From: Nocardiopsis potens DSM 45234
GTDB taxonomy: Bacteria > Actinomycetota > Actinomycetes > Streptosporangiales > Streptosporangiaceae
Reading direction: 5' to 3'
NCBI RefSeq assembly: GCF_000341105.1
Contig: NZ_ANBB01000024.1
Span: forward strand, 39,367 to 103,366
DNA length: 64,000 bases
Shown here: one piece after another, positions 1 to 64,000 of the stretch
How the letters are laid out: each line of letters opens with the position of its first letter
Numbering within the stretch: the first letter of the stretch is position 1
Notes under the pieces: generated by a model
Database searches by the model: none
What the model was told of the DNA's origin: nothing
What the model saw: only the letters and a program-made list of their open reading frames with translations
Position numbers and translations under genes: made by a program

Positions 1-286
1 TTTGGCGATGAAGCACACCATTTCCCCGGCCGGAACGGCCGCTCCCCGGGCCCGCTCCCCCGGGCGGCGGAGGTGAGCCCGTGCCCCGGCGCCCCCGGCG
101 GTCCCGGGCGCCCCGCACCCGGCGGCGGATGCTGGCCGGATCCGGCCACCGGCCGGCGCGGCCCCGCTGGCCGGGGCCGCTCCCCCCGCCGAACGCCCGG
201 GGAACGCGGCCCGGACGGCGGGTGTCCGCCCCTCCCCCGGGGGCTCCGGGACCGGCCGCCCCGGGAGGGCGACGGCCGCCGGAGGC
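1..286. other. Window-edge stretch without a recognisable gene
   Basis: Open frames cross this stretch only because stop codons are rare at this GC. Their products are Pro/Arg/Gly-rich with no domain, and none has a convincing Shine-Dalgarno (SD) and start. I see nothing functional here apart from the repeats that follow. Confidence 0.5.
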
Positions 287-340
287 GGCCGGAGGGCCCG
301 GAAAGGCCGGAGGGCCCGGAAAGTCCGGAGGGCCGGCGCC
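287..340. repeat. 18-bp tandem repeat (two full units, one partial)
   Basis: The unit GGCCGGAGGGCCCGGAAA occurs at 287-304 and again, identical, at 305-322. A third, diverged partial copy runs into the hairpin that starts at 324. The array lies just beyond the end of the whiB7 unit. Confidence 0.75.
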
Positions 341-362
341 CGGCGGGCGCCGGCCCTCCGGA
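324..362 (-). terminator. Strong hairpin, probable terminator of the whiB7 unit
   Basis: Positions 324-342 and 344-362 form a perfect 19-bp inverted repeat around one base. It begins 15 bp after the stop of the small ORF at 378-545 when read on the minus strand. A short CTTTCC follows in place of a U-tract, so intrinsic termination is likely but not textbook. Confidence 0.55.
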
Positions 363-377
363 CCGGGGTTCAGGCCG

Positions 378-545
378 TCAACACAGCCGCGACCACGCTA
401 TTTCCATGATCGCGCGCTCCTGGCGCTCGCGTTCGCGCAGCTCGGCGCGGAGCCGGCGGGCGGAGAGCCTGCGCCGCTCCCGATCGCCGGCCTCGGCGGA
501 TTCGGCGGTGCGGACGGGCTTGAGCAGTTCCAGCATGGTGTGCAT
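378..545 (-). CDS. Small basic protein downstream of whiB7, unknown function
   Basis: This 55-residue ORF follows whiB7 on the same strand, 102 bp after its stop. The product starts MHTMLELLKPVRTAE and becomes an Arg/Glu-rich amphipathic helix, with one Cys as the last residue. The SD GAAGGA sits 9 nt before the ATG at 545; ATGs at 554 and 551 are in frame but too close to it. A hairpin lies 15 bp after the stop. I recognise no family; a short helical, perhaps nucleic-acid-binding, protein is only a guess. Position within the whiB7 unit suggests co-expression with it. Confidence 0.55.
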   Translation of the reverse strand: MHTMLELLKPVRTAESAEAGDRERRRLSARRLRAELRERERQERAIMEIAWSRLC

Positions 546-647
546 GTCCATCATTCCTTCGCGTGTCTCTCCGGTACCGGGCCCTTCACGTGTCCGCGCG
601 GGCCGGGCGGGTTCTGCTTCTTCTTCTCGGGGCGGGTGCGGACCGGG

Positions 648-926
648 TCAGGCCGCGACCGGGCGGGGGTGCTTGCGCGGGCGGCCGCGGGGCCGCTTGC
701 GGGCCACGACCTTCCCGGCGACGAGCAGCTCACCGCCCCAGACGCCCCACGGCTCCCGGCGCTCCAGGGCGTCGGCCAGGCAGCTCTCCTTGAACGGGCA
801 GCTCTGGCAGACGACCTTGGCCGCCTCGACATCGGCCGGGGCCTCGGCGAAGAAGAGGTCCGGCTCCCGACGGCAGGGAACCTCCTCCTCCGCGAGCCAC
901 GGGGTCTCCAGGACCGACGCGAGCAT
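648..926 (-). CDS. whiB7: WhiB7-type Fe-S transcription factor (WblC)
   Basis: This 92-residue WhiB protein has four cluster-binding cysteines (C18, C40, C43, C49; the last three spaced CxxC-x5-C), the turn EPWGVWGGE at 58-66, and a basic C-terminus with the AT-hook RGRP at 80-83. AT-hook plus short length is diagnostic of WhiB7/WblC. In Mycobacterium and Streptomyces it binds the primary sigma factor and AT-rich DNA upstream of -35 to induce intrinsic antibiotic resistance and its own gene. The start at 926 follows GGGAGGA. Upstream lie a leader ORF, a terminator hairpin and a WhiB7-like promoter. The neighbours tesB and uvrD2 match the usual actinobacterial order. Confidence 0.95.
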   Translation of the reverse strand: MLASVLETPWLAEEEVPCRREPDLFFAEAPADVEAAKVVCQSCPFKESCLADALERREPWGVWGGELLVAGKVVARKRPRGRPRKHPRPVAA

Positions 927-1054
927 CGGTGTCCTCCCTGATTCGTTCGTCCTCGGCGTTACGACTCGGATCTTCGATCGGGGCCGGACTGATCGGACGC
1001 TCCACGAAGACCGGCCATGCCTCGGACGAGGCTGGAAACGGGCTTCTGCGGAGG

Positions 1055-1091
1055 AACGAGAAAGCCGCGGCCCCTCAGTGAGGGCCGCGGC
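1055..1091 (-). terminator. Attenuator/terminator hairpin in the whiB7 leader
   Basis: Positions 1064-1091 form a GC-rich stem of about 13 bp with one bulged base (arms GCCGCGGCCC and GGGCCGCGGC). Read on the minus strand it is followed directly by TTTCTCGTT (1063-1055). It lies 25 bp after the leader-ORF stop and about 130 bp before whiB7. This is where published whiB7/wblC leaders carry a Rho-independent attenuator. It could also simply terminate the leader ORF. Confidence 0.7.
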
Positions 1092-1115
1092 CACGGGAGG
1101 TCGTCCCGGCTGGAG

Positions 1116-1436
1116 TTAAGCCGGTGCGCTCCGTGGACACACCCCCACCGCGCCCTTGGGGCGCTGGGTTTCTGCGTGTGCGAGCAGCTGAATCGGTCCG
1201 CTATCGGCGGTGTGCTCCGGCCGGCCCTCGCCATAGCCGGCCTTCGAGCGGACGCCGCCGGACATACCGGTGGTGCTCTCATTGCCGGACGCATTGGCGA
1301 GGATCAGGGCGGCGGCGCTCAGGGCGCCGGCCTGGTCGCCGGTGGACACGCGAGCGCCGCGCTGGGTGCCCCACTCGCCGGAAACGAGCACGGCGAAGCG
1401 CACGGCGCTACCGAAATCGCTCTTCATCTCCGTCAT
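1116..1436 (-). CDS. Leader ORF upstream of whiB7 (106 aa), unknown product
   Basis: The ORF has a strong SD, AAGGAGGTG, about 12 nt before the ATG at 1436. G/C bias in the third codon position holds for roughly its first two thirds and then fades, which suggests real translation at least at the front. The product (begins MTEMKSDFGSAVRFAVLVSG) matches no family I know; it has a hydrophobic AALILANASG stretch but no clear membrane span. Its stop is 25 bp before the attenuator, so ribosome progress along it could decide whether the terminator forms. It could instead be an ordinary small gene with its own terminator. Confidence 0.6.
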   Translation of the reverse strand: MTEMKSDFGSAVRFAVLVSGEWGTQRGARVSTGDQAGALSAAALILANASGNESTTGMSGGVRSKAGYGEGRPEHTADSGPIQLLAHAETQRPKGAVGVCPRSAPA

Positions 1437-1508
1437 CGGATTGGGACACCTCCTTCTGATCGGGCCTGCGGCTCTCGCCGCCTGCCTGCGCGGGCGCTGA
1501 CGAAGTCA

Positions 1509-1547
1509 ACTGTAGAGTGGTCCGCCGAAAACCGGCAACCTATTTTT
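1509..1547 (-). promoter_or_regulatory. Probable WhiB7-dependent promoter of the whiB7 unit
   Basis: On the minus strand the sequence reads AAAAATA-GG-TTGCCG (1547-1533), an 18-nt spacer, then TACAGT (1514-1509). An A/T run just upstream of a GGTTG-type -35 is the published signature of WhiB7 autoregulated promoters, and A/T runs are rare in this genome. The predicted transcript would start near 1502, giving a leader of roughly 575 nt that contains the 106-aa ORF and the hairpin. Confidence 0.7.
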
Positions 1548-1661
1548 GACCTGCGTTTTCGTCCGGACCCGGCCGGGATTTCCGGGAACCGCGGGCGGTC
1601 CGGGAACGTCAGGGGCCGGGACCGCGGCGCCGGCCTCGTCCGCCGGCGCCGCCCCTCGGCG

Positions 1662-2609
1662 TCACCCCTCGGCGGGGTCGCCGACCACCCGGATCAGCCC
1701 CTCCTGCACCACCGAGCAGACCAGGTCGCCGCCGCGGGTGTACACCAGGCCGCGGGCCAGCCCGCGGGCGCCCGAGGCGCTCGGCGTCTCCTGGGCGTAG
1801 AGCAGCCAGTCGTCGGCGCGGAACGGCCGGTGGAACCACATGGCGTGGTCCAGGCTGGCCATCGAGATCCCGGCGAACGAGCGGCCGTGCCGGAGCAGCA
1901 CGGTGTCCAGCAGGGTCATGTCCGAGGCGTAGGTCATCAGGCAGACGTGCAGCAGCGGGTCGTCCGGGAGCTCCCCGTCGACCTTGAGCCAGACCAGGTT
2001 CTCCGTGGTGCTCAGCGACGGGTCCCGCTCCACCTCGAAGGAGAGCGGGCCCACCGGGCGCAGCTCGATCGGGTGCCAGCCGGCGAACCGGGGCACCTTG
2101 CCGAAGGCGGCCTGCAGCCGCTCCCGCATGCCGGCCAGCTCCTCCGGGCCGGGCACCTCGGGCATGGCGATCCGGTGCTCCAGGCCGGGCTCGGCCTTGT
2201 GGAACGAGGCCGACAGGGTGAAGATCGCCCGGCCGTGCTGGACCGCGGTCACCCGGCGGGTGGTGAAGGAGCGGCCGTCGCGGACCCGGTCCACCTCGTA
2301 GACGATCGGCACCGAGGGGTCGCCGGGCCGGATGAAGTAGGCGTGCAGCGAGTGCACCCGGCGCTCGGCGGGCACGGTCCGCCCCGCCGCCACCAGGGCC
2401 TGGCCGGCCACCTGGCCGCCGAAGACCCGCTGCGGGCCGTCGTCCGGGCTGGAGCCGCGGAAGATGTCGTCCTCGATCCGCTCCAGGTCGAGGATGTCGA
2501 GCAGGGCGGCGAGGGTCTGCCTGCGGGCCGGGTCGGCCGGGGGCGCGCCGCCCGGCTCGGCGGGCGGTTCGGGCGCCGCGGTCGCGGTCCGGCGGTCGTC
2601 ACTCGTCAT
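1662..2609 (-). CDS. tesB: Acyl-CoA thioesterase II (TesB family)
   Basis: This 315-residue double-hotdog thioesterase hydrolyses acyl-CoAs to free fatty acid and CoA in the cytosol. Family signatures are RVFGGQVAGQAL near residue 60, HSLHAYFIRPGD near 85, and in the C-terminal hotdog SLDHAMWFHRPFRADDWLLY, which carries the catalytic-type Asp. Length matches bacterial TesB. The ATG at 2609 overlaps the end of uvrD2 by 11 bp, so translation is probably coupled; the longer frame upstream lies wholly inside uvrD2 and is not used. The gene order uvrD2-tesB-whiB7 is common in streptosporangia and streptomycetes. Confidence 0.9.
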   Translation of the reverse strand: MTSDDRRTATAAPEPPAEPGGAPPADPARRQTLAALLDILDLERIEDDIFRGSSPDDGPQRVFGGQVAGQALVAAGRTVPAERRVHSLHAYFIRPGDPSVPIVYEVDRVRDGRSFTTRRVTAVQHGRAIFTLSASFHKAEPGLEHRIAMPEVPGPEELAGMRERLQAAFGKVPRFAGWHPIELRPVGPLSFEVERDPSLSTTENLVWLKVDGELPDDPLLHVCLMTYASDMTLLDTVLLRHGRSFAGISMASLDHAMWFHRPFRADDWLLYAQETPSASGARGLARGLVYTRGGDLVCSVVQEGLIRVVGDPAEG

Positions 2610-4785
2610 CCGGCTCCCCCACTCCGTCCGGTGCCGGGGGCTCCTCCCCCGCGCACAGGGCCAGCACGGCCTCACCGTAGCGGTCCAGCTTCACCGCGCC
2701 GACACCGGATATCCGGGACAGCTGCGCGGTGCTGCTCGGCACGTGCTCCGCGACGGCCTGCAGGGTGGCGTCGGTGAACACCACGTAGGCGGGGACCTTC
2801 TGCGCGGCCGCGGTGGTCCTGCGCCACTCCCGGAGCCGCTCCAGCAGCTCCTCGTCGTAGTCGGCGGGGCAGGTCAGGCAGCGGGCCAGCTTCCGCTCGG
2901 CGGCCTCGGTCAGGGTGTTCCCGCAGATCCGGCAGCGCACCGTCTTCGCCGAGCGGGACCGGTCCCGGCGGCCGGCCGCCAGCGACGGGGAGGCCGGGCG
3001 CAGGCCGTCCAGGAACCGGCTGGGCTTGCGGGTCCTGCGGCCGCCCGGGGAGCGCGCCAGCGACCAGGAGGCGGACAGGTACTCGCGGGCCCGGGTGACG
3101 CCCACGTAGAACAGCCGGCGCTCCTCCTCGACCTGCTCGTCGGTCTCGGCGTAGATGATCGGCATCATGCCCTCGGTGAGGCCGACCAGGAAGACCGCGT
3201 CCCACTCCAGGCCCTTGGCGGCGTGCAGCGAGGCGAGGGTGACGCCCTCCATCTCCGGCGCGTGCTCGGTGGCGACCCGGGCGTCCAGCTCCTCGGCGAA
3301 GTCGTCCAGGGTTGCGGTGTAGGGGCGGCCGCAGGCGCAGTTCTCGCCCAGCGGCGCGTTCTGCGGCCGGTCCGCGGCGCCCCCGCCGTCCAGGCCGCAC
3401 TCGCCGCGGTGCCGCTCGGCCGCGATGTCGTCGGCGAGCTGGGCCAGCGCCGCCAGCGACTCCCAGCGCTCCCTGGCCTGGCGGCCCTCGGGGGCGGCCG
3501 CGGTCAGCCCGAGGGGGGCGAGCAGGTGCCGGACCGTGCCGGTGATCGGGTCGGAGCCGCCGCCCTGGCGGGCGCCGCGCAGCGTGTGCACGGCCTGCTT
3601 GATCTCGGGGCGGTCGAAGAACCGGGTGGCGCCGCGGACGGTGAACGCGATCCCGGCGTCGGCCAGCGCCTGCTCGTAGGCGGCCGACTGGGAGTTGGTG
3701 CGGAACAGCACGGCGATCTCGCGGGCGGGGGTGCCGGTCTCGATCAGCGCGGCGATCCGGCGGGCCACCGAGGTGGCCTCGGCGGGCTCGTCGTCGTACT
3801 CGGTGTAGGACGGGTCGGGGCCGTCCGGCCGCTGCGCGACCAGCTCCAGGCCGGCCTCGGCGCCGCCGGCCGCCGGCCGGGCGCGGCGCAGCACCTCGTT
3901 GGCGACCCGCACCACCTGCGGGGTGGAGCGGTAGTCCCGGACCAGGCGGACCAGGGTGGCGTGCGGGTAGGCGGCGGCGAACCGGGTGAGGTAGGAGGGC
4001 GTCGCGCCGGCGAAGGAGTAGATGGTCTGGCTGGGGTCGCCGACCACGCACAGGTCGTCCCGGTCGCCGAGCCAGGCGTCCAGCAGCAGCTTCTGCAGCG
4101 GGTTGACGTCCTGGAACTCGTCGACGACGAAGTAGCGGTACTGGCTGCGGACCCGCTCGGCGATCTCCGGCCGCTCCAGCAGCATCGCGGCGGTCAGCTC
4201 CAGCATCGACTCGAAGTCGAGCAGGTTCCGCTCCCGGCGGATCTCCTCGTAGCCCTCGAAGACCCGGGCCACCTCGCCGGCCTGCATCGGCGGGGTGCGG
4301 CCCGCCTTGGCCACCGCCTTCTCGTACTCGGCCGGGCGGACCTGGGTGACCTTGGCCCACTCGATCTCGGAGGCGAGGTCGCGCAGCCCGGTGCGGTCGG
4401 CGTCGACCCCGCAGGCGTGCGCGGCGCGCGCCACCGCCTGGATCTTGCTGTCGATCAGGGTGGGCTGGGGGCCGCCGACCGCCTGCGGCCAGAAGAAGGA
4501 GAGCTGGCGCAGGGCCGCCGCGTGGAAGGTGCGGGCCTGCACCCGGGGGGCGCCCAGGGCGCGGAGCCGGCCGCGCATCTCGCCGGCGGCGCGGGTGGTG
4601 AAGGTGACCGCGAGGATCTGCTGCTCGGCCGCCACCCCCGAGGCGACCGCGTGCGCGATGCGGTGGGTGATCGCCCGGGTCTTGCCGGTTCCGGCGCCCG
4701 CGAGGATGCACACCGGCCCCCGCAGCGCGCGCGCCGCCTCCAGCTGCTCCGGGTCGAGCCCTTCCAGCACGCGGTCGGGGTCCAT
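2599..4785 (-). CDS. uvrD2: ATP-dependent DNA helicase UvrD2 with C-terminal HRDC domain
   Basis: This 728-residue SF1A helicase is the orthologue of mycobacterial UvrD2, which unwinds DNA 3'-to-5'. Visible motifs are the Q motif (LDPEQLEAAR), Walker A GAGTGKTR near residue 30, the Walker B element VVDEFQDVNPLQ, and VTRAREYLSASW. Distinctive of UvrD2 is the tail: a CxxC...CxxC zinc-type tetracysteine (CRIC and CLTC, near 620-640) that joins the helicase to a HRDC domain (about 650-710). The start at 4785 has GGAGGA 6 nt upstream. Transcribed with tesB. mrx1 diverges from it, as in M. tuberculosis Rv3198c-Rv3198A. Confidence 0.95.
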   Translation of the reverse strand: MDPDRVLEGLDPEQLEAARALRGPVCILAGAGTGKTRAITHRIAHAVASGVAAEQQILAVTFTTRAAGEMRGRLRALGAPRVQARTFHAAALRQLSFFWPQAVGGPQPTLIDSKIQAVARAAHACGVDADRTGLRDLASEIEWAKVTQVRPAEYEKAVAKAGRTPPMQAGEVARVFEGYEEIRRERNLLDFESMLELTAAMLLERPEIAERVRSQYRYFVVDEFQDVNPLQKLLLDAWLGDRDDLCVVGDPSQTIYSFAGATPSYLTRFAAAYPHATLVRLVRDYRSTPQVVRVANEVLRRARPAAGGAEAGLELVAQRPDGPDPSYTEYDDEPAEATSVARRIAALIETGTPAREIAVLFRTNSQSAAYEQALADAGIAFTVRGATRFFDRPEIKQAVHTLRGARQGGGSDPITGTVRHLLAPLGLTAAAPEGRQARERWESLAALAQLADDIAAERHRGECGLDGGGAADRPQNAPLGENCACGRPYTATLDDFAEELDARVATEHAPEMEGVTLASLHAAKGLEWDAVFLVGLTEGMMPIIYAETDEQVEEERRLFYVGVTRAREYLSASWSLARSPGGRRTRKPSRFLDGLRPASPSLAAGRRDRSRSAKTVRCRICGNTLTEAAERKLARCLTCPADYDEELLERLREWRRTTAAAQKVPAYVVFTDATLQAVAEHVPSSTAQLSRISGVGAVKLDRYGEAVLALCAGEEPPAPDGVGEPDDE

Positions 4786-5085
4786 GCACGTCCTCCGTTT
4801 CCGTTCCTGCTTCTGCGGCCCGGGGCCGCCTCCGGCCACACCGTGCACCGGACCGCACACCGAGTCTCTCAAGTATCGGTGACCGGACCGCCGGATTCGG
4901 CGTGTTCGCACCGGTCCTGTGGACGGCCGCGGCCCGACCGGTCGGGCCGGAACCGGCCGCGCGCACCGCCCGCACCGGGCGGGACGGCGGGAACCAGGTC
5001 GCATCCGGCGGCGTCCCACGAGGTGACGGAGACCTCCCCGGGAAGCCGGGAGCGGTCCGGTGCGTTGTCACTAGGCGGTGTTCTC
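4786..5085. other. Divergent intergenic region uvrD2 / mrx1
   Basis: About 300 bp that must hold the promoters of both uvrD2 (left) and mrx1 (right). The only candidate element I can point to is TAGGCG at 5072-5077, 8 nt before an ATG. No operator-like palindrome and no gene was seen. Confidence 0.5.
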
Positions 5086-5151
5086 ATGGCACGCGAGCGG
5101 CGTGAGGCGTTCGCGACGGCCCGGACGATAAGGAGAGACGAGACCCGATGA
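5086..5151 (+). CDS. Possible 21-aa leader ORF overlapping the mrx1 start
   Basis: ATG at 5086 opens a 21-codon frame (MARERREAFATARTIRRDET then R). Its stop, TGA at 5149-5151, overlaps the mrx1 ATG as ATGA, the usual arrangement for translational coupling. There is no SD, but a TAGGCG box ends 8 nt before the ATG, so it could be a leaderless start. The very basic product has no recognisable function. The frame is short and the -35 is poor, so it may be chance. Confidence 0.35.
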   Translation: MARERREAFATARTIRRDETR

Positions 5152-5408
5152 CCACCCCCAGCGCCGCCCCGATCACGATGTACAGCACCCCGTGGTGCGG
5201 CTTCTGCAAGCGGCTGAAGAGCCAGCTCTCGCGCGAGGGCATCGCGATCGACGAGATCGACATCGAGCAGGACCCGGCGGCGGCCGAGTACGTGATGAAG
5301 GTCAACGGCGGGAACCAGACGGTCCCGACGGTTTTGTTCGGCGACGGGACCGCACTGACCAACCCGTCGCTCAAGCAGGTCAAGGAGAAGATCGCCGAGC
5401 TGTCGTAG
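5148..5408 (+). CDS. mrx1: Mycoredoxin-1 (glutaredoxin-fold, mycothiol-dependent)
   Basis: This 86-residue thioredoxin-fold protein has the active site WCGFC (C17, C20) after a short first strand, and the cis-proline segment QTVPTVLFGDG near 63-73. Mrx1 reduces mycothiol-protein mixed disulfides using mycothiol, the actinobacterial thiol. The start at 5148 has AAGGAGAG about 11 nt upstream. It diverges from uvrD2, exactly as Rv3198A does. A possible 21-aa ORF overlaps its start codon. A hairpin follows the stop. Confidence 0.93.
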   Translation: MTTPSAAPITMYSTPWCGFCKRLKSQLSREGIAIDEIDIEQDPAAAEYVMKVNGGNQTVPTVLFGDGTALTNPSLKQVKEKIAELS

Positions 5409-5414
5409 GTGCCC

Positions 5415-5441
5415 GCGCCGCCCGCACCCCGCGGGCGGCGC
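5415..5441 (+). terminator. Hairpin after mrx1
   Basis: Arms GCGCCGCCCGC (5415-5425) and GCGGGCGGCGC (5431-5441) pair perfectly over 11 bp around ACCCC, 7 bp after the mrx1 stop. No T-run follows. Confidence 0.5.
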
Positions 5442-5497
5442 CGGCACCTCGGCCCGCGCCCCGCACCGGGGCGCACGGGGCGACGGAGAAGTAGGGG

Positions 5498-5992
5498 ATG
5501 CACGTGGCAGCAGAGAGCACGATCCGAGACGGCGACGGCGGCACGCCCGCCGCGGGCAGCATCATGCGGACGCCCGGAGGGTGGCGCGTGCACGGCGGCG
5601 AGGAGCTCCCGGACCTGCTCAACGCCATGGTCCTCGCCGATCTGCTGATGGCGGAGGAGGGCGGGGTCCCGGCGCCGGGCCCGGCCCCTTCGCGCGCCCC
5701 GGAGGACGCCTCCGAGGTGGAGCGGCTGCGCGCCACGGTCGCGCAGCTGGAGCACGCCCTGCAGACGCGGATCGTCGTGGAGCAGGCCATCGGGGTCCTC
5801 GCCGAGCGGCACAGGCTCGCCCCGCGCAAGGCCTTCGAGCTGCTGCGCACGGCGGCCCGGTCGCGCGGCCGCAAGGTCGCCGACCTCTCCCGGGACGTCG
5901 TCGCCAGCTGCAGCAACCCGCTCACCGCGCTCCCCGGCGAACTCGCCGGGGAGAGCACCGCGGCGCAGAGCGCCCCTTCCCCCCGCGGCTGA
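5498..5992 (+). CDS. ANTAR-domain protein, probable RNA-binding antiterminator
   Basis: This 164-residue protein has no recognisable N-terminal sensor domain. It carries a helical ANTAR module at about 85-140 (ALQTRIVVEQAIGVLAERH ... AFELLRTAARSRGRKVADLS), with the conserved Ala/Gly and aromatic positions of the family. ANTAR proteins bind paired RNA stem-loops and prevent termination. The first 80 residues are Pro/Gly/Ala-rich linker, with a short helix at ELPDLLNAMVLADLLMAEE that may dimerise or receive a signal. ATG at 5498 follows GGAGAAGTAGGGG. It sits alone between mrx1 and convergent nudC; no dual-hairpin target was identified here. Confidence 0.8.
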   Translation: MHVAAESTIRDGDGGTPAAGSIMRTPGGWRVHGGEELPDLLNAMVLADLLMAEEGGVPAPGPAPSRAPEDASEVERLRATVAQLEHALQTRIVVEQAIGVLAERHRLAPRKAFELLRTAARSRGRKVADLSRDVVASCSNPLTALPGELAGESTAAQSAPSPRG

Positions 5993-6013
5993 CCGCGGCG
6001 GGGAAGGGGGAGG

Positions 6014-6994
6014 TCACCGGTCGCCGGGCAGTTCCCCGCCGTACCAGTGCTCGATGAGCAGCCGCGCGATGGAGAGCCGCCCGGGGAGCAGCACCTCGCC
6101 CGAGCCGGTCGCGGCGCGCAGCTCCTCGCGGGTGAACCAGCGCAGGTCGGCGAGTTCCTCGGTGTCGGTGCGCTCGGCCTCGCCGACGGCGCGCGCGGTG
6201 AAGCCCAGCATCAGGCTGCGCGGGAACGGCCAGGGCTGGGAGGACAGGTAGCGGGGGTCGGCCACGGCGACGCCGGCCTCCTCCGCGACCTCGCGGACCA
6301 CCGCGCTCTCCAGCGACTCGCCCGGTTCGACGAAGCCCGCCAGCACCGAGTAGCGGTTCTCCGGCCAGGCCGGGTTGTGCCCGAGCAGGCACTGCTCGTC
6401 CGCCCCGGAGCCGCGGTGCACCAGCATGATGACGGCCGGGTCCATCCGCGGGAACTGCTCGGTGCCCTCCCGCTCGCAGATCCGGACGTGGCCGGCGGAC
6501 TCCGCCCGGGTGGGCGAGCCGCAGCCGGGGCAGAAGGCGTGCGAGGCGTTCCAGTTGGCCACCGCGACCGCGTGCACCAGCAGCCCGGAGTCGCGGGCGC
6601 CGAGCAGCGGGCCGACCTCGCGCAGCGACGCCGCCCGGCCCCGGCCGGCCTGCTCGGCCTCGAGGAACGGCTCCCGGTCCGGCTCGGCGCGGACCGCGAA
6701 GTAGGCCCGGCCGTCGCCGTCGGCGCCGAGCAGGTAGCGCTCCCCCGGCGGCGCCTCGGCGGGCGCGGTGAAGACCAGCCGCGCCGCGCCGTCCTCCTCG
6801 GCGACCAGCGCCCGCGACTGCCGCGCCAGCAGCCCCTTCCAGCCGTAGGCGACGGGGTCGCCGCCCTCCAGGACCAGTACCCGGGTGCGGGGGTCGGCCC
6901 AGGCCTTCTCCAGCCACTCCCGGTCGGCCCGCCGGTGGCCGGCCATGTCGACCGTGCTGCGGGAGAGCAGGGGCGTCGCTTCGTTCGGGGTCAT
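6014..6994 (-). CDS. nudC: NAD+/NADH pyrophosphatase (Nudix, NudC)
   Basis: This 326-residue enzyme has a Zn ribbon near 150-175 (CPGC then a further Cys at RIC), the Nudix box GFVEPGES...REVAEEAGV near 220-242, and SQPWPFPRSLMLGF after it. The SQPWPFP motif separates NudC from other Nudix enzymes. It hydrolyses NAD(H) to NMN(H) and AMP and can remove NAD caps from RNA; mycobacterial NudC also degrades NAD adducts. The fourth Zn ligand is not obvious. Syntenic to Rv3199c. Its end is only 21 bp from the convergent ANTAR gene. Confidence 0.93.
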   Translation of the reverse strand: MTPNEATPLLSRSTVDMAGHRRADREWLEKAWADPRTRVLVLEGGDPVAYGWKGLLARQSRALVAEEDGAARLVFTAPAEAPPGERYLLGADGDGRAYFAVRAEPDREPFLEAEQAGRGRAASLREVGPLLGARDSGLLVHAVAVANWNASHAFCPGCGSPTRAESAGHVRICEREGTEQFPRMDPAVIMLVHRGSGADEQCLLGHNPAWPENRYSVLAGFVEPGESLESAVVREVAEEAGVAVADPRYLSSQPWPFPRSLMLGFTARAVGEAERTDTEELADLRWFTREELRAATGSGEVLLPGRLSIARLLIEHWYGGELPGDR

Positions 6995-7055
6995 CGCGTC
7001 TTCTCTCGTGCCGGATGGGGCGTGCCGGGGCGGGCGCGGGCGCCGCCCGGGCGGG

Positions 7056-8444
7056 TCAGGCCTGCTCGGCCAGGGACTCCCAGAGGTAGGCGATGCTCTC
7101 CGCGCCCTTCAGCAGCAGCGGCACCTCCACCTTCTCGTTGGGGGCGTGGATGCGGTCATCGTCGAGGCCGACGGCGACGAAGACGAGCGGGGCGCCGAGC
7201 GCCTCGGCCAGGTCGGCCTCGGGGCCGCTGCCGCCCTCCCGGGTGTAGAGCACGTCGGTGCCGAAGGCGCGCCGCATGGCGTCCCGGGCCGCGCGCACCG
7301 CGGGCGAGGAGAGGTCGGAGGCGCACGGGCGGACGCCGGGGCCGGCGAACTCCACCTCGGCGCGGACCCCGTCGGGAACGGCGGAGCGCACGTAGGCCCG
7401 GACCGCCTCCTGGATGCGCAGCGGGTCCTGGTCGGGCACCAGCCGGAAGCTGACCTTGGCGTGCGCGGACTTCGGCACGATGGTCTTGCTCCCGGCGCCG
7501 GTGTGCCCGCTCCACATCCCGTTCACCTCGGCGGTGGGGCGCACCCAGATCCGCTCCAGGGTGCTGCGGCCGGCCTCGCCCGCCGCCGCGGCGGCGCCGG
7601 CGGTGCGCAGCCACTCCGCCTCGTCGAACGGGAGCCGGGCGAGCAGCGCGCGCTCCTCCTCGCCGATCTCCAGCACGTCGTCGTAGAAGCCCGGCACGGC
7701 GATGCGGCCGTCGTCGGCGTGGAGGCCGGCGAGCAGCCGGGCCATCGCGGCGGCCGGGTTGGGCACGGCGCCGCCGAAGGAGCCGCTGTGCAGATCGCGG
7801 TCGAGGGCGTACAGGTCGATCCGGCAATCCGTGAGGCCGCGCATGCCGACGCACATCGACGGGGTGTCCGCGGACCACATGGTGGTGTCGGAGATGACGG
7901 TGACGTCGCAGCCGAGCCGGTCGCGGCGGGTCTTGAGCAGCTCCGCGAAGTTCGGCGACCCGGACTCCTCCTCCCCTTCCACCAGCAGCTTCAGGGTGAC
8001 CGGCGGGGCGTCGGCGCCGGAGGCGGCCAGTCCGGCGCGCACCCCCAGGAGGTGGAAGAGGACCTGGCCCTTGTCGTCGGAGGCGCCCCGGCCGACCAGC
8101 CGGTCGCCGCGCTCGACCGGGTCGAACGGGTCGGTCTCCCACTCTTCGACGGGGTCGACCGGCTGCACGTCGTGGTGGCCGTAGACGAGGACGGTGGGCG
8201 CCTGCGGGTCGCGGGCGGGCCACTCGGCGAAGACCGCCGGCATCCCTCCGGTCTCCCACACCTCGACGGTGGGGAAGCCCGCCGCGGACAGGCGGCCGGC
8301 CAGCCACTCGGCGGAGCGTCGCACGTCGGGGTGGCGCTCCGGATCGGCCGAGACCGACGGGATCGCCAGCCACTCCTTCAGTTCGGCGACGAACTCGTCC
8401 CGGTGGTCTTCGATGTAGGTACGCACGTCCATGACCGGCGGCAC
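7056..8444 (-). CDS. M20-family metallopeptidase / dipeptidase
   Basis: This 462-residue M20 peptidase has the di-zinc site spread over VYGHHDVQPV (His, Asp), GASDDKGQ (bridging Asp), LLVEGEEESGS (catalytic Glu and Glu ligand) and a late His (DDRIHAPNE). The lid/dimerisation domain occupies about 205-355. It resembles carnosinase-like dipeptidases of actinobacteria; the substrate cannot be told from sequence. GTG at 8444 lies about 5 nt after GGAAGGG; ATG at 8432 is in frame but too far from it. Cytosolic, with no signal peptide. Confidence 0.88.
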   Translation of the reverse strand: MPPVMDVRTYIEDHRDEFVAELKEWLAIPSVSADPERHPDVRRSAEWLAGRLSAAGFPTVEVWETGGMPAVFAEWPARDPQAPTVLVYGHHDVQPVDPVEEWETDPFDPVERGDRLVGRGASDDKGQVLFHLLGVRAGLAASGADAPPVTLKLLVEGEEESGSPNFAELLKTRRDRLGCDVTVISDTTMWSADTPSMCVGMRGLTDCRIDLYALDRDLHSGSFGGAVPNPAAAMARLLAGLHADDGRIAVPGFYDDVLEIGEEERALLARLPFDEAEWLRTAGAAAAAGEAGRSTLERIWVRPTAEVNGMWSGHTGAGSKTIVPKSAHAKVSFRLVPDQDPLRIQEAVRAYVRSAVPDGVRAEVEFAGPGVRPCASDLSSPAVRAARDAMRRAFGTDVLYTREGGSGPEADLAEALGAPLVFVAVGLDDDRIHAPNEKVEVPLLLKGAESIAYLWESLAEQA

Positions 8445-8565
8445 CGTTGCCCTTCCGTTTCCGACTCCGGCCTCGTGGGCCGGTAACGAGCCTAATGCTC
8501 CCCGGAAACCGGGATGCCCGGTGGTCGGACCTTCCGCCGGCCGGCGGGACGCCTCTTCGGCGTCG

Positions 8566-8619
8566 ATCCCGGCGTCGCCGCCGTCTCATCCGGCGTTGAG
8601 GCGGCGGCGACGCCGGGAT
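8566..8619. repeat. Perfect 18-bp inverted repeat between divergent genes
   Basis: Positions 8566-8583 (ATCCCGGCGTCGCCGCCG) and 8602-8619 are exact reverse complements around an 18-nt loop. It lies 122 bp upstream of both the M20 peptidase and the histidine kinase. It could be an operator, an RNA stem or a repeat element; related GACGCCGGGAT strings recur elsewhere in intergenic DNA here. Confidence 0.7.
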
Positions 8620-8740
8620 GGCGCCCGGCGGGGTCACTCCCCGGTCGTACACCGGGTCCCTCCGTGGCGGGATGGCCGGGCGGCCGACCGGCCAATACGG
8701 TTGAGGTCCGCCGGGGCGGCGGCAGCAGCACGGGAGGACC

Positions 8741-11104
8741 ATGGCCACTGAGACACCCGGTCCGGCGGACGGCGGCGGGGCCGGGCCGGAGCAGGCCGAG
8801 CAGCGCGGCGGGGGCACCGTGCGGCTGGGCCGGATGCTGTACGCCCTGCTCTGGCAGGCGCCCTCGGAGCTGCCCCGGCTGCTGCCCGCGGTGCCGGAGC
8901 GCCCGGTGCCCCGGCCGCTGCTGGGCGGGGTGTTCGCCGAGTCCGCCGCGCGCTCCGGGCGGCCGGTGCGGCGGGTCCGCATACTGGCCGCGGTCACCGT
9001 CGTCCCGCTGCTGCTCTACCCGGTGCTGTGGGCGGTGCACGCCGCGGGCCGCCCCTGGGCGACCGGGCGGGCCGCCGCCAACCGGATGCTGATCCTCTCC
9101 GCCGCCGCCCTGCTCACCGGGGCGGACGCCGCCACCGAGATGTCCGCGCAGGGGTCCGTCCTGGTGCACGGGTTCCCTCCGCCGGACGGGCTCCCTCCCG
9201 CGGTGGCGATCCCGCTCGGCGCCGCCGTGGGGCTGCCGCTCCTCCTGCTGGCGAGCTCCCCGCTGCTGGCCTGGCGGCTGATGACCGCGGCGGTGGTGCT
9301 GACCTCGCTGGTGCCGAGCGGCGACGGGCCCAACGACACCGTCGTGCTGGGCACCGCGCTCCCCGGCTACCTCGTGGTGCTGTTCGTGGTGGCGAGCCAG
9401 TACCGGGTCTCGGTGACGGCCGGGGTGGGGGCGGTGACCGCCGGGCTGCTCCTCCTGGCCACCGCCTACCCCTACACGAGCTGGGTGCTGCTGACGCTGG
9501 CCATGGCGCTGGCCGCCCTGTTCGCCGGGGACAACCTGCGCACCCGGCGCGAGGAGGAGGGGCGCGGCCTGCCGCTGCCGGGCCGGCCCCCGCGGCCGCG
9601 GCCGGACGGGTCGCCGCTGTCCCCCGTGGACGGCGTGGTCGACGCCGCCTGGCGGGAGCGGGTGGCCCGGCCCGGCGGGCCGGTCCGGCTCCTGCGCGGC
9701 CTGCGGCGGCCGCGCGGCACCCGGCTGCTCGGCGGGGTCTGCGCCGCCCTGGCCGGCGATTCCCGGCGGCTCCGGGTGGTGCTGCGGCTGGCCGCCGTCC
9801 TGCTGCTGCCCGGGACGGCGCTGGCGGCCTACCCGGTGCTGTGGCTGCTGCTGCCCTCGGAGGGCGACCCGCCGCCGCGCGCCCTGGAGGAGGACCCCGA
9901 CCCGCCGGTGACCGGGCGGGAGTGGACGGCCTGGGCGCTGCTGGCGGTGGTCTCCGGGCTCGCCGCGCTGGGCGCGGGCGGGCAGCTGTTCGGCTTCCAC
10001 GGGCTGGGGCTGCCGCTCGCCGCGGCGCTGGGCGCGCTCTGCGCCCTGCCGCTGGCGCTGGTCCCGGTCGCCCCGCTGCTCGGCTGGCGGATCGCGGCCG
10101 GCGGGCTCGCGCTGACCGTGCTGCTGGTCGCCTCGGAGGGGTCGGCCCCCAACGACCTGTGGCCGTGGCCAGCGGCGGGCCTCCTGGTGATGGCGGTGCT
10201 GCTGTACGCGGTGGCGGCCGCGCACCCGGGCCGAGTGGCGGGCGGCGCGGCCGCGATCACCGCGCTCCTCTGCTTCGCGCCCGCGCCCGCGGTGGCGGGC
10301 ACCCCGTTCGGCCAGCCGCTGTGGATCTCCGCGGTCGCGGTGGGCGTCGCCGTGCTCGGCGCGAGCGTGCGCGGCCGCCGCTCGGCCCAGCGCGAGCTGG
10401 CCCGGGAGAGCGAGCTGCGCCGCCGCGACCAGGAGCGCAAGGCCGCGGCCGAGGAGCGCTCCCGGATCGCCCGGGAGCTGCACGACGTGGTCTCGCACCA
10501 CATGTCGATGATCGCGATCCAGGCGGAGGCGGCGCCCTACAAGTACCCGGACCTCCCGCCGGGGGCCGCGGAGACGTTCGGCACCATCCGGGACGCGGCC
10601 CGCGGCGCGCTGTCCGAGATGCGCCGGGTGGTGGGGCTCCTGCGCGAGCAGGGCGAGGAGGCCGAGCGCACCCCGCAGCCCGGGCTGGAGCGCCTGGCCG
10701 ACCTGGTGGACGGCGCCCGGCAGGCGGGCATGCGGGTGGACCTGGAGGACCGGTCGGCGGAGGCGGCGCCGCCGGACGCGGTGGGGCGCTCGGCCTACCG
10801 GATCGTGCAGGAGGCGCTGAGCAACGCCGCCCGGCACGCCCACGGCGCCCCGGTCCGGGTCCGGCTCGCCCCGGAGGGCGGCGCGCTGGAGGTGTGCGTC
10901 TCCAACGGCCCGGTCCCGGACGGCTCCGGGCCCGCTCCGCGCGCCGAGGAGGACGGCCCCCGGGGCGGGCACGGCCTGGTCGGCATGCGGGAGCGCGCTG
11001 CGGTCCTCGGCGGCACCCTGGAGGCCGGCCCCGCCCCCGGCGGCGGCTTCCGGGTCCGCGCCCTGCTCCCCCTCACCGACCGCGCCCCGGGCCGGGCGGA
11101 GTGA
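8741..11104 (+). CDS. Membrane histidine kinase with internal PspC domain (NarL/DesK type)
   Basis: This 787-residue sensor kinase starts with a short cytosolic stretch, then a block of membrane spans (about 85-260). A PspC domain follows at about 310-370 (LLRGLRRPRGTRLLGGVCAA ... YPVLWLLL), then a second membrane block to about 545. A HisKA_3 dimerisation domain carries the phospho-accepting His in RSRIARELHDVVSHHMSMIA, and the C-terminal HATPase has GHGLVGMRERAAVLGG. PspC modules are linked to envelope stress. The start at 8741 is 3 nt after GGGAGGA. The cognate regulator follows at 11414 after a 309-bp gap. The signal sensed is unknown. Confidence 0.88.
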   Translation: MATETPGPADGGGAGPEQAEQRGGGTVRLGRMLYALLWQAPSELPRLLPAVPERPVPRPLLGGVFAESAARSGRPVRRVRILAAVTVVPLLLYPVLWAVHAAGRPWATGRAAANRMLILSAAALLTGADAATEMSAQGSVLVHGFPPPDGLPPAVAIPLGAAVGLPLLLLASSPLLAWRLMTAAVVLTSLVPSGDGPNDTVVLGTALPGYLVVLFVVASQYRVSVTAGVGAVTAGLLLLATAYPYTSWVLLTLAMALAALFAGDNLRTRREEEGRGLPLPGRPPRPRPDGSPLSPVDGVVDAAWRERVARPGGPVRLLRGLRRPRGTRLLGGVCAALAGDSRRLRVVLRLAAVLLLPGTALAAYPVLWLLLPSEGDPPPRALEEDPDPPVTGREWTAWALLAVVSGLAALGAGGQLFGFHGLGLPLAAALGALCALPLALVPVAPLLGWRIAAGGLALTVLLVASEGSAPNDLWPWPAAGLLVMAVLLYAVAAAHPGRVAGGAAAITALLCFAPAPAVAGTPFGQPLWISAVAVGVAVLGASVRGRRSAQRELARESELRRRDQERKAAAEERSRIARELHDVVSHHMSMIAIQAEAAPYKYPDLPPGAAETFGTIRDAARGALSEMRRVVGLLREQGEEAERTPQPGLERLADLVDGARQAGMRVDLEDRSAEAAPPDAVGRSAYRIVQEALSNAARHAHGAPVRVRLAPEGGALEVCVSNGPVPDGSGPAPRAEEDGPRGGHGLVGMRERAAVLGGTLEAGPAPGGGFRVRALLPLTDRAPGRAE

Positions 11105-11413
11105 CCGCCCCGGCCTCCGCACCGGGGGCGGCCGCCCTGTCCTGCCCGGACCGCCCCGCCGGCCGGCGGGGCGCCGGGCCGCACGGAACCGCGGCCCCGC
11201 CGGGCCGCCTGCACGGACGCCGGGGCCGGACCCGGGCCGCCTCCCGGCAGGCCGCGGACGCGGGCGGCGGGCCCCCGGGGCCGACGGGGAACGAACGGGG
11301 GGAGGGACGCCGGCTCCGCACCGCCGAGGCGGGCCTCTCCGGGGTCCTCCGGGGCGGGCCGGCGGGGCCGGGAGGCCCTGCGGCGGACCGGTTCCGGGCA
11401 GTAAGGTGGCCTG
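11105..11413. other. Gap between kinase and regulator, probable leaderless promoter
   Basis: The 309 bp hold no convincing gene. The only feature seen is TAAGGT at 11402-11407, 6 nt before the GTG of the response regulator, fitting a -10 box of a leaderless transcript. The regulator may therefore be transcribed separately from its kinase. Confidence 0.5.
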
Positions 11414-12091
11414 GTGCCGATCACCGTGATAGTCGCCGACGACCAAGCGATGGTGCGCGACGGCATCGCCACGCTCCTCGGGGCCGCGGACGACATCGAC
11501 GTCGTCGCGCAGGCCCGGGACGGGAGCGAGGCGGTGCGGCTCGCCGCCGAGCACCGTCCCGACGTCGTCGTGATGGACGTCCGCATGCCGGTCATGGACG
11601 GCCTGGAGGCCACCCGGGAGATCACCGCGCCCGCCGGCGGGGCGTCGGCCGGGGAGGGCGCCGACGGCCCCAGGGTCCTCGTGCTGACCACCTTCGACCT
11701 GGACGAGTACGTCTACGAGGCGCTGGGCGCCGGGGCCAGCGGGTTCCTGCTCAAGGACGCCCCGGTGGACGACCTGCGCGCGGCGGTCCGCACCGTCGCC
11801 CGGGGCGACGCGCTGCTCGCCCCGTCGGTCACCAAGCGGCTCATCGCCGACATCGCCGCCCGCCGCCGCGACCGGGTGCACGCCCGCCCCGAGGCCTACG
11901 CCGACCTCACCCCGCGCGAGGCCGACGTGCTGCGGCTGGTGGCCCGCGGCCTGTCCAACGCCGAGATCGCCGCGGAGCTGGTCGTCTCGGAGCAGACGGT
12001 CAAGACCCACGTCGGCCGCATCCTGATGAAGCTCGACCTGCGCGACCGCACCCAGGCCGTGGTCTTCGCCTACGAGAACGGCGTCGTCTGA
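11414..12091 (+). CDS. NarL/LuxR-family response regulator
   Basis: This 225-residue regulator has a receiver domain (VIVADDQ acidic pair, phospho-acceptor Asp in DVVVMDVRMP near 54, and conserved Lys in GFLLKDAP) and a C-terminal LuxR-type helix-turn-helix (LTPREADVLRLVARGLSNAE ... VKTHVGRILMKL). It is the likely partner of the PspC kinase just upstream. The receiver contains a Gly/Ala-rich insertion (PAGGASAGEGADGP) before the fourth strand. GTG at 11414 has TAAGGT 6 nt upstream, so the mRNA may be leaderless. A clean hairpin follows the stop. Confidence 0.92.
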   Translation: MPITVIVADDQAMVRDGIATLLGAADDIDVVAQARDGSEAVRLAAEHRPDVVVMDVRMPVMDGLEATREITAPAGGASAGEGADGPRVLVLTTFDLDEYVYEALGAGASGFLLKDAPVDDLRAAVRTVARGDALLAPSVTKRLIADIAARRRDRVHARPEAYADLTPREADVLRLVARGLSNAEIAAELVVSEQTVKTHVGRILMKLDLRDRTQAVVFAYENGVV

Positions 12092-12092
12092 C

Positions 12093-12112
12093 CCGGAGCG
12101 GAACCGCTCCGG
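12093..12112 (+). terminator. Hairpin after response regulator
   Basis: CCGGAGCGG (12093-12101), AA, CCGCTCCGG (12104-12112): a perfect 9-bp stem starting 2 bp after the stop. No T-tract follows. Confidence 0.55.
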
Positions 12113-12193
12113 AGGTCCCCCTCCGGGGGCAGTCCCGGGTTCACCTTGCGGGGGGACGACCGGGTATGAGCCGGATCCGTAGCTTCTCGGAGC

Positions 12194-13033
12194 ATGCTCC
12201 AGCGCGCCCTCACCCTGCTCCTCGTCCTGACCGTCGCCGCCGCCGGGCTCGCCGCCGGGTGGTGGTCGCCCGCGGCCGAGGCCCGCGAAGCCGCCGACCC
12301 CCTCCGCTACTCGCAGGTCCGGGAGGCCGGCTCCGGCCGGACGCTGCTCGCCGACGACCCGGGGACCGGGCGGATCGTGGAGGTCATCGGCGACCTGGAC
12401 GGCGCCGAGAACGTCGCCGTGGTCGTCCCGGGGACCGGGCAGAACCGGGGGAACTTCCGCACCAGCGACCGGGGCGCCGGAACCGTCCCGGTGCAGAACG
12501 GGGAGGCGCTCTACGCGGAGATGCGCGAGCGCTCCGACCGGGTCGCCGTCGTCGTGTGGCTGGGCTACCGGCCGCCGCAGGACCTGAACGCCACCGCCTA
12601 CCGGCTGGACTCCGCGCGCGAGGGCGCCGACGAGCTGACCCGGCTCACCCGGGACGCGCTGCCCCGCGACGCGCACGTCACCCTCGCCTGCCACAGCTAC
12701 GGGGCCTCGGTGTGCGGCCTGGCCGCGCGGCGCCCCGGGGTCGCCGACGACGTCGTCGCGCTGGGCGCGCCGGGGATGGGCGTCGGCTCCGCCTCGGAGA
12801 TCGACGCGCGGGTCTGGGCCACCCGGGCCGGCGACGACTGGATCCGGTTCGTCCCCGGCATGCGCCTGGGCGGCTTCGGGCTGGGGCCCGAACCGGTCTC
12901 CGACGGTTTCGGCGCCACCGTCTTCACCGACGACCGGATCAGCGGGCATGAACAGTACTACCAGGAGGGCAGCGCGTCCCTGTCCGCCATCGCCGACATC
13001 GCCGTGGACGGCGCCGCGGCTCCGGCCTCCTGA
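12194..13033 (+). CDS. Secreted alpha/beta-hydrolase (DUF1023 type)
   Basis: This 279-residue protein has an N-terminal signal sequence (LLLVLTVAAAGLAAGWW, likely cut near AEA-RE). The hydrolase core carries VVVPGTGQNRGNF (oxyanion-loop region) and the nucleophile elbow LACHSYGASVCG with Ser near residue 175. DUF1023 proteins are actinobacterial exported hydrolases of unknown substrate. The usual G before the elbow is replaced by C. A catalytic His near the C-terminus may be the one in ISGHEQYY. TAGCTT lies 8 nt before the ATG, so the mRNA may be leaderless. Confidence 0.8.
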   Translation: MLQRALTLLLVLTVAAAGLAAGWWSPAAEAREAADPLRYSQVREAGSGRTLLADDPGTGRIVEVIGDLDGAENVAVVVPGTGQNRGNFRTSDRGAGTVPVQNGEALYAEMRERSDRVAVVVWLGYRPPQDLNATAYRLDSAREGADELTRLTRDALPRDAHVTLACHSYGASVCGLAARRPGVADDVVALGAPGMGVGSASEIDARVWATRAGDDWIRFVPGMRLGGFGLGPEPVSDGFGATVFTDDRISGHEQYYQEGSASLSAIADIAVDGAAAPAS

Positions 13034-13652
13034 ACGGCCGGACCGGAAAGGCCGAGCGCATGTTCCAGCACCATTTGCACTCCGGACCGCGTCCCGCCCC
13101 GGCGAAGGGCGGGGGGCCGAACCGGCACGGTGCCCTCCGGCCCTCCGAGGCCCTCCCGGGCCGCGTCTCCGGGTTCCGCCGCGGAGTCCGGCCGGGGGAA
13201 CGGGCCGCCCAGGCCCCTCCGGCCCTCCGTGCAGGCCTCCGGGCGCCGGGAAGGGAGAACCGCCCGCCGTTCCCGCCCGGAGAACCCCGGGACCGGGCGG
13301 AGCAGCGCCCGGGAGAACACCTCCCCGGCCGCGCCGCGGAGCCCTTCGGCGCCCCTCCGCCCGGACTCCGCGACGCCTCCGGCGCTCCGGCGGCCCCGAC
13401 CGGCTCTGAGGCGGGGAGAACGGCACGTACCCCGCGCCAAGAGGCGTCCGGACGGCTCCAGGGCCCGGCGGAACCGCGTCCGCGGGGCCGCGGAGAACAC
13501 CCCTCCGACCGCGCGGTGGAGCCCCTCGGCGCCGCCGCCGTCCGGGTGGGGCGGACCGCCGGCGGAGCGGCGGGGGGCGGTCCCGGGCTGCGGGGAGCGG
13601 TACTCCGCCGCGCCGGGGCGGCCGGGGGCGCGGTCCGGCGGGGGTGGTCCCG
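13034..13652. other. 619-bp intergenic region with degenerate direct repeats
   Basis: No frame on either strand gives a credible protein. Two related segments, about 13309-13362 and 13484-13540, share GAGAACACC..CTCC, then a GGAGCCC.TCGGCGCC block, at roughly three-quarters identity. Further GCCCTCCGG strings occur around 13130-13240. No promoter or tRNA is seen. Confidence 0.45.
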
Positions 13653-14906
13653 GTGACCGTCGTAGCGGCGAAGGGGACCGGGCCGCTGGGGCTGATCGGG
13701 GTGGCGGCGCGGCTGCTGGACGCGGCGACCCCGCCCGATCGCGAGCGGGCCGTCGACGGGCTGCGGGCGGTGGCGATCTGCGGGGTGGTGCTCGGGCACT
13801 GGCTGGTGACGGCCACCGTGCTGTGGGGCGACGGCGGGCTGCGCATCTCCAGCCCGCTGCGGGCGCTGCCCGAGCTCGCCGCCGCGACCTGGCTGTTCCA
13901 GGCGCTGACCCTGTTCTTCCTGGTCGGCGGGTACGTCTCCGCCCGCGGGCTGGAGCGCTCCCGGGCCCGGGGCGAAGCCGACCGGGCGTGGCTGCGCGCC
14001 CGGCTGCTCCGCCTGGGCCGCCCGGTGCTGGCCGTGGCGGCGGTGTGGGGCGCCGCCGCCCCGGTCCTGCTCGCCGCCGGGGTGCCCGAGGCGAGCGTGC
14101 GCAGCGCGCTGCTGCTGGTGCTGCAGCCGCTCTGGTTCATCGGCGTGTACGCGGCCGCGACCGCGCTCACCCCCTGGCTCCTGGCCGCGGAGCGGCGGCT
14201 GGGCCCCGCCGCCGCGCTGGCGGCCGTGCTGCTCACCGCCGGGGTGGACCTGCTCCGCTTCGGCCCGTGGAGCGGCCAGGTGCCCGAGTGGGCCGGGCTC
14301 GCCAACGTGCTGCCCGCCTGGTTCTTCGGCTACCTGCTGGGCATCTCCTGGGCGCGGGGGCGGCTGCGCCGGCCGTTCGCCGCCGCCCTGCTGGCCGGCG
14401 GTGCGGTGCTGCTCGCGGTGCTGGTCACCCGGCTGGGGTACCCGGTGAGCGCGGTGGGGGTGCCGGGGATGGAGCGGAGCAACTCCAACCCGCCGTCGCT
14501 GTTCGTGCCGGCGCTGGGCGCGGTGCAGGCCGGGGCGGCGGTGCTGCTGGCCGCCCCGCTGGAGCGGCTGCTGCACCGCCCGCTCGTGTGGGCGTGCGCG
14601 GTCCGGCCCAACCTGAACGCGCTCACCCTGTTCTGCTGGCACCAGACCGCGCTGCTCGCGGTGGCGCTGCCCGCCTCCGCGCTGCCGGTGCCGCTGCCCG
14701 GCCTGACCTCGGCCGTCGACGGCGCGGCCTGGCTCGGCGCCCGGCTGCTCTGGCTTCCGGTGCTCGCCGCGGTGCTGGCGGCGCTGTGCGCGGCGCTCCG
14801 CCGCTTCGAGCCGCCGTGGACCGGCCTGGCCGCCACCCTTCCGGGGCGCACCGCCGCGGCCCTGGGCGCCGCCGCCTGCGTCGGCACGGCCGTGCTGCTG
14901 GTCTGA
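13653..14906 (+). CDS. Acyltransferase 3 family membrane protein (OafA/YrhL-like)
   Basis: This protein of about 417 residues has some ten membrane spans and the family hallmarks RAVDGLRAVAICGVVLGHWL (the catalytic-type His in the first span) and GGYVSARGLERSRARG. Such enzymes transfer acyl groups to extracytoplasmic sugars, lipids or antibiotics; the acceptor is unknown. GTG at 13653 lies 5-7 nt after GGGGTGG and is preferred over the in-frame GTG at 13644. It stands alone between intergenic DNA and convergent adnB. Confidence 0.85.
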   Translation: MTVVAAKGTGPLGLIGVAARLLDAATPPDRERAVDGLRAVAICGVVLGHWLVTATVLWGDGGLRISSPLRALPELAAATWLFQALTLFFLVGGYVSARGLERSRARGEADRAWLRARLLRLGRPVLAVAAVWGAAAPVLLAAGVPEASVRSALLLVLQPLWFIGVYAAATALTPWLLAAERRLGPAAALAAVLLTAGVDLLRFGPWSGQVPEWAGLANVLPAWFFGYLLGISWARGRLRRPFAAALLAGGAVLLAVLVTRLGYPVSAVGVPGMERSNSNPPSLFVPALGAVQAGAAVLLAAPLERLLHRPLVWACAVRPNLNALTLFCWHQTALLAVALPASALPVPLPGLTSAVDGAAWLGARLLWLPVLAAVLAALCAALRRFEPPWTGLAATLPGRTAAALGAAACVGTAVLLV

Positions 14907-14945
14907 CCCGCACCCGGCCCCCGCGGGGCGCCGGTCGCGGCGCCG

Positions 14946-14975
14946 CCGCGGTCTCGACGCCGGCCGAGACCGCGG
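14946..14975. terminator. Hairpin between convergent acyltransferase and adnB
   Basis: An 11-bp inverted repeat (CCGCGGTCTCG at 14946-14956, partner 14965-14975) around ACGCCGGC lies in the 79 bp between two convergent stop codons. It probably terminates transcription from both sides. Confidence 0.55.
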
Positions 14976-14985
14976 GGCGCCGGGA

Positions 14986-17900
14986 TCAGCGCGGTTCGGG
15001 GCGGTCCGGCCCGGAGCGGCCCGGTCCGGGCCGGTCCGGTTCGGGGACGCGGTCCAGCAGGGCCGCCAGGCCCGCCTCGTCGAGGAGGTCGGCGGGGCGG
15101 ACGGTGACGTCGGCGCGGACGTAGTGGAAGGCGGCGCCGACCCGGTCGAGGGGCACGCCGGTGAGGTCGGCCCAGGCGACGCGGTACGCGGCGAGCTGCA
15201 CCGCCACCGCGTCCCGCTCCCGGGCGCTGCGCGGCGGCCGGCCGGTCTTCCAGTCCACCACGTCGTAGCGGTCCCCGACCGGGTCGTGGAAGACCGCGTC
15301 CATCCGGCCGCGCACCAGCCGGTCGCCGATGACCGTCTCGAACGGCACCTCCACGTCCAGCGGGACGCGCGGGCCCCACTCGCTCGCCTCGAAGAGCCGG
15401 CGCAGCTCCTCCAGGTCCTCGTCGCCGCCGGCGCCGTCGTCCGCCGCGCCGGGCAGCTCGTCCGGGCCGAGCAGGGTCTCCTGGCCGTGCCGGCGCTCCA
15501 GCCAGCCGTGGAACGCGGTGCCCCGTCGGGTGTGCGGGGCGGGCGGGCGCGGCATCGGGCGGCGGATCCGCTGCGCCAGGGCGGCCGGGTCGCGGGCCAG
15601 GGTGACCAGGGAGGAGACCGTCAGGTGCTCGGGCAGGTCCACCTCGGCCGGGCCGCCGGAGCGCTCGCCGGCGGCGTCCCGGTGCGCGAGCAGCAGCTCG
15701 GCGTCGCGCGCCCAGCCGTCCAGCCGGCGGCGCATCGACGCCGGCATCGACGCCCGCTCCAGGGTCTCCAGCCAGCGCCCGCCGTCCTCGCGGGCCTGCT
15801 CGACCAGGGCCGCGCCGGCCGCGATCTCCCGGTGCCGCTCGGCCGCCGCCCCGGTCTCCTCCTCCGGCGGGAGCGGCCAGTCGACCGGCTCCTCCCCGGA
15901 GGTCTGCGGGTTCTCCTCGCCCTCCTCCGGCGGCGGCGCCCAGACCGCGACCCGGCCGCCGCCGGCCTCGCAGGCCTCGCGCACCTCCTCCAGGAACGGG
16001 GAGGGGCCGCGCCGGGTGGCGCTGTCCCTGCCCCACCAGTGCCCGGTGCACAGCAGCGCGTAGGAGGCCCGGGTGACGGCGACGTAGGCGAGCCGCCGCT
16101 CCTCCATCAGGTGCCGGGCCTTGTCCGCGGCGAGGAACTCCTTGACCCCGTCCTTGTCGACGTCGTCCAGCCGGGGCAGGCCGGCCGCGTCGCCGCGGAG
16201 CGGGAACGGCAGCTGGTGCGCGTGGCGCACCCACGACCCGGCGTCCCGCGGGCTGGTGGGGAAGACCGAGGAGCGCCCGCCGTCCCCGGACAGCCCGGGG
16301 ACCACCACCAGCGGCCACTCCAGGCCCTTGGCGGCGTGCACGGTCATCAGCTTGACCGTGTCGGTGGAGCCGACCCGCTCGCCGGGGGCGAGCCCGCGCT
16401 CGGCGTCCTCGGCCGAGCGCAGGTAGGTGAGGAACGCCGCCAGGGTGGGGTCGTCGGTGCTGCCGGCGAAGCGGACCGCGGCGTCGGTGAAGGCGTCCAG
16501 GTCGGCGCGGGCGGCGAGCGGGTCGCGGCCGGGCCGGGCGGCCACCTCGATGTCCAGGCCCAGCACCCGCTCGGTCTCGGCGATCAGGTCGGGCAGCGGC
16601 TGCCCGGCGAGCTTGCGCAGGCCGCGCAGGTCGGCGGCGAGCATCGCCAGCCGCTCGTAGCCCGCCTCGGAGTACCGCTCGGCGGGCCCCAGGTCGTCCA
16701 GGGCGTCGACCAGGCTGCCGCTCTCCGCGGTCAGGTCGAGCACGGTGCTGCGGAGCAGGTCCTCGCTGTCGCCGGGGGCGCCGTCCGCGCCGGGCTCCGC
16801 GGCGCCCTCGGCCGCTTCGGCTCCCTGGCCGACGAGGTCGCGGCGGGACTCGCGGACCAGTTCGGAGGCGCGCTCGCCGAGCGCCACCAGGTCGCGCGGG
16901 CCGAGCCGGAGCCGCGGCCCGGTGAGCAGCCGGGCCAGCTCGTTGCCTGCGGCCGGGTCGTGCACCACCCGCAGCGCGGCGATGACGTCGCGCACCTCGG
17001 GCACGGTCATCAGCCCGCCGATGCCGACCACCTCGACCGGGATGCCGCGCGCCTCCAGCGCCTCGCGCATCGCGGAGAACTGGGCCCGCTTGCGGCAGAG
17101 CACCGCCACTCCGCCCGGGGTGAGCGGGCCGTCCTCGCCGGCGGGGCGGACCAGGCCGTCGGGGGCGAGGTCCTCGCGCTGGTCCAGGGCGGCGTGCACG
17201 GTGCGGGCGATCCACTCGGCCTCTTCGGTCTCGGTGCTCAGCAGCGCGCAGCCGACCGCGCCGCGACCGCGCCGGTTCGGCCCCGGGTGCAGCACCGGCA
17301 CCTCGGCCCGGCCGCCGGCCGGCTCCCGGCCCCCGTCCCCGCCGGTGCGCAGCGGTTCGGAGATCCGGGTGGCGACGTCCAGGATCCGCTCGCCGTTGCG
17401 GAAGCTGGTGGAGAGCGCGTGCAGCGGCGCGGGCCGGCCGGGGGCCTCGGGGAAGTCGGTGGGGAAGGTGGTGAGGCCGCCGGCGCTGGCGCCGCGCCAG
17501 CCGTAGATCGACTGACAGGGGTCGCCGACCGCGGTGACCGGGTGGCCGCCGCCGAACAGCTCGCGCAGCAGGGTGAGCTGGGCGTGGCTGGTGTCCTGGT
17601 ACTCGTCGAGCAGGACCACCCGGTAGCGGCTGCGCTCGGTCATGCCGACCTCGGGGTGGCGGGAGGCGATCCGCGCGGCCAGCGCCACCTGGTCGCCGAA
17701 GTCCATCACCTCGCGCGCGGCCTTGGCCGCGATGTACCGCTCCACCAGCGGCAGCAGCTGCTCGCGCATGCGCTGCGCGCCGACCAGCCGCCCGGTGGTC
17801 TCCTTGGTCTTCCGCTTGGCGGGCAGGGCGGCGGCGCGGTCGTCGATCCAGCGGCCGACGCCGCGCACGTCCTCGGGGGTGCGCAGGTGGTCGGAGAGGT

Positions 17901-18462
17901 CGCCGGCGAGTGCCAGCACCCGCTCGACCACGGTCTGCGGGCCGAGGTCGACGGCGTCCATCGGGCCGTCGTAGGTCTCCACGATGTGCGCGGCGAGCTG
18001 CCAGGACTGCCCCTGGCTGAGCAGCCGGGTGCCGGGCTCGATCGCCTCGCGCAGCGCGTGGTCGCCGACCAGCCGGGCGGCGTAGGAGTTGTAGGTGGAG
18101 ACCTCCGGTTCGCCGTCGAGGACCTCGGCGGGGACCTGCTCGGTGCCGCGCAGCTGGCCCAGCCGGGTGCGGACCCGCTCGGCGAGCTCGGCGACGGCCT
18201 TGCGGGTGAAGGTGAGGCCGAGCACCTGCTCGGGGCGGACGAAGCCGTTGGCGACCAGCCACACCACCCGGCCGGCCATGGTCTCGCTCTTGCCCGACCC
18301 GGCGCCCGCCACGACCACCGAGGGCCCCAGCGGCGCCGCGATCACCCGCGCCTGCTCGGGGGTGGGCTCCGGGCGGCCCAGCATCCGGGCGATCTCGGCG
18401 GGCGTGAGCACCCGCCGGGGGCGCTCCCCGTCCCCGGTCCCCCATGCGGCCCGATCGGTCAC
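14986..18462 (-). CDS. adnB: AdnB subunit of the AdnAB helicase-nuclease
   Basis: This 1158-residue protein joins a UvrD-type motor to a RecB-family nuclease. Motor motifs are PTPEQARVI (Q), GAGSGKSE (Walker A, near 48-55), VLLDEYQDTS (Walker B) and TVHAAKGLEWPLVVVPGL. The nuclease active site near the C-terminus shows YDVVDWKTGRPP followed by AVQLAAYRVAW. AdnAB resects double-strand breaks in actinobacteria and was defined in M. smegmatis. GTG at 18462 has GGAGGAGGA 4 nt upstream; the longer frame to 18513 has a weaker site. adnA ends 64 bp upstream, so the two form an operon. Confidence 0.93.
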   Translation of the reverse strand: MTDRAAWGTGDGERPRRVLTPAEIARMLGRPEPTPEQARVIAAPLGPSVVVAGAGSGKSETMAGRVVWLVANGFVRPEQVLGLTFTRKAVAELAERVRTRLGQLRGTEQVPAEVLDGEPEVSTYNSYAARLVGDHALREAIEPGTRLLSQGQSWQLAAHIVETYDGPMDAVDLGPQTVVERVLALAGDLSDHLRTPEDVRGVGRWIDDRAAALPAKRKTKETTGRLVGAQRMREQLLPLVERYIAAKAAREVMDFGDQVALAARIASRHPEVGMTERSRYRVVLLDEYQDTSHAQLTLLRELFGGGHPVTAVGDPCQSIYGWRGASAGGLTTFPTDFPEAPGRPAPLHALSTSFRNGERILDVATRISEPLRTGGDGGREPAGGRAEVPVLHPGPNRRGRGAVGCALLSTETEEAEWIARTVHAALDQREDLAPDGLVRPAGEDGPLTPGGVAVLCRKRAQFSAMREALEARGIPVEVVGIGGLMTVPEVRDVIAALRVVHDPAAGNELARLLTGPRLRLGPRDLVALGERASELVRESRRDLVGQGAEAAEGAAEPGADGAPGDSEDLLRSTVLDLTAESGSLVDALDDLGPAERYSEAGYERLAMLAADLRGLRKLAGQPLPDLIAETERVLGLDIEVAARPGRDPLAARADLDAFTDAAVRFAGSTDDPTLAAFLTYLRSAEDAERGLAPGERVGSTDTVKLMTVHAAKGLEWPLVVVPGLSGDGGRSSVFPTSPRDAGSWVRHAHQLPFPLRGDAAGLPRLDDVDKDGVKEFLAADKARHLMEERRLAYVAVTRASYALLCTGHWWGRDSATRRGPSPFLEEVREACEAGGGRVAVWAPPPEEGEENPQTSGEEPVDWPLPPEEETGAAAERHREIAAGAALVEQAREDGGRWLETLERASMPASMRRRLDGWARDAELLLAHRDAAGERSGGPAEVDLPEHLTVSSLVTLARDPAALAQRIRRPMPRPPAPHTRRGTAFHGWLERRHGQETLLGPDELPGAADDGAGGDEDLEELRRLFEASEWGPRVPLDVEVPFETVIGDRLVRGRMDAVFHDPVGDRYDVVDWKTGRPPRSARERDAVAVQLAAYRVAWADLTGVPLDRVGAAFHYVRADVTVRPADLLDEAGLAALLDRVPEPDRPGPGRSGPDRPEPR

Positions 18463-18526
18463 CTGCTCCTCCTCCGTCTTCCGCTCCGCTCCGCCTTGCC
18501 GTCCGCGCCGCACCCTCCGGGGCCGG

Positions 18527-21500
18527 TCACAGCCGCCTCCCCTCGTCGTGGGCGGGGCAGCTGGACCGGACCGGGCAGCGGCCGCACCGGTCGTTGCGGG
18601 TGGCGGAGAACCGGGCGCCGGACATGCCCTCGGCGGTCTCCAGGACGAGCCGGCCGGCCCACTCCGGGTCGGGGTCGCCGCCGAGCGGCCCCTGCTCCTG
18701 CTCCTTGGGGTTCTTCAGCGACCCGCCGACCTGGACCAGCGAGGCCCCGCCCGGTTCGGTGAGGCCGAGGCCGGCGAAGGCGCCCTTGAGCACCGCGAGC
18801 TGGTAGACGCCCAGCTGCGGGAGGCGGCCCAGCTCGTCCTTGCCGGGCATGCTGCCGCCGGTCTTGATGTCGACGACGAAGCCGCGCCCCTGCTCGTCCC
18901 GCTCCAGGCGGTCCACCCGGCCGGTGATCTCCACCCCGCCCACGTCGACCTTGAACCCCTCCTCGGTGACGACCAGTTCGCGCGGGTCGGCGCGGTGCCA
19001 GGCGATGAGCTTGCGCACCATCTCGTCGGTCTTCTCCCGCTGGCGGCCGGCGTACCAGGGGCCTCCGAAGTCCATCTCCGACCAGATCTCGTCCAGCCGG
19101 TGGTCGATCTCCTCCTTGGTGACGCCCTCGGCGACCAGCACCGCCACCGCGTGCACGATGCTGCCGAGCGCCGAGGCGGTCTCCGTCCCGGAGGCACCGG
19201 CGCCCTTCTCCAGCAGCCAGCGGAGCCGGCAGGTGCTGAACGTCTCCACCTGGGACGGCGAGACCCGGATGCCCTCGCCCTCCTCGGCCAGCGGCCGGTC
19301 GTCGGAGATCGGCGTCAGCGCGTGCCATTCGGCGGGGTCGGCGCCGCGCTCGCCGGCGGCGGCCAGCCGGGCCAGGTGCGCGGCGGCGGCGCGGCGCAGC
19401 GGGTCGGGCCGGCCGGGGTCGGTCGCCACCGAGCGCAGGTCGGCGACGAGCGCCGGCAGCGACAGCCAGCGCCGCCCGGTGCCGACCCGCTCCGGTTCGC
19501 CCAGGCCCAGCTCGGCCAGGAAGCGCGACGGGCGCTCCTCGGTCTCCTCCCCGCCCACGGCGGTGACGACGAGCCGGCGGCGGGCCCGGGTCACCGCCAC
19601 GTAGAACAGCCGGCGCTCCTCGTCGAGGAGCTTGGAGGCGACGGCCGCCCCCGCGGCGGAGGACTCCGGAGCGAACCCCGAGGCGGTGTCGACCAGCTCC
19701 TCCACCCCGAGCAGCGAGCCGCGCAGCCGCAGGTCGGGCCAGTCCCCCTCCTGCACCCCGGCGACGACCGCCAGGTCCCACTCCAGCCCTTTGGAGCGGT
19801 GCGCGGTGAGGATCCGCACCGACTCGCCCTCGGGGGCGTGCTCGGCGAGGGTGTCGCCGGGGATCTCCTGGGCCTCCAGGTCCTCCAGGAACCCCTCGGG
19901 GGCCCCGGGGGGCAGCCGGTCGCAGTAGCGGGCGGCGTTCTCGAACAGCGCCACCACCGCGTCCAGGTCCCGGTCGGCGGCGGCGCCGCGCCTGCCGCCG
20001 GCCTGGCTGGCGCGGAGCAGCCGGTCGCCCAGGCCGCTCGCCTTCCACACCTCCCAGAGCACGTCCTCGGCGCTGCCGCCGCGGGCGGCGGTGTCGGTGA
20101 CGGTGGCGAGCAGCCGGGCCACCCGCCGGGCCGGCTCGGCCACGGCCGGGTCCACCAGGGTGAGTTCGCGCGGGTCGCGCAGCGCGTCGGCGATGAGCAC
20201 CGCCGAGGAGCGCGGGCGGCGCCGCCCGCCGCCGGGCTCCTCCCCTTCGCCGTCCCCGGCGCCGCCTCCGGTGCCGCTCTCCGCCGCCTCCGCCGAGCTC
20301 TGCTCCGGGCCCCGCTCCGAACTCCGCTCCGCGCCGCCGTCCGCGGCGAAGGCGTCCAGCTCCAGCCGGCGCAGCGCCCTGCCGAGCCGGCGCAGCCGGA
20401 CCGTGTCGGCCTCGCCGAACGGGGAGACCAGCAGCTCGTGCGCGGTGTCCGGGTCGAGCGAGTCCGGGTGCAGCCCGCAGCGCAGGAGCAGCAGCAGCGG
20501 GCGGACCACCGGCTCGGCGGCCAGCGGCAGCTCGTCGCGGGCCACCGCGACCGGCACGCCGGCCGCCAGCAGCGCCCGGCGCAGCACCGGGACCTGGCGG
20601 GTGGCCGAGCGGACCAGCACCGCCATCCGGGACCAGGGCAGGCCGTCCACCAGGTGGGCGCGGCGCAGCACGTCGGCGATGACCGCGGCCTCCTGGGTGG
20701 GGCTCTCCATGGCGAGCACCCGCACCTCGCCCTCCGGGGCGTCCGGCACCGGGGCCAGTTCGCGGTGGGCGTTGACCGGGCCGCCGTCCGGGGAGGGCGC
20801 CGCGGGCAGCCGCCGGGCCACCCCGCGCGAGGCGCGCAGCAGCGCCGGGCCGCTGCGCCGGCAGGTGCGCAGCGCGACCACCGGCGCGGGCTCGCCGGCG
20901 GCGTCCGGGAACCGCTGCGGGAAGTCGAGGATGCCGCGCACGTCGGCGCCGCGGAATCCGTAGATGGACTGGTCGGGGTCGCCGACGGCGATCAGGTCCC
21001 GGCCGTCGCCGGCCAGCGCGCGCAGCAGCTCCTCCTGCGCGGGGTCGGTGTCCTGGTACTCGTCGACGAAGACGACCTCCCGGGCGGCCCGCTCCCGGGC
21101 CAGCACGTCGGGGTCGGAGAGCAGGTTCGCGGCGACCCGGACCAGTTCGGCGTAGTCGAGCGTGGGCACCGGCGCGACGTCGAACCGGCCGGTGTAGCGG
21201 TCCAGGAAGCCGCCGGCGGCCGCCCAGTCGTCCCGGCCCCGCTCGCGGCCCATCCGCTCCAGGTCGGCGGAGCCCAGGCCGCGCTCCTGGGCGCGCATCA
21301 GGAAGTCGCGCAGCTCCTCGGCGAAGCCGCGGGTGGCCAGGGCCGGGCGGAGCCGCTCCGGCCACCCCTGGGCCCCGTCCTCCAGCTCGCCGGCGAGCAG
21401 CTCGCGCACCTCCATCAGCTGCTCGGGGCCGGAGAGCAGCCGGGGCGGCAGGTCGCCGAGGCGCTGGAACTCTCGGCGGATCAGCGCATAGGCGTAGCTG

Positions 21501-21805
21501 TGGAAGGTGAGGGCGAGCGGTTCGCGGGTGGTCCGGCGCAGCCGCGAGGTGATGCGGTGCCGCAGCTCCTCGGCGGCCTTGCGGCTGAAGGTCAGCACCA
21601 GGACGGAGCGGGGGTCGGCGCCGCGGTTCTCGATCCGGTCGACGACGGCCTCGACGATCGTGGTGGTCTTGCCGGTGCCGGGGCCCGCCAGGACCAGCAG
21701 CGGCCCGCCCTTGTGCGCCACCACCCGGCGCTGGGCGCCGTCGAGCACCGGCGGCGGTGCGGCGCGGCGCGCACGCCTGACGAGCCGGTACGGGGATGGG
21801 TTCAC
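18527..21805 (-). CDS. adnA: AdnA subunit of the AdnAB helicase-nuclease
   Basis: This 1092-residue protein has an intact motor: GAQRRVV, GPGTGKTT (Walker A near 39-46), VVFVDEYQDTDPAQ and LTAHRSKGLEWDLAVVAGV. A RecB-type nuclease follows, with GFVVDIKTGG and PQLGVYQLAVLKG. A cysteine at STCRLRWLLEKG plus CGRCPVRSSC near the end match the four ligands of the AddB/AdnA iron-sulfur nuclease staple. It works with AdnB as a heterodimer. GTG at 21805. A LexA-like box lies 46 bp upstream. The order adnA-adnB and the nearby uvrD2, nudC and moeZ match M. tuberculosis Rv3198c-Rv3206c. Confidence 0.93.
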   Translation of the reverse strand: MNPSPYRLVRRARRAAPPPVLDGAQRRVVAHKGGPLLVLAGPGTGKTTTIVEAVVDRIENRGADPRSVLVLTFSRKAAEELRHRITSRLRRTTREPLALTFHSYAYALIRREFQRLGDLPPRLLSGPEQLMEVRELLAGELEDGAQGWPERLRPALATRGFAEELRDFLMRAQERGLGSADLERMGRERGRDDWAAAGGFLDRYTGRFDVAPVPTLDYAELVRVAANLLSDPDVLARERAAREVVFVDEYQDTDPAQEELLRALAGDGRDLIAVGDPDQSIYGFRGADVRGILDFPQRFPDAAGEPAPVVALRTCRRSGPALLRASRGVARRLPAAPSPDGGPVNAHRELAPVPDAPEGEVRVLAMESPTQEAAVIADVLRRAHLVDGLPWSRMAVLVRSATRQVPVLRRALLAAGVPVAVARDELPLAAEPVVRPLLLLLRCGLHPDSLDPDTAHELLVSPFGEADTVRLRRLGRALRRLELDAFAADGGAERSSERGPEQSSAEAAESGTGGGAGDGEGEEPGGGRRRPRSSAVLIADALRDPRELTLVDPAVAEPARRVARLLATVTDTAARGGSAEDVLWEVWKASGLGDRLLRASQAGGRRGAAADRDLDAVVALFENAARYCDRLPPGAPEGFLEDLEAQEIPGDTLAEHAPEGESVRILTAHRSKGLEWDLAVVAGVQEGDWPDLRLRGSLLGVEELVDTASGFAPESSAAGAAVASKLLDEERRLFYVAVTRARRRLVVTAVGGEETEERPSRFLAELGLGEPERVGTGRRWLSLPALVADLRSVATDPGRPDPLRRAAAAHLARLAAAGERGADPAEWHALTPISDDRPLAEEGEGIRVSPSQVETFSTCRLRWLLEKGAGASGTETASALGSIVHAVAVLVAEGVTKEEIDHRLDEIWSEMDFGGPWYAGRQREKTDEMVRKLIAWHRADPRELVVTEEGFKVDVGGVEITGRVDRLERDEQGRGFVVDIKTGGSMPGKDELGRLPQLGVYQLAVLKGAFAGLGLTEPGGASLVQVGGSLKNPKEQEQGPLGGDPDPEWAGRLVLETAEGMSGARFSATRNDRCGRCPVRSSCPAHDEGRRL

Positions 21806-21850
21806 CCCGCCAAGTTCACCACATCCCCACGGGGATCGCCGCCATTCGGA

Positions 21851-21866
21851 TCGAACATTTGTACGT
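21851..21866 (-). promoter_or_regulatory. LexA/SOS-like box upstream of adnAB
   Basis: TCGAAC-ATTT-GTACGT matches the actinobacterial/Gram-positive SOS box core CGAAC-N4-GTTCG with one mismatch. It lies 46 bp upstream of the adnA start in a locally AT-richer stretch. DNA-damage control of a break-resection enzyme would make sense. No PafBC-type motif was recognised. Confidence 0.5.
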
Positions 21867-21999
21867 GATCTTCACACGGTTCCCGCTGGGCGACCGCCCG
21901 GACCCGCTCGGTGAGCGGCCCCGGCACCGAGCGCGCTGCCGCGGTCACCCCGCGTCCCCGCGGCGCCGGGATCGCCGCCCTGGGAGGGCGCTGCTCCCG

Positions 22000-22515
22000 T
22001 CAGCGGCCCGACGGGGCCCGGAGCAGGTATTCGAGGTGCGGGCGGCCGTAGGCCTCCACCTCGCGGGAGAAGGCGAAGCCCAGCTTCTCCAGCACCCGGG
22101 ACGAGGCCGGGTTGGCCGGGTCCACCACCCCGGTGAGCAGGGGGAGACCCAGCTCGCCGAAGGCCGCGGCGGTACAGAGCCGCCCGGCCTCGGTGGCCAG
22201 GCCGCGCCCCCACCACGCGCGCGCCAGGGTGTAGCCGAACTCGGCGCCCTCCTCCCGGGCCTCGAAGCCGGCGTCGCCGATGACCGCGCCGGTGGCGGCG
22301 TCCTCCACCGCCCAGAAGGCGTAGCCGTGCTCTTCCTGGTGCCAGATGTACCCGGCGACCATCTCGGCGGTCTCGGCGGCCGCGGCCGGCTTTCCGTGGG
22401 CGACGTGGCGCATCACCTCGGGGTCGCCGTAGACCTCGTGGACGGCGTCCCGGTCGCCGTCCCGGAACGGGCGCAGTCGGATCCGGTCGCTCTGCAAGGG
22501 GAATCGGATGCTCAC
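22000..22515 (-). CDS. GNAT acetyltransferase, RimJ/RimL type
   Basis: This 171-residue GNAT protein has IRLRPFRDGDRDAVHEVYGD at the start, GEFGYTLARAWWGRGLATEA-like motif A (acetyl-CoA pyrophosphate loop WGRGLATEA near 110) and NPASSRVLEKLGFAF near 140. It resembles RimJ/RimL N-terminal or small-molecule acetyltransferases; the substrate is unknown. GTG at 22515 is preferred because the fold begins there and GGAAGGGTGGG lies upstream; the longer frame runs into the next gene. It sits between adnA and the alkyltransferase-like gene on the same strand. Confidence 0.85.
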   Translation of the reverse strand: MSIRFPLQSDRIRLRPFRDGDRDAVHEVYGDPEVMRHVAHGKPAAAAETAEMVAGYIWHQEEHGYAFWAVEDAATGAVIGDAGFEAREEGAEFGYTLARAWWGRGLATEAGRLCTAAAFGELGLPLLTGVVDPANPASSRVLEKLGFAFSREVEAYGRPHLEYLLRAPSGR

Positions 22516-22583
22516 GTGCGCCCACCCTTCCCGCGCCCCCGGCCCGCCGTCAACGCGTTTTCCCCGCGGCCGCGGCGCGCCCC

Positions 22584-22922
22584 TCAGCGCTCCGGCCCGT
22601 CCTCGGCGCCGGGGCCCTCCCAGCGGGCGCGGCGCATGTCGACCCGGTCGGCGCCGGGGCGCATCGGGGTCGCCTCCTCGGCGTAGCGGGCCAGGGCGCG
22701 CACCTCGTGGCCGGGCGGCGGGGTGCCGTCCGCGCGGATGACCCGCCACCACGGAACGCCGCCGCCCCAGGCCGCCATCGCCGCGCCGACCTGGCGCGGC
22801 CCGCCCTCCCCCAGGTACTCGGCGACGTCGCCGTAGGACATCACCCGGCCGGGCGGTATCCGCTCCACGAAGTCGAGCACGCGCTCGCCGTACTCGGTGG
22901 GGTGCGATTCGTATCGGGCCAT
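22584..22922 (-). CDS. Alkyltransferase-like protein (MGMT fold without catalytic Cys)
   Basis: This 112-residue protein has the MGMT DNA-binding domain (GERVLDFVERIPPGRVMSYG, then RQVGAAMAAWGGGVPWWRVI). The alkyl-accepting PCHR motif is replaced by PWWRV, as in ATL proteins. ATLs bind O6-alkylguanine and flag it for nucleotide excision repair rather than removing the alkyl group. Length fits the stand-alone ATL class and position fits Rv3204. TAGGGT lies 6 nt before the ATG, so the mRNA may be leaderless. Other helicases of repair (UvrD2, AdnAB) are close by. Confidence 0.85.
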   Translation of the reverse strand: MARYESHPTEYGERVLDFVERIPPGRVMSYGDVAEYLGEGGPRQVGAAMAAWGGGVPWWRVIRADGTPPPGHEVRALARYAEEATPMRPGADRVDMRRARWEGPGAEDGPER

Positions 22923-22975
22923 GCCCCGACCCTAGACCGGCGCCGGCCGGACCGGGGCGGGGCCTCCGGGGCCGG

Positions 22976-23344
22976 TCAGTGCGCCACCGGGCGGCGGCCG
23001 CCGACGCCGCCGGGGCGGCCCACCTGGACGATGCCGGCGGCGCCGGCGATCATCACGACCGCACCGAGGATCCACGCCGTCCAGGCGGCGCCCGCGTTGG
23101 TCCCGGCGAAACCGGTCAGCCAGGGCGAGAGGAAGACCAGCGCGCCCAGGCCGAAGATGAACCCCTCGCCGGCGAGCATGCCCGGGTGGGTGATCGACAT
23201 CGTCGATGCGAGCACGATGAGCAGGGCCAGTACGAACAGCGCCGCCTTCTGCGGCCCGAGCATCCCGTGCCAGATCCAGCTGACGGCGAGCAGCACGCCC
23301 GCGGTGATCGCCGCCCAGTCCTGCCAGCGTCCCTTGACCGTCAT
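22976..23344 (-). CDS. Small SPW-repeat membrane protein
   Basis: This 122-residue protein is predicted to have four membrane spans and carries the SPW signature FLSPWLTGF near 75 and W-rich turns (WIWHGML, AAWTAWILGA). SPW proteins are widespread in actinobacteria and have no established function. ATG at 23344 has GGAGGAGG 6 nt upstream. Confidence 0.75.
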   Translation of the reverse strand: MTVKGRWQDWAAITAGVLLAVSWIWHGMLGPQKAALFVLALLIVLASTMSITHPGMLAGEGFIFGLGALVFLSPWLTGFAGTNAGAAWTAWILGAVVMIAGAAGIVQVGRPGGVGGRRPVAH

Positions 23345-23459
23345 GGCAGACCTCCTCCGCACCGGCTCCGCCGCCGGCGCTGTCTGCCATATACCCGCTC
23401 CGGGCCCGGACGGCACGGCGCCCCGGCCGCGCGGGGCGGCCGGGGCGCACGGGGGCCGG

Positions 23460-24638
23460 TCAGTAGGTCGGCAGGCTGGGGTCGACCTGGTTGATCCAGG
23501 CCAGCACGCCGCCGCCGACGTGCACCGCGTCGGAGAACCCGGCGCCCTTGAGCGCCGCCAGGGCCTCCGCGGAGCGGGCGCCGGACTTGCAGTGCAGGAC
23601 GATCTTCTTGTCCTGGGGCAGCTTGGCGAAGGCCTCGCCGTTCAGGAACTCGCCCTTGGGGATGAGCACCGAGCCGGGGATGCTGACGATCTCGTACTCG
23701 TTCTTCTCCCGGACGTCGACCAGCTGGAAGTCCTCGCCGCCGTCGATCATCCGCTTGAGCTCGCCGGCGGTGATCGTGGAGCCGGCCGCGGCCTCCTGGG
23801 CCTCCTCGGAGACGGTGCCGCAGAACGCCTCGTAGTCGATCAGCTCGGTGATCGTCGGGTTCTTGCCGCACAGCGGGCACTCGGGGTCCTTGCGGACCTT
23901 CAGCGCGCGGTAGTTCATCTCCAGGGCGTCGTAGGTCATCAGCCGGCCGACCAGCGGCTCGCCGAACCCGGCGATGAGCTTGATGGCCTCGTTGACCTGG
24001 ATCGACCCGATGGAGGCGCAGAGCACGCCGAGCACGCCGCCCTCGGCGCAGGAGGGGACCATCCCGGGCGGCGGGGGCTCCGGGTAGAGGCAGCGGTAGC
24101 AGGGGCCGTGGTCGGCCCAGAAGACCGAGGCCTGCCCGTCGAAGCGGTAGATCGAACCCCACACGTACGGCTTGCCCAGCAGCACGCAGGCGTCGTTCAC
24201 CAGGTAGCGGGTGGCGAAGTTGTCGGTGCCGTCGACGATGAGGTCGTACGGCTCGAAGATGCGGAAGGCGTTGTCGGAGTCGAGCCGCTCCTCGTGCAGC
24301 ACCACCTCGGTGTTCGGGTTCACCTCGCGGACCGAGTCGCGCGCGGAGACGGCCTTGGGCCGGTCCACGTCGCTCTGCCCGTGGATGATCTGGCGCTGCA
24401 GGTTGGACTCGTCCACGACGTCGAAGTCGATGATGCCGAGCGTGCCCACGCCCGCGGCGGCGAGGTAGAGCAGGGCCGGCGACCCCAGCCCGCCGGCGCC
24501 GACGACCAGCACCTTGGCGTTCTTCAGGCGCTTCTGACCGTCCATGCCCACGTCGGGGATGATCAGGTGGCGGGAGTAGCGGCGCACTTCGTCGACGGTC
24601 AGCTCGTCGGCTGGCTCGACCAGCGGCGGCAGCGACAC
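23460..24638 (-). CDS. moeZ: Adenylyltransferase/sulfurtransferase MoeZ
   Basis: This 392-residue fusion of an E1-like ThiF/MoeB adenylating domain (VLVVGAGGLGSPALLYLAAA near 45; ESNLQRQI; paired CxxC zinc motifs CYRC and CPLC) with a C-terminal rhodanese (active loop HCKSGARS near 350) matches MoeZ. It adenylates and thiocarboxylates the C-termini of small sulfur carriers for molybdopterin, thiamine or cysteine synthesis. GTG at 24638 follows GGAGCC. Conserved in this neighbourhood as Rv3206c. Confidence 0.93.
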   Translation of the reverse strand: MSLPPLVEPADELTVDEVRRYSRHLIIPDVGMDGQKRLKNAKVLVVGAGGLGSPALLYLAAAGVGTLGIIDFDVVDESNLQRQIIHGQSDVDRPKAVSARDSVREVNPNTEVVLHEERLDSDNAFRIFEPYDLIVDGTDNFATRYLVNDACVLLGKPYVWGSIYRFDGQASVFWADHGPCYRCLYPEPPPPGMVPSCAEGGVLGVLCASIGSIQVNEAIKLIAGFGEPLVGRLMTYDALEMNYRALKVRKDPECPLCGKNPTITELIDYEAFCGTVSEEAQEAAAGSTITAGELKRMIDGGEDFQLVDVREKNEYEIVSIPGSVLIPKGEFLNGEAFAKLPQDKKIVLHCKSGARSAEALAALKGAGFSDAVHVGGGVLAWINQVDPSLPTY

Positions 24639-24735
24639 AGTGGCTCCTCAACAGTTCTCGTCGGCGCCACGACGCCCGCGGGCCTCCGGTGCCGGAGGGG
24701 ATCGGGCACGTGACGAGCTTGCTCTCATACCCAAC

Positions 24736-25710
24736 CTACGGGGTGGGGTTTGCATTCCCGCCGCCGGGCCGCCCCCTCGCGCCGGTCTCCGGACCCGCCG
24801 GCCCGGCGCCGCCCTCCCGCGGGGCCCCGTCCGCGGCGAGGAACCGGCGGAGCTCCCGGGCGACCAGCTCGGGGCGCTCCTTCATCGCCACGTGGCCGGT
24901 GCGGGGCAGCAGCACCATCCGGTTGCGGCGGAAGGTCCGCGCCGCCCGGCGGGCCATCCGCGGGTCGATGAACCGGTCGGCCGCGGCGTAGACGAGCAGC
25001 ACCGGGTGGCCGACCCGGGCCGCCTGGCGCCACAGCGACCGGGGCCCCCGGCGCAGGTACTCGGCGACCAGCCCGCGCAGCGACTCCAGCACCGAGCCGA
25101 CCGCGTGCGGGAGGCCCTCCCGCTCCCGCTCGGCCTCCAGCGCCTCCAGCACCCGCTGGGCCGGGGCGGACGCCGGGTCGTAGTAGGTGGCGTCCAGGGT
25201 GTCCTGCACCCGGACCTCGGCGGGGCGCCGGGCGATGCGCGCGTAGACCGCGGGGCCGAGCACCGGGACCAGCGCGCCGGCCATCTGGTACGGGACCAGC
25301 CGGGGGCGCAGGTCGGGCAGGGCCGGGGAGATCAGGGTGAGGGTGCGCACCAGCTCGGGGCGCTCGGCGGCGAGCCGCACCGCGATGCTGCCGCCCAGCG
25401 AGTTGCCGACCAGGTGGACCGGGCGCTCGCCGGCGGCGATCAGGTCGGCGGCGGCCGCGACGCCGGCGTCCAGCCCGTAGTCGCCGTCCTCGGGCGGCGG
25501 CGACTTGCCGAACCCGGGCAGGTCGGGCGCCTCGCCGCGGTACTCCCCGGCCAGGGCGCCCATCAGGTCGGTCCAGTCCGCCGAGGACCCGTTGAGTCCG
25601 TGCAGGTAGACGACGCGCGGCCGGTCCCGCGGGCCGCCGGCGCGGACGTGCATCCGCCGCCCGCCGACGGTGCGGAACTCGCCCGGCCACGGTTCGATGG
25701 GCTCCGCCAT
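24736..25710 (-). CDS. Alpha/beta-hydrolase fold protein
   Basis: This 324-residue cytosolic hydrolase has the HGLNGSSADWTDL oxyanion strand near 38, the nucleophile elbow LVGNSLGGSIAVRL (Ser near 104), an acid in YAAADRFIDPR and the His in LLPRTGHVAMKERPE. The triad is intact, so it should be an active esterase or related enzyme of unknown substrate. A Pro/Gly tail follows the domain. GAGGAGGGCGGC precedes the ATG. It is upstream of moeZ on the same strand, about 100 bp away. Confidence 0.83.
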   Translation of the reverse strand: MAEPIEPWPGEFRTVGGRRMHVRAGGPRDRPRVVYLHGLNGSSADWTDLMGALAGEYRGEAPDLPGFGKSPPPEDGDYGLDAGVAAAADLIAAGERPVHLVGNSLGGSIAVRLAAERPELVRTLTLISPALPDLRPRLVPYQMAGALVPVLGPAVYARIARRPAEVRVQDTLDATYYDPASAPAQRVLEALEAEREREGLPHAVGSVLESLRGLVAEYLRRGPRSLWRQAARVGHPVLLVYAAADRFIDPRMARRAARTFRRNRMVLLPRTGHVAMKERPELVARELRRFLAADGAPREGGAGPAGPETGARGRPGGGNANPTP

Positions 25711-25877
25711 GCCGCCCTCCTCGGTCTCCGGGCCCGCGCGGTCCCGCCGCCGCGGCCCCTCGGTGGCACTCTACGCACCGCCGCCCCTTACCCGGCCGTG
25801 GCCTCGCCGTTTCCCCCGGCCGAGGCAGAGCGAGTAACGTGGGGGGCACGTTCCGCGACGATCCGAGGGGGGATCCC

Positions 25878-26099
25878 GTGACGTCTGCACGACCGCCGCG
25901 CGAACCGGGGGAGGCCGCCCCGGACGAGTCCCTCGACTCCCCGGAGGCCGACCGCGCCGACCAGCTGGCCTCGGTCGGCGACGAGGAGGAGGGGTGGACC
26001 CCCGACCGCGCCCTGGACGCCCCGGACGACGTCTCCGAGGGCGACGCCGTCGAGCAGCACCAGGAGGTCGGAATGGACGAGGACGAATACCGCGCCTGA
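25878..26099 (+). CDS. Small acidic protein, conserved in actinobacteria
   Basis: This 73-residue protein is strongly acidic, with the segment DEEEGWTPDRALDAPDDVSE and ending near EQHQEVGMDEDEYRA. I recall similar acidic proteins in actinobacteria but no function. GTG at 25878 lies 6 nt after GAGGGGGGA, and TAACGT at 25834 may be its -10 box. It precedes the TetR gene but is probably a separate transcript. Confidence 0.7.
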   Translation: MTSARPPREPGEAAPDESLDSPEADRADQLASVGDEEEGWTPDRALDAPDDVSEGDAVEQHQEVGMDEDEYRA

Positions 26100-26308
26100 C
26101 CCTTCCCCGAGCGCCGGGATATCCGAGATCATCGGGGGCGGAGGCGGCCGGGGTGGTGGCCGGTGCCGGGTGAGCGTAACCTACGTCCGAGTAAGATGAA
26201 GGGATGCGCGCCGGGGTGTTCCGGTTCCCCGTTCCCAGGGCGCTTCCCGGATTGAACCGTCGAATGCGGCGCCAGCAGAGCCGCCGCACCAGTTCGGAGG
26301 GTGTGGGT

Positions 26309-26941
26309 GTGACAGCTCCTTCAGATGCCAGGCCGCGCGGCACCCGGCTGCCCCGCGTCGCGCGCAGGCGGCAGCTGCTGGCGGCGGCTCAGGAGGTGTT
26401 CGTCTCCCAGGGCTACCACCAGGCCGCGATGGACGAGATCGCCGAGCGGGCCGGCGTCAGCAAGCCCGTGCTCTACCAGCACTTCCCCGGGAAGCTGGAG
26501 CTCTACCTGGCGCTGCTGGAGCAGCACTGCGAGGCTCTGGTCGAGAAGCAGCGCAAGGCCCTGGAGAGCACCACCGACAACCGGGAACGGGTCGTCGCCA
26601 GCTTCACCGCGTTCTTCGAGTTCGTCGCGGGCGACGGCGAGGCGTTCCGCCTGGTGTTCGAGTCCGACCTGCGCAACCTGCCCGCGGTCCGGGAGAAGCT
26701 CGACCACACCCTGCACCGGTGCGCCGAGCTGATCGGCGAGGTGATCCGCCAGGACACCAGCATCTCCGAGGAGGAGGCGCACCTGCTCAGCGTCGGCCTG
26801 GTCGGCCTGGCCGAGACCAGCGCCCGGTACTGGACCGGCAGCGGCGGCGGCGTACCCAAGGAGACCGCGGAGCTGCTCGTCTCCCGGCTCGCCTGGCGCG
26901 GCCTGAGCGGCTGGGACCTCACCCGGGAGAGCGCCGAGTAA
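26309..26941 (+). CDS. TetR-family transcriptional regulator
   Basis: This 210-residue regulator has an N-terminal TetR helix-turn-helix (RRQLLAAAQEVFVSQGYHQA ... IAERAGVSKPVLYQHFPGK) and a helical ligand domain. It is very like Rv3208 and its streptomycete counterparts, which hold the same position near moeZ and rhlE; the target genes are unknown. GTG at 26309 is preceded by GGAGGG and begins the conserved part; an ATG at 26204 is in frame but adds an unlikely basic leader. TAAGAT near 26191 could be a -10 box for a longer mRNA. Confidence 0.9.
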   Translation: MTAPSDARPRGTRLPRVARRRQLLAAAQEVFVSQGYHQAAMDEIAERAGVSKPVLYQHFPGKLELYLALLEQHCEALVEKQRKALESTTDNRERVVASFTAFFEFVAGDGEAFRLVFESDLRNLPAVREKLDHTLHRCAELIGEVIRQDTSISEEEAHLLSVGLVGLAETSARYWTGSGGGVPKETAELLVSRLAWRGLSGWDLTRESAE

Positions 26942-27281
26942 CCGGGACGGACGCGGCCGATCCCCGCCCCCGCCCCGGGTTCTCCGTTCTCCGCCCCGGG
27001 TTTTTCCGCCGCCCCGACTCCGCTCCGTGACCACCGGGGGTCCTCCCGGGGCGCCTCCGGGTTCCCCCGCCGCTCCGGTGATCGGGGGGCGCGGCGACCC
27101 GCCCACCCCCGCCCCGCCCCCCGAGAGTGGGCACCCTCCGTGATCGCCGGTCACCCTCCGACGATTCGGCCTGGTCGATAACGGGTAATCGCCGTGGTGA
27201 GAAGCGATCCGTTTCGGTTTCGCCGAGCGTACGCGGGATCACTCCCGGGTACGGGCGGGGCCCCATCGGGGGTGAAACGAC
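26942..27281. other. 340-bp region upstream of the MscS-like gene
   Basis: No gene is seen. The last ~110 bp are less GC-rich and contain GATAACGGGTAATCG near 27176 and a GTGATCGCCGGTCAC dyad near 27138. GGGGGTG lies just before the next ATG. A structured leader is possible, but I could not match it to a known riboswitch. Confidence 0.4.
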
Positions 27282-28142
27282 ATGGACATCGGTCAGGGAC
27301 TCACGGCGGCGTGGTCCGCTGTCGCGTCTTTCGCACCGAGACTCGCCGCGTTCCTGGTCATCCTGATCCTGGGCTGGCTCGTGGCCAAGCTCATCGGCCG
27401 GCTGGTCGGCAAGGGGCTCGCCCGCCTCGGCCTCGACCGGGGACTGGAGCGCTCGGGGGTCGGCGAGTACTTCCAGCGCAGCAAGTACTCCGCCAGTGAG
27501 CTGTGCGGGAAGATCATCTACTACGCCGGTGTGCTGATCACGCTGCAGCTGGCGTTCAGCGTGTTCGGGCCGGCCAACCCGATCACCCAGATGCTGAACC
27601 AGGTGGTCGCCTGGATCCCGCAGGCCGTGGTGGCGCTGGTGATCGTGGTGGTCGCCGGCATCATCGCCAAGGCCCTCCGGGACATCGTCTCCAGCGCGCT
27701 GGGCGGGCTGAGCTACGGCCGGCTGGTCGCCAACCTGCTGGGGATCTTCGTGATGGCGCTGGGCGTCATCGCCGCTCTGAACCAGATCGGCGTCGCCACC
27801 ACCGTCACCCAGCCGGTGCTCATCGCGGTGCTGGCCACGGTCGGCGGCATCCTGGTCGTCGGCGTGGGCGGCGGCATGATCCGGCCGATGCAGGCGCGCT
27901 GGTCGCGCTGGCTGGACGCGGCCGAGCGGGAGACCTCCCGGCTCCAGGAGGGCCAGGGGTACGCGGCCGGCATGTCCGACGCGATGCGGGCCGAGCAGGG
28001 CGCTCCGCAGCAGCGCGCCGAGGCCCGGCAGGGCGCCGAGGCCCGGCAGGGCGCGGGCGGCGCCAGCCCGTCCGGGTACGGCCGCACCCGTCCCGAGGAG
28101 GGCGGGCCGGTCGGCGAGCACCGCCGGCCGCCGGAGCCCTGA
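27282..28142 (+). CDS. MscS-like/CmpX-type membrane protein with TM-helix repeats
   Basis: This 286-residue protein has four to five membrane spans (near 18-38, 75-95, 105-130, 150-170, 180-200) in the conserved TM_helix arrangement GWLVAKLIGRLVGKGLARLG ... IIYYAGVLITLQLAF. It lacks the full MscS beta-domain, as in CmpX-type proteins, so conductance is uncertain. The C-terminal 80 residues are a hydrophilic tail with a tandem AEARQGAEARQGA repeat. GGGGGTGA precedes the ATG. Convergent with the next small membrane gene. Confidence 0.78.
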   Translation: MDIGQGLTAAWSAVASFAPRLAAFLVILILGWLVAKLIGRLVGKGLARLGLDRGLERSGVGEYFQRSKYSASELCGKIIYYAGVLITLQLAFSVFGPANPITQMLNQVVAWIPQAVVALVIVVVAGIIAKALRDIVSSALGGLSYGRLVANLLGIFVMALGVIAALNQIGVATTVTQPVLIAVLATVGGILVVGVGGGMIRPMQARWSRWLDAAERETSRLQEGQGYAAGMSDAMRAEQGAPQQRAEARQGAEARQGAGGASPSGYGRTRPEEGGPVGEHRRPPEP

Positions 28143-28162
28143 CGGGGCGCGGACGCACACCT

Positions 28163-28196
28163 GAGCGGGGCGGGGCCGTACGGGCCCGCCCCGCTC
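28163..28196. terminator. Bidirectional hairpin between convergent genes
   Basis: GAGCGGGGCGGGG (28163-28175) pairs with its near-perfect complement ending at 28196, around CCGTACGGGC. It occupies the 66 bp between two convergent stop codons. Confidence 0.6.
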
Positions 28197-28208
28197 CGCG
28201 TCCGCCGC

Positions 28209-28451
28209 CTAGAGCAGCTCCTCGTCCCGCAGCTCGTCGCGGGAGAGCCGGTCGATGCGGCGGATCATCAGCACCAGGGTCGCTCCGATGGGCAGCAGCG
28301 ACAGCCAGAAGGCGGGTGAGGTCCACCCGGAGACCGCCATCACCGCCAGGGCGACCACGACGATCAGTGCGAAGAGCATGAAATCGGTGCGATCCTGCCG
28401 GACCAGGACGCCGATAGGAGGCCGCGCCGCCCCATGCCGACCGCTCCTCAT
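28209..28451 (-). CDS. Small two-span membrane protein
   Basis: This 80-residue protein has two predicted membrane helices (FMLFALIVVVALAVMAVSGW and AFWLSLLPIGATLVLMI) and a charged, acidic C-terminus ending DELRDEELL. I do not recognise a named family. ATG at 28451 has AAAGGAAGAG 5 nt upstream. Confidence 0.65.
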   Translation of the reverse strand: MRSGRHGAARPPIGVLVRQDRTDFMLFALIVVVALAVMAVSGWTSPAFWLSLLPIGATLVLMIRRIDRLSRDELRDEELL

Positions 28452-28639
28452 GCGCTCTTCCTTTCTCGCGGCACCTCGCGGCCGCATCTTCGATGCCCGG
28501 GCATGCGGCCGAGACGGGCTCCGCGCCGGGAACGCCGCATGCGGAGGCGCCCCTCGCCCTCTGGATACCCACCACGGGCAGCATGACCCCGGGTACGGAT
28601 CAGCGTACGCCCCGTGAGGGCCTCAGTGAGATCACTTCG

Positions 28640-28668
28640 CGGATCGGCGGCCTGGTACCGCCGATCCG
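28640..28668 (-). terminator. Hairpin after the DUF6401-like gene
   Basis: CGGATCGGCGG (28640-28650) and CCGCCGATCCG (28658-28668) are perfect complements around CCTGGTA. It starts 27 bp beyond the stop at 28696 on the minus strand. An outer CCTCA/TGAGG pair extends it imperfectly. Confidence 0.55.
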
Positions 28669-28695
28669 TGAGGTTCCACTTGGGGCGTGACCAAC

Positions 28696-29007
28696 CTAGC
28701 GGACGAAGCCGCTCTCCTTGGCCAGCCGACAGATGGCCAGGAGGCGAACGGTCTCCCAGTCGTACTCAGCGGAGGTGGAGTGCCATCCCCGCTCCCGGCA
28801 GCCGTCCACGAACCCGCGGAGGTAGCTGGTCAGGCTCCGCAGAGTGAGCGAGGCGCCGCCGGACGCGATCGAATCGCGGACCGCGGCGGCGTGCTGGTCC
28901 AGCTCAGCGGTGAGCCAGGGCTCGGTGGATCCGCTGAGCGGACCGAAGACGTCGAATTCGCGAGAGAGGCGGGCCAGCGGGCCCTGCGCGTCGAACCCAC
29001 TGCGCAT
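28696..29007 (-). CDS. DUF6401-like small protein
   Basis: This 103-residue protein contains LTAELDQHAAAVRDSIASGG, LTSYLRGFVDGCRERGW and YDWETVRLLAICRLA, the pattern of the actinobacterial DUF6401 family, sometimes annotated as natural-product-related. No function is established. It has no membrane segment. ATG at 29007 has GAGGTGTC about 9 nt upstream. The sequence just upstream (29020-29090) is unusually AT-rich for this window, consistent with a promoter or with recent acquisition. Confidence 0.65.
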   Translation of the reverse strand: MRSGFDAQGPLARLSREFDVFGPLSGSTEPWLTAELDQHAAAVRDSIASGGASLTLRSLTSYLRGFVDGCRERGWHSTSAEYDWETVRLLAICRLAKESGFVR

Positions 29008-29200
29008 GGACGAGACACCTCATGGCCGGGAGCATTCGGAACCCAACCGACTATATGTCAATTCGGAACCGAATCATGACCGTTTCGTGTTCGAGTGGCC
29101 GGAGTCACCGGCCCCGCGGCGGGCACCCCGGCCGGCTCCCCCTGCGCGGCGGCGGCTCCCGCCCCGCCGGGCCCGGTTCCGCGGGCCGGGGCGGACGCGC

Positions 29201-29896
29201 TCAGGTGCTCAGCCCCATCGCGGCCAGCCGCGCGGAGTGCGCCTCGGTCAGCCCGGCGAACATCCGGCTGATCGAGGCCAGGTCGCTCTCCCGGCCGGAC
29301 TCCTCCCCGGCCCGCTCCGCCCCCGCGGCCACCAGCGCGGCCAGGTCCGGGCGGTGCGCCGCGACCAGCTGCGCCTGGCTCAGCGCCTCACCGACCAGGC
29401 GGCGGGCCCACAGCGACAGCGGGCCGGCGAGCCTGGGGTCGGCCTCGACCGCGGCGCGCACCCGGGCGCCGATCACCTCGGCCCGCTCGTCGTCGTCGAC
29501 CGCGCCGTCCACCAGCTCCGCGGTCCGCGCGTCGGCGACCTTGGCGACCACCCGGTAGAAGTCGCCCGAGATGCCGTCGCCCACATAGGTCTTGACCAGG
29601 CTCTCCAGCCAGTTCTTCGGCTCGGTCCGGGCGTGCCAGGCCTCCAGCGGCTCGACGAACGGCTCCATCGCGGCCTCCGGGTCGGCCCCCAGCTCGGTGA
29701 GCCGGTCGTGCAGCAGGCGGTAGTGCCGGTACTCGGCGGCGGCCGCCCCCGCCAGCTCGCCCTTGGCGGCCAGGTCGGGCGCCAGGCCCGCGTCGCCGGA
29801 GAGCCGGAAGAAGGACACGAGTTCGGCGTAGGCCAGCAGGCCCAGCAGGTCGACGACGCCCGCGGACGCCGTCTCGGAAGGGGAGCCATTCGTCAT
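29201..29896 (-). CDS. Ferritin-like fold protein
   Basis: This 231-residue all-helical protein resembles the ferritin-like proteins found next to rhlE in many actinobacteria (Rv3210c-like). Helices start VVDLLGLLAYAELVSFFRL and include GELAGAAAAEYRHYRLLHDR, where E and H could bind metal, and PKNWLESLVKTYVGDGISGD. The complete di-iron ligand set is not evident, so activity is uncertain. TAACCT lies 7 nt before the ATG and no SD is visible, so the mRNA is probably leaderless. It diverges from the RNA helicase. Confidence 0.8.
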   Translation of the reverse strand: MTNGSPSETASAGVVDLLGLLAYAELVSFFRLSGDAGLAPDLAAKGELAGAAAAEYRHYRLLHDRLTELGADPEAAMEPFVEPLEAWHARTEPKNWLESLVKTYVGDGISGDFYRVVAKVADARTAELVDGAVDDDERAEVIGARVRAAVEADPRLAGPLSLWARRLVGEALSQAQLVAAHRPDLAALVAAGAERAGEESGRESDLASISRMFAGLTEAHSARLAAMGLST

Positions 29897-30063
29897 GGAG
29901 CACAGGTTAACGAGCCCCGGGGGCCCGCTCCGAACCACCGCCCGCGCGATGCCCGCGCGAGCGGGGATTATTCGGGCGCGTCCGGGGCGTTGCACGTGTC
30001 AGCGCCGCGAGCGGGCCTGATGGGGCATGTCCAGGGACGGAGCGCCACGCTAGACTCTGCGCT

Positions 30064-30387
30064 GTGATCGGCGGCCGAACGCCGTCCGCACGGACGCTCC
30101 GCACGGGCGCGGCGGGTGCCGCGGCCGTGGCCGGTCGTCCCGACCGGCGGAGCGGAGCGGCCGGATGCGGCGCCCCGCCGCGCGGTGCAGGAGCGCCGCG
30201 CGCCAGGACAACAGAGAACGGACGGCCCATGCGCCGAGTGCGCGAGCGCGCCGCGGAGGGCGGAACACCCGCCCCGCGTGCCGCGCCGCCCCTCGCCCGG
30301 CCCCGCGCCGCAGCGGCGGCGCCCGTCCGCAGCACACGAGGCCACGAACGCCATTGCGGCCCGCCCAGATGGAGGCATGAGCCCTGA
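30064..30387 (+). CDS. Possible leaderless leader ORF ahead of rhlE
   Basis: GTG at 30064 has TAGACT 7 nt upstream, a good leaderless configuration, and opens a 107-codon frame. Its TGA (30385-30387) overlaps the proposed CTG start of rhlE as CTGA. The product is Arg/Ala/Pro/Gly-rich with no domain, which is also what an accidental frame in this GC range looks like. It may be a coupling device or simply a 5' untranslated region. Confidence 0.35.
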   Translation: MIGGRTPSARTLRTGAAGAAAVAGRPDRRSGAAGCGAPPRGAGAPRARTTENGRPMRRVRERAAEGGTPAPRAAPPLARPRAAAAAPVRSTRGHERHCGPPRWRHEP

Positions 30388-31928
30388 GCAGCACCGAGAA
30401 CACGAGCGAACCCCGACGTACCTTCCGCGACCTGGGCGTCAGCCCGGAGATCGCCGACGCCCTCGAAGCCGAGGGCATCATCGAGCCCTTCCCCATCCAG
30501 TCCCTGGCCCTTCCGCTCGCGCTGAACGGCTCCGACATCATCGGCCAGGCGCGCACCGGCACCGGCAAGACCTTCGCCTTCGGCCTGCCGCTGCTGCAGC
30601 TCGCGCAGAAGGAGCCCGGCGAGTCCAAGCGGCCCCGCGCCCTGGTCGTCGTCCCCACCCGCGAGCTCGCGATCCAGGTGGCGGCCGACCTGACCACCGC
30701 GGGCAAGCGGACCGGGGCCCGGATCCTCACCGTCTACGGCGGCCGCGCCTACGAGCCGCAGATCGACGGGCTGAAGAGCGGCGTCGACATCGTCGTCGGC
30801 ACCCCCGGTCGCCTGCTCGACCTGGAGAAGCAGAAGCACCTGAGCCTGGGCGGCGTCGGCGCCGTCGTGCTCGACGAGGCCGACAAGATGCTCGACCTGG
30901 GCTTCCTCCCGGACATCGAGCGGATCCTCAAGCGGATCCCCGACCAGCGCCAGTCGATGCTCTTCTCGGCCACCATGCCGAGCGAGATCGTCGGCCTGTC
31001 CCGCCGCTACCTGACCCGGCCCACGCACGTGCGCGCCGGCGACGACGACGAGCCGGGGCAGACCACCACGAGCCACATCGACCAGTACGTCTACCGCACC
31101 CACCAGATGGACAAGGGCGAGATGCTCGCCCGGCTGCTCCAGGCGGAGGGGCGCGGCCTGAGCATGGTCTTCTGCCAGACCAAGCGGGCCTGCGACCGGG
31201 TCGCGAGCGACCTGAAGTCGCGCGGCTTCGCCGCCGCCGCGGTCCACGGCGACCTGGGGCAGAGCCAGCGCGAGCGGGCGCTGCGCGCGTTCCGCAACGG
31301 CAAGATCGACGTGCTGGTCGCCACCGACGTGGCCGCCCGCGGCCTCGACGTGGACGACGTCACCCACGTGGTGAACTACGAGTGCCCCGACGACGAGAAG
31401 ACCTACACCCACCGGATCGGCCGCACCGGCCGCGCCGGGCGCTCGGGCACCGCGGTCACCTTCGTCGACTGGCGCGAGATCGCCCGCTGGAAGCTGATCA
31501 ACGCGGCGCTGGAGCTGTCCTTCGCCGACCCGGAGGAGACCTACTCCACCTCGCCGCACTTCTTCGAGCAGCTCCGCATCCCCGAGGGCACCAAGGGGCG
31601 GCTGGCCAAGGAGAAGCAGGAGCGGGCCGGCCTGGAGGCCGAGGAGATCGAGGACATCGGCGACACCGGGGTGCACGCCAAGCAGCGCGAGCCGCGGGAG
31701 CGCGGCGACCGCGAGCGCGGCGGCCGGAGCCGGACCCGGAACCGGCGCCGCACCCGCAAGGGCGGCGAGGCGGCCGCCTCGGACGCCCCGGCCCGCACCG
31801 AGTCCCCCGCCGCCGGCGGCGACGGCGAGGCCGCGCCCGCACCCGCACCGCGCCGGCGCAGGCGCCGCCGCACCCGCGGCGGGCTCGAGGTCGGCCGCGG
31901 CCAGGAGGGCACCGCGCAGGAGGGCTGA
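30384..31928 (+). CDS. rhlE: DEAD-box ATP-dependent RNA helicase RhlE-like, CTG start
   Basis: This protein of about 514 residues has all DEAD-box motifs: the Q motif (FPIQSLALP), ARTGTGKT, PTRELAIQV, TPGRLLD, VLDEADKML, FSATMP, and HRIGRTGRAGR. A basic, Arg-rich tail of about 130 residues (RGGRSRTRNRRRTRK and similar) should bind RNA. It remodels structured RNA and is syntenic with Rv3211. No ATG, GTG or TTG is in frame before conserved sequence; a stop lies at 30378. CTG at 30384 has GGAGG exactly 8 nt upstream. The out-of-frame ATG at 30377 is too close to that SD. A frameshift is the alternative. Confidence 0.9.
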   Translation: MSSTENTSEPRRTFRDLGVSPEIADALEAEGIIEPFPIQSLALPLALNGSDIIGQARTGTGKTFAFGLPLLQLAQKEPGESKRPRALVVVPTRELAIQVAADLTTAGKRTGARILTVYGGRAYEPQIDGLKSGVDIVVGTPGRLLDLEKQKHLSLGGVGAVVLDEADKMLDLGFLPDIERILKRIPDQRQSMLFSATMPSEIVGLSRRYLTRPTHVRAGDDDEPGQTTTSHIDQYVYRTHQMDKGEMLARLLQAEGRGLSMVFCQTKRACDRVASDLKSRGFAAAAVHGDLGQSQRERALRAFRNGKIDVLVATDVAARGLDVDDVTHVVNYECPDDEKTYTHRIGRTGRAGRSGTAVTFVDWREIARWKLINAALELSFADPEETYSTSPHFFEQLRIPEGTKGRLAKEKQERAGLEAEEIEDIGDTGVHAKQREPRERGDRERGGRSRTRNRRRTRKGGEAAASDAPARTESPAAGGDGEAAPAPAPRRRRRRRTRGGLEVGRGQEGTAQEG

Positions 31929-32054
31929 CCCTCCTCCGCGGTGCGCACGCACGGACCGGGGCGGCGGGCGACCGCCCCGCAGCCGTGTCCGGACACCCCC
32001 GGCTCACCGGGCCGGGGCCCTGGTCGGAGGGCGGATCGTCTAGGGTGATCCGTC

Positions 32055-32942
32055 GTGAGTACACCGCGGTTTCTGGAACTTCCGCCCGGCGTCCGGCGGA
32101 TCGACGTGCCGACGGCGCTGGGCACCGTCGCGGCGCTGCGGGCCCTGCCCGCGGCGGGCGGCCACGACCGGCAGCCCGCCCTCCTCGTCCCCGGCCTGAC
32201 CGGGAGCAAAGAGGACTTCATCGCGCTGCTGCAGACGCTGGCCCAGGCCGGGCGCCCGGTGGTCGCGATCGACCTGCCCGGCCAGTACGAGTCCCCGGCC
32301 CCCGGCGACCTGGCCGACTACGGAACCGCCTGGCTGGGCCGCTCCGTCGCGGCCCTGGCCGAGGCCCTCGACGAGGGCCCGGTCCACCTGCTCGGCCACT
32401 CCTACGGCGGGCTGGTCTCCCGGGAGGCGGTCCTCGCCGACCCCTCCCCCTTCCTCTCCCTGGCCCTGATGAGCTCGGGCCCCTCCGCGGTCCCCTCGGC
32501 CGGCCGGATCTCCGACGCCGAGCGGCTCATCGCCTTCCTCCGCCCCGACCCCAGCCCGGAGCGGCTGCGGCTGCTCTGGGACCGGTTCCTGGACGGCCCG
32601 TCCCGCTCCGCCGGCCTCTCCGCGGAGATCCAGGAGTTCCTGCAGGCCCGGATGGTCGCGAACAGCCCGGGCGCGCTGGTGCGGATGTGCGAGGAGATCC
32701 TCTCCGCCCAGGACCGCACCGGCGAGCTCGCCGCAGTGGACCTGCCCCGCCTGGTGCTCTACGGGGAGAACGACGACGCCTGGCCGCCGAACCTGCAGGC
32801 GGCGATGGCCGAGAAGCTCTCCGCCCGCAAGGTCGTCGTCCCCGGCGCCGCCCACTCCCCCAACGTCGAGGCCCCGGAGACCACGGCCCGCGCCCTGACC
32901 CTCTTCTGGGACGCGGTGGAGACCCCGGACCGGACGGGGTAG
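32055..32942 (+). CDS. Alpha/beta-hydrolase fold protein
   Basis: This 295-residue hydrolase has LLVPGLTGSKEDFIALL near 46, the elbow LLGHSYGGLVSREAV (Ser near 117), an acid in LVLYGENDDAWPP and the His in PGAAHSPNVEAP, so the triad is intact. The substrate is unknown. TAGGGT lies 8 nt before the GTG at 32055, with no SD, suggesting a leaderless mRNA. It follows rhlE by 126 bp on the same strand and is convergent with the next gene. Confidence 0.83.
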   Translation: MSTPRFLELPPGVRRIDVPTALGTVAALRALPAAGGHDRQPALLVPGLTGSKEDFIALLQTLAQAGRPVVAIDLPGQYESPAPGDLADYGTAWLGRSVAALAEALDEGPVHLLGHSYGGLVSREAVLADPSPFLSLALMSSGPSAVPSAGRISDAERLIAFLRPDPSPERLRLLWDRFLDGPSRSAGLSAEIQEFLQARMVANSPGALVRMCEEILSAQDRTGELAAVDLPRLVLYGENDDAWPPNLQAAMAEKLSARKVVVPGAAHSPNVEAPETTARALTLFWDAVETPDRTG

Positions 32943-32986
32943 CCGCGCTCCGTCCCGCGATCGCCGCGGAACGGCCGGCGACGGCG

Positions 32987-33020
32987 ACGGCCCGCCTCCG
33001 GATCTCCGGTGGCGGGCCGT
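32987..33020. terminator. Bidirectional hairpin between convergent genes
   Basis: ACGGCCCGCC (32987-32996) and GGCGGGCCGT (33011-33020) pair perfectly around 14 nt, midway between convergent stops at 32942 and 33066. Confidence 0.6.
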
Positions 33021-33065
33021 GCGCATGCCGGCCGGGGCGCGGTCGCGGCCCGGTCGGTTCCCGGG

Positions 33066-34268
33066 TCAGACCCAGGAGTTGAAGTTGCCGGACTCCTCCT
33101 CGACGGTGGTCTCCGGGCCCTGGTCGGGCAGGATCCGGGTGTCCGGCGGGAGGGAGAGCAGCACCTCGCCGACCGAGTGCAGCTGGCGGGTGTAGTCGAG
33201 GTAGCCCTCGCCGACCGTGCCCAGCTCGCCGGCGCGCAGGGTGTCGCCGCTGAACACGGCGCCCAGCTCGGCGATGTAGTAGCCGACGGTGCCGCTGGAG
33301 GTGCCGGGCAGCGGGAGGATGTCGACCTCCAGGTCGCCGGCCTTGAGCGAGCCGCCGCCCTCGACCTCGATCTCCGGCGGGTTCTCCGCGCCGTGCACCC
33401 GGCGCCAGGAGCGGACCTCGCGCCGGTGCAGGGCGATCGGGGCCTCGTCCCGCTCGGCCACCTCCTGGGCCGCGCCGATGTGGGTGTTGTAGCCGTTGGT
33501 GCAGGCCACCAGGTAGATCTCCCGGTCGCCGACGGCCTCCAGGATGAGCTCGGCGTCGTGGGCCGGGTCGATGACGATGACACCGTCGTCGTCCGCCTTC
33601 ACGATCCAGGTGTTGCTGACGACGGAGTACTCCTCGTCGTCGACCTTGAGCACGCCGGCGGTCCGCACCCGCTGGACCCCGTCGGAGTCGGGCTCGCCGA
33701 TGCCCGGCTCCTCGGGCTCGATCTCGCGCTTCTTCGCCGCCGCGGGCTCCTCCTCGGAGTCCTCTTCGCCGGCGTCGTCGGCGTCGGTGTCGGCGTCGGA
33801 GTCGGCGCTGTCGGCGTCCTCCTCGCCGGCGTCCGAGGCGTCCGCGTCATCGTCCGACCCGTCCGAGTCGTCCGAGGCGGAGTCCTCCGCGTCCTTCGCG
33901 GACTCCTTCTCCGCGCCCTCGTCCTTCGCGGACTCCTTCTCGGCGGAGCCCTTCTTTCCGGAGTCCTCGGAGTCCGCGGACTCTTCCTCCGCGGAGTCCT
34001 TCTTCCCGGAGTCCTCGGCGCCGGCCTCGGCCTTCTCCTCCGCGTCCTCGGGGTCCGCGGAGTCGGCGCCGTCCTTCGCCGAGTCCTCCTCCTTCTTCTC
34101 CTCCGCCTCGGCGGCGGGGCGGGCCTTCGCGGACTTCTTCCCGTCCGCGGCGTCCTCTCCGTCCTGCACGGCGGTGTCCGGCTCGTCGCGCGCCTCGTCG
34201 AGCGTCACCGTGGCGGCCTCGCCGGTCGCCTCGCCGTCCTTCTTCTTGCCCTTCCGCTTCCAGAACAC
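33066..34268 (-). CDS. Metallo-beta-lactamase-fold protein lacking metal ligands, acidic N-terminal head
   Basis: This 400-residue protein starts MFWKRKGKKK, then about 160 residues of Asp/Glu/Ser/Lys/Ala repeats (AEKESAKDEGAEKESAKDAE and similar). An MBL fold follows from about residue 200 (NTWIVKADDDGVIVIDPAHD). The HxHxDH site reads NGYNTH after its Thr, the GHT His is replaced (LPGTSSGTVG) and the last His is Gln (PDQGPETT); only the Asp in VFSGDTLRAG remains. It is therefore probably a non-catalytic MBL relative. GTG at 34268 begins FWKRK and has AAGGG 10 nt upstream. The head should be disordered and strongly acidic. Confidence 0.78.
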   Translation of the reverse strand: MFWKRKGKKKDGEATGEAATVTLDEARDEPDTAVQDGEDAADGKKSAKARPAAEAEEKKEEDSAKDGADSADPEDAEEKAEAGAEDSGKKDSAEEESADSEDSGKKGSAEKESAKDEGAEKESAKDAEDSASDDSDGSDDDADASDAGEEDADSADSDADTDADDAGEEDSEEEPAAAKKREIEPEEPGIGEPDSDGVQRVRTAGVLKVDDEEYSVVSNTWIVKADDDGVIVIDPAHDAELILEAVGDREIYLVACTNGYNTHIGAAQEVAERDEAPIALHRREVRSWRRVHGAENPPEIEVEGGGSLKAGDLEVDILPLPGTSSGTVGYYIAELGAVFSGDTLRAGELGTVGEGYLDYTRQLHSVGEVLLSLPPDTRILPDQGPETTVEEESGNFNSWV

Positions 34269-34402
34269 GGTGCCGACCCTTCGATTCGCGTCCGAACTTC
34301 CGACTGGTACTTCCGATGTGTGCGGGACCATTGTTCCGGTCCCGGCGCGCGGTCCGGTACCCGCGCCAGCCTGGCAGACCCGCGCTAAGCCTCCGGTAAG
34401 CC

Positions 34403-35296
34403 CTACCCCGCCCGGCCGGTGACGGGCGCGGCGCCGGTCGCCGGCTCGATCAGCCGGGCGAACTCCTCCGGGGCCGTGGTGCGCGCGCCGATCCGGTGGC
34501 CGGTGAGCGCGCCGTGGTCGTCGCTGGAGCCGGTGACCGCCACCCCCAGGTCCCGGGCGATGCCGCGCCACCGCTCGGCCTCGGCCTCGTCGTGCGAGGG
34601 GTGGTCCGCCTCGATCCCGCCGAGCCCGGCGCGGGCCATCCGCTCGGCCAGGTCCACCGGGACCGCCCCGGTGAGCATGCCCTCGGCGCGCGCCGGGTGG
34701 GCCAGCGAGCACACGCCGCCGGCCTCGCGCACCGCCCGCACCGCCCGCACCGGGTCCAGCGCGTAGCGGGAGGCGTAGGCGGGGCCGCCCGACCCGATCC
34801 AGCGGTCGAAGGCGTCCTGCACGTCCGCCGCGGCGCCGGCGGCGACGATCGCCCGTGCGATGTGCGGCCGGCCGACGACCACGCCCGCCTCCAGGTCCCC
34901 GTCGTCCCCGCCGCCGTTCAGCGCGATGTCGCGGACCTGCTCCCAGGTGACCTCGACGCCGGCCTCGCGGAGCAGGCGCACCATCTCCTTGGCCCGGTTC
35001 ACCCGGTCGTCCCGGATCCGGTGGAGCTCCGCGGCGAGCGACGGCGCCTCCGGGTCGAACAGGTAGCAGACCAGGTGGACACTGGCCCCCCGGTAGGCGC
35101 AGGAGAGCTCCATCCCGGGGACCAGGGTGAGGCCGGGGGGCAGCGCGGCGGCCGCCTCCTCCAGGCCGGCCGCGGTGTCGTGGTCGGTGAGCGCGAACAC
35201 GTCCACCCCGGCCGCGCGGGCGCGGGCGGCGACCTCGGCCGGCGGCTCGGTTCCGTCCGAGACGGAGCTGTGCGTGTGCAGATCGATGCGGGTCAC
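34403..35296 (-). CDS. PHP-domain phosphoesterase (YciV/RNase AM-like)
   Basis: This 297-residue PHP protein has the trinuclear metal motifs MTRIDLHTHSSVSDG (HxH), FALTDHD, PGMELSC, SLAHPAR and a late DDHG. It resembles YciV-type enzymes that remove nucleotides from 3',5'-bisphosphates or RNA 5' ends; the exact substrate is not fixed by sequence. TAGAAT lies 6 nt before the GTG at 35296, a clear leaderless arrangement. It reads in the same direction as the MBL-fold gene but 134 bp from it. Confidence 0.87.
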   Translation of the reverse strand: MTRIDLHTHSSVSDGTEPPAEVAARARAAGVDVFALTDHDTAAGLEEAAAALPPGLTLVPGMELSCAYRGASVHLVCYLFDPEAPSLAAELHRIRDDRVNRAKEMVRLLREAGVEVTWEQVRDIALNGGGDDGDLEAGVVVGRPHIARAIVAAGAAADVQDAFDRWIGSGGPAYASRYALDPVRAVRAVREAGGVCSLAHPARAEGMLTGAVPVDLAERMARAGLGGIEADHPSHDEAEAERWRGIARDLGVAVTGSSDDHGALTGHRIGARTTAPEEFARLIEPATGAAPVTGRAG

Positions 35297-35341
35297 CCGG
35301 CGATTCTATGGACCGCCGGGCGGCCGCGCCGCGGGCCGGGG

Positions 35342-36007
35342 TCAGCCCTCCGGTTCCTCCAGCGGCTTGAGCCCATCGGCCAGGAACGGGGAGAGGGCGC
35401 CGAAGGGCGGCGGCAGGGTGGCGCCGTCGACCCGGTCGCGCATGTCCCGCAGCCCGCTGAGCTCGCAGGTGAGGACGTCGGTGTCGGCGGGGCTGAGCAG
35501 CAGCCACAGCCAGCTCGCGTAGGCTTCGCCGGCGTAGACCGAGCGCTTCTTGCATCCGGGCACCGGCCACATCGGGATGTCGTGCCCGCCGTGGCGGAGC
35601 CGGAGCGCGGCGGGCCCGGTGTCGAACCCGGCCCCGGGGTCGGGGGCGTCCATGCCGGCCAGCCGGGCGCCCAGCCCGATGCCGGGGTCCTCGGCGACGA
35701 CGACCATCTCGCCCACTCCGCCCAGCGGGGCGGGGCCGGACAGCGCGACCGCGATGCCCAGGGCGCCGCTTCGCTCGTCGCCGGCGTCGGCGAACCCGGT
35801 CACCACCCAGCCCGCCGGGAGCGGCCAGGGCAGCCAGACCGGGACCCGGGCGCTGTCCAGCAGGAGGTCCAGCGAGGTCTCCCCGGGGGCCCGCAGCGGC
35901 TGGAGCGGGGCGACGGGGCCGTGCACGGCGCACTGCCACGCGCTCGACCACAGATTGGGAGCGCGGACGGCGCGGCCGCAGCGTGGACACGATGGCTCAT
36001 GCTTCAT
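35342..36007 (-). CDS. DUF6758-type protein with N-terminal zinc ribbon
   Basis: This 221-residue protein begins MKHEPSCPRCGRAVRAPNLW and continues WQCAVHGPVAPLQ, a CxxC...CxxH zinc ribbon. A conserved actinobacterial domain follows (VPVWLPWPLPAGWVVTGFAD ... SWLWLLLSPADTDVL). No function is known to me. ATG at 36007 has GGGGAGACC immediately upstream. It lies 45 bp before the PHP gene, so the two may be co-transcribed despite the leaderless start there. Confidence 0.75.
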   Translation of the reverse strand: MKHEPSCPRCGRAVRAPNLWSSAWQCAVHGPVAPLQPLRAPGETSLDLLLDSARVPVWLPWPLPAGWVVTGFADAGDERSGALGIAVALSGPAPLGGVGEMVVVAEDPGIGLGARLAGMDAPDPGAGFDTGPAALRLRHGGHDIPMWPVPGCKKRSVYAGEAYASWLWLLLSPADTDVLTCELSGLRDMRDRVDGATLPPPFGALSPFLADGLKPLEEPEG

Positions 36008-36112
36008 GGTCTCCCCGAAGATACCCGGACGACCTGCGGGAAAACCGCTTCCCGCACGGCGTGGCGGCGGAGGCGGAACCGCGCCCCGGCCGGCGCGCCC
36101 CACGCCCCGGGG

Positions 36113-36176
36113 CGATGGTCTCGGCGCTGGGGCCCCGTCAGAGCGCTCTGACGGGGCCCCAGCGCCGAGACCATCG
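36113..36176. repeat. Palindromic element A (perfect 32-bp arms, TCAGAGC/GCTCTGA core)
   Basis: Positions 36113-36144 and 36145-36176 are exact reverse complements with no spacer. The element starts 28 bp after the CPBP-protease stop (minus strand). It belongs to the same family as those at 39923, 54899 and 57481 and the half-copy at 63686. No T-tract follows. Confidence 0.9.
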
Positions 36177-36204
36177 GGAGAGGAGGGGCGCCCGGGGGCC
36201 GCGT

Positions 36205-37533
36205 TCAGCTTGCGGGGCCCGCCGTTCCTCCGCCGTACTGCGGGGGGCCGTAGGGGCCCTGCGAGGGGCCGGGCGGGGTGCGGAAATGCGAGCCGTGGGC
36301 GCCGGGCGGTTCCGCGCCGGCCGGGTCCTGCACCGGCGGGGCCTGCGTCACCCAGCGCGGCAGCCGGCGGCGCTCCGGCGGCGCCTGCACCGCCTCGGGG
36401 TCGCCGGGGGCGGTCCGGCGCAGGCCCCTGCGCCGGGCCAGCAGCACCACCACGGAGCAGAACAGCACCGCCTCGGTGGTGGTGCCGACCACGCCCTCCC
36501 AGGAGCCGCCGCCGGTGGCCGCCTCGGCGAGGGTGCCTTCGAAGGCGCTCAGCCCGAAGGCGGCCAGGTTGTGCACCACGTGCAGCGCGATGGCCGCCTC
36601 CAGGCCGCCGGTGTACCAGGTCAGCCAGGCCATGGCCACGCCGAAGACGGCGACGTCGGCCAGCGCCCAGCCGTGGTAGTCGTGCAGCAGCGCGAAGACC
36701 GTGCCGCTGACCGCGATGCCCAGTGCCGGGGTGCGCAGCGCCCGGGAGGCGAGCGAGCCGCCGCGCCGCTCGGCGGCGCCGCGCCCGTACGAGCCGACCA
36801 GCTGCATCAGGAAGCCGCGCAGCGCGAACTCCTCCGCCGAGGCCTGGAACGGCACCAGCAGCAGGATCACCGCGAGCGCCGGCAGGAACCGCTCCGCGCC
36901 GACGAACGGCCCGACGAAGGCCGCCTCCGGGGAGGTGACCAGCTGCAGCGTGTAGAGCACGCCGAGGTAGGCGGCGATGATCGGCAGCGACACCAGGAAG
37001 CAGGTGCGCAGCCAGCCCCAGCGCATCCGGCCCTCGACCGAGAGCAGCCCGCCCACCCGGCGCCACTGCACCACGCGCGCGGTGAAGAAGACGATCGGGG
37101 TCATCGTCGCCAGCACGATGAGCATGAAGGCCAGGTCGGGGATCTCCGCGCCGAGCGGGGAGTCCGCGGTGGGCGTGCGCCCGCCGAGCAGCGCGGCCAC
37201 GTTCCCGGCCAGGATGAGGACCACCTGGGTGACCAGGATCAGCAGGACCGCGGTGATCAGCGCCAGCGGCGGGATCCACCAGCGGAACCGCCAGGTCCGG
37301 GCCATCCGGTGGTAGGGCGTCCCCGGGGGCGGCTGCGCCGGGCCGGACGGCGCCCGCGGGGGCTGCGGCGGAGGCCACGCCCACACCGCCTGCGCCTCAC
37401 CGGGGGCGGCGGAGCCCGCGGCGGCGCCCGGCGGCCAGGCCCAGTCCTGCGGATGCTGCTGCGCCCCCGGCTGCTCCGGCCCGCTGGGCCCGGAGTGCCA
37501 CGAGGGCCCCGTCGGCGGTGGCGTATTTCTCAT
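36205..37533 (-). CDS. CPBP-family intramembrane metalloprotease (Abi-like)
   Basis: This 442-residue protein has Pro/Gly-rich cytosolic ends and eight or so membrane spans. CPBP motifs are SAEEFALRGFLMQL (EExxxR near 235), FALLHDYHGW and ALHVVHNLAAF, which together form the CaaX-prenyl-protease-type active site, so it should be active. Bacterial relatives process peptides or act in immunity and signalling; no target is identifiable. No SD is visible; TAATCT lies about 9 nt before the ATG at 37533. It is separated from the ECF sigma gene by about 40 bp in the same direction. Confidence 0.83.
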   Translation of the reverse strand: MRNTPPPTGPSWHSGPSGPEQPGAQQHPQDWAWPPGAAAGSAAPGEAQAVWAWPPPQPPRAPSGPAQPPPGTPYHRMARTWRFRWWIPPLALITAVLLILVTQVVLILAGNVAALLGGRTPTADSPLGAEIPDLAFMLIVLATMTPIVFFTARVVQWRRVGGLLSVEGRMRWGWLRTCFLVSLPIIAAYLGVLYTLQLVTSPEAAFVGPFVGAERFLPALAVILLLVPFQASAEEFALRGFLMQLVGSYGRGAAERRGGSLASRALRTPALGIAVSGTVFALLHDYHGWALADVAVFGVAMAWLTWYTGGLEAAIALHVVHNLAAFGLSAFEGTLAEAATGGGSWEGVVGTTTEAVLFCSVVVLLARRRGLRRTAPGDPEAVQAPPERRRLPRWVTQAPPVQDPAGAEPPGAHGSHFRTPPGPSQGPYGPPQYGGGTAGPAS

Positions 37534-37572
37534 CGTTTGCCGAGATTACTATCCGGCCGTGTATTGCCGCTG

Positions 37573-38496
37573 TTAAGAACGCGCCGCATCCCCCGGACCC
37601 GCCGCCGAAGTGCGGAAACCACCGAGTTTGTCGGGGTTGCGCAGGACCAGGACGCGGGTGATCAGACCGTCGGAGACCTCCATCGCGAGCATCGCGTCGA
37701 CCTCCCCGTCCGAACCGCGGAGCAGCCCGGCGGGCTCGCCGCCGACCACCGCCTCCTCCAGCCGGAAGCCGGAGTAGCCGGGGCCGATGGCCGCCAGGAA
37801 GCGGGCGCACTTGTCCGCGCCGAGTATCGGCCGCAGCGCCGCCTTGCGCTTGCCGCCGCCGTCGGAGACCAGCCGGACGTCCTCGGCGAGCAGCGCCTTC
37901 AGCCCGGCCACGTCGCCCTGGAGGCTGGCGGCGAGGAACCGCTCGGTGAGCCGGCGCCGCTCGGCGTCGTCCGGAGCGTAGCGGGGGCGGCGCTCCCGCA
38001 CGTGCGCCCGGGCCCGGTGCGCGATCTGGCGGACCGCCTGCTCGGACCGGTCCACCGCGGCGGCGATCTCCGCGTGCGGGAAGCCGAACACCTCGCGCAG
38101 CACGAACACCGCCCGCTCCACCGGGCCCAGCGTCTCCAGGACGACCAGCAGCGCGTAGGAGACCTCCTCGGCCCGCTCCGCCCGCTCGGCCGCGTCCGGC
38201 GCGGCGCCCAGCGGCTCGGGGAGCCAGGGCCCGATGTAGGTCTCGCGGCGGGCCTTGGCCGAGCGCACCTTGTTCAGCGCCCGGTTGGTGACCGCCCGGA
38301 CCAGGTAGGCGCGGGGTTCGCCGACGGCGGCGCGGTCCGCCCGGTGCCAGCCCAGCCAGGCCTCCTGCACGCAGTCCTCGGCGTCGTGCACGCTGCCCAG
38401 CATGTCGTAGGCGACCGCGAAGAGCAGCCTCCGGTGGCGCTCGAACACCTCTTCCCCGCTGTCGGCGCCGGCTTCCGGTCCGGCAGTGCCCGCCAT
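37573..38496 (-). CDS. ECF41-type sigma factor with SnoaL-like C-terminal domain (SigJ-like)
   Basis: This 307-residue sigma factor has region 2 (FERHRRLLFAVAYDMLGSVH ... EDCVQEAWLGWHRAD), the linker WLPEPLG, region 4 (LETLGPVERAVFVLREVFGF ... AVRQIAHRARAHV) and a C-terminal SnoaL-like extension. The end motif NPDKL and the DGGGKRKAA loop are hallmarks of ECF41. In this group the extension replaces an anti-sigma factor. The usual neighbour (a carboxymuconolactone decarboxylase or oxidoreductase) is absent; a CPBP protease follows instead. ATG at 38496 has GGGAGGA 5 nt upstream. Confidence 0.9.
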   Translation of the reverse strand: MAGTAGPEAGADSGEEVFERHRRLLFAVAYDMLGSVHDAEDCVQEAWLGWHRADRAAVGEPRAYLVRAVTNRALNKVRSAKARRETYIGPWLPEPLGAAPDAAERAERAEEVSYALLVVLETLGPVERAVFVLREVFGFPHAEIAAAVDRSEQAVRQIAHRARAHVRERRPRYAPDDAERRRLTERFLAASLQGDVAGLKALLAEDVRLVSDGGGKRKAALRPILGADKCARFLAAIGPGYSGFRLEEAVVGGEPAGLLRGSDGEVDAMLAMEVSDGLITRVLVLRNPDKLGGFRTSAAGPGDAARS

Positions 38497-38651
38497 CCGG
38501 TCCTCCCTCGCTCCGCCCTCGCTCCGCGTCCGTGCGCGCCGGGCGCTCCGCCCGGTACGACTCTCCCAGAGGAGGCGCCGGGGCCGCGCGGCGGGCCCGG
38601 GGTGTGAGGAGCCCCCGGGACGGAACCGGGAATACCCTGCTGACCTGCAGA

Positions 38652-38665
38652 TAAGGGTACCCTTA
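38652..38665. promoter_or_regulatory. 14-bp perfect palindrome between ECF41 and mrp
   Basis: TAAGGGTACCCTTA lies 20 bp upstream of a TTGACA in the divergent region between the ECF sigma gene and mrp. The local drop in GC and exact symmetry suggest an operator. No known regulator consensus was matched. Confidence 0.45.
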
Positions 38666-38685
38666 CCAGGTATCCGCCGATGTAC

Positions 38686-38711
38686 TTGACACCGCGGGGC
38701 TTCACTACCAT
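38686..38711 (+). promoter_or_regulatory. Candidate mrp promoter
   Basis: TTGACA (38686-38691) is a consensus -35. TACCAT (38706-38711) ends 7 nt before the mrp ATG and could be the -10 of a leaderless mRNA, although the 14-nt spacer is short. GGGG just before the ATG could act as an SD instead. Confidence 0.4.
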
Positions 38712-38718
38712 GGGGTAC

Positions 38719-39858
38719 ATGTCCTCCACTCCCACCACCGAGCAGGTGAACGCGGCCCTGGCGACCGTCCAGGACCCAGAGATCCGCCGCCCCATCACCG
38801 ACCTCGACATGGTCAAGAGCGTCGAGATCGGCGACGACGGCGCCGTGCACGTCGGCATCTACCTCACGGTGGCCGGCTGTCCGATGAAGGGCCGGATCGA
38901 GAAGGACGTCACCGAGGCCGTCGCCAAGGTCGGCGGCGTCACCGGGGTCAAGGTCGAACTCGACGTGATGAGCGAGGAGCAGCGCAAGCAGCTGCAGACC
39001 AAGCTCCGCGGCGGGCAGGCGGAGAAGGAGATCCCCTTCGCCAAGCCCAGCTCGCTGACCAAGGTCTTCGCGGTGGCCTCCGGCAAGGGCGGCGTCGGCA
39101 AGTCCTCGATCACGGTGAACCTGGCCGCCGCGATGGCCGCCCAGGGCAAGAAGGTCGGCGTCGTCGACGCCGACATCTACGGCCACTCGGTGCCGCGGAT
39201 GCTCGGGGTCGAGCACGCGCCCACCAAGGTCGAGGACATGATCATGCCGCCGACCGCGCACGACGTGAAGGTCATCTCGGTGGGCATGTTCACCCAGGGC
39301 AACCAGCCGGTGGTGTGGCGCGGCCCGATGCTCCACCGCGCGCTGCAGCAGTTCCTCGCCGACGTGTTCTGGGGCGACCTCGACGTCCTGCTGATGGACC
39401 TGCCCCCGGGCACCGGCGACATCGCGATCTCGGTGGCGCAGATGCTGCCGGGCGCCGAGATCCTGGTGGTCACCACGCCGCAGCAGGCCGCCGCCGAGGT
39501 GGCCGAGCGGGCCGGCGCCATCTCCGCCCAGACCCACCAGCGGGTCGCGGGCGTGATCGAGAACATGTCGTACTTCACCGCCCCGGGCAGCGAGGAGAAG
39601 ACCTACCTGTTCGGCGAGGGCGGCGGCCGGACCGTCGCCGACGGCCTGACCAAGGCGCTCGGCGCCGAGGTGCCGCTGCTCGGCCAGGTGCCGCTGGACG
39701 TCCGGCTGCGCGAGGGCGGCGACGAGGGCGAGCCCCTGGTGCTGACCGACCCCGACTCCGAGGCCGGCGGCGTGCTGCGCGGCATCGCCGAGCGGCTGGT
39801 CGGCAAGCCCCGCGGCCTGTCCGGGATGCAGCTCGGGATCAGCCCGACCAGGAAGTGA
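38719..39858 (+). CDS. mrp: Mrp/ApbC/NBP35-family Fe-S cluster carrier ATPase
   Basis: This 379-residue P-loop NTPase has an N-terminal MIP18/DUF59 domain (about 1-90, ITDLDMVKSVEIGDDG) and a deviant Walker A, VASGKGGVGKSSITVN, near 115. LLMDLPPGTGDIAI and NMSYF follow. Mrp proteins carry [4Fe-4S] clusters to target enzymes; many lack the CxxC seen in eukaryotic NBP35, and none is obvious here. ATG at 38719 starts the conserved protein; an in-frame ATG at 38680 would add 13 residues that overlap the promoter. Orthologue of Rv1229c, conserved near the sigE module. Confidence 0.92.
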   Translation: MSSTPTTEQVNAALATVQDPEIRRPITDLDMVKSVEIGDDGAVHVGIYLTVAGCPMKGRIEKDVTEAVAKVGGVTGVKVELDVMSEEQRKQLQTKLRGGQAEKEIPFAKPSSLTKVFAVASGKGGVGKSSITVNLAAAMAAQGKKVGVVDADIYGHSVPRMLGVEHAPTKVEDMIMPPTAHDVKVISVGMFTQGNQPVVWRGPMLHRALQQFLADVFWGDLDVLLMDLPPGTGDIAISVAQMLPGAEILVVTTPQQAAAEVAERAGAISAQTHQRVAGVIENMSYFTAPGSEEKTYLFGEGGGRTVADGLTKALGAEVPLLGQVPLDVRLREGGDEGEPLVLTDPDSEAGGVLRGIAERLVGKPRGLSGMQLGISPTRK

Positions 39859-39922
39859 CCTGCGGCGGGGTCGGCGCGGTCTCCCGGTGACCGGGCGGCC
39901 GCGCGGACCCGCGCCGCCCCAC

Positions 39923-39988
39923 GCGATGATCTTGACGTTGCGGGGGTATCAGAGCGCTCTGATACCCCCGCAACGTCAAGATCATCGC
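39923..39988. repeat. Palindromic element B (perfect 33-bp arms)
   Basis: Positions 39923-39955 and 39956-39988 are exact reverse complements. It starts 64 bp after the mrp stop. Compared with element A, 10 of the 32 aligned arm positions differ and every change is mirrored in the opposite arm. The core TCAGAGCGCTCTGA flanked by GATGATCTTGACGTTGC-type arms marks the family. Confidence 0.92.
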
Positions 39989-40010
39989 CTTGTCGAGGAG
40001 GGAGGGCCGC

Positions 40011-40478
40011 GTGCCCGACACCGAGGAGTACCGGGGCTGGCTGCGCATCGCCCTGGAGGAGGCCCGCGCCGGGCTGGCCGAGGGCGGCGTCCCGATCGGC
40101 GCGGCCCTGATCGGCGCCGACGGGTCGGTGCTGGGCCGGGGCCGCAACCGCAGGGTGCAGGACGGCGACCCGTCGGTGCACGGCGAGACCGCGGCGTTCC
40201 GCGACGCCGGCCGGCAGCGCTCCTACGCCGGCACCACCATGGTGACCACGCTCGCGCCCTGCTGGTACTGCAGCGGCCTGGTGCGCCAGTTCGGCATCTC
40301 CCGGGTGGTCGTCGGCGAGGCCCGGACCTTCTCCGGCGGGCAGGACTGGCTCGCCGAGAACGGCACCGAGGTGGTACTGCTGGACGACCCGGAGTGCGTG
40401 GAGCTGATGAGCGGCTTCATCGCCGAGCACCCCGCGGTGTGGAACGAGGACATCGGCGAGGAGCCCGAGGGGAGCTGA
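40011..40478 (+). CDS. Cytosine deaminase, yeast Fcy1-like
   Basis: This 155-residue cytidine-deaminase-fold enzyme has VHGETAAFRDAG (His ligand, catalytic Glu) and TLAPCWYCSGLV (two Cys ligands). Its C-terminal part (VVLLDDPECVELMSGFIAEH then WNEDIGE) matches the yeast cytosine deaminase tail, which closes over the pyrimidine. The likely reaction is cytosine to uracil in pyrimidine salvage. tRNA adenosine deaminase is less likely because that tail is absent there. GTG at 40011 has GGAGGGAGGG 4 nt upstream. A strong intrinsic terminator follows. Confidence 0.85.
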   Translation: MPDTEEYRGWLRIALEEARAGLAEGGVPIGAALIGADGSVLGRGRNRRVQDGDPSVHGETAAFRDAGRQRSYAGTTMVTTLAPCWYCSGLVRQFGISRVVVGEARTFSGGQDWLAENGTEVVLLDDPECVELMSGFIAEHPAVWNEDIGEEPEGS

Positions 40479-40496
40479 CCCCCGGCGCGCAGCGGA

Positions 40497-40544
40497 GAGG
40501 GCCCCGGCCCGGTGGAAGCCCACCGGGCCGGGGCCCTCGCTTTT
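40497..40544 (+). terminator. Intrinsic terminator
   Basis: A perfect 19-bp stem (40497-40515 with 40520-40538) around four nt is followed by GCTTTT. It starts 19 bp after the cytosine deaminase stop and also faces the convergent htrA, so it may act on both. Confidence 0.85.
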
Positions 40545-40580
40545 CCGTCCGCGGCCTCCCCGGGGTCCGGGGCGGCGGGC

Positions 40581-41969
40581 TCAGAGGGTGACGTCGGTCG
40601 TCCTGCTCCGGCCGTTGCGCTCGTACTCGACCTCCACGGTGTCGTCCGGCTTCTTGTCGGCGACCAGCTCCTGGAGGGTCTCGCTGTCGGTGACGGTGCG
40701 CCCGTCGAAGCGGGTGATCACGTCGCCGGGGCGCAGGCCCGCCTCGTCGGCCGGGCTTCCCGGGGTGACGGCGCCCTCCTCGTCGGCGATCTGCGCGCCG
40801 CCGTCCGCGTAGCCGCTGTCCAGCGCGACGCCCAGCGCCGCCTTGGAGGACGATCCGCCGGACTCCCCGGAGCCCGCGGAGCCGCCGTCGATGATCTCGT
40901 TCACGACCTCCTCGGCCACGTCTGAGGGGATGGCGAAGCCGAGGCCGATGCTGCCGCTCTGCTCGCCGGGGGCCCCGCCCATCGTGGCGATGGCGGTGTT
41001 CACCCCGATGACCCGGCCCTGCTCGTCGACGAGCGGGCCGCCGGAGTTGCCCGGGTTGATCGCGGCGTCGGTCTGCAGCGCCTTGATGTCGGTGCGGGCG
41101 CCGTCCTCGCCGAGCGCCACCGAGCGGTCCTTGGCGCTGATGATGCCGGTGGTGACGGTGCCCGCCAGGCCCAGCGGGGCGCCGATGGCGATCACCTGGT
41201 CCCCGACGGTGACGTCCTCGGAGGAGCCGAACTGGAGCGGCTCGACGTCGCGCAGCGGGCGGCGGATCTTCAGCACCGCCAGGTCGCTCTCCGGCCGGGT
41301 GCCGACGATGTCGGCGGGGCTGGTGCGGCCGTTGCTGTAGGCGACCTCCATCCCCTCCTCCAGGGCGCCCGCGACGTGGAAGTTGGTCACCACGTGGTCG
41401 TCGTCGATGATGAAGCCGGAGCCGTTGCCGCCGCGGGAGCGGTCGTCCGGCTGGATCGAGACCACGCTGGGGCTGACCCGCTGGGCGACGCCGGCGATGG
41501 TGTCCGGGGCGCGGCTGGGCGCGTCACTGGGGGCGTTGTTGAGCTTGACGCCCTCGCCCTGGGTGCCCCCGTCGGCCGCGGGCGCTCCGACCCTTCCGCC
41601 GACGAACCCGCCGACCCCGGCGGCGACCAGTGCGACCAGCACCACCACCAGCAGGACTGACCAGATCGGCATGCCCCGGCGCGGGGGCCGGGGGGCGGCG
41701 GGCGCCTCCCCGCCGGGCGGCGGCGGGGGCGGGCCGGGGGGCACCGCACCGGGAGGCACCGCGCCGGGGGGCGGCCCCGGCGGCTGCATCGCCCCGCCCG
41801 CCGGAGCGGGGCCGGGGCCGGCCGGCTCCGCGCCGGGCGGGACCTGCCCGCCGGGGCCGAAGGGTCCGGGGCGGTGGGCCGGCTGCTGACCGGTGCCCGG
41901 GCCGTACGGGCCCGCCGGGTTCGGCCGCGACGGGCCTTCGGGGGGCGGGGTGCCGGTCTCGTCCGTCAT
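40581..41969 (-). CDS. htrA: HtrA/DegP-like serine protease with PDZ domain
   Basis: This 462-residue membrane-anchored protease has a Pro/Gly-rich cytosolic N-terminus (about 1-98), one membrane span (SVLLVVVLVALVAAGVGGFV), then a trypsin-like domain with the triad in TNFHVAG, SDLAVLK and GNSGGPL. A PDZ domain occupies about 370-455. It faces the outside and degrades misfolded envelope proteins. It ends the sigE-rseA-rseB-like-htrA cluster, the counterpart of Rv1221-Rv1223. The start at 41969 has GGAGACG upstream. A tatB gene, which follows in M. tuberculosis, is absent here. Confidence 0.93.
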   Translation of the reverse strand: MTDETGTPPPEGPSRPNPAGPYGPGTGQQPAHRPGPFGPGGQVPPGAEPAGPGPAPAGGAMQPPGPPPGAVPPGAVPPGPPPPPPGGEAPAAPRPPRRGMPIWSVLLVVVLVALVAAGVGGFVGGRVGAPAADGGTQGEGVKLNNAPSDAPSRAPDTIAGVAQRVSPSVVSIQPDDRSRGGNGSGFIIDDDHVVTNFHVAGALEEGMEVAYSNGRTSPADIVGTRPESDLAVLKIRRPLRDVEPLQFGSSEDVTVGDQVIAIGAPLGLAGTVTTGIISAKDRSVALGEDGARTDIKALQTDAAINPGNSGGPLVDEQGRVIGVNTAIATMGGAPGEQSGSIGLGFAIPSDVAEEVVNEIIDGGSAGSGESGGSSSKAALGVALDSGYADGGAQIADEEGAVTPGSPADEAGLRPGDVITRFDGRTVTDSETLQELVADKKPDDTVEVEYERNGRSRTTDVTL

Positions 41970-42135
41970 GAAAGTCGTCTCCGTCTGTCGCTGCCTCCTC
42001 CCGATTGTGGAGGAGATCGCGTAAACCGTCGGTTAGTGGGCGCCACCGACCGCGTCCACCCGAGTGAACACTATGCCGCCAATGCGCGGTATACCCCATC
42101 GAGGACGATGCCGGGCATCGCGCGTCCGGGGCCGG

Positions 42136-43227
42136 TCAGATTCCGAACCAGTCGCCGAACCGGGCGAAGCCCCGGTCCACCCGGTCCCAGAAGCCGACCT
42201 CGTCCGGTCCGGGCAGCGAGGCGGCCGCCGCGGCGACCGCGTCCGCCGGGGCGTCGGCGAGCATCGTGTACACGTACTCCTCCGACTCCCACATCCGGCG
42301 CTGCTGACCGGCCCCGCCCATGTAGACGGTTCCGCCGCCGCCTTCGACCGCGCGCATGCCCTGTCCGGTTCCGCCCGATCCGGGACCGAGCCGGCCGCGC
42401 TCGACGAAGACCGAGATGACCGAGAGGCCGTCGGAGTAGCTGAGGTGCACCACCGGCCCGGAGGGCTTGCGCTTGGTCCGCGCGTCCATCAGCCGGTAGT
42501 TCCAGGAGAGCCGGTCCGGCGCGGTCCAGCCGTCGGCGCGCAGCTCCCGGAGCTCGCCCTGGTCCAGCCGGTCGCCCCACGGGTCGGGGGAGCGCCCGTC
42601 CCCGGCCGCGCCGGCGGCCGCGTCCACCACCCGGAACTCGGTGAACTCGGAGAAGTGCACCACCCGGCCGAGCGGGTCCAGGGTCATCCGGCGCAGCGGC
42701 AGCCCGGTCTCGCCGTCGATCCAGAACCGGCCGGCCGCGCCGCCGTCGGCGCGCAGCGCCTCGACCAGCTCCGCCGGGCGGCCGGAGACCTCGCCGGCCC
42801 CGGCCCGGACCACCCGGTAGTTCTCCTCCAGGGCGTCCAGGACGCGGGCGCCGGGGTCGGGCCACTCCGAGGAGGCGGCGGGGCGGAGCCGCATCCCGCC
42901 CGCGCCGCCCGGCTCGTGGAACCGGGTGCCCGTCTCCGCGCTGTGCTCGACCTCGACGACCCGGTGCTCGGTGCCGGCCGGGCCGGTGGAGCTGATCGCC
43001 TGCACCCCCTGGTAGGAGACCTTCCGGGAGGCGTCCGCGGCCCGGCGGAGCAGGTCCATGCCGTCGTCGGCGCCGCCCGCCGGGCCCTGCCCGCTGCCCG
43101 GACCAGACGAGGCGGTCAGGGTCAGCGCGAGCAGCAGCGCGCAGCAGAGGGCGAGCAGGGCCGTAGAGCCGTCGTACCGGGAGCGATCGCCCCCGCAGGG
43201 CCATGGAGCTCCGTCGCGCCCGGTCAC
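42136..43227 (-). CDS. MucB/RseB-like sigma-E regulatory protein
   Basis: This 363-residue protein has an N-terminal hydrophobic anchor (ALLALCCALLLALTLTAS). A MucB/RseB-type large domain follows (RKVSYQGVQAISSTGPAGTE, then FWIDGETGLPLRRMTLDPLG) and a C-terminal small domain. RseB binds the periplasmic face of the anti-sigma factor and, in E. coli, senses lipoproteins and LPS; here an exported lipid or peptide signal is an inference. The GTGA overlap with the anti-sigma stop (43224-43227) indicates translational coupling. GTG at 43230 is the alternative. htrA follows 166 bp downstream. Confidence 0.8.
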   Translation of the reverse strand: MTGRDGAPWPCGGDRSRYDGSTALLALCCALLLALTLTASSGPGSGQGPAGGADDGMDLLRRAADASRKVSYQGVQAISSTGPAGTEHRVVEVEHSAETGTRFHEPGGAGGMRLRPAASSEWPDPGARVLDALEENYRVVRAGAGEVSGRPAELVEALRADGGAAGRFWIDGETGLPLRRMTLDPLGRVVHFSEFTEFRVVDAAAGAAGDGRSPDPWGDRLDQGELRELRADGWTAPDRLSWNYRLMDARTKRKPSGPVVHLSYSDGLSVISVFVERGRLGPGSGGTGQGMRAVEGGGGTVYMGGAGQQRRMWESEEYVYTMLADAPADAVAAAAASLPGPDEVGFWDRVDRGFARFGDWFGI

Positions 43228-43907
43228 CACGCCCGCGGGGTGCCGTCGCCCCCGGACGTCCCGGGGACGTGTGCGACGGGCCCGACCGGGGTGCCGGGGG
43301 CGCTCCGCGCCCCCTCCGCGCCGTCCTCGGAGGCGGGCAGGGCGGCCTGCCCCGCGGTCAGCGCGTGCTCCACCGCGTAGTCCTCCAGGGAGGGGCGGAC
43401 CACCGGGGCCTGCTCGGCGTCGCCGCCGGCCACGAAGGCGGTGCCCAGGGTCAGCGCGAGCGCGGACACTCCTGCCACCGCATAGCGGGTGCGGTGCCAG
43501 CCGGGCCGCAGCACCGACGGGGCCTGCAGCGGGCGCCGGGGCCGCCGGGCCGGCGGCTGGGCGGCCGCGGGGCCCGGGGCGGGGCCGGCGGGCGGCGGGC
43601 CGCCCAGCGGCCGACTCGACCCCAGCGGCGGCGGTCCTCCGAACAGGCCGCCGCTACCGGGGCCGGGTGGTTCCGACGAGCGGTCGGGCGGGCCGGCGCC
43701 CAGCGCGGACAGCCTGCCGAGGAAGTCGCTCGACGGGTCCGGGGCGTCCAGCCCGTGCAGCCGGCGCTTGAGCCGGCGGAGCATGTCGGCCTCGAAGCGG
43801 CACGAGTCGCATGAGGCCAGATGGATCAGCGCCCGGTCCCGCTCGGCGGGCCCCAGCTCACCGTCGACCAGGGCGGAAATCCGCTCGCCCAGGTGCTCCA
43901 TGCTCAT
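43224..43907 (-). CDS. rseA: Anti-sigma factor (ZAS/zf-HC2), RseA type
   Basis: This 227-residue protein has an N-terminal zinc-binding anti-sigma domain with the HxxxCxxC motif IHLASCDSC near 28-36. A long Pro/Gly-rich linker leads to one membrane span ([21 protein letters not shown]) and an outside domain. It should hold SigE inactive at the membrane. ATG at 43907 overlaps the sigE stop as ATGA and has GGGAGGTGGA upstream, so sigma and anti-sigma are made in step. The outside part ends in [15 protein letters not shown], which has no recognised fold. Confidence 0.88.
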
Positions 43908-44503
43908 TCCACCTCCCGGGTCCATACCTGTGCCTCGGCGCCGGCCGTGTCCTTCCCGGCCAGCCTGCGCCGGTGCTCCAGCGCCTTGCGGAGCTGGGCC
44001 CGGCCGCGGTGGATCCGGCTGCGCACGGTGCCGAGCTTGACCCCGAGCGTCGCCGCGATCTCCTCGTAGGACAGCCCCTCGATGTCGCAGAGCACCACCG
44101 GGGCGCGGAACTCGGCGGGCAGCGCGTCCAGCGCGGCCTGCACGTCGGCGTCGAAGTGGCGGTCGTCGTAGGACTGCGCGGGCGAGGGCTCGCGGCCCTG
44201 CAGCCGCTCCGCGGCGTTGTCCGCCAGGCCCTCGAACCGGATGCGGGCCTTGCGCCGCGCCATGTCGAGGAAGAGGTTGGTGGTGATCCGGTGCAGCCAC
44301 CCCTCGAACGTCCCGGGGGTGTAAGAGGAGAGCGAGCGGAACACCCTGATGAAGACCTCCTGGGTGAGGTCCTCGGCGTCGTGCTTGTTCCCGGTGAGGC
44401 GGAAGGCGAGGCGGTACACCCGAGCGGAGTGGTTCTGCACCACTTCCTCCCAGCTCGGAGGCTGCCACTGCTCGAAGTCGACGGCAGCGTCGGGGTCGGC
44501 CAC
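43904..44503 (-). CDS. sigE: ECF sigma factor SigE
   Basis: This 199-residue sigma factor has region 2 ([20 protein letters not shown] ... [28 protein letters not shown]) and region 4 ([20 protein letters not shown] ... [17 protein letters not shown]). It directs envelope-stress transcription. GTG at 44503 has AAAGGAG 6 nt upstream. The frame is open further upstream but is not conserved. It forms an operon with rseA, the rseB-like gene and htrA, and diverges from the O-methyltransferase, the same arrangement as Rv1220c-Rv1223. A GGAAC/GTT element upstream suggests autoregulation. Confidence 0.93.
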
Positions 44504-44860
44504 CGTTGCTCCTTTCGGTTCGTACCGCGCATCCGGCCGTTCCCGGACACCGCCGGGCGCGGGGATCGCGCCGGCGGGGGCCGTCACCGGTTCCGGGGAG
44601 GGCTCGGCGCCCACCGGTTCTTCGGCCTTGTCGGTCCTTCCTCCGGTGCAACGCCGGGCGCCGCCGATTAAGTTCCTTCCGGCCGCCCGTTCTTTTCCAC
44701 TCCGCTCCCCGGTTTTTTTCGCCGTTCCGCGTGCCGACCTGCGTCGGACGTGGTAGCGGGGGGCTGTTGGGCTAATCTTTCGGTGACGCACGGGCCCGGA
44801 CGTGACCGCACGCCTACTTTGCGCAACGGCGTCCCCAGAGGCCCGCCAGCTCCGTTCCAC
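44504..44860. other. Divergent sigE / O-methyltransferase regulatory region
   Basis: This 357-bp gap has locally lower GC, with runs such as GGTTTTTTTCG near 44712. It holds the candidate ECF promoter at 44650-44676 and TAATCT at 44773, which could be a -10 for the rightward gene. No ORF was accepted. Confidence 0.5.
44650..44676 (-). promoter_or_regulatory. Candidate SigE-autoregulated promoter
   Basis: On the minus strand GGAACTT (-35) begins at 44676 and GTTG (-10) begins at 44652, with 19 nt between GGAAC and GTT. This resembles ECF/SigE promoters (GGAAC-N16-18-GTT). It lies about 150 nt upstream of the sigE GTG. The spacer is slightly long. Confidence 0.4.
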
Positions 44861-45529
44861 GTGTGGGAGGCCGTCATCATCGGCAGAAACGAAACCCTGG
44901 CGCACCTGGAGCACTACGCGGACGACGATCCCGCGCTGGCCTGGGTCCGCGACGCCGCCGGGGCCGATCCGGGCGCGCAGCCGGTGAGCGCGGCCTGCGG
45001 CGCCGCGCTGCGCTTCCTGGCCGCGGCGATCGGCGCGCGGGCCGCGGTGGAGGTCGGCACGGGGTACGGGGGGTCCGGGATCTGGCTGCTCCGCGGCATG
45101 CGCCCGGACTCCATCCTGACCACGGTCGACATCGACCCGGTCTGCCAGGAGACCGCGCGCGACGCCTACCGCGAGGCCGGGTTCTCGGCCAACCGCACCC
45201 GGCTCATCCGGGGCCTGGCGATGGAGGTCCTGCCCCGGCTCACCGACGGCGCCTACGACCTGGTCTTCGCCGACGCGGCGAAGAGCGAGTACCCCGCCTA
45301 CCTCGCCGAGGCGCTGCGGCTGCTGCGGCCGGGCGGGGTGGTGGTCTTCCACGACGCGCTGGAGTCCGGCCCGGCCGGCGACGGCCCGCTCAGCGCGACC
45401 GACGCCGGGACCGCCGCCGTCCGCGAGGTGGGCCGCGCCGTCCGGGAGGACGACTCGCTGGTCCCGCTGCTGCTCCCGATCGGCGCGGGCCTCCTCGCGG
45501 CGATCCGCGAGGAGGCCCGTCCGTCCTGA
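44861..45529 (+). CDS. SAM-dependent O-methyltransferase (Rv1220c-like, class I)
   Basis: This protein of about 217-222 residues belongs to the catechol-O-methyltransferase-like family 3. It has the SAM loop [20 protein letters not shown], the TTVDID acidic motif, and [20 protein letters not shown] where D, K and acidic residues bind metal. The substrate is unknown. GTG at 44861 lacks an SD. GGGAGG at 44865-44870 is followed 5 and 8 nt later by in-frame ATC codons (44876, 44879), where homologous proteins tend to begin, so an ATC start is possible. It is divergent from sigE. Confidence 0.88.
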
Positions 45530-45542
45530 GCCGGCCGGCCGG

Positions 45543-47033
45543 TCAGGCCAGCCAGCGGAGCAGCGTTCGGGTGGCGAACGCGGTGCCGCCCTTGGTGAGC
45601 ACGCCCTGCTCGCTCATCGACCGGCCGGGGCCGGCGATGTCCAGGTGGGCCCAGGGCAGCCCGCCGGTGAACTCGCGCAGGAACAGCGCCGCCTCGGTCG
45701 CCCCGACGTGGCCGTAGTCGCTCTTGGTGGCGATGTTGGCCAGGTCGGCCACCGGCGACTCCAGGGCGTCGCGGTACTCCTCGGTGAGGGGCATCCGCCA
45801 CAGCGGCTCGCCGGCCCGCTCGCCGGCCGAGCGCAGCGCCTCGGCCAGCCCGTCGTCGGTGGCGAACAGCGCGCCGATCCCGGTGCCCAGGGCGACCTTG
45901 GCCGCCCCGGTGAGCGTCGCGACGTCCACCAGCTGGTCCGGGGCCAGCTCGGCGACGGCGTAGTCCAGGGCGTCGGCCATCACCAGCCGGCCCTCCGCGT
46001 CGGTGTTGAGCACCTCCACGGTGCGCCCGCCGTAGGTGGTGAGCACGTCCCCGGGGCGCTGCGCCGACCCGGAGACGGAGTTCTCCGCCACCGCGATGAG
46101 CCCGGTGACCCGGGTCCGGGACCCCAGCTCGGCCAGGGCCGACAGCACGCCCAGGACCACCGCCGAACCGCTCATGTCGGTCTTCATGAGCTTCATGTTG
46201 TCGTTCGGCTTGAGCGACAGCCCCCCGGTGTCGAAGGTGATGCCCTTGCCCACCAGCACGACGTGCCGGTCCGCGTTCTCCGGGGTGTAGGAGAGCCGGA
46301 CCATCCGGGGCGGCCGGGCCGACCCCTGGCCGACCGCGAGGATCGCGCCGAACCCGCCGCGCTCCAGATCCGCCTCGTCCCAGACCTCGACCTCCAGCCC
46401 GGCGCCGGCGGCGATCTCCCGGGCGCGCTGCGCGAGCCACTCCGGGTCCTTCTCCGCCGACGGGGTGTTGATCAGGTCGCGGGCCAGCGCGGTGGCGCGG
46501 GCCAGCGCCGTCCCCCGGCGCACCGCCTCCACCGGCTTGTCGCCGTCCCCGCAGACCAGCTCGATGCCGCCCACCGGGGCGGGCCCCTTGTCGGCGGTGG
46601 CGAGGCTGAACCGGTAGGAGGCGAGCAGCGCCCCCTCGGTGAACGCGGTGACGGACTCCGCACCGTCCCCCGGGAAGGGAAGCCGGGCGATGCCGGTGGC
46701 CGCCTTGGTCCGCCCCTTGGCGAGGCGGGCCAGCGCCGCGCCGGCGGTTCTCAGGTCGGCGGGGTCACCGGACCCGGTGCCGAGCAGGGCCACCCGGACC
46801 AGCCCGCGGCCGAGGTCCGCGGCGAACTGCGCGGTCTCGCCGGGCTTCCCGGTCAGCTCATAGTGCGCGACCAGCTCGGCGAGGGGTGCCGGCAGCCGCG
46901 CGTCCAGGTCCCCGGCCGCCGCGGTGACCGCCTCGGGCCCCGCGTCCGTCGCCCGGACGGGGATCGCCACCAGGTCGGCGTCGGTGTCCGCGAGGGATCC
47001 CGGAACCGGCCGGATCTCCGTTTCGAAAGGCAC
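45543..47033 (-). CDS. pepA: Leucyl aminopeptidase (M17, PepA)
   Basis: This 496-residue M17 enzyme has the N-terminal macro-like domain to about 170 and the di-zinc catalytic domain. Key motifs are [28 protein letters not shown] and the signature [14 protein letters not shown]. It removes N-terminal amino acids from peptides and forms hexamers; some PepA proteins also bind DNA. GTG at 47033; no strong SD is visible. Its end faces the O-methyltransferase with only 13 bp between stops. DUF3117 lies 88 bp upstream on the same strand. Confidence 0.93.
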
Positions 47034-47121
47034 GCTCGATCGCTCGCAATCTAGGGGGACGTGGTGTACCGCGCCCGCGGCGCTGCCGCGGCGGGCGGGG
47101 TCTCGGTCACCGGTGCGGAGT

Positions 47122-47289
47122 TCAGCCGACGACTCCGTCCAGGGCGTCCTTGAGCTCCTTGGCCTCGTCCGGCGTCAGCTCGACGACGAGGCGCCCGCCG
47201 CCCTCCAGCGGGACCCGCATGATGATGCCGCGGCCCTCCTTGGTGACCTCCATCGGACCATCACCGGTCCTCGGCTTCATCGCCGCCAT
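47122..47289 (-). CDS. DUF3117 small protein (Rv1211-like)
   Basis: This 55-residue protein is almost invariant among actinobacteria: MAAMKPRTGDGPMEVTKEGR followed by an IMRVPLEGGGRLVVELTPDE-type strand and helix. The function is not established. ATG at 47289 has AAAGGGG 8 nt upstream. It lies ahead of pepA on the same strand, and near tagA as Rv1211 lies near Rv1210. Confidence 0.92.
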   Translation of the reverse strand: MAAMKPRTGDGPMEVTKEGRGIIMRVPLEGGGRLVVELTPDEAKELKDALDGVVG

Positions 47290-47568
47290 GCCATTTCCCC
47301 TTTCATAGGAAACATCGCTGTGGACCACCGCGGGATCCGCGAGCCGGTCCGCGACGGCGGACCGGGCCGGGGGCTCCGGGCCCTCGTCCAAGCGACTCTT
47401 AGGGTCGGGATCCCCGTTCCGTCATTATCTCGGGTTTACGACCGGAATGGGAACGATCGGACAGCCCCGGGCCCGCCGGCCCCAAGGAATCCGAACAGTA
47501 AGGTTATAGCCGCAGCGCCGGAACAGGGGTGCCGGCGCCGTCCACCCGAGCCGATCGAGGAGTCCTCC

Positions 47569-48381
47569 GTGGCCGACAGCGACAGCACCGAGAGCGCCGC
47601 CGAATCCGTCTCCTACGACCTCTCCGAGGGGGTCGCCACCATCACCCTGGAGCGGCCCGACGCGATGAACTCGCTGACCAGAGCGGCCAAGGAGGAGCTG
47701 CTCGCCGCGATCGAGCGGGCCAAGGGCGACCGCGCGGCCCGCGCCGTGGTGCTCACCGGGCGCGGCCGCGCCTTCTGCGCCGGACAGGACCTGCGCGAGC
47801 ACGGCGAGAACCTGAGCGAGGGGCGCGGGCTGGACGGCACGGTCCGCGAGCACTACAACCCGATCGTGCTCGGCCTGGCGAACATGCCCAAGCCGGTGAT
47901 CGCCTCGGTCAACGGGGTGGCGGCCGGCGCCGGGGCGTCCCTGGCCTTCGCCTGCGACCTGCGGATCGCCTCGGAGAAGGCGTCGTTCTCGATGGCCTTC
48001 GCCAACGTCGGGCTCGGCTCGGACTCCGGCGCCTCCTGGACGCTGCCCCGGCTGGTCGGCCAGGCCCGCGCCGCGGAGATGCTGATGCTGGCCGAGCCGG
48101 TCAAGGCCGACCGGGCCCTGGAGATCGGCCTGGTCAACAAGGTGGTGCCGGCCGACGAGCTGGCCGGGGCCACCCGCGAGCTGGCGCTGCGGCTGGCCTC
48201 GGGCCCCACCGTGGCCTACGCGGCGATCAAGGCCGAGCTGGCGTTCGGCCAGGCGCTCGACCTGTCCCGGGCACTGGACATGGAGGCCTCCCTGCAGGAG
48301 CAGTGCGCCGAGACCGTCGACCACAAGAACGCCACGCTGGCCTTCCTGGAGAAGCAGAAGCCCGTCTTCGAGGGCCGGTAG
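47569..48381 (+). CDS. Enoyl-CoA hydratase/isomerase (PaaG/EchA type)
   Basis: This 270-residue crotonase has RAFCAGQDLREHGENL (oxyanion-hole strand, PaaG-like GQD motif) and PKPVIASVNGVAAGAGASLA. The usual catalytic Glu region is replaced by SMAFANVGLGSDSGASWTLP, where an Asp occupies the second acid position, as in PaaG-type isomerases. It may isomerise or hydrate 2,3-didehydroadipyl-type or fatty enoyl-CoAs. GTG at 47569 has GAGGAG 6 nt upstream; the longer open frame to 46924 is antisense to pepA. TAAGGT and TTATAG near 47500 may be promoter elements. Confidence 0.88.
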   Translation: MADSDSTESAAESVSYDLSEGVATITLERPDAMNSLTRAAKEELLAAIERAKGDRAARAVVLTGRGRAFCAGQDLREHGENLSEGRGLDGTVREHYNPIVLGLANMPKPVIASVNGVAAGAGASLAFACDLRIASEKASFSMAFANVGLGSDSGASWTLPRLVGQARAAEMLMLAEPVKADRALEIGLVNKVVPADELAGATRELALRLASGPTVAYAAIKAELAFGQALDLSRALDMEASLQEQCAETVDHKNATLAFLEKQKPVFEGR

Positions 48382-48593
48382 CGGCGCCTGCGGGCTCCGG
48401 TCCCGCCCTCCGCGCGAGGTCCTGCGGCGCTCCCGCCGCCCCGGCCGGCGGCGGTCTCAGCGCTGCGGGGGCGGTGGGGAGGGGCGGGCCCTCCGGTGCC
48501 CGCCGCCTTCTCCCGGACGCGGCCGCGAGGCCGGTGGGGGCGGGCCGCCGCCCCGGGCGGGAGCGCCCCGGGGCGGGGCGGCGCAGGGCGCCG

Positions 48594-49184
48594 TCAGCGC
48601 AGGGTGCCGGTGGAGACCATCTCGGTGCCGTCGTGCGACAGCGCCTCCCAGCGGGCCTCCAGGGTGCCCTCGGCGGCGCCCGGGGACAGCCGCAGCACGG
48701 AGGAGTCCACGCACCGGTCGTCCGGGTCGTAGGTCTCGACGTAGTCGAAGACGAAGCCGTCCCCGGTCCGCTCGGACAGGGTGAGGCTGCCCCGGCAGTT
48801 GAGCGTGTACCACTCGGAGCTGCCGCGCTCCTCGCCGGACTCCAGCCGGACCTCGGCCCCCCAGTCGGTGACGTGCGCGCCGGACTCGTCCTGCTGGCTC
48901 ATGTCGCCCCGCCAGGACCCGGCGAAGGAGTCGGAGACGCCGGCCCCCGCGGCCTCCTCCTCGCCGGGGCCGGAGGCCAGGCCCCAGTAGGCGGCCGCGC
49001 CGGCGCCGCCCAGCAGCACGGCGGCGGCCGCGGCGATCGCGATCACCCTGCCCCGGCGGCGGCGCGCCGCGCTGTGCCGGGTGGAGCGGGGCGGGGCCCA
49101 CAGCGACATCTGCCGCACCGGGGAGGCGGGGGGCGGCCCCTCCTCGGCGCCGCCCTCCGGCCGGCGGGTGGGAGCCTCGCTCAC
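48594..49184 (-). CDS. Membrane-anchored protein with extracytoplasmic domain, unknown
   Basis: This protein of about 196 residues has a Pro/Arg-rich cytosolic start, one membrane span (VIAIAAAAAVLLGGAGAAAY) and an outside beta-rich domain. That domain has FAGSWRGDMSQQDESGAHVT, CRGSLTLSERTGDGFVF and DDRCVDSSVLRLSP; two Cys may form a disulfide. The style recalls single-span proteins next to serine/threonine kinases, but no family was recognised. GTG at 49184 has GAGGA 6 nt upstream; an alternative GTG at 49250 would add 22 residues. Confidence 0.65.
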   Translation of the reverse strand: MSEAPTRRPEGGAEEGPPPASPVRQMSLWAPPRSTRHSAARRRRGRVIAIAAAAAVLLGGAGAAAYWGLASGPGEEEAAGAGVSDSFAGSWRGDMSQQDESGAHVTDWGAEVRLESGEERGSSEWYTLNCRGSLTLSERTGDGFVFDYVETYDPDDRCVDSSVLRLSPGAAEGTLEARWEALSHDGTEMVSTGTLR

Positions 49185-49368
49185 CGGGCGTCCTCGGCCG
49201 GGGGCCGGCTGGCGGCTCGTTTCAGGAACATCGCACTCACTCATCCTCACGTGCGAACGGCGTGCTCGGGCACCGGCACGGGCGGTCGCCCATCCGGTAC
49301 AGCGTCAGAGGATATGGCACGGCGCGAGCGGGCGGCCGCCGGTCCGGCGGAGCGCGCCCCGGCGGGGG

Positions 49369-49956
49369 TCAGCCCCTGCTCCCCCGGCGGAAGCAGTCCG
49401 CGAGGTGGTCGTCGACGATACCGGTGGCCTGCATCGCGGCGTAGGCGGTGGTGGGGCCGACGAAGCGGAACCCGCGGGCCTTGAGCGCCTTGGCCAGGGC
49501 GGCGCTCTCCGGTGTGGCGGCCGCCACGTCCGCGTCGGTCCGGGGGGCGGGGCGCTCCGGTCCGGCGGCGTGCCCGCGCACGAACGCGGCCAGGCCCTCC
49601 TGGAGTTCCAGGGCCGCGCGCGCGTTGCCGATCACCGCTTCGATCTTGGCCCGGCTGCGGATCAGCCGGGCGTCGCCGAGCATCCGCTCCACCTCCGCAT
49701 CGCCGTAGCCGGCGACGGTCCGCGGGTCGAAGCCGGCGAACGCCTCGCGCAGCGCCTCCCGCTTGCGCAGCACGGTGAGCCAGGAGAGGCCGGCCTGGAA
49801 GGCCTCCAGCGAGATCCGCTCGAACATGTCCCGGTCGGTGCGGACCGGCAGCCCCCACTCGGTGTCGTGGTAGGCCATCAGGTCCGGGGTGCCCAGCGCC
49901 CAGGTGCAGCGGCGCCGGCCGTCGGGGCCCTGGGGCGCGGTGGAGGCGCCGGTCAT
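49369..49956 (-). CDS. tagA: DNA-3-methyladenine glycosylase I
   Basis: This 195-residue Tag enzyme has RRCTWALGTPDLMAYHDTEW at the front (Zn-binding Cys and His, substrate-contacting Trp/Tyr) and MFERISLEAFQAGLSWLTVL. Near the end are GFRFVGPTTAYAAMQATGIV and DDHLADCF, which give the other His and Cys. It excises 3-methyladenine to start base-excision repair. Length is normal. ATG at 49956 has AGGAGAGGA about 7 nt upstream. Corresponds to Rv1210. Confidence 0.94.
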   Translation of the reverse strand: MTGASTAPQGPDGRRRCTWALGTPDLMAYHDTEWGLPVRTDRDMFERISLEAFQAGLSWLTVLRKREALREAFAGFDPRTVAGYGDAEVERMLGDARLIRSRAKIEAVIGNARAALELQEGLAAFVRGHAAGPERPAPRTDADVAAATPESAALAKALKARGFRFVGPTTAYAAMQATGIVDDHLADCFRRGSRG

Positions 49957-50008
49957 CGGGGAGTCCTCTCCTGGGGCGGTACGGGGGGCGGAGCGGGTCA
50001 GGGGCGGG

Positions 50009-50428
50009 TCAGCCGGCCGAGCCGGGGCGGCCCCGCTCGGCCTCTCCGCCGTCGCCGTTCCGGCCCGTCCCGAGCGGCTGCCCGCCCGGGGGCGTCCGCG
50101 GGTAGAGCACCCGCGGCCCGGTGGAGGCCGGGACCTCGGCGAGCCGCCGCTCCAGTTCGGCGATGTGCTCGTCGCGCTCGTTCAGCGCCGCCGAGGCCCT
50201 GCGCAGCACCTCGTCGACGCCGCGGACATGGTAGCCCCACAGCGCCAGCGGCAGGGTGAGGCGTCCGATGTCCGCGGACGTCAGGCCGCGCCCCTCCGGC
50301 AGGTCGAGCGGCGGCCGGTCGGCCTCGAAGCGCGCCAGCCGGCCCCCTTTGCCCATGACCGCGTAGGCGACCCCGCACAGCACGGCCGCCGCGGCCACCG
50401 CGATGAGGAACAGGATGGTTGGATTCAC
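50009..50428 (-). CDS. DivIVA-like single-span membrane protein (Rv1209-like)
   Basis: This 139-residue protein begins with a membrane helix (MNPTILFLIAVAAAAVLCGV). A short DivIVA-type motif follows (DRPPLDLPEGRGLTSADIGR), with a coiled coil (VDEVLRRASAALNERDEHIA) and a Pro/Gly tail. Position before tagA matches Rv1209. It may act at the cell pole or septum, but that is inferred from the motif only. GTG at 50428; CGGGACC upstream is a weak SD. Confidence 0.75.
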   Translation of the reverse strand: MNPTILFLIAVAAAAVLCGVAYAVMGKGGRLARFEADRPPLDLPEGRGLTSADIGRLTLPLALWGYHVRGVDEVLRRASAALNERDEHIAELERRLAEVPASTGPRVLYPRTPPGGQPLGTGRNGDGGEAERGRPGSAG

Positions 50429-50504
50429 GGTCCCGATCGTGCCATACCGCGGCGGCCCGGTGCCCGGGAGCCGGTCGCCCCGCGGCCGTGGCAGACTCGG
50501 TGCG

Positions 50505-50819
50505 ATGGAGACGCACGACGCCGGCCTCGGCTGCGAGGTCCTGGAGCCCGGGGCCGCCGCCCCCGCGGGCGCGGTCGACGCGGGGCACCGCCCGTCGGCC
50601 GCGCGGGTGCGCGCGCTGGCCGCGGGCCCGCTGCCGGTCCTGGTCCGCTGCGAGGCCGAGGACGAGGCGGAGAGCACCGCCCTGGTGGCGCTCTACGCCT
50701 GGCTGGGCGCGCGGCTGTTCACCACCGGCCACCCCCGGTCGGCCCGCCAGGCGCTGGACATGGTGGCCTCGGTGGCCGGGGGCCGGCCGCCCGCCGCGGT
50801 CCGCCGCGGGCTGGCCTGA
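50505..50819 (+). CDS. Truncated dihydropteroate-synthase-like protein
   Basis: This 104-residue protein ends GARLFTTGHPRSARQALDMV then ASVAGGRPPAAVRRGLA, which resembles the last 45 residues of FolP2-type dihydropteroate synthases (an R-V-H motif, then TRRALEMVA). In M. tuberculosis folP2 (Rv1207) lies between the Rv1205 and Rv1210 orthologues, the same place. The N-terminal TIM-barrel strands with the pterin and pABA sites are missing, so it cannot be an active synthase. CAGACT lies 7 nt before the ATG at 50505, suggesting a leaderless mRNA. It ends 10 bp from the convergent LOG gene. Confidence 0.6.
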   Translation: METHDAGLGCEVLEPGAAAPAGAVDAGHRPSAARVRALAAGPLPVLVRCEAEDEAESTALVALYAWLGARLFTTGHPRSARQALDMVASVAGGRPPAAVRRGLA

Positions 50820-50829
50820 CCCCTCCGGG

Positions 50830-51627
50830 CTACTCCCCGTCGCCCTCGCGGGCCAGCGCCTCGGCGGCGGCCCGCTCCTCCTTCTCCCGGACCATGTTCT
50901 GGCTGGCCTTGTCGATGACCGCGACCGCCTCGGCCGGGTCGTCGGTGAGGTGGATCAGGTCCGGGTCCTCCGGCGAGATGACGCCCTCGTCCAGCAGCCG
51001 GCCGCGGATCCAGTCGACCAGCCCGCCCCAGAACTCGGTGCCCAGCAGCACCACCGGGAAGCGGGTCACCTTGCGGGTCTGCACCAGCGTGATGGCCTCG
51101 AAGAGCTCGTCCAGGGTGCCGAAACCGCCCGGGAGCACCACGAACGCCTGGGAGTACTTCACGAACATCGTCTTGCGGACGAAGAAGTACCGGAAGGTGA
51201 CGCCGGTGTCCACGAACTCGTTGAGCGACTGCTCGAAGGGGAGCTCGATGCCCAGTCCGATGGAGGTCCCGCCGGCCTCGGCGGCGCCCTTGTTGGCCGC
51301 CTCCATCAGGCCGGGGCCGCCCCCGGTGATCACCGTGTACCCGGCCCGCGCCAGCAGCGAGCCGACTTCGGTGCCCAGGTCGTAGTAGGGGGTGTCGGGT
51401 TTGATCCGGGCCGAGCCGAACACGCTGACCGCCCGGCCCAGCTCGGAGAGGAGCCCGAAGCCCTCGACGAACTCCGACTGGATGCGCAGCACCCGCCACG
51501 GGTCGGTGTGCACCCAGTCGGTGGGACCGCGCCGGTCGAGCAGGCGCTGGTCGGTGGTGGTCTGCGGGATCGCGTCGCCCCGGTAGGTCAACGGCCCCGC
51601 CCGTCGGATCTTGTCGGCGTCGGTCAT
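50830..51627 (-). CDS. LOG-family nucleotide 5'-monophosphate hydrolase (TIGR00730)
   Basis: This 265-residue Rossmann protein has VSVFGSARIKPDTPYY, the motif GYTVITGGGPGLMEAANKGA and VVLPGGFGTLDELFEAITLV. These are the LOG/lysine-decarboxylase-like signatures (PGGxGTxxE). Plant LOGs release cytokinins; the Rv1205 orthologue does so in M. tuberculosis. In soil actinobacteria the physiological substrate is unproven. It has an N-terminal extension of about 60 residues compared with short LOGs. TAGTTT lies 6 nt before the ATG at 51627. dapE lies 50 bp upstream. Confidence 0.88.
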   Translation of the reverse strand: MTDADKIRRAGPLTYRGDAIPQTTTDQRLLDRRGPTDWVHTDPWRVLRIQSEFVEGFGLLSELGRAVSVFGSARIKPDTPYYDLGTEVGSLLARAGYTVITGGGPGLMEAANKGAAEAGGTSIGLGIELPFEQSLNEFVDTGVTFRYFFVRKTMFVKYSQAFVVLPGGFGTLDELFEAITLVQTRKVTRFPVVLLGTEFWGGLVDWIRGRLLDEGVISPEDPDLIHLTDDPAEAVAVIDKASQNMVREKEERAAAEALAREGDGE

Positions 51628-51677
51628 GGGCCCAAACTATCCGGTCCGGCCCTCTCGGGCGGGGCCGGTTCCGGCAA

Positions 51678-52763
51678 CTATCCGCGGCCGTTCGCCGAAC
51701 CGCCCGCGCCCGTCAGCCAGTCGGTCATCCGCCGCTCGGCCTGGTCGACCAGGGCCAGGTCCACCCATTCGCCGCGGGTGTGCGCCAGGGTGGGCTCGCC
51801 GGGGCCGTAGTTGACCGCGGGCACGCCCAGCTCGGACATGCGCGCCACGTCGGTCCAGCCGAGCTTGGCCCGGGCCTCGCCGGCGCCGACCGCGGCGACG
51901 AACTCGGCGGCGGCCGGGTCGTCCAGCCCGGGGCGGGCCGGCGGGGCCGCGTCGGTGACCCGCACGTCGAAGCCGGCGAACACCTCGCGCAGGTGCTCCT
52001 CGGCGTCCTTGACCGAGCGGTCCGGGGCGAACCGGTAGTTCACCGTGACCGTGCACTCGTCCGGGACGACGTTGCCGGCCACCCCGCCGGAGATGAAGAC
52101 CGCGTTGAGCCCCTCGTGGTAGCGGAGGCCGTCCACCTCGGGCTCGCGCGGGGTGTAGCCGCGGAGCACGTCCAGGATCCGCCCGGCGCCGTGGATGGCG
52201 TTCTCGCCCATCCAGGAGCGGGCGCTGTGCGCGCGCTCGCCGCGCGCGATCACCTCGACCCGCATGGTCCCCTGGCAGCCGCCCTCGATCACGCCGCCGG
52301 TGGGCTCCAGCAGCACCGCGAAGTCGCCGGTGAGCCACTCGGGGTGGTCCCGGGAGAGGCGGCGCAGCCCGTTCCGCTCGGCGTCGACCTCCTCGCAGTC
52401 GTAGAAGACGAAGGTGAGGTCGTGCACCGGCTCGGTGAGGGCGGCGGCCAGCCGCAGCTGCACCGCGACGCCGCTCTTCATGTCGGAGGAGCCGCACCCG
52501 TAGAGCCGGTCGCCCTCGCGCCGGGAGGGGACGTTGTCCACGATCGGCACGGTGTCGATGTGCCCGGCCAGCACGACGCGCTTGGCGCGGCCGAGGTCGG
52601 TCCGGGCGACCACGGCGTCGCCGTCCCGGTCCACCCGCAGGTGGCCCAGCCCGGACAGGGAGCGTTCGATCATGTCGGCCAGCGCGCGCTCTCCGCCGCT
52701 GACCGACTCGGTGTCGACGAGTCGCGCGGTGAGGGTGCGGACGTCTGCTGTGAGGTCGAGCAT
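51678..52763 (-). CDS. dapE: Succinyl-diaminopimelate desuccinylase
   Basis: This 361-residue M20 enzyme has VLAGHIDTVPI, GCGSSDMKSGVA, FVFYDCEEVDAERNG (catalytic Glu) and late LLEPTGG and LAHTRGEWV zinc ligands. It releases succinate from N-succinyl-LL-diaminopimelate in lysine and peptidoglycan precursor synthesis. ATG at 52763 (MLDLTADV) matches the usual start and has GGAAAG about 8 nt upstream; ATG at 52790 is in frame. Beside dapD, as Rv1201c-Rv1202; dapC lies 5.5 kb away. Confidence 0.94.
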   Translation of the reverse strand: MLDLTADVRTLTARLVDTESVSGGERALADMIERSLSGLGHLRVDRDGDAVVARTDLGRAKRVVLAGHIDTVPIVDNVPSRREGDRLYGCGSSDMKSGVAVQLRLAAALTEPVHDLTFVFYDCEEVDAERNGLRRLSRDHPEWLTGDFAVLLEPTGGVIEGGCQGTMRVEVIARGERAHSARSWMGENAIHGAGRILDVLRGYTPREPEVDGLRYHEGLNAVFISGGVAGNVVPDECTVTVNYRFAPDRSVKDAEEHLREVFAGFDVRVTDAAPPARPGLDDPAAAEFVAAVGAGEARAKLGWTDVARMSELGVPAVNYGPGEPTLAHTRGEWVDLALVDQAERRMTDWLTGAGGSANGRG

Positions 52764-52841
52764 CTGAGGGCTTTCCGGGTCGGCACTCATGGCGTGGCCC
52801 GGGGGCGGGGCCGCCCCCGGGCCGTCACGGCTGCGCCGGCG

Positions 52842-53678
52842 TCAGGCGTTGACGCCGTGCTCGCGGAGCAGGTCGTTGAGGGCCAGCTTGTCGTGCTCCT
52901 GGCCCTCCTCCAGGCGCTTGAGGACGAGCAGCACCGGCATCCCGAAGTCGCCGCCGGGGAAGCTCTTCACCTTGTTCGCGGTGACGCACACCGACCAGGC
53001 CGGGGCCTCGCCGCGGGGCAGCTCCTCGCCGGTCTGCGCGTCGTAGACCCGGGTCGAGGCGGTGAGGATGGTGCCCGCGCCGAGCTTGGCGCCGCGGCGC
53101 ACCCGGGCGCCCTCGACGACCATGCTGCGCGAGCCGAGGAACGCGTCGTCCTCGATGATCACCGGGGAGGCCTGCGGCGGCTCCAGCACGCCGCCGACGC
53201 CGACGCCGCCGGAGAGGTGGACGTTCTCGCCCACCTGGGCGCAGGAGCCGACGGTGGCCCAGGTGTCGACCATGGTGCCGGAGCCGACCCAGGCGCCGAA
53301 GTTGGTGAAGGACGGCATCAGCACGACGCCGGGGGCCAGGTAGGCGCCCCAGCGGGCGATGGCGCCGGGAACGACGCGGACGCCGTCGAAGCGGGTCTTG
53401 AGCGGGATCCGGTCGTGGTGGTGGAAGTCACCGACCTTGGACTCCTCCATGCCGAGCACGCGGAAGCTCAGCAGGATGGAGCGCTTGGCGCGCTCGTCGA
53501 CGACCACCTGGTCCGTGTCCGGGTCGACGAAGGCGACCCGGGCCTTGCCGGCGTCCAGTTCGTCGACGGCGCCGACGATGGTGTCGCGGGCCGCGGTGTC
53601 GTCAGGGGTCAGCTCGGAACGGCGCTCCCAGAGATCGTCGATCTCGGCGGGCAGCGGGCTGGTGAACGAGGTGGTCAT
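52842..53678 (-). CDS. dapD: Tetrahydrodipicolinate N-succinyltransferase
   Basis: This 278-residue left-handed-beta-helix enzyme is of the actinobacterial class. The hexapeptide core includes YLAPGVVLMPSFTNFGAWVG, SGTMVDTWATVGSCAQVGEN and LSGGVGVGGVLEP. It transfers succinyl from succinyl-CoA to tetrahydrodipicolinate, the committed step of the succinylase branch. TAGGCT lies 8 nt before the ATG at 53678, with no SD, so the mRNA is probably leaderless. It precedes dapE with 78 bp between. Confidence 0.94.
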   Translation of the reverse strand: MTTSFTSPLPAEIDDLWERRSELTPDDTAARDTIVGAVDELDAGKARVAFVDPDTDQVVVDERAKRSILLSFRVLGMEESKVGDFHHHDRIPLKTRFDGVRVVPGAIARWGAYLAPGVVLMPSFTNFGAWVGSGTMVDTWATVGSCAQVGENVHLSGGVGVGGVLEPPQASPVIIEDDAFLGSRSMVVEGARVRRGAKLGAGTILTASTRVYDAQTGEELPRGEAPAWSVCVTANKVKSFPGGDFGMPVLLVLKRLEEGQEHDKLALNDLLREHGVNA

Positions 53679-53945
53679 GGCCTGTGAGCCTACTGGTTCC
53701 GGGCTGGTCCGACCAACCGGGGGCGCCGCGCGTCCACCTCGGCCCGGTACGCTCCTGCGGCGCGGGGAGTCCGGCCCGCCCCGGTCGGGCACGCCTTACC
53801 ATTCGGGGTGAGCGACCCCCGGCTCGCAAGACGTGAGAGATCCCCGGCCCCGATCGACTCCGGGGGCCGGTCCCTGTCCGACGGGGTCTTCCGCCGTGCG
53901 GCCCTGCGCCGCCGGGCGGGCCCCCTGAATCCCTACGGTCTGCCT

Positions 53946-54866
53946 GTGCACGATAACCCGCGCCGACAGAGGCGAGAACGGCGGAAGAGGAAGTCCTCCG
54001 CCTTCATCAAGATCCTGGTGGCACTGACGCTCGTCTGCGGTGCCCTGGTCGCCGTGGGCGTCTACGTGATCCGCTCGATCGGACCGGTGGACATCGACCC
54101 GCCGGTCGCCGCGGGCTGCGCGGTCTCCGGCGAGGGGCGCGACGACGTCCTCGAGCCCGAGCAGGCCGCCAGCGCCGCGACCGTGTCCGGTGTCGCGTTC
54201 GCCCGGGACCTGCCCGAGGAGGCGGTGGTCATCGCCTTCGCCACGGTCTGGCAGGAGACCAAGTTCTTCAACATCGACTACGGCGACCTCGACTCCGTGG
54301 GCCTGTTCCAGCAGCGCCCCTCCCAGGAATGGGGCGAGCCGGAGCAGATCATGGACCCGGTCTACGCCAGCGGGAAGTTCTACGAGCACCTGGAGAAGGT
54401 GGACGGCTACACCGAGATGCCGGTCTACGAGGCGGCCCAGGCGGTGCAGCGGAGCGCCGACGGGTTCGCCTACGACCAGCACGAGAAGCGCTCCCGGGAG
54501 ATGGCCGCGGCGTTCACCGGCTCCTCCGGGGGCGCGCTGACCTGCTGGCCGGCCCGGCCGGCCGGCGGGGAGGGGTCCCCCTCCCCCTCGGCCCGCCCGG
54601 CGGCCGAACCGGACGACGTCCGGGCCGCCCTGGAGGAGATGGAGCGGGTCTTCGGCGCCTCGCCGGAGGCCGTGCCCGCCTCCGGCGAGCAGCCGCGCAC
54701 CGGCGACCTGGGCTGGGCGATGGCGCTGTGGGCGGTGGCCCACTCCGAGGAGTACGGGCTGAGCTCGGTCACCTACCAGGACCAGCGGTGGACCGCGCAG
54801 AACGGCGAGGAGGGGTGGGGCACCGTCCCGGACGCCGCCCCCGACGGCGAGGTGGTCCTGGGCTGA
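53946..54866 (+). CDS. Membrane-anchored lytic-transglycosylase-like exported protein
   Basis: This 306-residue protein has a basic N-terminus and one membrane span (FIKILVALTLVCGALVAVGV). Its outside domain contains VIAFATVWQETKFFNIDYGD then LDSVGLFQQRPSQEWGEPEQ, a glutamate plus GLFQQRP pattern seen in actinobacterial transglycosylase-like proteins. Activity on peptidoglycan is plausible but unproven. GTG at 53946 has TACGGT 6 nt upstream, a leaderless pattern; the longer frame to 53808 lacks conserved sequence. A palindromic repeat lies 32 bp after the stop. Confidence 0.75.
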   Translation: MHDNPRRQRRERRKRKSSAFIKILVALTLVCGALVAVGVYVIRSIGPVDIDPPVAAGCAVSGEGRDDVLEPEQAASAATVSGVAFARDLPEEAVVIAFATVWQETKFFNIDYGDLDSVGLFQQRPSQEWGEPEQIMDPVYASGKFYEHLEKVDGYTEMPVYEAAQAVQRSADGFAYDQHEKRSREMAAAFTGSSGGALTCWPARPAGGEGSPSPSARPAAEPDDVRAALEEMERVFGASPEAVPASGEQPRTGDLGWAMALWAVAHSEEYGLSSVTYQDQRWTAQNGEEGWGTVPDAAPDGEVVLG

Positions 54867-54898
54867 CCCGCCCGGAAGGGCCCCGGCCGGCCCTCCCT

Positions 54899-54960
54899 GA
54901 GGATCTGTGCGTTGCGGCCCTGTCAGAGCGCTCTGACAGGGCCGCAACGCCGAGATCGTC
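54899..54960. repeat. Palindromic element C (62 bp, 28 of 31 pairs)
   Basis: Centred at TCAGAGC/GCTCTGA (54929/54930), with inner arms GCGTTGCGGCCCTGTCAGAGC-like and perfect; three mismatches lie in the outer arm. It starts 32 bp after the stop of the upstream gene and lies between convergent genes. Same family as elements A and B. Confidence 0.9.
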
Positions 54961-55025
54961 GCCCGGTCGACGGTCTCGGGGCCGCCCCGGCCGAGGGCGC
55001 CCCGGGAACGGGATCGCGCAGAGCC

Positions 55026-55064
55026 GGCGGGCCCGTGCCGCCCCTTCCCCGGCACGGGCCCGCC
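55026..55064 (-). terminator. Hairpin after the siderophore-binding lipoprotein gene
   Basis: GGCGGGCCCGTGCCG (55026-55040) and its exact complement at 55050-55064 form a 15-bp stem, 39 bp beyond the stop at 55104. Confidence 0.6.
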
Positions 55065-55103
55065 CGCTGCCCGGGTGCGGCGGCGCCGCGCCCCGGGCGG
55101 GGG

Positions 55104-56084
55104 TCAGCCGAGCACCTCGACCAGGCGGTCGGTGACGATGGGCACGCTGTAGTAGTCCAGGCGGAACGCCTCCGCCCCGAGGGTGAAGGCGCGGTCCTCC
55201 TCGAAGGCGGGCGTCTTGGCCAGGTTCGGCGCGGTCTCGGTGTACTCCTCGACCTCCTCGCCCAGCGTGTTGACGAAGAGCAGCGAGGCGTCCCCGAAGG
55301 CCGAGGCGTTCTCCGAGGAGACCGAGAGGGTGTCCGAGCGCCCCTCCCTGCGGGTGGCCTCGCCTTCGGCGAACTCGTGCTGGGGCACGCCCAGGTCGCC
55401 GAGGAGGCGCCCCTGAGGGGACTCGGGGGTGAACACGTTGAACCCGTCCGGCGTCCCGGTGAGGGCGACGACCTCCTGGTCCCCGCCGATCTTCTCGGCC
55501 GCCTCCGCGGTGAGGTCGGCGTACTCGCCGGCGATCTCCTCCGCCCGGTCCTCGGCTCCGAACGCCCCGGCCATCTGCTCGGTCAGCTCCGGCCAGGGGA
55601 TGTCGGACTCGCCGTAGACCACGGTGGGGGCGATCTCGGAGAGCTTCCGGTAGGTCGACTCGTCCACGGCGTCCGCGCCGAACCCGTTGCCGACGATGAC
55701 GTCCGGCTCCGCCGCGGCGACGGCCTCCAGGTCGGCCTCGGGGCCGGGGAGCGGCTCCACGCCCCGCTCGTCGGCGGTCTCCGCCCACTGGGCGAAGAAG
55801 CCCTTGTCGTCGGTGAGCGCGGAGGGGCTGGTGGTGCCGGCGGCGACCACCGGCACGTCCAGGCTGAGCAGGACCGGGGTGGAGGTGACGCTGACCGCCA
55901 CCACACGCTCCGGGTCCGCGGGGAGCTCGCTCTCACCGTAGATGTGCTCGACGGTGCGGGTCCCGCCCTCGGCGGCGGGGGCCTCCGCGGTCCCGGACGA
56001 GCAGCCGGCGCCGAGCAGCGCGAACGCCGCGGCGGCCAGGGGGATGATAGGTGAGGCGAACTTTTCTTTCTTCATTGCAAGCAT
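55104..56084 (-). CDS. Fe3+-siderophore ABC transporter substrate-binding lipoprotein
   Basis: This 326-residue exported protein has a signal peptide ending in the lipobox LLGAGCSS (Cys near 28), then a class III periplasmic-binding fold. Features include PERVVAVSVTSTPVLLSLDV, DVIVGNGFGADAVDESTYRK and NTLGEEVEEYTETAPNLAKT. It binds an iron-siderophore outside and delivers it to a permease that is not in this window. Divergent from the Fes-type esterase, with an iron box between. ATG at 56084 is taken; ATG at 56075 is possible. No SD is seen, and the transcript is probably near-leaderless. Confidence 0.88.
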   Translation of the reverse strand: MLAMKKEKFASPIIPLAAAAFALLGAGCSSGTAEAPAAEGGTRTVEHIYGESELPADPERVVAVSVTSTPVLLSLDVPVVAAGTTSPSALTDDKGFFAQWAETADERGVEPLPGPEADLEAVAAAEPDVIVGNGFGADAVDESTYRKLSEIAPTVVYGESDIPWPELTEQMAGAFGAEDRAEEIAGEYADLTAEAAEKIGGDQEVVALTGTPDGFNVFTPESPQGRLLGDLGVPQHEFAEGEATRREGRSDTLSVSSENASAFGDASLLFVNTLGEEVEEYTETAPNLAKTPAFEEDRAFTLGAEAFRLDYYSVPIVTDRLVEVLG

Positions 56085-56086
56085 TT

Positions 56087-56105
56087 TTAGGTATGCCTAT
56101 CCTCA
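56087..56105. promoter_or_regulatory. DtxR/IdeR-type iron box
   Basis: The 19-mer TTAGGTATGCCTATCCTCA agrees with the iron-box consensus TTAGGTTAGGCTAACCTAA at 14 of 19 positions. It lies between the divergent lipoprotein and esterase genes. It overlaps TATCCT, the likely -10 of the esterase, so iron-loaded DmdR/IdeR should block both genes. Confidence 0.75.
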
Positions 56106-56110
56106 TGTCA

Positions 56111-57460
56111 ATGTCCGAGACTGTGAACGCACCCACGCCGATGACGGTTCCGCCCAAGTTCAAGCCCGCGGTGGTCTTCCCGCGCGGCACCGCGCCGGTG
56201 GTCCGGGCCGCCGAGCTGGCCGCCGCCCGGGGCCCCGCCGCGGTCGAGGAGTTCTGGCGCGCCGCGGAGCGCACCGGCACCCCGGTGGTCGAGGAGACCG
56301 GCTCCCCCGGCGAGCGCACCGCCACCTTCCTGTGGCGCGGCGGGGACGGGCTCTCCGATGTGATCCTCGTCGCGGACCGCAGCGCCGACGCCCGCTCCTT
56401 CGAGCGGAACCGGATGGAGCGCGTCCCCGGGAGCGACATCTGGCACCTCACCTACCGGATGCGCTCCGACTGGCGCTGCTCGTACGCGGTGGCGCCGGTC
56501 CCGGCCGACGGGAGCCCGCCGCCGCCCGGCCCCGCGAACGAGATGTCCCGCGTCCGCCGGGCCCGCGCGCTCGCCGCCGCCGACCCGGCCGACGCTCCGG
56601 CCATCGCCCGCTGGTTCGACGCCCTGGCGCACGCCCGCCCCGACCCGCTGGCCCGGGAGCGGCTGGACGGCGCCTGGTCGGTGGCCTCGCTGCCGGACGC
56701 CCCCGCCGAGCTCTGGCGCACCGCCCCCGGCGGCGCACCGCAGGGCAGGGTGGACCGGCACCGGCTGGCGAGCGGGGCGCTCGGCAACACCCGCACCGTC
56801 CGGGTGTACACGCCCGCGGCGGAGCCGCCGGAGGGCGGGTGGCCGGTCGCGGTGCTGCTGGACGGCGAGGAGTGGTGGTCGCTGCCGCTGGCCCCGCTGC
56901 TGGACCGGCTCATCGCCGCGGGGACCCTGCCGCCGATGCTGGTCGCGATGGTGCCCTCGCTCGGCTTCGCCGTCCGGACCCGCGAGCTGGCCTGCCACGA
57001 CCCGTTCGTGGAATTCCTCACCGGATCGGTGCTGCCGCTGCTCCGCGCCGGGCACGGCGGCTGCGCCGACCCGCGCCGCACCCTGGTGGCCGGGCAGAGC
57101 CTGGGCGGGCTCACCGCGCTCTACACCGCGCACCGGGCCCCGGAGCACGTCGGCCGGGCGCTCTCCCAGTCCGGCTCCTACTGGTGGCCCAACCCGGGCG
57201 GCACCGGCGGCGAGACCGAGCGGATGGCCCGGCTGCTCGCCGAGGCGCCGTCCCCGCCCGACCGGGTCCACCTCAGCGTCGGCCTGAACGAGCCGGTCCT
57301 GGTCGGCCCCAACCGGCGGCTGCGCGACGTGCTCCGCGAGCGCGGCGCGGACCTGCACTACACCGAGTTCAACGGCGGCCACGACCGGGCCTGCTGGCGG
57401 GCCGGCCTGCCGGACGCCCTGGCCGCCCTCACCTCCGACTGGCCCGCCGCCCGCCGCTGA
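56111..57460 (+). CDS. Enterochelin-esterase-like siderophore esterase (Fes family)
   Basis: This 449-residue protein has an N-terminal Fes-type domain (about 60-190, VTFLWRG-like strand TATFLWRGGDGLSDVILVAD) and a C-terminal esterase. The nucleophile motif is LVAGQSLGGLTALYTAHRAP; VAVLLDGEEWW and FNGGHDRACWRAGLPDAL supply the remaining elements. It should hydrolyse a ferric tri-ester siderophore in the cytosol to release iron. ATG at 56111 has TATCCT 7 nt upstream; ATG at 56105 is in frame. A degenerate palindromic element follows 20 bp after the stop. Confidence 0.88.
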   Translation: MSETVNAPTPMTVPPKFKPAVVFPRGTAPVVRAAELAAARGPAAVEEFWRAAERTGTPVVEETGSPGERTATFLWRGGDGLSDVILVADRSADARSFERNRMERVPGSDIWHLTYRMRSDWRCSYAVAPVPADGSPPPPGPANEMSRVRRARALAAADPADAPAIARWFDALAHARPDPLARERLDGAWSVASLPDAPAELWRTAPGGAPQGRVDRHRLASGALGNTRTVRVYTPAAEPPEGGWPVAVLLDGEEWWSLPLAPLLDRLIAAGTLPPMLVAMVPSLGFAVRTRELACHDPFVEFLTGSVLPLLRAGHGGCADPRRTLVAGQSLGGLTALYTAHRAPEHVGRALSQSGSYWWPNPGGTGGETERMARLLAEAPSPPDRVHLSVGLNEPVLVGPNRRLRDVLRERGADLHYTEFNGGHDRACWRAGLPDALAALTSDWPAARR

Positions 57461-57480
57461 CCCCGCCCGTCCCCTTTTCC

Positions 57481-57546
57481 GCGATGATCTTGGCGTTGCG
57501 GCCGCCTCGGCACCGGTCGAGACGGCGACAGCGCCGAGATCACCGC
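57481..57546. repeat. Palindromic element D (degenerate)
   Basis: The left arm starts GCGATGATCTTGGCGTTGCG like element B. Its right arm GCGCCGAGATCACCGC pairs with it at about three quarters of positions, some as G-T. The TCAGAGCGCTCTGA core is replaced by CCTCGGCACCGGTCGAGACGG. It starts 20 bp after the esterase stop. Confidence 0.75.
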
Positions 57547-57579
57547 GGCCCCGTCCGCCGAGAGAGCAGGAGGATCGCC

Positions 57580-58041
57580 ATCACCGACCCCGACCCCGAG
57601 AGCGCGGCCCCGGGAGCCGACGGCCGCCGGCCGTCGGCGCGCGACGCCGGGGAGGCCCTGCTGCGCGTGGCCCACCGGGTGGAGTCCCTGCTGGGCGAGC
57701 TGGCCGCCGAGCACGGCCTGACCGCCCTGGAGGCGCGCGCCCTGCGCGCGCTGCTGGACGGCCCCTCGCAGGGCGGCCTCGCCCTGCAGCTGGGCCGCGC
57801 CCCCTCCGGGGTGTCCGTGCTCACCCGCAGGCTGGAGGAGCGCGGCCTGGTCTCCCGGGTCCCCTCCCGGAGCGACAAGCGGGTGCGCACGGCCCGCCCC
57901 ACCGAGCAGGGCATGCGGGTGATCCACGCGATCGGCGCCGGCCTGACCGAGCGCTCCCCGCTGTCCACCCGGCTCACCGACGCCGAGATCGCCGCCCTGT
58001 ACCGGCTGCTGGACGCCCTCGACCGGGAACCGCCGGACTGA
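57580..58041 (+). CDS. MarR-family transcriptional regulator, apparent ATC start
   Basis: This protein of about 153 residues has the MarR winged helix: DAGEALLRVAHRVESLLGEL, LTALEARALRALLDG, GLALQLGRAPSGVSVLTRRL and ERGLVSRVPSRSDKRVRTAR. No ATG, GTG or TTG lies in frame at a good distance from an SD. The strong AGGAGG (57568-57573) is followed 6 nt later by ATC (57580). GTG at 57668 would cut the first helix, and an ATG at 57484 lies inside a repeat element. An ATC start is therefore proposed, as in infC-like genes. The target is unknown; the nearby siderophore esterase is one candidate. Confidence 0.8.
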   Translation: MTDPDPESAAPGADGRRPSARDAGEALLRVAHRVESLLGELAAEHGLTALEARALRALLDGPSQGGLALQLGRAPSGVSVLTRRLEERGLVSRVPSRSDKRVRTARPTEQGMRVIHAIGAGLTERSPLSTRLTDAEIAALYRLLDALDREPPD

Positions 58042-58226
58042 CCCCGGCCTCGGCCCGGAGGGCGCCGGGGCCCCGGGCCGTCGGCCCTGCGGCCCTGCGG
58101 CCCGGTGGAGCGGCCCATCGGGCGGCGCGGCGTCCGGGCCCGACGCGCCCTTGACAGCGCTGCGGCCCGCCGCGCCGGACCGGGAGGTCGGCGGGGCGGG
58201 CCGGGAGCGGAGCGGCCGGGGCCGGA

Positions 58227-59348
58227 TCAGGGCGCGGAGAGCGCGTCCAGGCGCTCGACCGCGGCGGCCACCGCGTCGTCGGTGGCGGTGAAGGCGACCC
58301 GGACGTGCCGGGAGCCGCGCGGGCCGTAGAAGTCGCCGGGGGCGGCCAGGATGCCGTGCTCGGCGAGGAGGCCGACCGCGCTCCACGCGTCGTGGTCGGG
58401 GTGCGAGGCCCACAGGTACAGGCCGGCCTCGGAGTGGTCGACGGCCCACCCGGCCCGCTCCAGGGCGGCGCGCAGCGGGCCGCGGCGGGCCGCGTAGCGG
58501 GCCTTCTGCTCCTCGGCGTGCGCGTCGTCGTCGAGCGCGGCGGCCATCGCGGCCTGGACCGGGGCCGGCACGATCATCCCGGCGTGCTTGCGCACCGCGA
58601 GCAGCTCGCCGACCAGCTCGGGGTCGCCGGCCACGAAGGCCGCCCGGTAGCCGGCCAGGTTCGAGCGCTTGGACAGCGAGTGCACCGCGAGCAGGCCCTC
58701 GTGCGAGCCGCCGGAGACCTCCGGGTCCAGGATCGAGACCGGGGGCTCGCCCTCCCAGCCCAGGTCCAGGTAGCACTCGTCGGAGGCGACGACCGTGCCG
58801 CGCTCGCGCGCCCACTCCACGACCTTGCGCAGGTGGTCGCGGCCGAGCACCCGGCCGGTCGGGTTGGCCGGGGAGTTGACCCAGATCAGCCCGGGCCGCG
58901 CGGGGCCGATCGCGGTCAGCGAGTCGGCGGCCAGCGGCGCGGCGCCGGCCAGCCGGGCGCCCGCGTCGTAGGTGGGGTAGGCCAGCTCGGGGTGGACGAC
59001 GGTGTCGCCCTCGCCCAGCCCGAGGAGGGTGGGCAGCCAGGCCACCAGCTCCTTGGAGCCGATGGTGGGCAGCACGTGAGCGGGATCGATCCGCACGCCG
59101 TGCCGGCGCTCCAGCCACCCCGCGACGGAGGCGCGCAGCGCCGGGGTGCCGTGGGTGAGCGGGTAGCCGGGGGCGTCGGCGGCCTCGGCCAGCGCCTCGC
59201 GGATGCTCTTCGCGACCGGGTCGACCGGTGTGCCGACGGACAGGTCGGCGATGCCCTCCGGATGCGCCGCCGCGGTCCGCTTGTACTCGGCCAGGCGGTC
59301 CCACGGAAAGACCGGAAGCCGGTCCGCCAAGCGCCGTCGTTCACCCAT
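58227..59348 (-). CDS. dapC: N-succinyldiaminopimelate aminotransferase
   Basis: This 373-residue PLP fold-I aminotransferase matches DapC (Rv1178). It has IADLSVGTPVDPVAKSIREA, PTIGSKELVAWLPTLLGLG, NSPANPTGRVL (Asn for PLP), SDECYLDLGW (Asp) and AVHSLSKRSNLAGYR (Schiff-base Lys). It converts N-succinyl-2-amino-6-oxopimelate to N-succinyl-diaminopimelate, linking dapD to dapE in the same window. ATG at 59348. It is 156 bp downstream of fdxC in the same direction. Confidence 0.93.
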   Translation of the reverse strand: MGERRRLADRLPVFPWDRLAEYKRTAAAHPEGIADLSVGTPVDPVAKSIREALAEAADAPGYPLTHGTPALRASVAGWLERRHGVRIDPAHVLPTIGSKELVAWLPTLLGLGEGDTVVHPELAYPTYDAGARLAGAAPLAADSLTAIGPARPGLIWVNSPANPTGRVLGRDHLRKVVEWARERGTVVASDECYLDLGWEGEPPVSILDPEVSGGSHEGLLAVHSLSKRSNLAGYRAAFVAGDPELVGELLAVRKHAGMIVPAPVQAAMAAALDDDAHAEEQKARYAARRGPLRAALERAGWAVDHSEAGLYLWASHPDHDAWSAVGLLAEHGILAAPGDFYGPRGSRHVRVAFTATDDAVAAAVERLDALSAP

Positions 59349-59504
59349 CGGTTCTCAACCCCACCGTTCCCGTCCGCCCCCTGCGGACGCTCTCAACCGC
59401 GCCGGCCCCGCCGGCCCGTACTCCCCTTCGCCTCCGGCGCGCACCGGTGGCCGCCCCGCGGCCCCTCCCGGGCGCGGGCGCGGCCGCCGGCGCGGCGCGC
59501 GCTC

Positions 59505-59828
59505 CTACCCCTCGGCCTGCGGGGGCAGCTTCGCGATCAGCGGGTGGTCGGTCTCGTACTTGCCGACCTTGGAGGCGCCGCCGGGCGAGCCGATCTCGTC
59601 GAAGAACTCGACGTTGGCCTTGTAGTACTCGGACCACTGCTCCGGCAGGTCGTCCTCGTAGTAGATCGCCTCCACAGGGCACACCGGCTCGCAGGCGCCG
59701 CAGTCGACGCACTCGTCCGGGTGGATGTAGAGCATGCGCTCGCCCTCGTAGATGCAGTCGACGGGGCACTCCTCGATGCAGGCCTTGTCGAGCACATCGA
59801 CGCACGGCTGCGCGATGACGTAGGTCAC
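59505..59828 (-). CDS. fdxC: 7Fe ferredoxin (FdxC/FdxA type)
   Basis: This 107-residue ferredoxin has CVDVLDKACIEECPVDC (first cluster site; Cys spacing of the [3Fe-4S] type) and CVDCGACEPVCPVEAIYY ([4Fe-4S] CxxCxxCxxxCP). The C-terminal tail (DLPEQWSEYYKANVEFFDEI) is typical of actinobacterial Rv1177. It carries electrons for cytosolic redox enzymes. GTG at 59828 has GAGGAG 7 nt upstream. The order fdxC-dapC is conserved. Confidence 0.95.
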   Translation of the reverse strand: MTYVIAQPCVDVLDKACIEECPVDCIYEGERMLYIHPDECVDCGACEPVCPVEAIYYEDDLPEQWSEYYKANVEFFDEIGSPGGASKVGKYETDHPLIAKLPPQAEG

Positions 59829-60001
59829 GTCGTTACTCCTCTTCGGTCTTCGCCACGTTGACCGCGTGCAACTGTGTTCGCTGTCGTAGCCTGGGCGACG
59901 CCGGGGACCCGGCACGCGGACTCGCCGGGCTTTCGTCAGACGATTCGCAGCTTCCAGTATTGCGCTCGCAGCGCTTTTCCACGCAATCGGGGGTGGACCG
60001 A

Positions 60002-60250
60002 GTGGCCCAAGCCGCCAAATTCTTCAACGAAGTGACCCCTGATGACCTGGGACGCCGTGCCACGCTGCGGCTACGGCTGCCCGACGGCCGCTTCCGGGAT
60101 ATCGTCGGTGTACTCGAATGGTGGCGCGGGGGCGTGATCGGGGTGCGCAGGCGCGACGGGGAGCTGGTCGAGGTCGCCGCGGCGGACGTGGTCGCCGGCC
60201 GGCTGGTGCCGCAGCACCCGCCGAAGCGCCGCGGGTCCGGCGGGGCCTGA
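60002..60250 (+). CDS. Stand-alone SH3-like domain related to Rv0428c-type GNAT proteins
   Basis: This 82-residue protein is essentially one beta-barrel domain: VTPDDLGRRATLRLRLPDGR, VGVLEWWRGGVIGVRRRDGE and VAAADVVAGRLVP. The same domain forms the N-terminus of GNAT acetyltransferases that lie beside fdxA/dapC in streptomycetes. The acetyltransferase part is absent, and the next ORF is unrelated. Function is unknown. GTG at 60002 follows GGGGGTGG; GTG at 59993 is possible. Confidence 0.65.
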   Translation: MAQAAKFFNEVTPDDLGRRATLRLRLPDGRFRDIVGVLEWWRGGVIGVRRRDGELVEVAAADVVAGRLVPQHPPKRRGSGGA

Positions 60251-60355
60251 GCGCTCCGCCGCCGGGCTCCGCCATCGAGAACTGCAGACGACCAGGCCGC
60301 CCGGCGGCGCGAAACGCCCGGCTCGGCCGGCACGGGGAGGTGTCGAACCCACGCC

Positions 60356-61684
60356 ATGCAGGAGACCGTCGCGTCCGCCCTCGCCCAGCTCGCCCGGCTG
60401 GACCCCCGGGCGGCCCGCCTGGCCGAGAACGCCCTGGCCTCCATCACCGGGGGCAGCAGCCTGCAGGACCTGACCCAGCGCGCCGTCCAGGAGTTCTGCT
60501 GGTACGTGCTGCCGGTCCGGTTCGGCGGCGAGACCGGGGAGCGGATGCTCACCGCCCGCTCCCTGGGCCGCCTCTTCTCCCTGCTGGACCTGGACCGCTA
60601 CGCCGCGATCTGCTCGTCGGCCACCACCCGCGCGGTGCTGGACGCCCACTCCGGCGGGTACGACGGCGGCCTGGCCGCCTACCACCGGGCGATGCGCGCC
60701 TCCGGGGTGGAGCCCCCGGACCTGCCCGAGCTGACCTGGGGCGCCTCGCTGGGCAGCGCCGAGATCGAAGCGAACCGGGCGGTGTCGGCCGCGCTGGAGC
60801 TGGCGATCGCCGCGGGCGACGTGCGGCCGGGCACCCGCGGCTGGAGGCCGGAGCAGGAGCGCTTCACCCACGCGTTCCTGACCCAGCCCGACGCGCAGGG
60901 GCGCAGCCGCCTGGACCGGATCCGCGAGGAGCGCGCCCGCGGCTGGCTGGGCTCCCCCTCGCACCCGCACCGCCAGCGGCTCTGGCCGCTGCTCGGCCGG
61001 CTGATCGGCGGCGCCGAGGCGCCGCAGGACGCCGCGGAGGCCCTCGCCCCGGTGCGCCGCCTGCTCGACTTCGCCGACGAGGGCATCGGGCTCACCCAGA
61101 TCGGCTACATCTCCCCCAGCGTGGTGCGCGAGCTGTGCGCCGAGTTCGACTGGGACACCTCGCCCTCGCCGCCGCGCAGTGAGACCGACGCCATGCAGCT
61201 CATCGTGTTGAACAAGCTGCTGCGCGGGATGCGCGCGGTGCGCCGCTCCGGCCGCCGCCTGGTGCTCACCCGCCGCGGCCGGCACCTGCGCGCCGACGAC
61301 CGCGCGCTGTGGCGGGCGGTCGCCGAGAACCTGCTGGACGCCGACGGGTTCACCCAGGCCTCCGCGGAGACCCTGCTCGGGCTGCTCCTGCTGCGCACGC
61401 CGCGCGCCACCGGCAGCCACGCGCGCGCCGAGGCCGTCGGCATCGGCGCGGAGGCGCGGAAGGTGCTGGCCGACGCCGGCTGGGGGGACGGCGGCGGACC
61501 GCCCGAGGCGGGCCGGTTCCAGTCCGCGCTGCTCCACCTCACCTGGCTGATGGAGACGCTGGGCTTCGCCCGCAGCGGGGACCTGGTGGCCGAGGAGGGC
61601 TGCCCGGACCTCTCCCGCTCCGGCCAGGCCTTCGCGCTGACCGCGCTGCACCTCTCCGCGACCGCGCCGCCGGCCTCGCTCTGA
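60356..61684 (+). CDS. Conserved hypothetical protein with C-terminal winged-helix-like part
   Basis: This 442-residue protein starts METVASALAQLARLDPRAAR-like helices and TQRAVQEFCWYVLPVRF. The C-terminal half has GIGLTQIGYISPSVVRELCA, RSGRRLVLTRRGRHLRADDR and ALWRAVAENLL, a pattern I also associate with proteins carrying the pRiA4b ORF-3 tail. No catalytic motif is seen. ATG at 60356; GGGGAGG is rather far upstream (15 nt). It follows the SH3-like gene by about 100 bp in the same direction. Confidence 0.65.
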   Translation: MQETVASALAQLARLDPRAARLAENALASITGGSSLQDLTQRAVQEFCWYVLPVRFGGETGERMLTARSLGRLFSLLDLDRYAAICSSATTRAVLDAHSGGYDGGLAAYHRAMRASGVEPPDLPELTWGASLGSAEIEANRAVSAALELAIAAGDVRPGTRGWRPEQERFTHAFLTQPDAQGRSRLDRIREERARGWLGSPSHPHRQRLWPLLGRLIGGAEAPQDAAEALAPVRRLLDFADEGIGLTQIGYISPSVVRELCAEFDWDTSPSPPRSETDAMQLIVLNKLLRGMRAVRRSGRRLVLTRRGRHLRADDRALWRAVAENLLDADGFTQASAETLLGLLLLRTPRATGSHARAEAVGIGAEARKVLADAGWGDGGGPPEAGRFQSALLHLTWLMETLGFARSGDLVAEEGCPDLSRSGQAFALTALHLSATAPPASL

Positions 61685-61908
61685 CCCCTCCCCGCCGGGT
61701 CCCGGCGTCGGCCGGGACGGCGGCGGCGGTGAGACCGACGTCCTGCGGCGCCGCGGCGCGCCCCGGTGAGCGGGGGTCTCCGGATGGCCGTAGCCTTGTG
61801 GTCACCGGCCAGGGCGCGACCCCCGACGCCCTTCGACGCCGCGCAGGCGACACGTCCCGGCGCCGTCCGCCGCACATGACGCACGACCTTGAGACCCGTG
61901 GGAGAAGC

Positions 61909-63132
61909 ATGTCCACGCCCGATCCGGCCGGCACGGATCCCGAAGAGAGCACAGGCGGCACCGCGTCCGCCGTCGCCGCAGACGAGCCTGCCCCGGACAC
62001 CCCGGAGAGCGGGCCGGCCGATGCCCCGGAGGCGCCCTCCGGGACGTCCGGGGCCGGGCGGGACGCCTCCGCCGAACGCCCCGAGGGCGGCGCGGAGGAG
62101 ACCGGGGACCCCGAGCCCGCGAAGGACCGCGACGGCGACCTCGACGGCGACGGCGATGCCGACCGCGATCCGGCCGGCCCGGCGGAGGGGCCCGCGAACG
62201 GCGCCGTCGACGAGGAGGAGGCCGGGAAGGTCCCGGCCGCCGGCGGCGAGGGCGACGGCCGCTCCGGCGGGGCGGGGGCCTCCGGTTCCGCGCTGGACTT
62301 CGTGCCCAGCCCGGTCTTCCTGCTGGTGCTCGCCGTCACCGGCATCGCCGGCTGGTTCAGCTGGAACCGGACCGAGCTGGAGCTCGGCTGGAACGACGGC
62401 GGCAGCGTGTACGCGCCGTTCGTGTTCATCATCGGCGGCTGGATCGCCTCGGTGGCGGTGCACGAGTTCGCGCACGCCCTGGTCGCCTACCTCTCCGGCG
62501 ACCGGGGGCTGCGCGGCAGCGGCTACCTGCGGCTCAACCCGTTCGCCTACCGGGAGCGCAGAGTCACCGCCTCGGGCGAGCGCGGCGGCGGCGTCTTCAC
62601 CGGCCTGGTGCTGCCGCTGCTGTTCGTGCTCATCGGCGGCCTGGGCATCACCGGCCCGGCCTCCTACACCGACCGGGAGGCGGTCGGCGGCCGGGGGCGG
62701 CGGATGCTCGCCCCGCTCGCCGGGATCGTCGCCAGCCTGGTGCTGGCCGTGCTGCTCGCGGCCGCGGTGACGGTGCTGCTGCCGGCCGGCTCGGTGACCG
62801 ACAACTGGTTCATCGGCGGGCTGATGTTCCTGTGCTTCCTCAACCTGACCGCCGCCCTGGTCAACCTGCTGCCCATCCCCGGCCTGGACGGCTACGGGAT
62901 CCTGGTGCCGCTGCTGGAGGCGGCGACGGCGAGCCCGCGCCGGTTCGAGGGGATGGAGCGGGTCGCCCGCGGCTTCGGCCTGTTCGGCGTCATCGCGGTC
63001 TTCGGCGTGCTCTGGCTGCCCGAGGTCCAGATGGTCTACCTGAACGAGATCACCGGGCTGTTCCAGGCGATCGGCATGCCGCAGATGGACGTCCTCTACG
63101 GTGACGTGCTGATGCGCTTCTGGGCCTCCTGA
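61909..63132 (+). CDS. M50-family (site-2) intramembrane metalloprotease with acidic N-terminus
   Basis: This 407-residue protein has about 125 residues of Asp/Glu/Ala/Pro-rich sequence, then five or six membrane spans. The zinc site is HEFAH in ASVAVHEFAHALVAYLSGDR near 185, and the distal ligand motif is NLLPIPGLDGYG near 320. It resembles actinobacterial S2P-like M50 proteins without PDZ domains. S2Ps cleave regulatory membrane proteins; a link to the RseA in this window is only a suggestion. ATG at 61909 has GGGAGAAGC upstream. It is convergent with the next gene. Confidence 0.82.
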   Translation: MSTPDPAGTDPEESTGGTASAVAADEPAPDTPESGPADAPEAPSGTSGAGRDASAERPEGGAEETGDPEPAKDRDGDLDGDGDADRDPAGPAEGPANGAVDEEEAGKVPAAGGEGDGRSGGAGASGSALDFVPSPVFLLVLAVTGIAGWFSWNRTELELGWNDGGSVYAPFVFIIGGWIASVAVHEFAHALVAYLSGDRGLRGSGYLRLNPFAYRERRVTASGERGGGVFTGLVLPLLFVLIGGLGITGPASYTDREAVGGRGRRMLAPLAGIVASLVLAVLLAAAVTVLLPAGSVTDNWFIGGLMFLCFLNLTAALVNLLPIPGLDGYGILVPLLEAATASPRRFEGMERVARGFGLFGVIAVFGVLWLPEVQMVYLNEITGLFQAIGMPQMDVLYGDVLMRFWAS

Positions 63133-63148
63133 CCGGCCCCTGTGCACC

Positions 63149-63175
63149 GGCCCCCGCGGCTCCGCCGCGGGGGCC
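63149..63175. terminator. Bidirectional hairpin
   Basis: GGCCCCCGCGGC (63149-63160), TCC, GCCGCGGGGGCC (63164-63175): a perfect 12-bp stem between convergent stops at 63132 and 63206. Confidence 0.7.
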
Positions 63176-63205
63176 GCGCCGTGCCCGGGGCCGCCGTGCC
63201 CAGGG

Positions 63206-63649
63206 TCAGCGGGCGGCCGCGCGGGTAGTGGAGAGCAGCCCGAACATGACCGCGCCGACCCCGCCGAGCAGGTAGAGGTAGTTCACCCCGGCGGCGCTGA
63301 AGACGACGTCGCCGTTGGCGCCGACCCCCACCAGCACCATCTGGGCGAGGACCCAGCCGATGGTGCAGAGCAGCGGCCCCAGCGGCCCGCCGGTGGCCCG
63401 GTGGACGCCCCGCACCGCGGCGTAGAGCGCGGCCAGCACGACCGCCAGCGTGATCAGCGCGAGCGCCTGGCCGACCAGGCCGGTCATCCAGAGCCAGCCG
63501 AGCCAGCCGGCGTACACCCCGCCGACGACGCCGGTGCCCAGCGCCGCCAGGAAGAGCAGGGTGTAGGCGGCGATGCCGACGGCCAGCCGCGCGGGCCCGG
63601 CACCGGACGGGCCGGCCGAGGGACCGGTCGAGGTGGAGGAAGCAGACAC
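63206..63649 (-). CDS. DUF6113-like four-span membrane protein
   Basis: This 147-residue protein has a Ser/Gly/Pro N-terminus and four membrane helices (AAYTLLFLAALGTGVVGGVY, ALITLAVVLAALYAAV, LLCTIGWVLAQMVLVGVG and NYLYLLGGVGAVMFGLL). Such proteins are common in actinobacteria as DUF6113. No function is known. TAGGCT lies 6 nt before the GTG at 63649 and no SD is present, so the mRNA is probably leaderless. Confidence 0.7.
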   Translation of the reverse strand: MSASSTSTGPSAGPSGAGPARLAVGIAAYTLLFLAALGTGVVGGVYAGWLGWLWMTGLVGQALALITLAVVLAALYAAVRGVHRATGGPLGPLLCTIGWVLAQMVLVGVGANGDVVFSAAGVNYLYLLGGVGAVMFGLLSTTRAAAR

Positions 63650-63685
63650 AGGGGAAGCCTACCGACCCCGTGCCCCGAGCCATGC

Positions 63686-63717
63686 CGATGATCTCGACGC
63701 TGCGGCCTTGTCAGAGC
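63686..63717. repeat. Half of a palindromic element (left arm only)
   Basis: CGATGATCTCGACGCTGCGG and the following bases to TCAGAGC form one complete 32-nt arm of the palindrome family. It ends exactly at the centre of symmetry. The other arm is missing; GGGTGGTTTCC follows instead. Confidence 0.8.
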
Positions 63718-63771
63718 GGGTGGTTTCCAGTGTCCGCTGCAACACCGCGCACCAGAGGACAGGAGGAGCCC

Positions 63772-64000
63772 GACCGGCCGATCGGTCGGGCGCGGCGCCC
63801 CACGGAGCGAAGGTCAAGGCGGGCGGCGACGGCGCAAGTAGGGGCGCGGTCGGGCGCTCCAGCCGGGTGCGGCGTCTCGCGGGGTGCAGGTCCAAGCAGG
63901 CAGCGAAGGCAGCGGTGGGGACCGGCCGGTCGGTCCAGCGCGGCACCCCGCAGAGCGAAGGTCAAGACGAGCGGCGACGGCGAAAGTAGGAACGGGGCGG
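63772..64000. repeat. 74-bp tandem repeats at the right window edge
   Basis: Segments starting at 63772 and 63920 match at about 61 of their first 70 positions (shared GAGCGAAGGTCAA, GCGGCGACGGCG and AAGTAGG). A third, diverged copy starts near 63846, giving a 74-bp period. 74 is not a multiple of three and no reliable gene spans the array. It continues beyond the window. Confidence 0.8.

Follow-up and report, generated by a model that had tools for sequence, protein, structure and literature searches.

We have found a family of REP-like palindromic repeats, mostly 64 bp long, in a 64-kb stretch of DNA (the window) and in the genome from which it comes (G000). High copy number, fixed length, conserved ends, a position past stop codons, symmetrical changes in the two arms and the absence of an RNA-strand bias among mismatches are all observed. 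We judge it somewhat better than even that these repeats owe their spread and their symmetry to DNA copying, from arm to arm and from copy to copy, and not to selection for an RNA hairpin. The elements of the window are listed below, with gene positions as predicted by a gene caller run in this analysis.

36113-36176, unstranded: perfect palindromic 64-bp repeat, 28 bp past the stop of the called gene 36205-37305 (-); 91.4 bits
39923-39988, unstranded: perfect palindromic repeat consisting of the 64-bp element and one extra pair, 64 bp past the stop of 38710-39858 (+) and about 22 bp upstream of the called start of 40011-40478 (+); 91.8 bits for 39924-39987
54898-54961, unstranded: 64-bp copy with perfect inner 21-bp half-arms and decayed, mismatched ends, between convergent genes, 31-32 bp past the stop of 54018-54866 (+); 76.1 bits
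57482-57545, unstranded: degenerate copy, about 20 bp past the stop of the called gene 56141-57460 (+); 45.4 bits, E 3e-9
8561-8623, unstranded: further degenerate copy, between the divergent called genes 7056-8444 (-) and 8741-11104 (+); 49.7 bits, E 2e-10
14929-14991, unstranded: weak copy of very high G+C content, flanked by convergent genes, located 22 bp past the stop of 13644-14906 (+) and sharing 6 bp with the called 3' end of 14986-18411 (-); 33.6 bits, E 4e-6
63686-63719, strand +: half copy, a lone left arm whose partner arm is missing

The letters bear out the two perfect palindromes described in a first-pass annotation of this DNA, with arms of 32 bp (36113-36176) and 33 bp (39923-39988), and reading both confirmed that their arms differ at 10 of 32 positions, with every change mirrored in the opposite arm. 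A degenerate copy had been placed at 57481-57546, where a match of 45 bits (E 3e-9) was recovered, and the spacing of 20-65 bp past a stop codon agrees with the gene caller (28, 64, 31-32 and 20 bp). The copies at 8561-8623 and 14929-14991 and the half copy from 63686 are additional to the elements annotated earlier.

End motifs alone locate the repeat at at least 80 places in G000, and the reversed-pattern control at none. The genome-wide search for the 14-base core that had been proposed returned 50 exact matches and 74 with at most one mismatch in 6.9 Mb, far above chance, since the reversed control gave 0 both times. Altogether, 168 copies were read in Nocardiopsis and Actinorugispora: 68 in G000, 43 in its close relative G004, and 57 in G003 and the named genomes once five repeats of already-read places had been removed, which left the directions of the results unchanged. 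Exactly 64 bp were found in 153 of the 168 (61/68, 35/43 and 57/57, respectively). Length varies by lineage, being 64 bp in the window's genome and 74 bp in the distant genus g105, where 9 of 12 genomes searched contain 12-99 element matches each. The ends, CG(A/T)TGATCT(T/C)G, are conserved and the inner stem is lineage-specific, such that interiors are common to copies of one lineage and unlike those of another. Hairpins with the ends G(A/T)TGATCT(T/C)G but different interiors recur elsewhere in Actinomycetes. An assembly artefact was rejected because the same perfect palindromes are present in G004, which is assembled in three contigs. The earlier statement that no named family is known to have this core agrees with our searches: none was found in the literature searched, where titles among the matches listed for the motif letters were unrelated to repeats, nor in Rfam for window positions 35900-40200, where no family exceeded its gathering cut-off (best match mir-9242, 38.9 bits against a cut-off of 62).

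None of the 168 copies lies inside a called gene, and 12 are at gene edges. In G000, a stop lies no more than 100 bp away from 62 of 68 copies (against 33% expected) and no more than 35 bp away from 50, compared with 16% of random intergenic placements for the latter distance, and gaps between divergent genes hold only 2 of 68 (33% expected). Drifting arms or random positions had been named in advance as what would speak against the family; positions proved strongly non-random, whereas in N. endophytica and N. suaedae the two arms change nearly independently of each other at several positions of the stem.

The perfect co-variation of arms claimed in the first-pass annotation describes the two perfect copies of the window, but does not extend genome-wide: among 61 64-bp copies of G000 selected by their ends, the inner 21-base half-arms are identical in 32 and non-identical in 29. 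Mean differences out of 21 are nevertheless 1.21 within an element vs 4.81 between elements in G000, and 2.43 vs 6.38 in G004. Arm symmetry is not a general property of the family, because the N. endophytica/N. suaedae lineage, which is also copy-rich, shows scarce arm co-variation (6.40 within vs 5.87 between of 21; 57 copies, 12-base loop included). Symmetrical changes confined to one copy are few (two in G000, two in G004 and one in G003 and the named genomes), which makes the evidence for arm-to-arm copying less direct than that for the spread of whole variants. Ends-only selections are the fair tests here; the pair-count control took 37 of 49 exact-core copies, dropping 12 imperfect or shifted ones, and the nearest-paralog comparison is biased in that the best was chosen out of about 90.

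At sites orthologous between G000 and G004, changes were concerted in 39 cases and restricted to one arm in 15, counted over 8 of 10 pairs, the other two being excluded for unequal lengths. One such site has a 7-bp indel present in both arms. Arm divergence is 18.6% vs 10.4% at fourfold sites, which may themselves be constrained. Six of the eight ortholog pairs lie in the range that is usual for pairs drawn at random across the two genomes, and identical 64-mers occur at different loci in seven groups among the 61 G000 copies, both of which argue for overwriting from copy to copy. No clean empty site was seen among the compared sites; at one of them, G004 retains a remnant of one element end, so that the absence of the element there represents loss. 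When G000/G004 sites were compared with those of N. endophytica, N. suaedae or N. chromatogenes, common sites turned up in 6 of 11 comparisons, representing 4 separate places; they were set aside, as chance alone may, on a rough estimate, give one or two.

Among mismatches, G-U is no more preferred than A-C on the transcribed strand, which argues against selection for an RNA stem. The counts are 21 G-U vs 26 A-C in 45 tandem copies of G000 and G004, 17 vs 14 in 16 tandem copies of G003 and the named genomes, and 5 vs 5 in 6 tandem copies of g105. The G-U share of two-step changes in rRNA stems is reportedly 78.5%; given that share, which is a loose benchmark only, the chance of the observed G-U count is about 4e-7. 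It is therefore unlikely, in our estimation, that the repeats serve to terminate transcription or to stabilise mRNA 3' ends, with arms that co-vary by compensatory mutations in a selected stem, even though copies directly follow stops and also lie between convergent genes and their predicted RNA hairpins, G+C-rich and placed after genes, are very stable. A terminator scan of 36000-55100 found no T tract after any of the three elements there, although some high-G+C terminators lack one. Conserved ends and a fixed length of 64 bp are not needed by a terminator, and the paired arms diverge faster than the possibly constrained fourfold sites. Insertion into pre-existing terminator stems was likewise rejected, since the native flanks show no better pairing than shuffled ones, and in fact somewhat poorer pairing. 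The first-pass annotation had posed the right choice, between stem selection and arm conversion, and the strand counts together with the concerted ortholog changes, including the indel, lean to DNA copying.

Two DNA-level alternatives have to be weighed against a spreading family. Fixed, non-mobile hairpins could have arms kept alike purely by template switching during replication (quasipalindrome correction), with no spread of copies. The concerted changes, the symmetrical indel and the fast arm divergence fit such hairpins, and the mechanism is documented (PMC8794818); we consider this quite unlikely, since it does not account for a single sequence family reaching 80 copies, for copies that are identical although they sit at different loci, or for interiors common to one lineage and distinct from another's. 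Very unlikely, in our view, are binding sites of a dimeric chromosome-organising protein (e.g. a nucleoid protein or gyrase), symmetrical since both half sites are read. Symmetry without RNA-strand bias, conserved ends, fixed length and post-gene position would suit them, gyrase-binding repeats also being positioned after genes, but the inner bases vary between lineages and copies and yet pair, which a sequence reader would hardly tolerate, and length depends on lineage (64 bp here, 74 bp in g105).

Under the DNA-copying reading that we favor, a new copy would be laid down whole as a near-perfect palindrome. Single-arm mutations would then build up and sometimes be copied into the opposite arm, probably by template switching when a strand folds back in replication, a route to concerted multi-base changes that is described in PMC8794818. 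Sites would persist while their sequence is overwritten from other copies, and a putative enzyme would recognise the ends and the hairpin. As a by-product, the predicted hairpin may also terminate transcripts or protect them.

A RAYT-like transposase had been suggested as the enzyme to look for, and this genome has no Y1_Tnp domain. PF01797 was missing from G000 (a draft, 99.4% complete), from G004 and from 12 of 12 g105 genomes searched, nine of them with element matches, and a RAYT-driven REP in the window's genome is thus unsupported. Of 22 genomes searched, six have the domain, among them the carriers G003, G025 and G556, where RAYTs may have a role; in two of the six the match is short and partial, and the matches could be RAYT or IS200-type. 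Abutting direct repeats of at least 3 bases, of the kind that an insertion leaves behind, flank 30 of 149 copies vs 15.7 (sd 3.4) in shuffles, a comparison confounded by C/G runs; the excess is mainly in G000 (16 vs 7.4), and N. endophytica together with the named genomes shows none (9 vs 11.0). Carriage by phages or plasmids was rejected, as the window elements had no match in plasmid and phage collections, and one g105 element had none in the plasmids searched. Viral contigs contained 0 stretches of the GTTGATCTTGG form and 56 of the GATGATC form, which pair so poorly inside (10 of 17 inner positions at best, median 23%) that they are chance matches.

The elements resemble REPs (GTAG- or CGTC-tagged REPs and BIMEs) in being palindromic, extragenic, high in copy number, mostly post-gene and genome-specific in sequence. 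They differ in length, 64 bp as opposed to the 20-40 bp given in PMC3733652, in arms that are often near-perfect, and in the lack of a Y1_Tnp domain in the genomes specified above. The element consensus contains no GTAG, and CGTC is internal to the arm instead of terminal. RAYTs are the only enzymes known to move REPs. Like MITEs, the repeats are short, non-coding and numerous, with inverted ends that are conserved over about 10 bp and a variable interior; unlike MITEs, their interior also pairs as a stem, and target duplication is only hinted at. Intrinsic terminators of high-G+C bacteria likewise form strong hairpins right past stops and between convergent genes, but the present elements have no T tract, have conserved ends and length, and carry mismatches without RNA-strand bias. 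Integron attC sites, like these elements, directly follow a gene and have conserved ends around an interior that varies but still pairs; the present elements differ in being dispersed through the chromosome. Quasipalindrome correction also acts on DNA, equalises the arms of inverted repeats and yields multi-base double changes; it is described as a mutational process at individual sites (PMC8794818), whereas in our case its field of action would be a dispersed family that overwrites its own copies.

We also regard it as possible, at less than even confidence, that Actinomycetes have a hitherto undescribed superfamily of mobile DNA hairpins, to which the repeats belong, with a fixed length and a common 10-bp end. 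A putative non-RAYT enzyme would read this end and the folded strand, stems would be rewritten wholesale in each lineage, and old sites would be overwritten in place with the genome's current sequence.

Co-variation of stem arms is usually taken as proof of a selected RNA structure. The family described here is a large natural collection of strongly co-varying arms for which the strand test opposes RNA selection, and it can be used to measure DNA-level homogenisation, both arm-to-arm and copy-to-copy. If the mobile reading is true, Actinomycetes would own a REP-like system that is independent of RAYTs.

The palindromes located in the first-pass annotation were confirmed in the window sequence, and a covariance model derived from 37 copies in G000, the draft genome of the window, placed two weak copies there as well:

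36113-36176, perfect palindromic element (window sequence)
39923-39988, perfect palindromic element (window sequence)
54898-54961, element perfect over the inner 21 bp of each arm (window sequence)
57482-57545, degenerate copy (window sequence)
8561-8623, weak copy (covariance model)
14929-14991, weak copy (covariance model)
63686-63719, lone left arm near the window end, its partner absent (window sequence)

Single-strand folding of the perfect copies with DNA parameters gave full-length hairpins (-45 and -40.7 kcal/mol). As the first-pass annotation had proposed, the search was taken genome-wide. The core TCAGAGCGCTCTGA has 50 exact occurrences in the 6.9-Mb G000 genome and 74 when one mismatch is allowed (reversed controls, 0 in both cases), and the covariance model returned at least 150 strand-hits, or at least about 75 places, in G000 and likewise in its close relative G004. 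A pattern selecting on the ends only (GATGATCTYG...CRAGATCATC) found 80 places in G000, 43 in G004, 99 in G003 (N. endophytica RSe5-2), 42 in G002 (N. suaedae LSu2-4), 10 in G001 and 1 in G005, with 0 in the controls for these six genus members. A scan of named genomes gave 41 stretches with exact ends, in Nocardiopsis endophytica, N. suaedae, N. chromatogenes and Actinorugispora endophytica. In a wider scan, 34 of 394 genomes of the class had pattern matches, part of them chance matches inside genes without pairing. Genus g105, another of the Actinomycetes, has real hairpins of the same plan with different interiors (58, 63, 72 and 99 matches in four genomes), and carrier genome G025 has 147 matches by pattern alone. 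Draft contigs stop at or near elements in G000 (C2:251349 in a contig of 251398; C79:4) and G003 (C3:95, C12:7, C23:31, C36:89, C46:15), a pattern expected for repeats or palindromes when short reads are assembled. On the 6.03-Mb contig C1 of G004, most of the listed copies lie by eye at 1.5-5.0 Mb and few near the ends.

Anatomy was read from the DNA of 168 copies chosen on their ends only: 68 from G000, 43 from G004 and 57 from G003 plus the named genomes, the last after removal of 5 repeats. End conservation is thus imposed by the search and the interior is unconditioned. Length was exactly 64 bp in 61/68, 35/43 and 57/57 copies, respectively; in the named genomes, though not in G003, the search pattern allowed no element longer than 64 bp. 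The typical G000/G004 interior comprises GACGTTGCGG, five variable paired bases and a palindromic or near-palindromic centre, and that of N. endophytica, N. suaedae and N. chromatogenes comprises GACG, three variable purines, GTGCTGTCA and a 12-base loop. All 20 g105 copies read, from two genomes, were 74 bp long.

A second family of hairpins, 86-88 bp long, was also observed, built of CGTTGATCTTGG, paired variable bases, then ATCGACCGGTC ... GACCGGTCGAT ... CCAAGATCAACG. Its ends carry approximately the same motif as the 64-bp element, and the bases beside them apparently co-vary. Its hairpins were located as follows:

G000, L027:2057-2143
G004, loci L084, L105, L114 (two), L115, L215 and L252

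At about 9800-10900 of G004 locus L087, a fragment that resembles the N-terminus of an IS481-type transposase lies beside a half hairpin of this family.

No copy among the 168 lay inside a gene called by a codon-usage caller trained on the window; 80 were tandem, 68 convergent and 8 divergent, and 12 were at contig or locus edges. G000 had 35 tandem, 31 convergent and 2 divergent copies, and random 64-bp intergenic placements in the same loci, in gaps that include the elements themselves, were 55% tandem, 12% convergent and 33% divergent. The placement after stop codons noted in the first-pass annotation extends across the genome: a stop was at most 35 bp away for 50/68 G000 copies and at most 100 bp away for 62/68, versus 16% and 33% of random placements in G000 loci. 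The G004 values were 24/43 and 36/43. Stop distances are often large in N. endophytica and the named genomes, reaching 1738 bp, an effect due in part to short genes and truncated loci, on which the caller fails. Of the 20 g105 copies, 18 were convergent or tandem, 1 was inside a gene and 1 divergent. By the gene caller alone, a stop codon falls within the element's own end (TGA of CG(A/T)TGATC) in 6 Nocardiopsis-type and 4 g105 copies.

The arms had been described as co-varying perfectly. Co-variation is strong in the G000/G004 lineage, without being perfect, and weak but not nil in G003 and the named genomes. Over the inner 21 positions, mean differences in G000 were 1.21 within versus 4.81 between elements, with identical half-arms in 32/61 copies; G004 gave 2.43 versus 6.38 (12/35 identical), and G003 plus the named genomes 6.40, the 12-base loop included, versus 5.87 (0/57). 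In this last group, the two arms agree at positions 16-18 from the centre in 53-58% of copies, close to the 50-54% predicted for independent arms. At low-variation stem positions, double versus one-arm changes numbered 27 versus 18 in G000 (independence predicts 4.8 double changes), 10 versus 6 in G004 (1.1 predicted) and 15 versus 40 in G003 plus the named genomes (3.5 predicted). An initial G000 count, on 37 of 49 copies picked as good ones, agrees with the later result, 0 of 500 shuffles reaching the observed covariation score. In some imperfect copies (L183, L200 and L019) the two arms look as if drawn from different variants; such apparent chimaeras suggest recombination between copies.

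Selection for a stem in the transcript would tolerate G-U on the transcribed strand and not A-C. Only tandem copies within 120 bp of a stop, for which the strand is known, were used. Mismatches (G-U, A-C, other) numbered 21, 26 and 27 more than 2 positions from the centre in G000 and G004 (45 copies), 17, 14 and 8 more than 6 positions from the centre in G003 and the named genomes (16 copies), and 5, 5 and 10 at stem positions 13-25 from the outer end in g105 (6 copies). The 21 versus 26 is consistent with equal frequencies (one-sided P 0.28). A G-U share of 78.5%, which PMC8794818 gives for two-step changes in rRNA stems and which serves here as a rough benchmark only, does not fit (P 4e-7). 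There being no G-U excess on the transcribed strand, the symmetry appears to be a property of the DNA.

Twenty-three G000 copies were comparable with fetched G004 DNA. The counterpart held an element at 10 sites and none by threshold at 13, a ratio biased as a rate since the G004 regions were fetched for holding elements. Among the 13, a hairpin with related ends persists at one site; another retains only a remnant of a single end, and therefore reflects deletion. Eight equal-length ortholog pairs showed 39 concerted versus 15 one-arm changes, four pairs contributing 29 concerted and 1 single and the other four 10 and 14; in one of the two remaining, unequal-length pairs, 7 bp are missing from both arms. 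Orthology is least certain for L014/L087. Arm divergence between the genomes was 95/512 positions (18.6%), above the 10.4% at fourfold sites (17,722 sites, 92 gene alignments), which may be constrained by extreme G+C content. Ortholog distances per 64 positions were 7, 14, 15, 12, 13, 20, 2 and 12; against random cross-genome pairs (median 15), six lay at percentiles 0.31-0.85, one was clearly closer (0.003) and one perhaps (0.07). A G000 paralog was nearer than the ortholog in 7/8, a comparison biased by taking the best of about 90. Among the 61 G000 copies there are 52 different 64-mers, and identical sequences form 7 groups. Elements appear to overwrite one another, and at the compared sites common descent is reflected more in position than in sequence.

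The RAYT-like transposase (Y1_Tnp domain) that the first-pass annotation had suggested seeking was absent from G000 and G004, and from 12 g105 genomes, by domain search; the domain is present in six other genomes, carriers among them. Y1_Tnp proteins in open frames of 145-282 aa were seen in G003, G005, G025 and G556 (another carrier), genomes that have these repeats; they may be of RAYT or IS200/IS605 type. No copies were found in phage, plasmid and viral collections. Abutting direct repeats of at least 3 bases are in twofold excess, confined to the G000/G004 side and confounded by C/G runs, which hints at target duplication on insertion.

Searches of the open-access literature by organism, kind and motif letters found no paper whose title or abstract describes the 64-bp family, in line with the first-pass annotation, to which no named family with this core was known. 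Small palindromic extragenic repeats are a known kind; to our knowledge, there is no earlier example of a fixed-length, end-defined, stem-rewriting repeat whose host genome lacks a RAYT. By term search, a paper on REP superfamilies (PMC3733652) mentions neither actinobacteria nor the genera tried. Template switching at hairpins is a documented source of symmetrical multi-base changes (PMC8794818; see also PMC7202029 and PMC8604942). We infer that most observations are covered by a dispersed palindromic repeat that would be copied as a whole unit, inserted after genes or tolerated there, and homogenised arm to arm and copy to copy.
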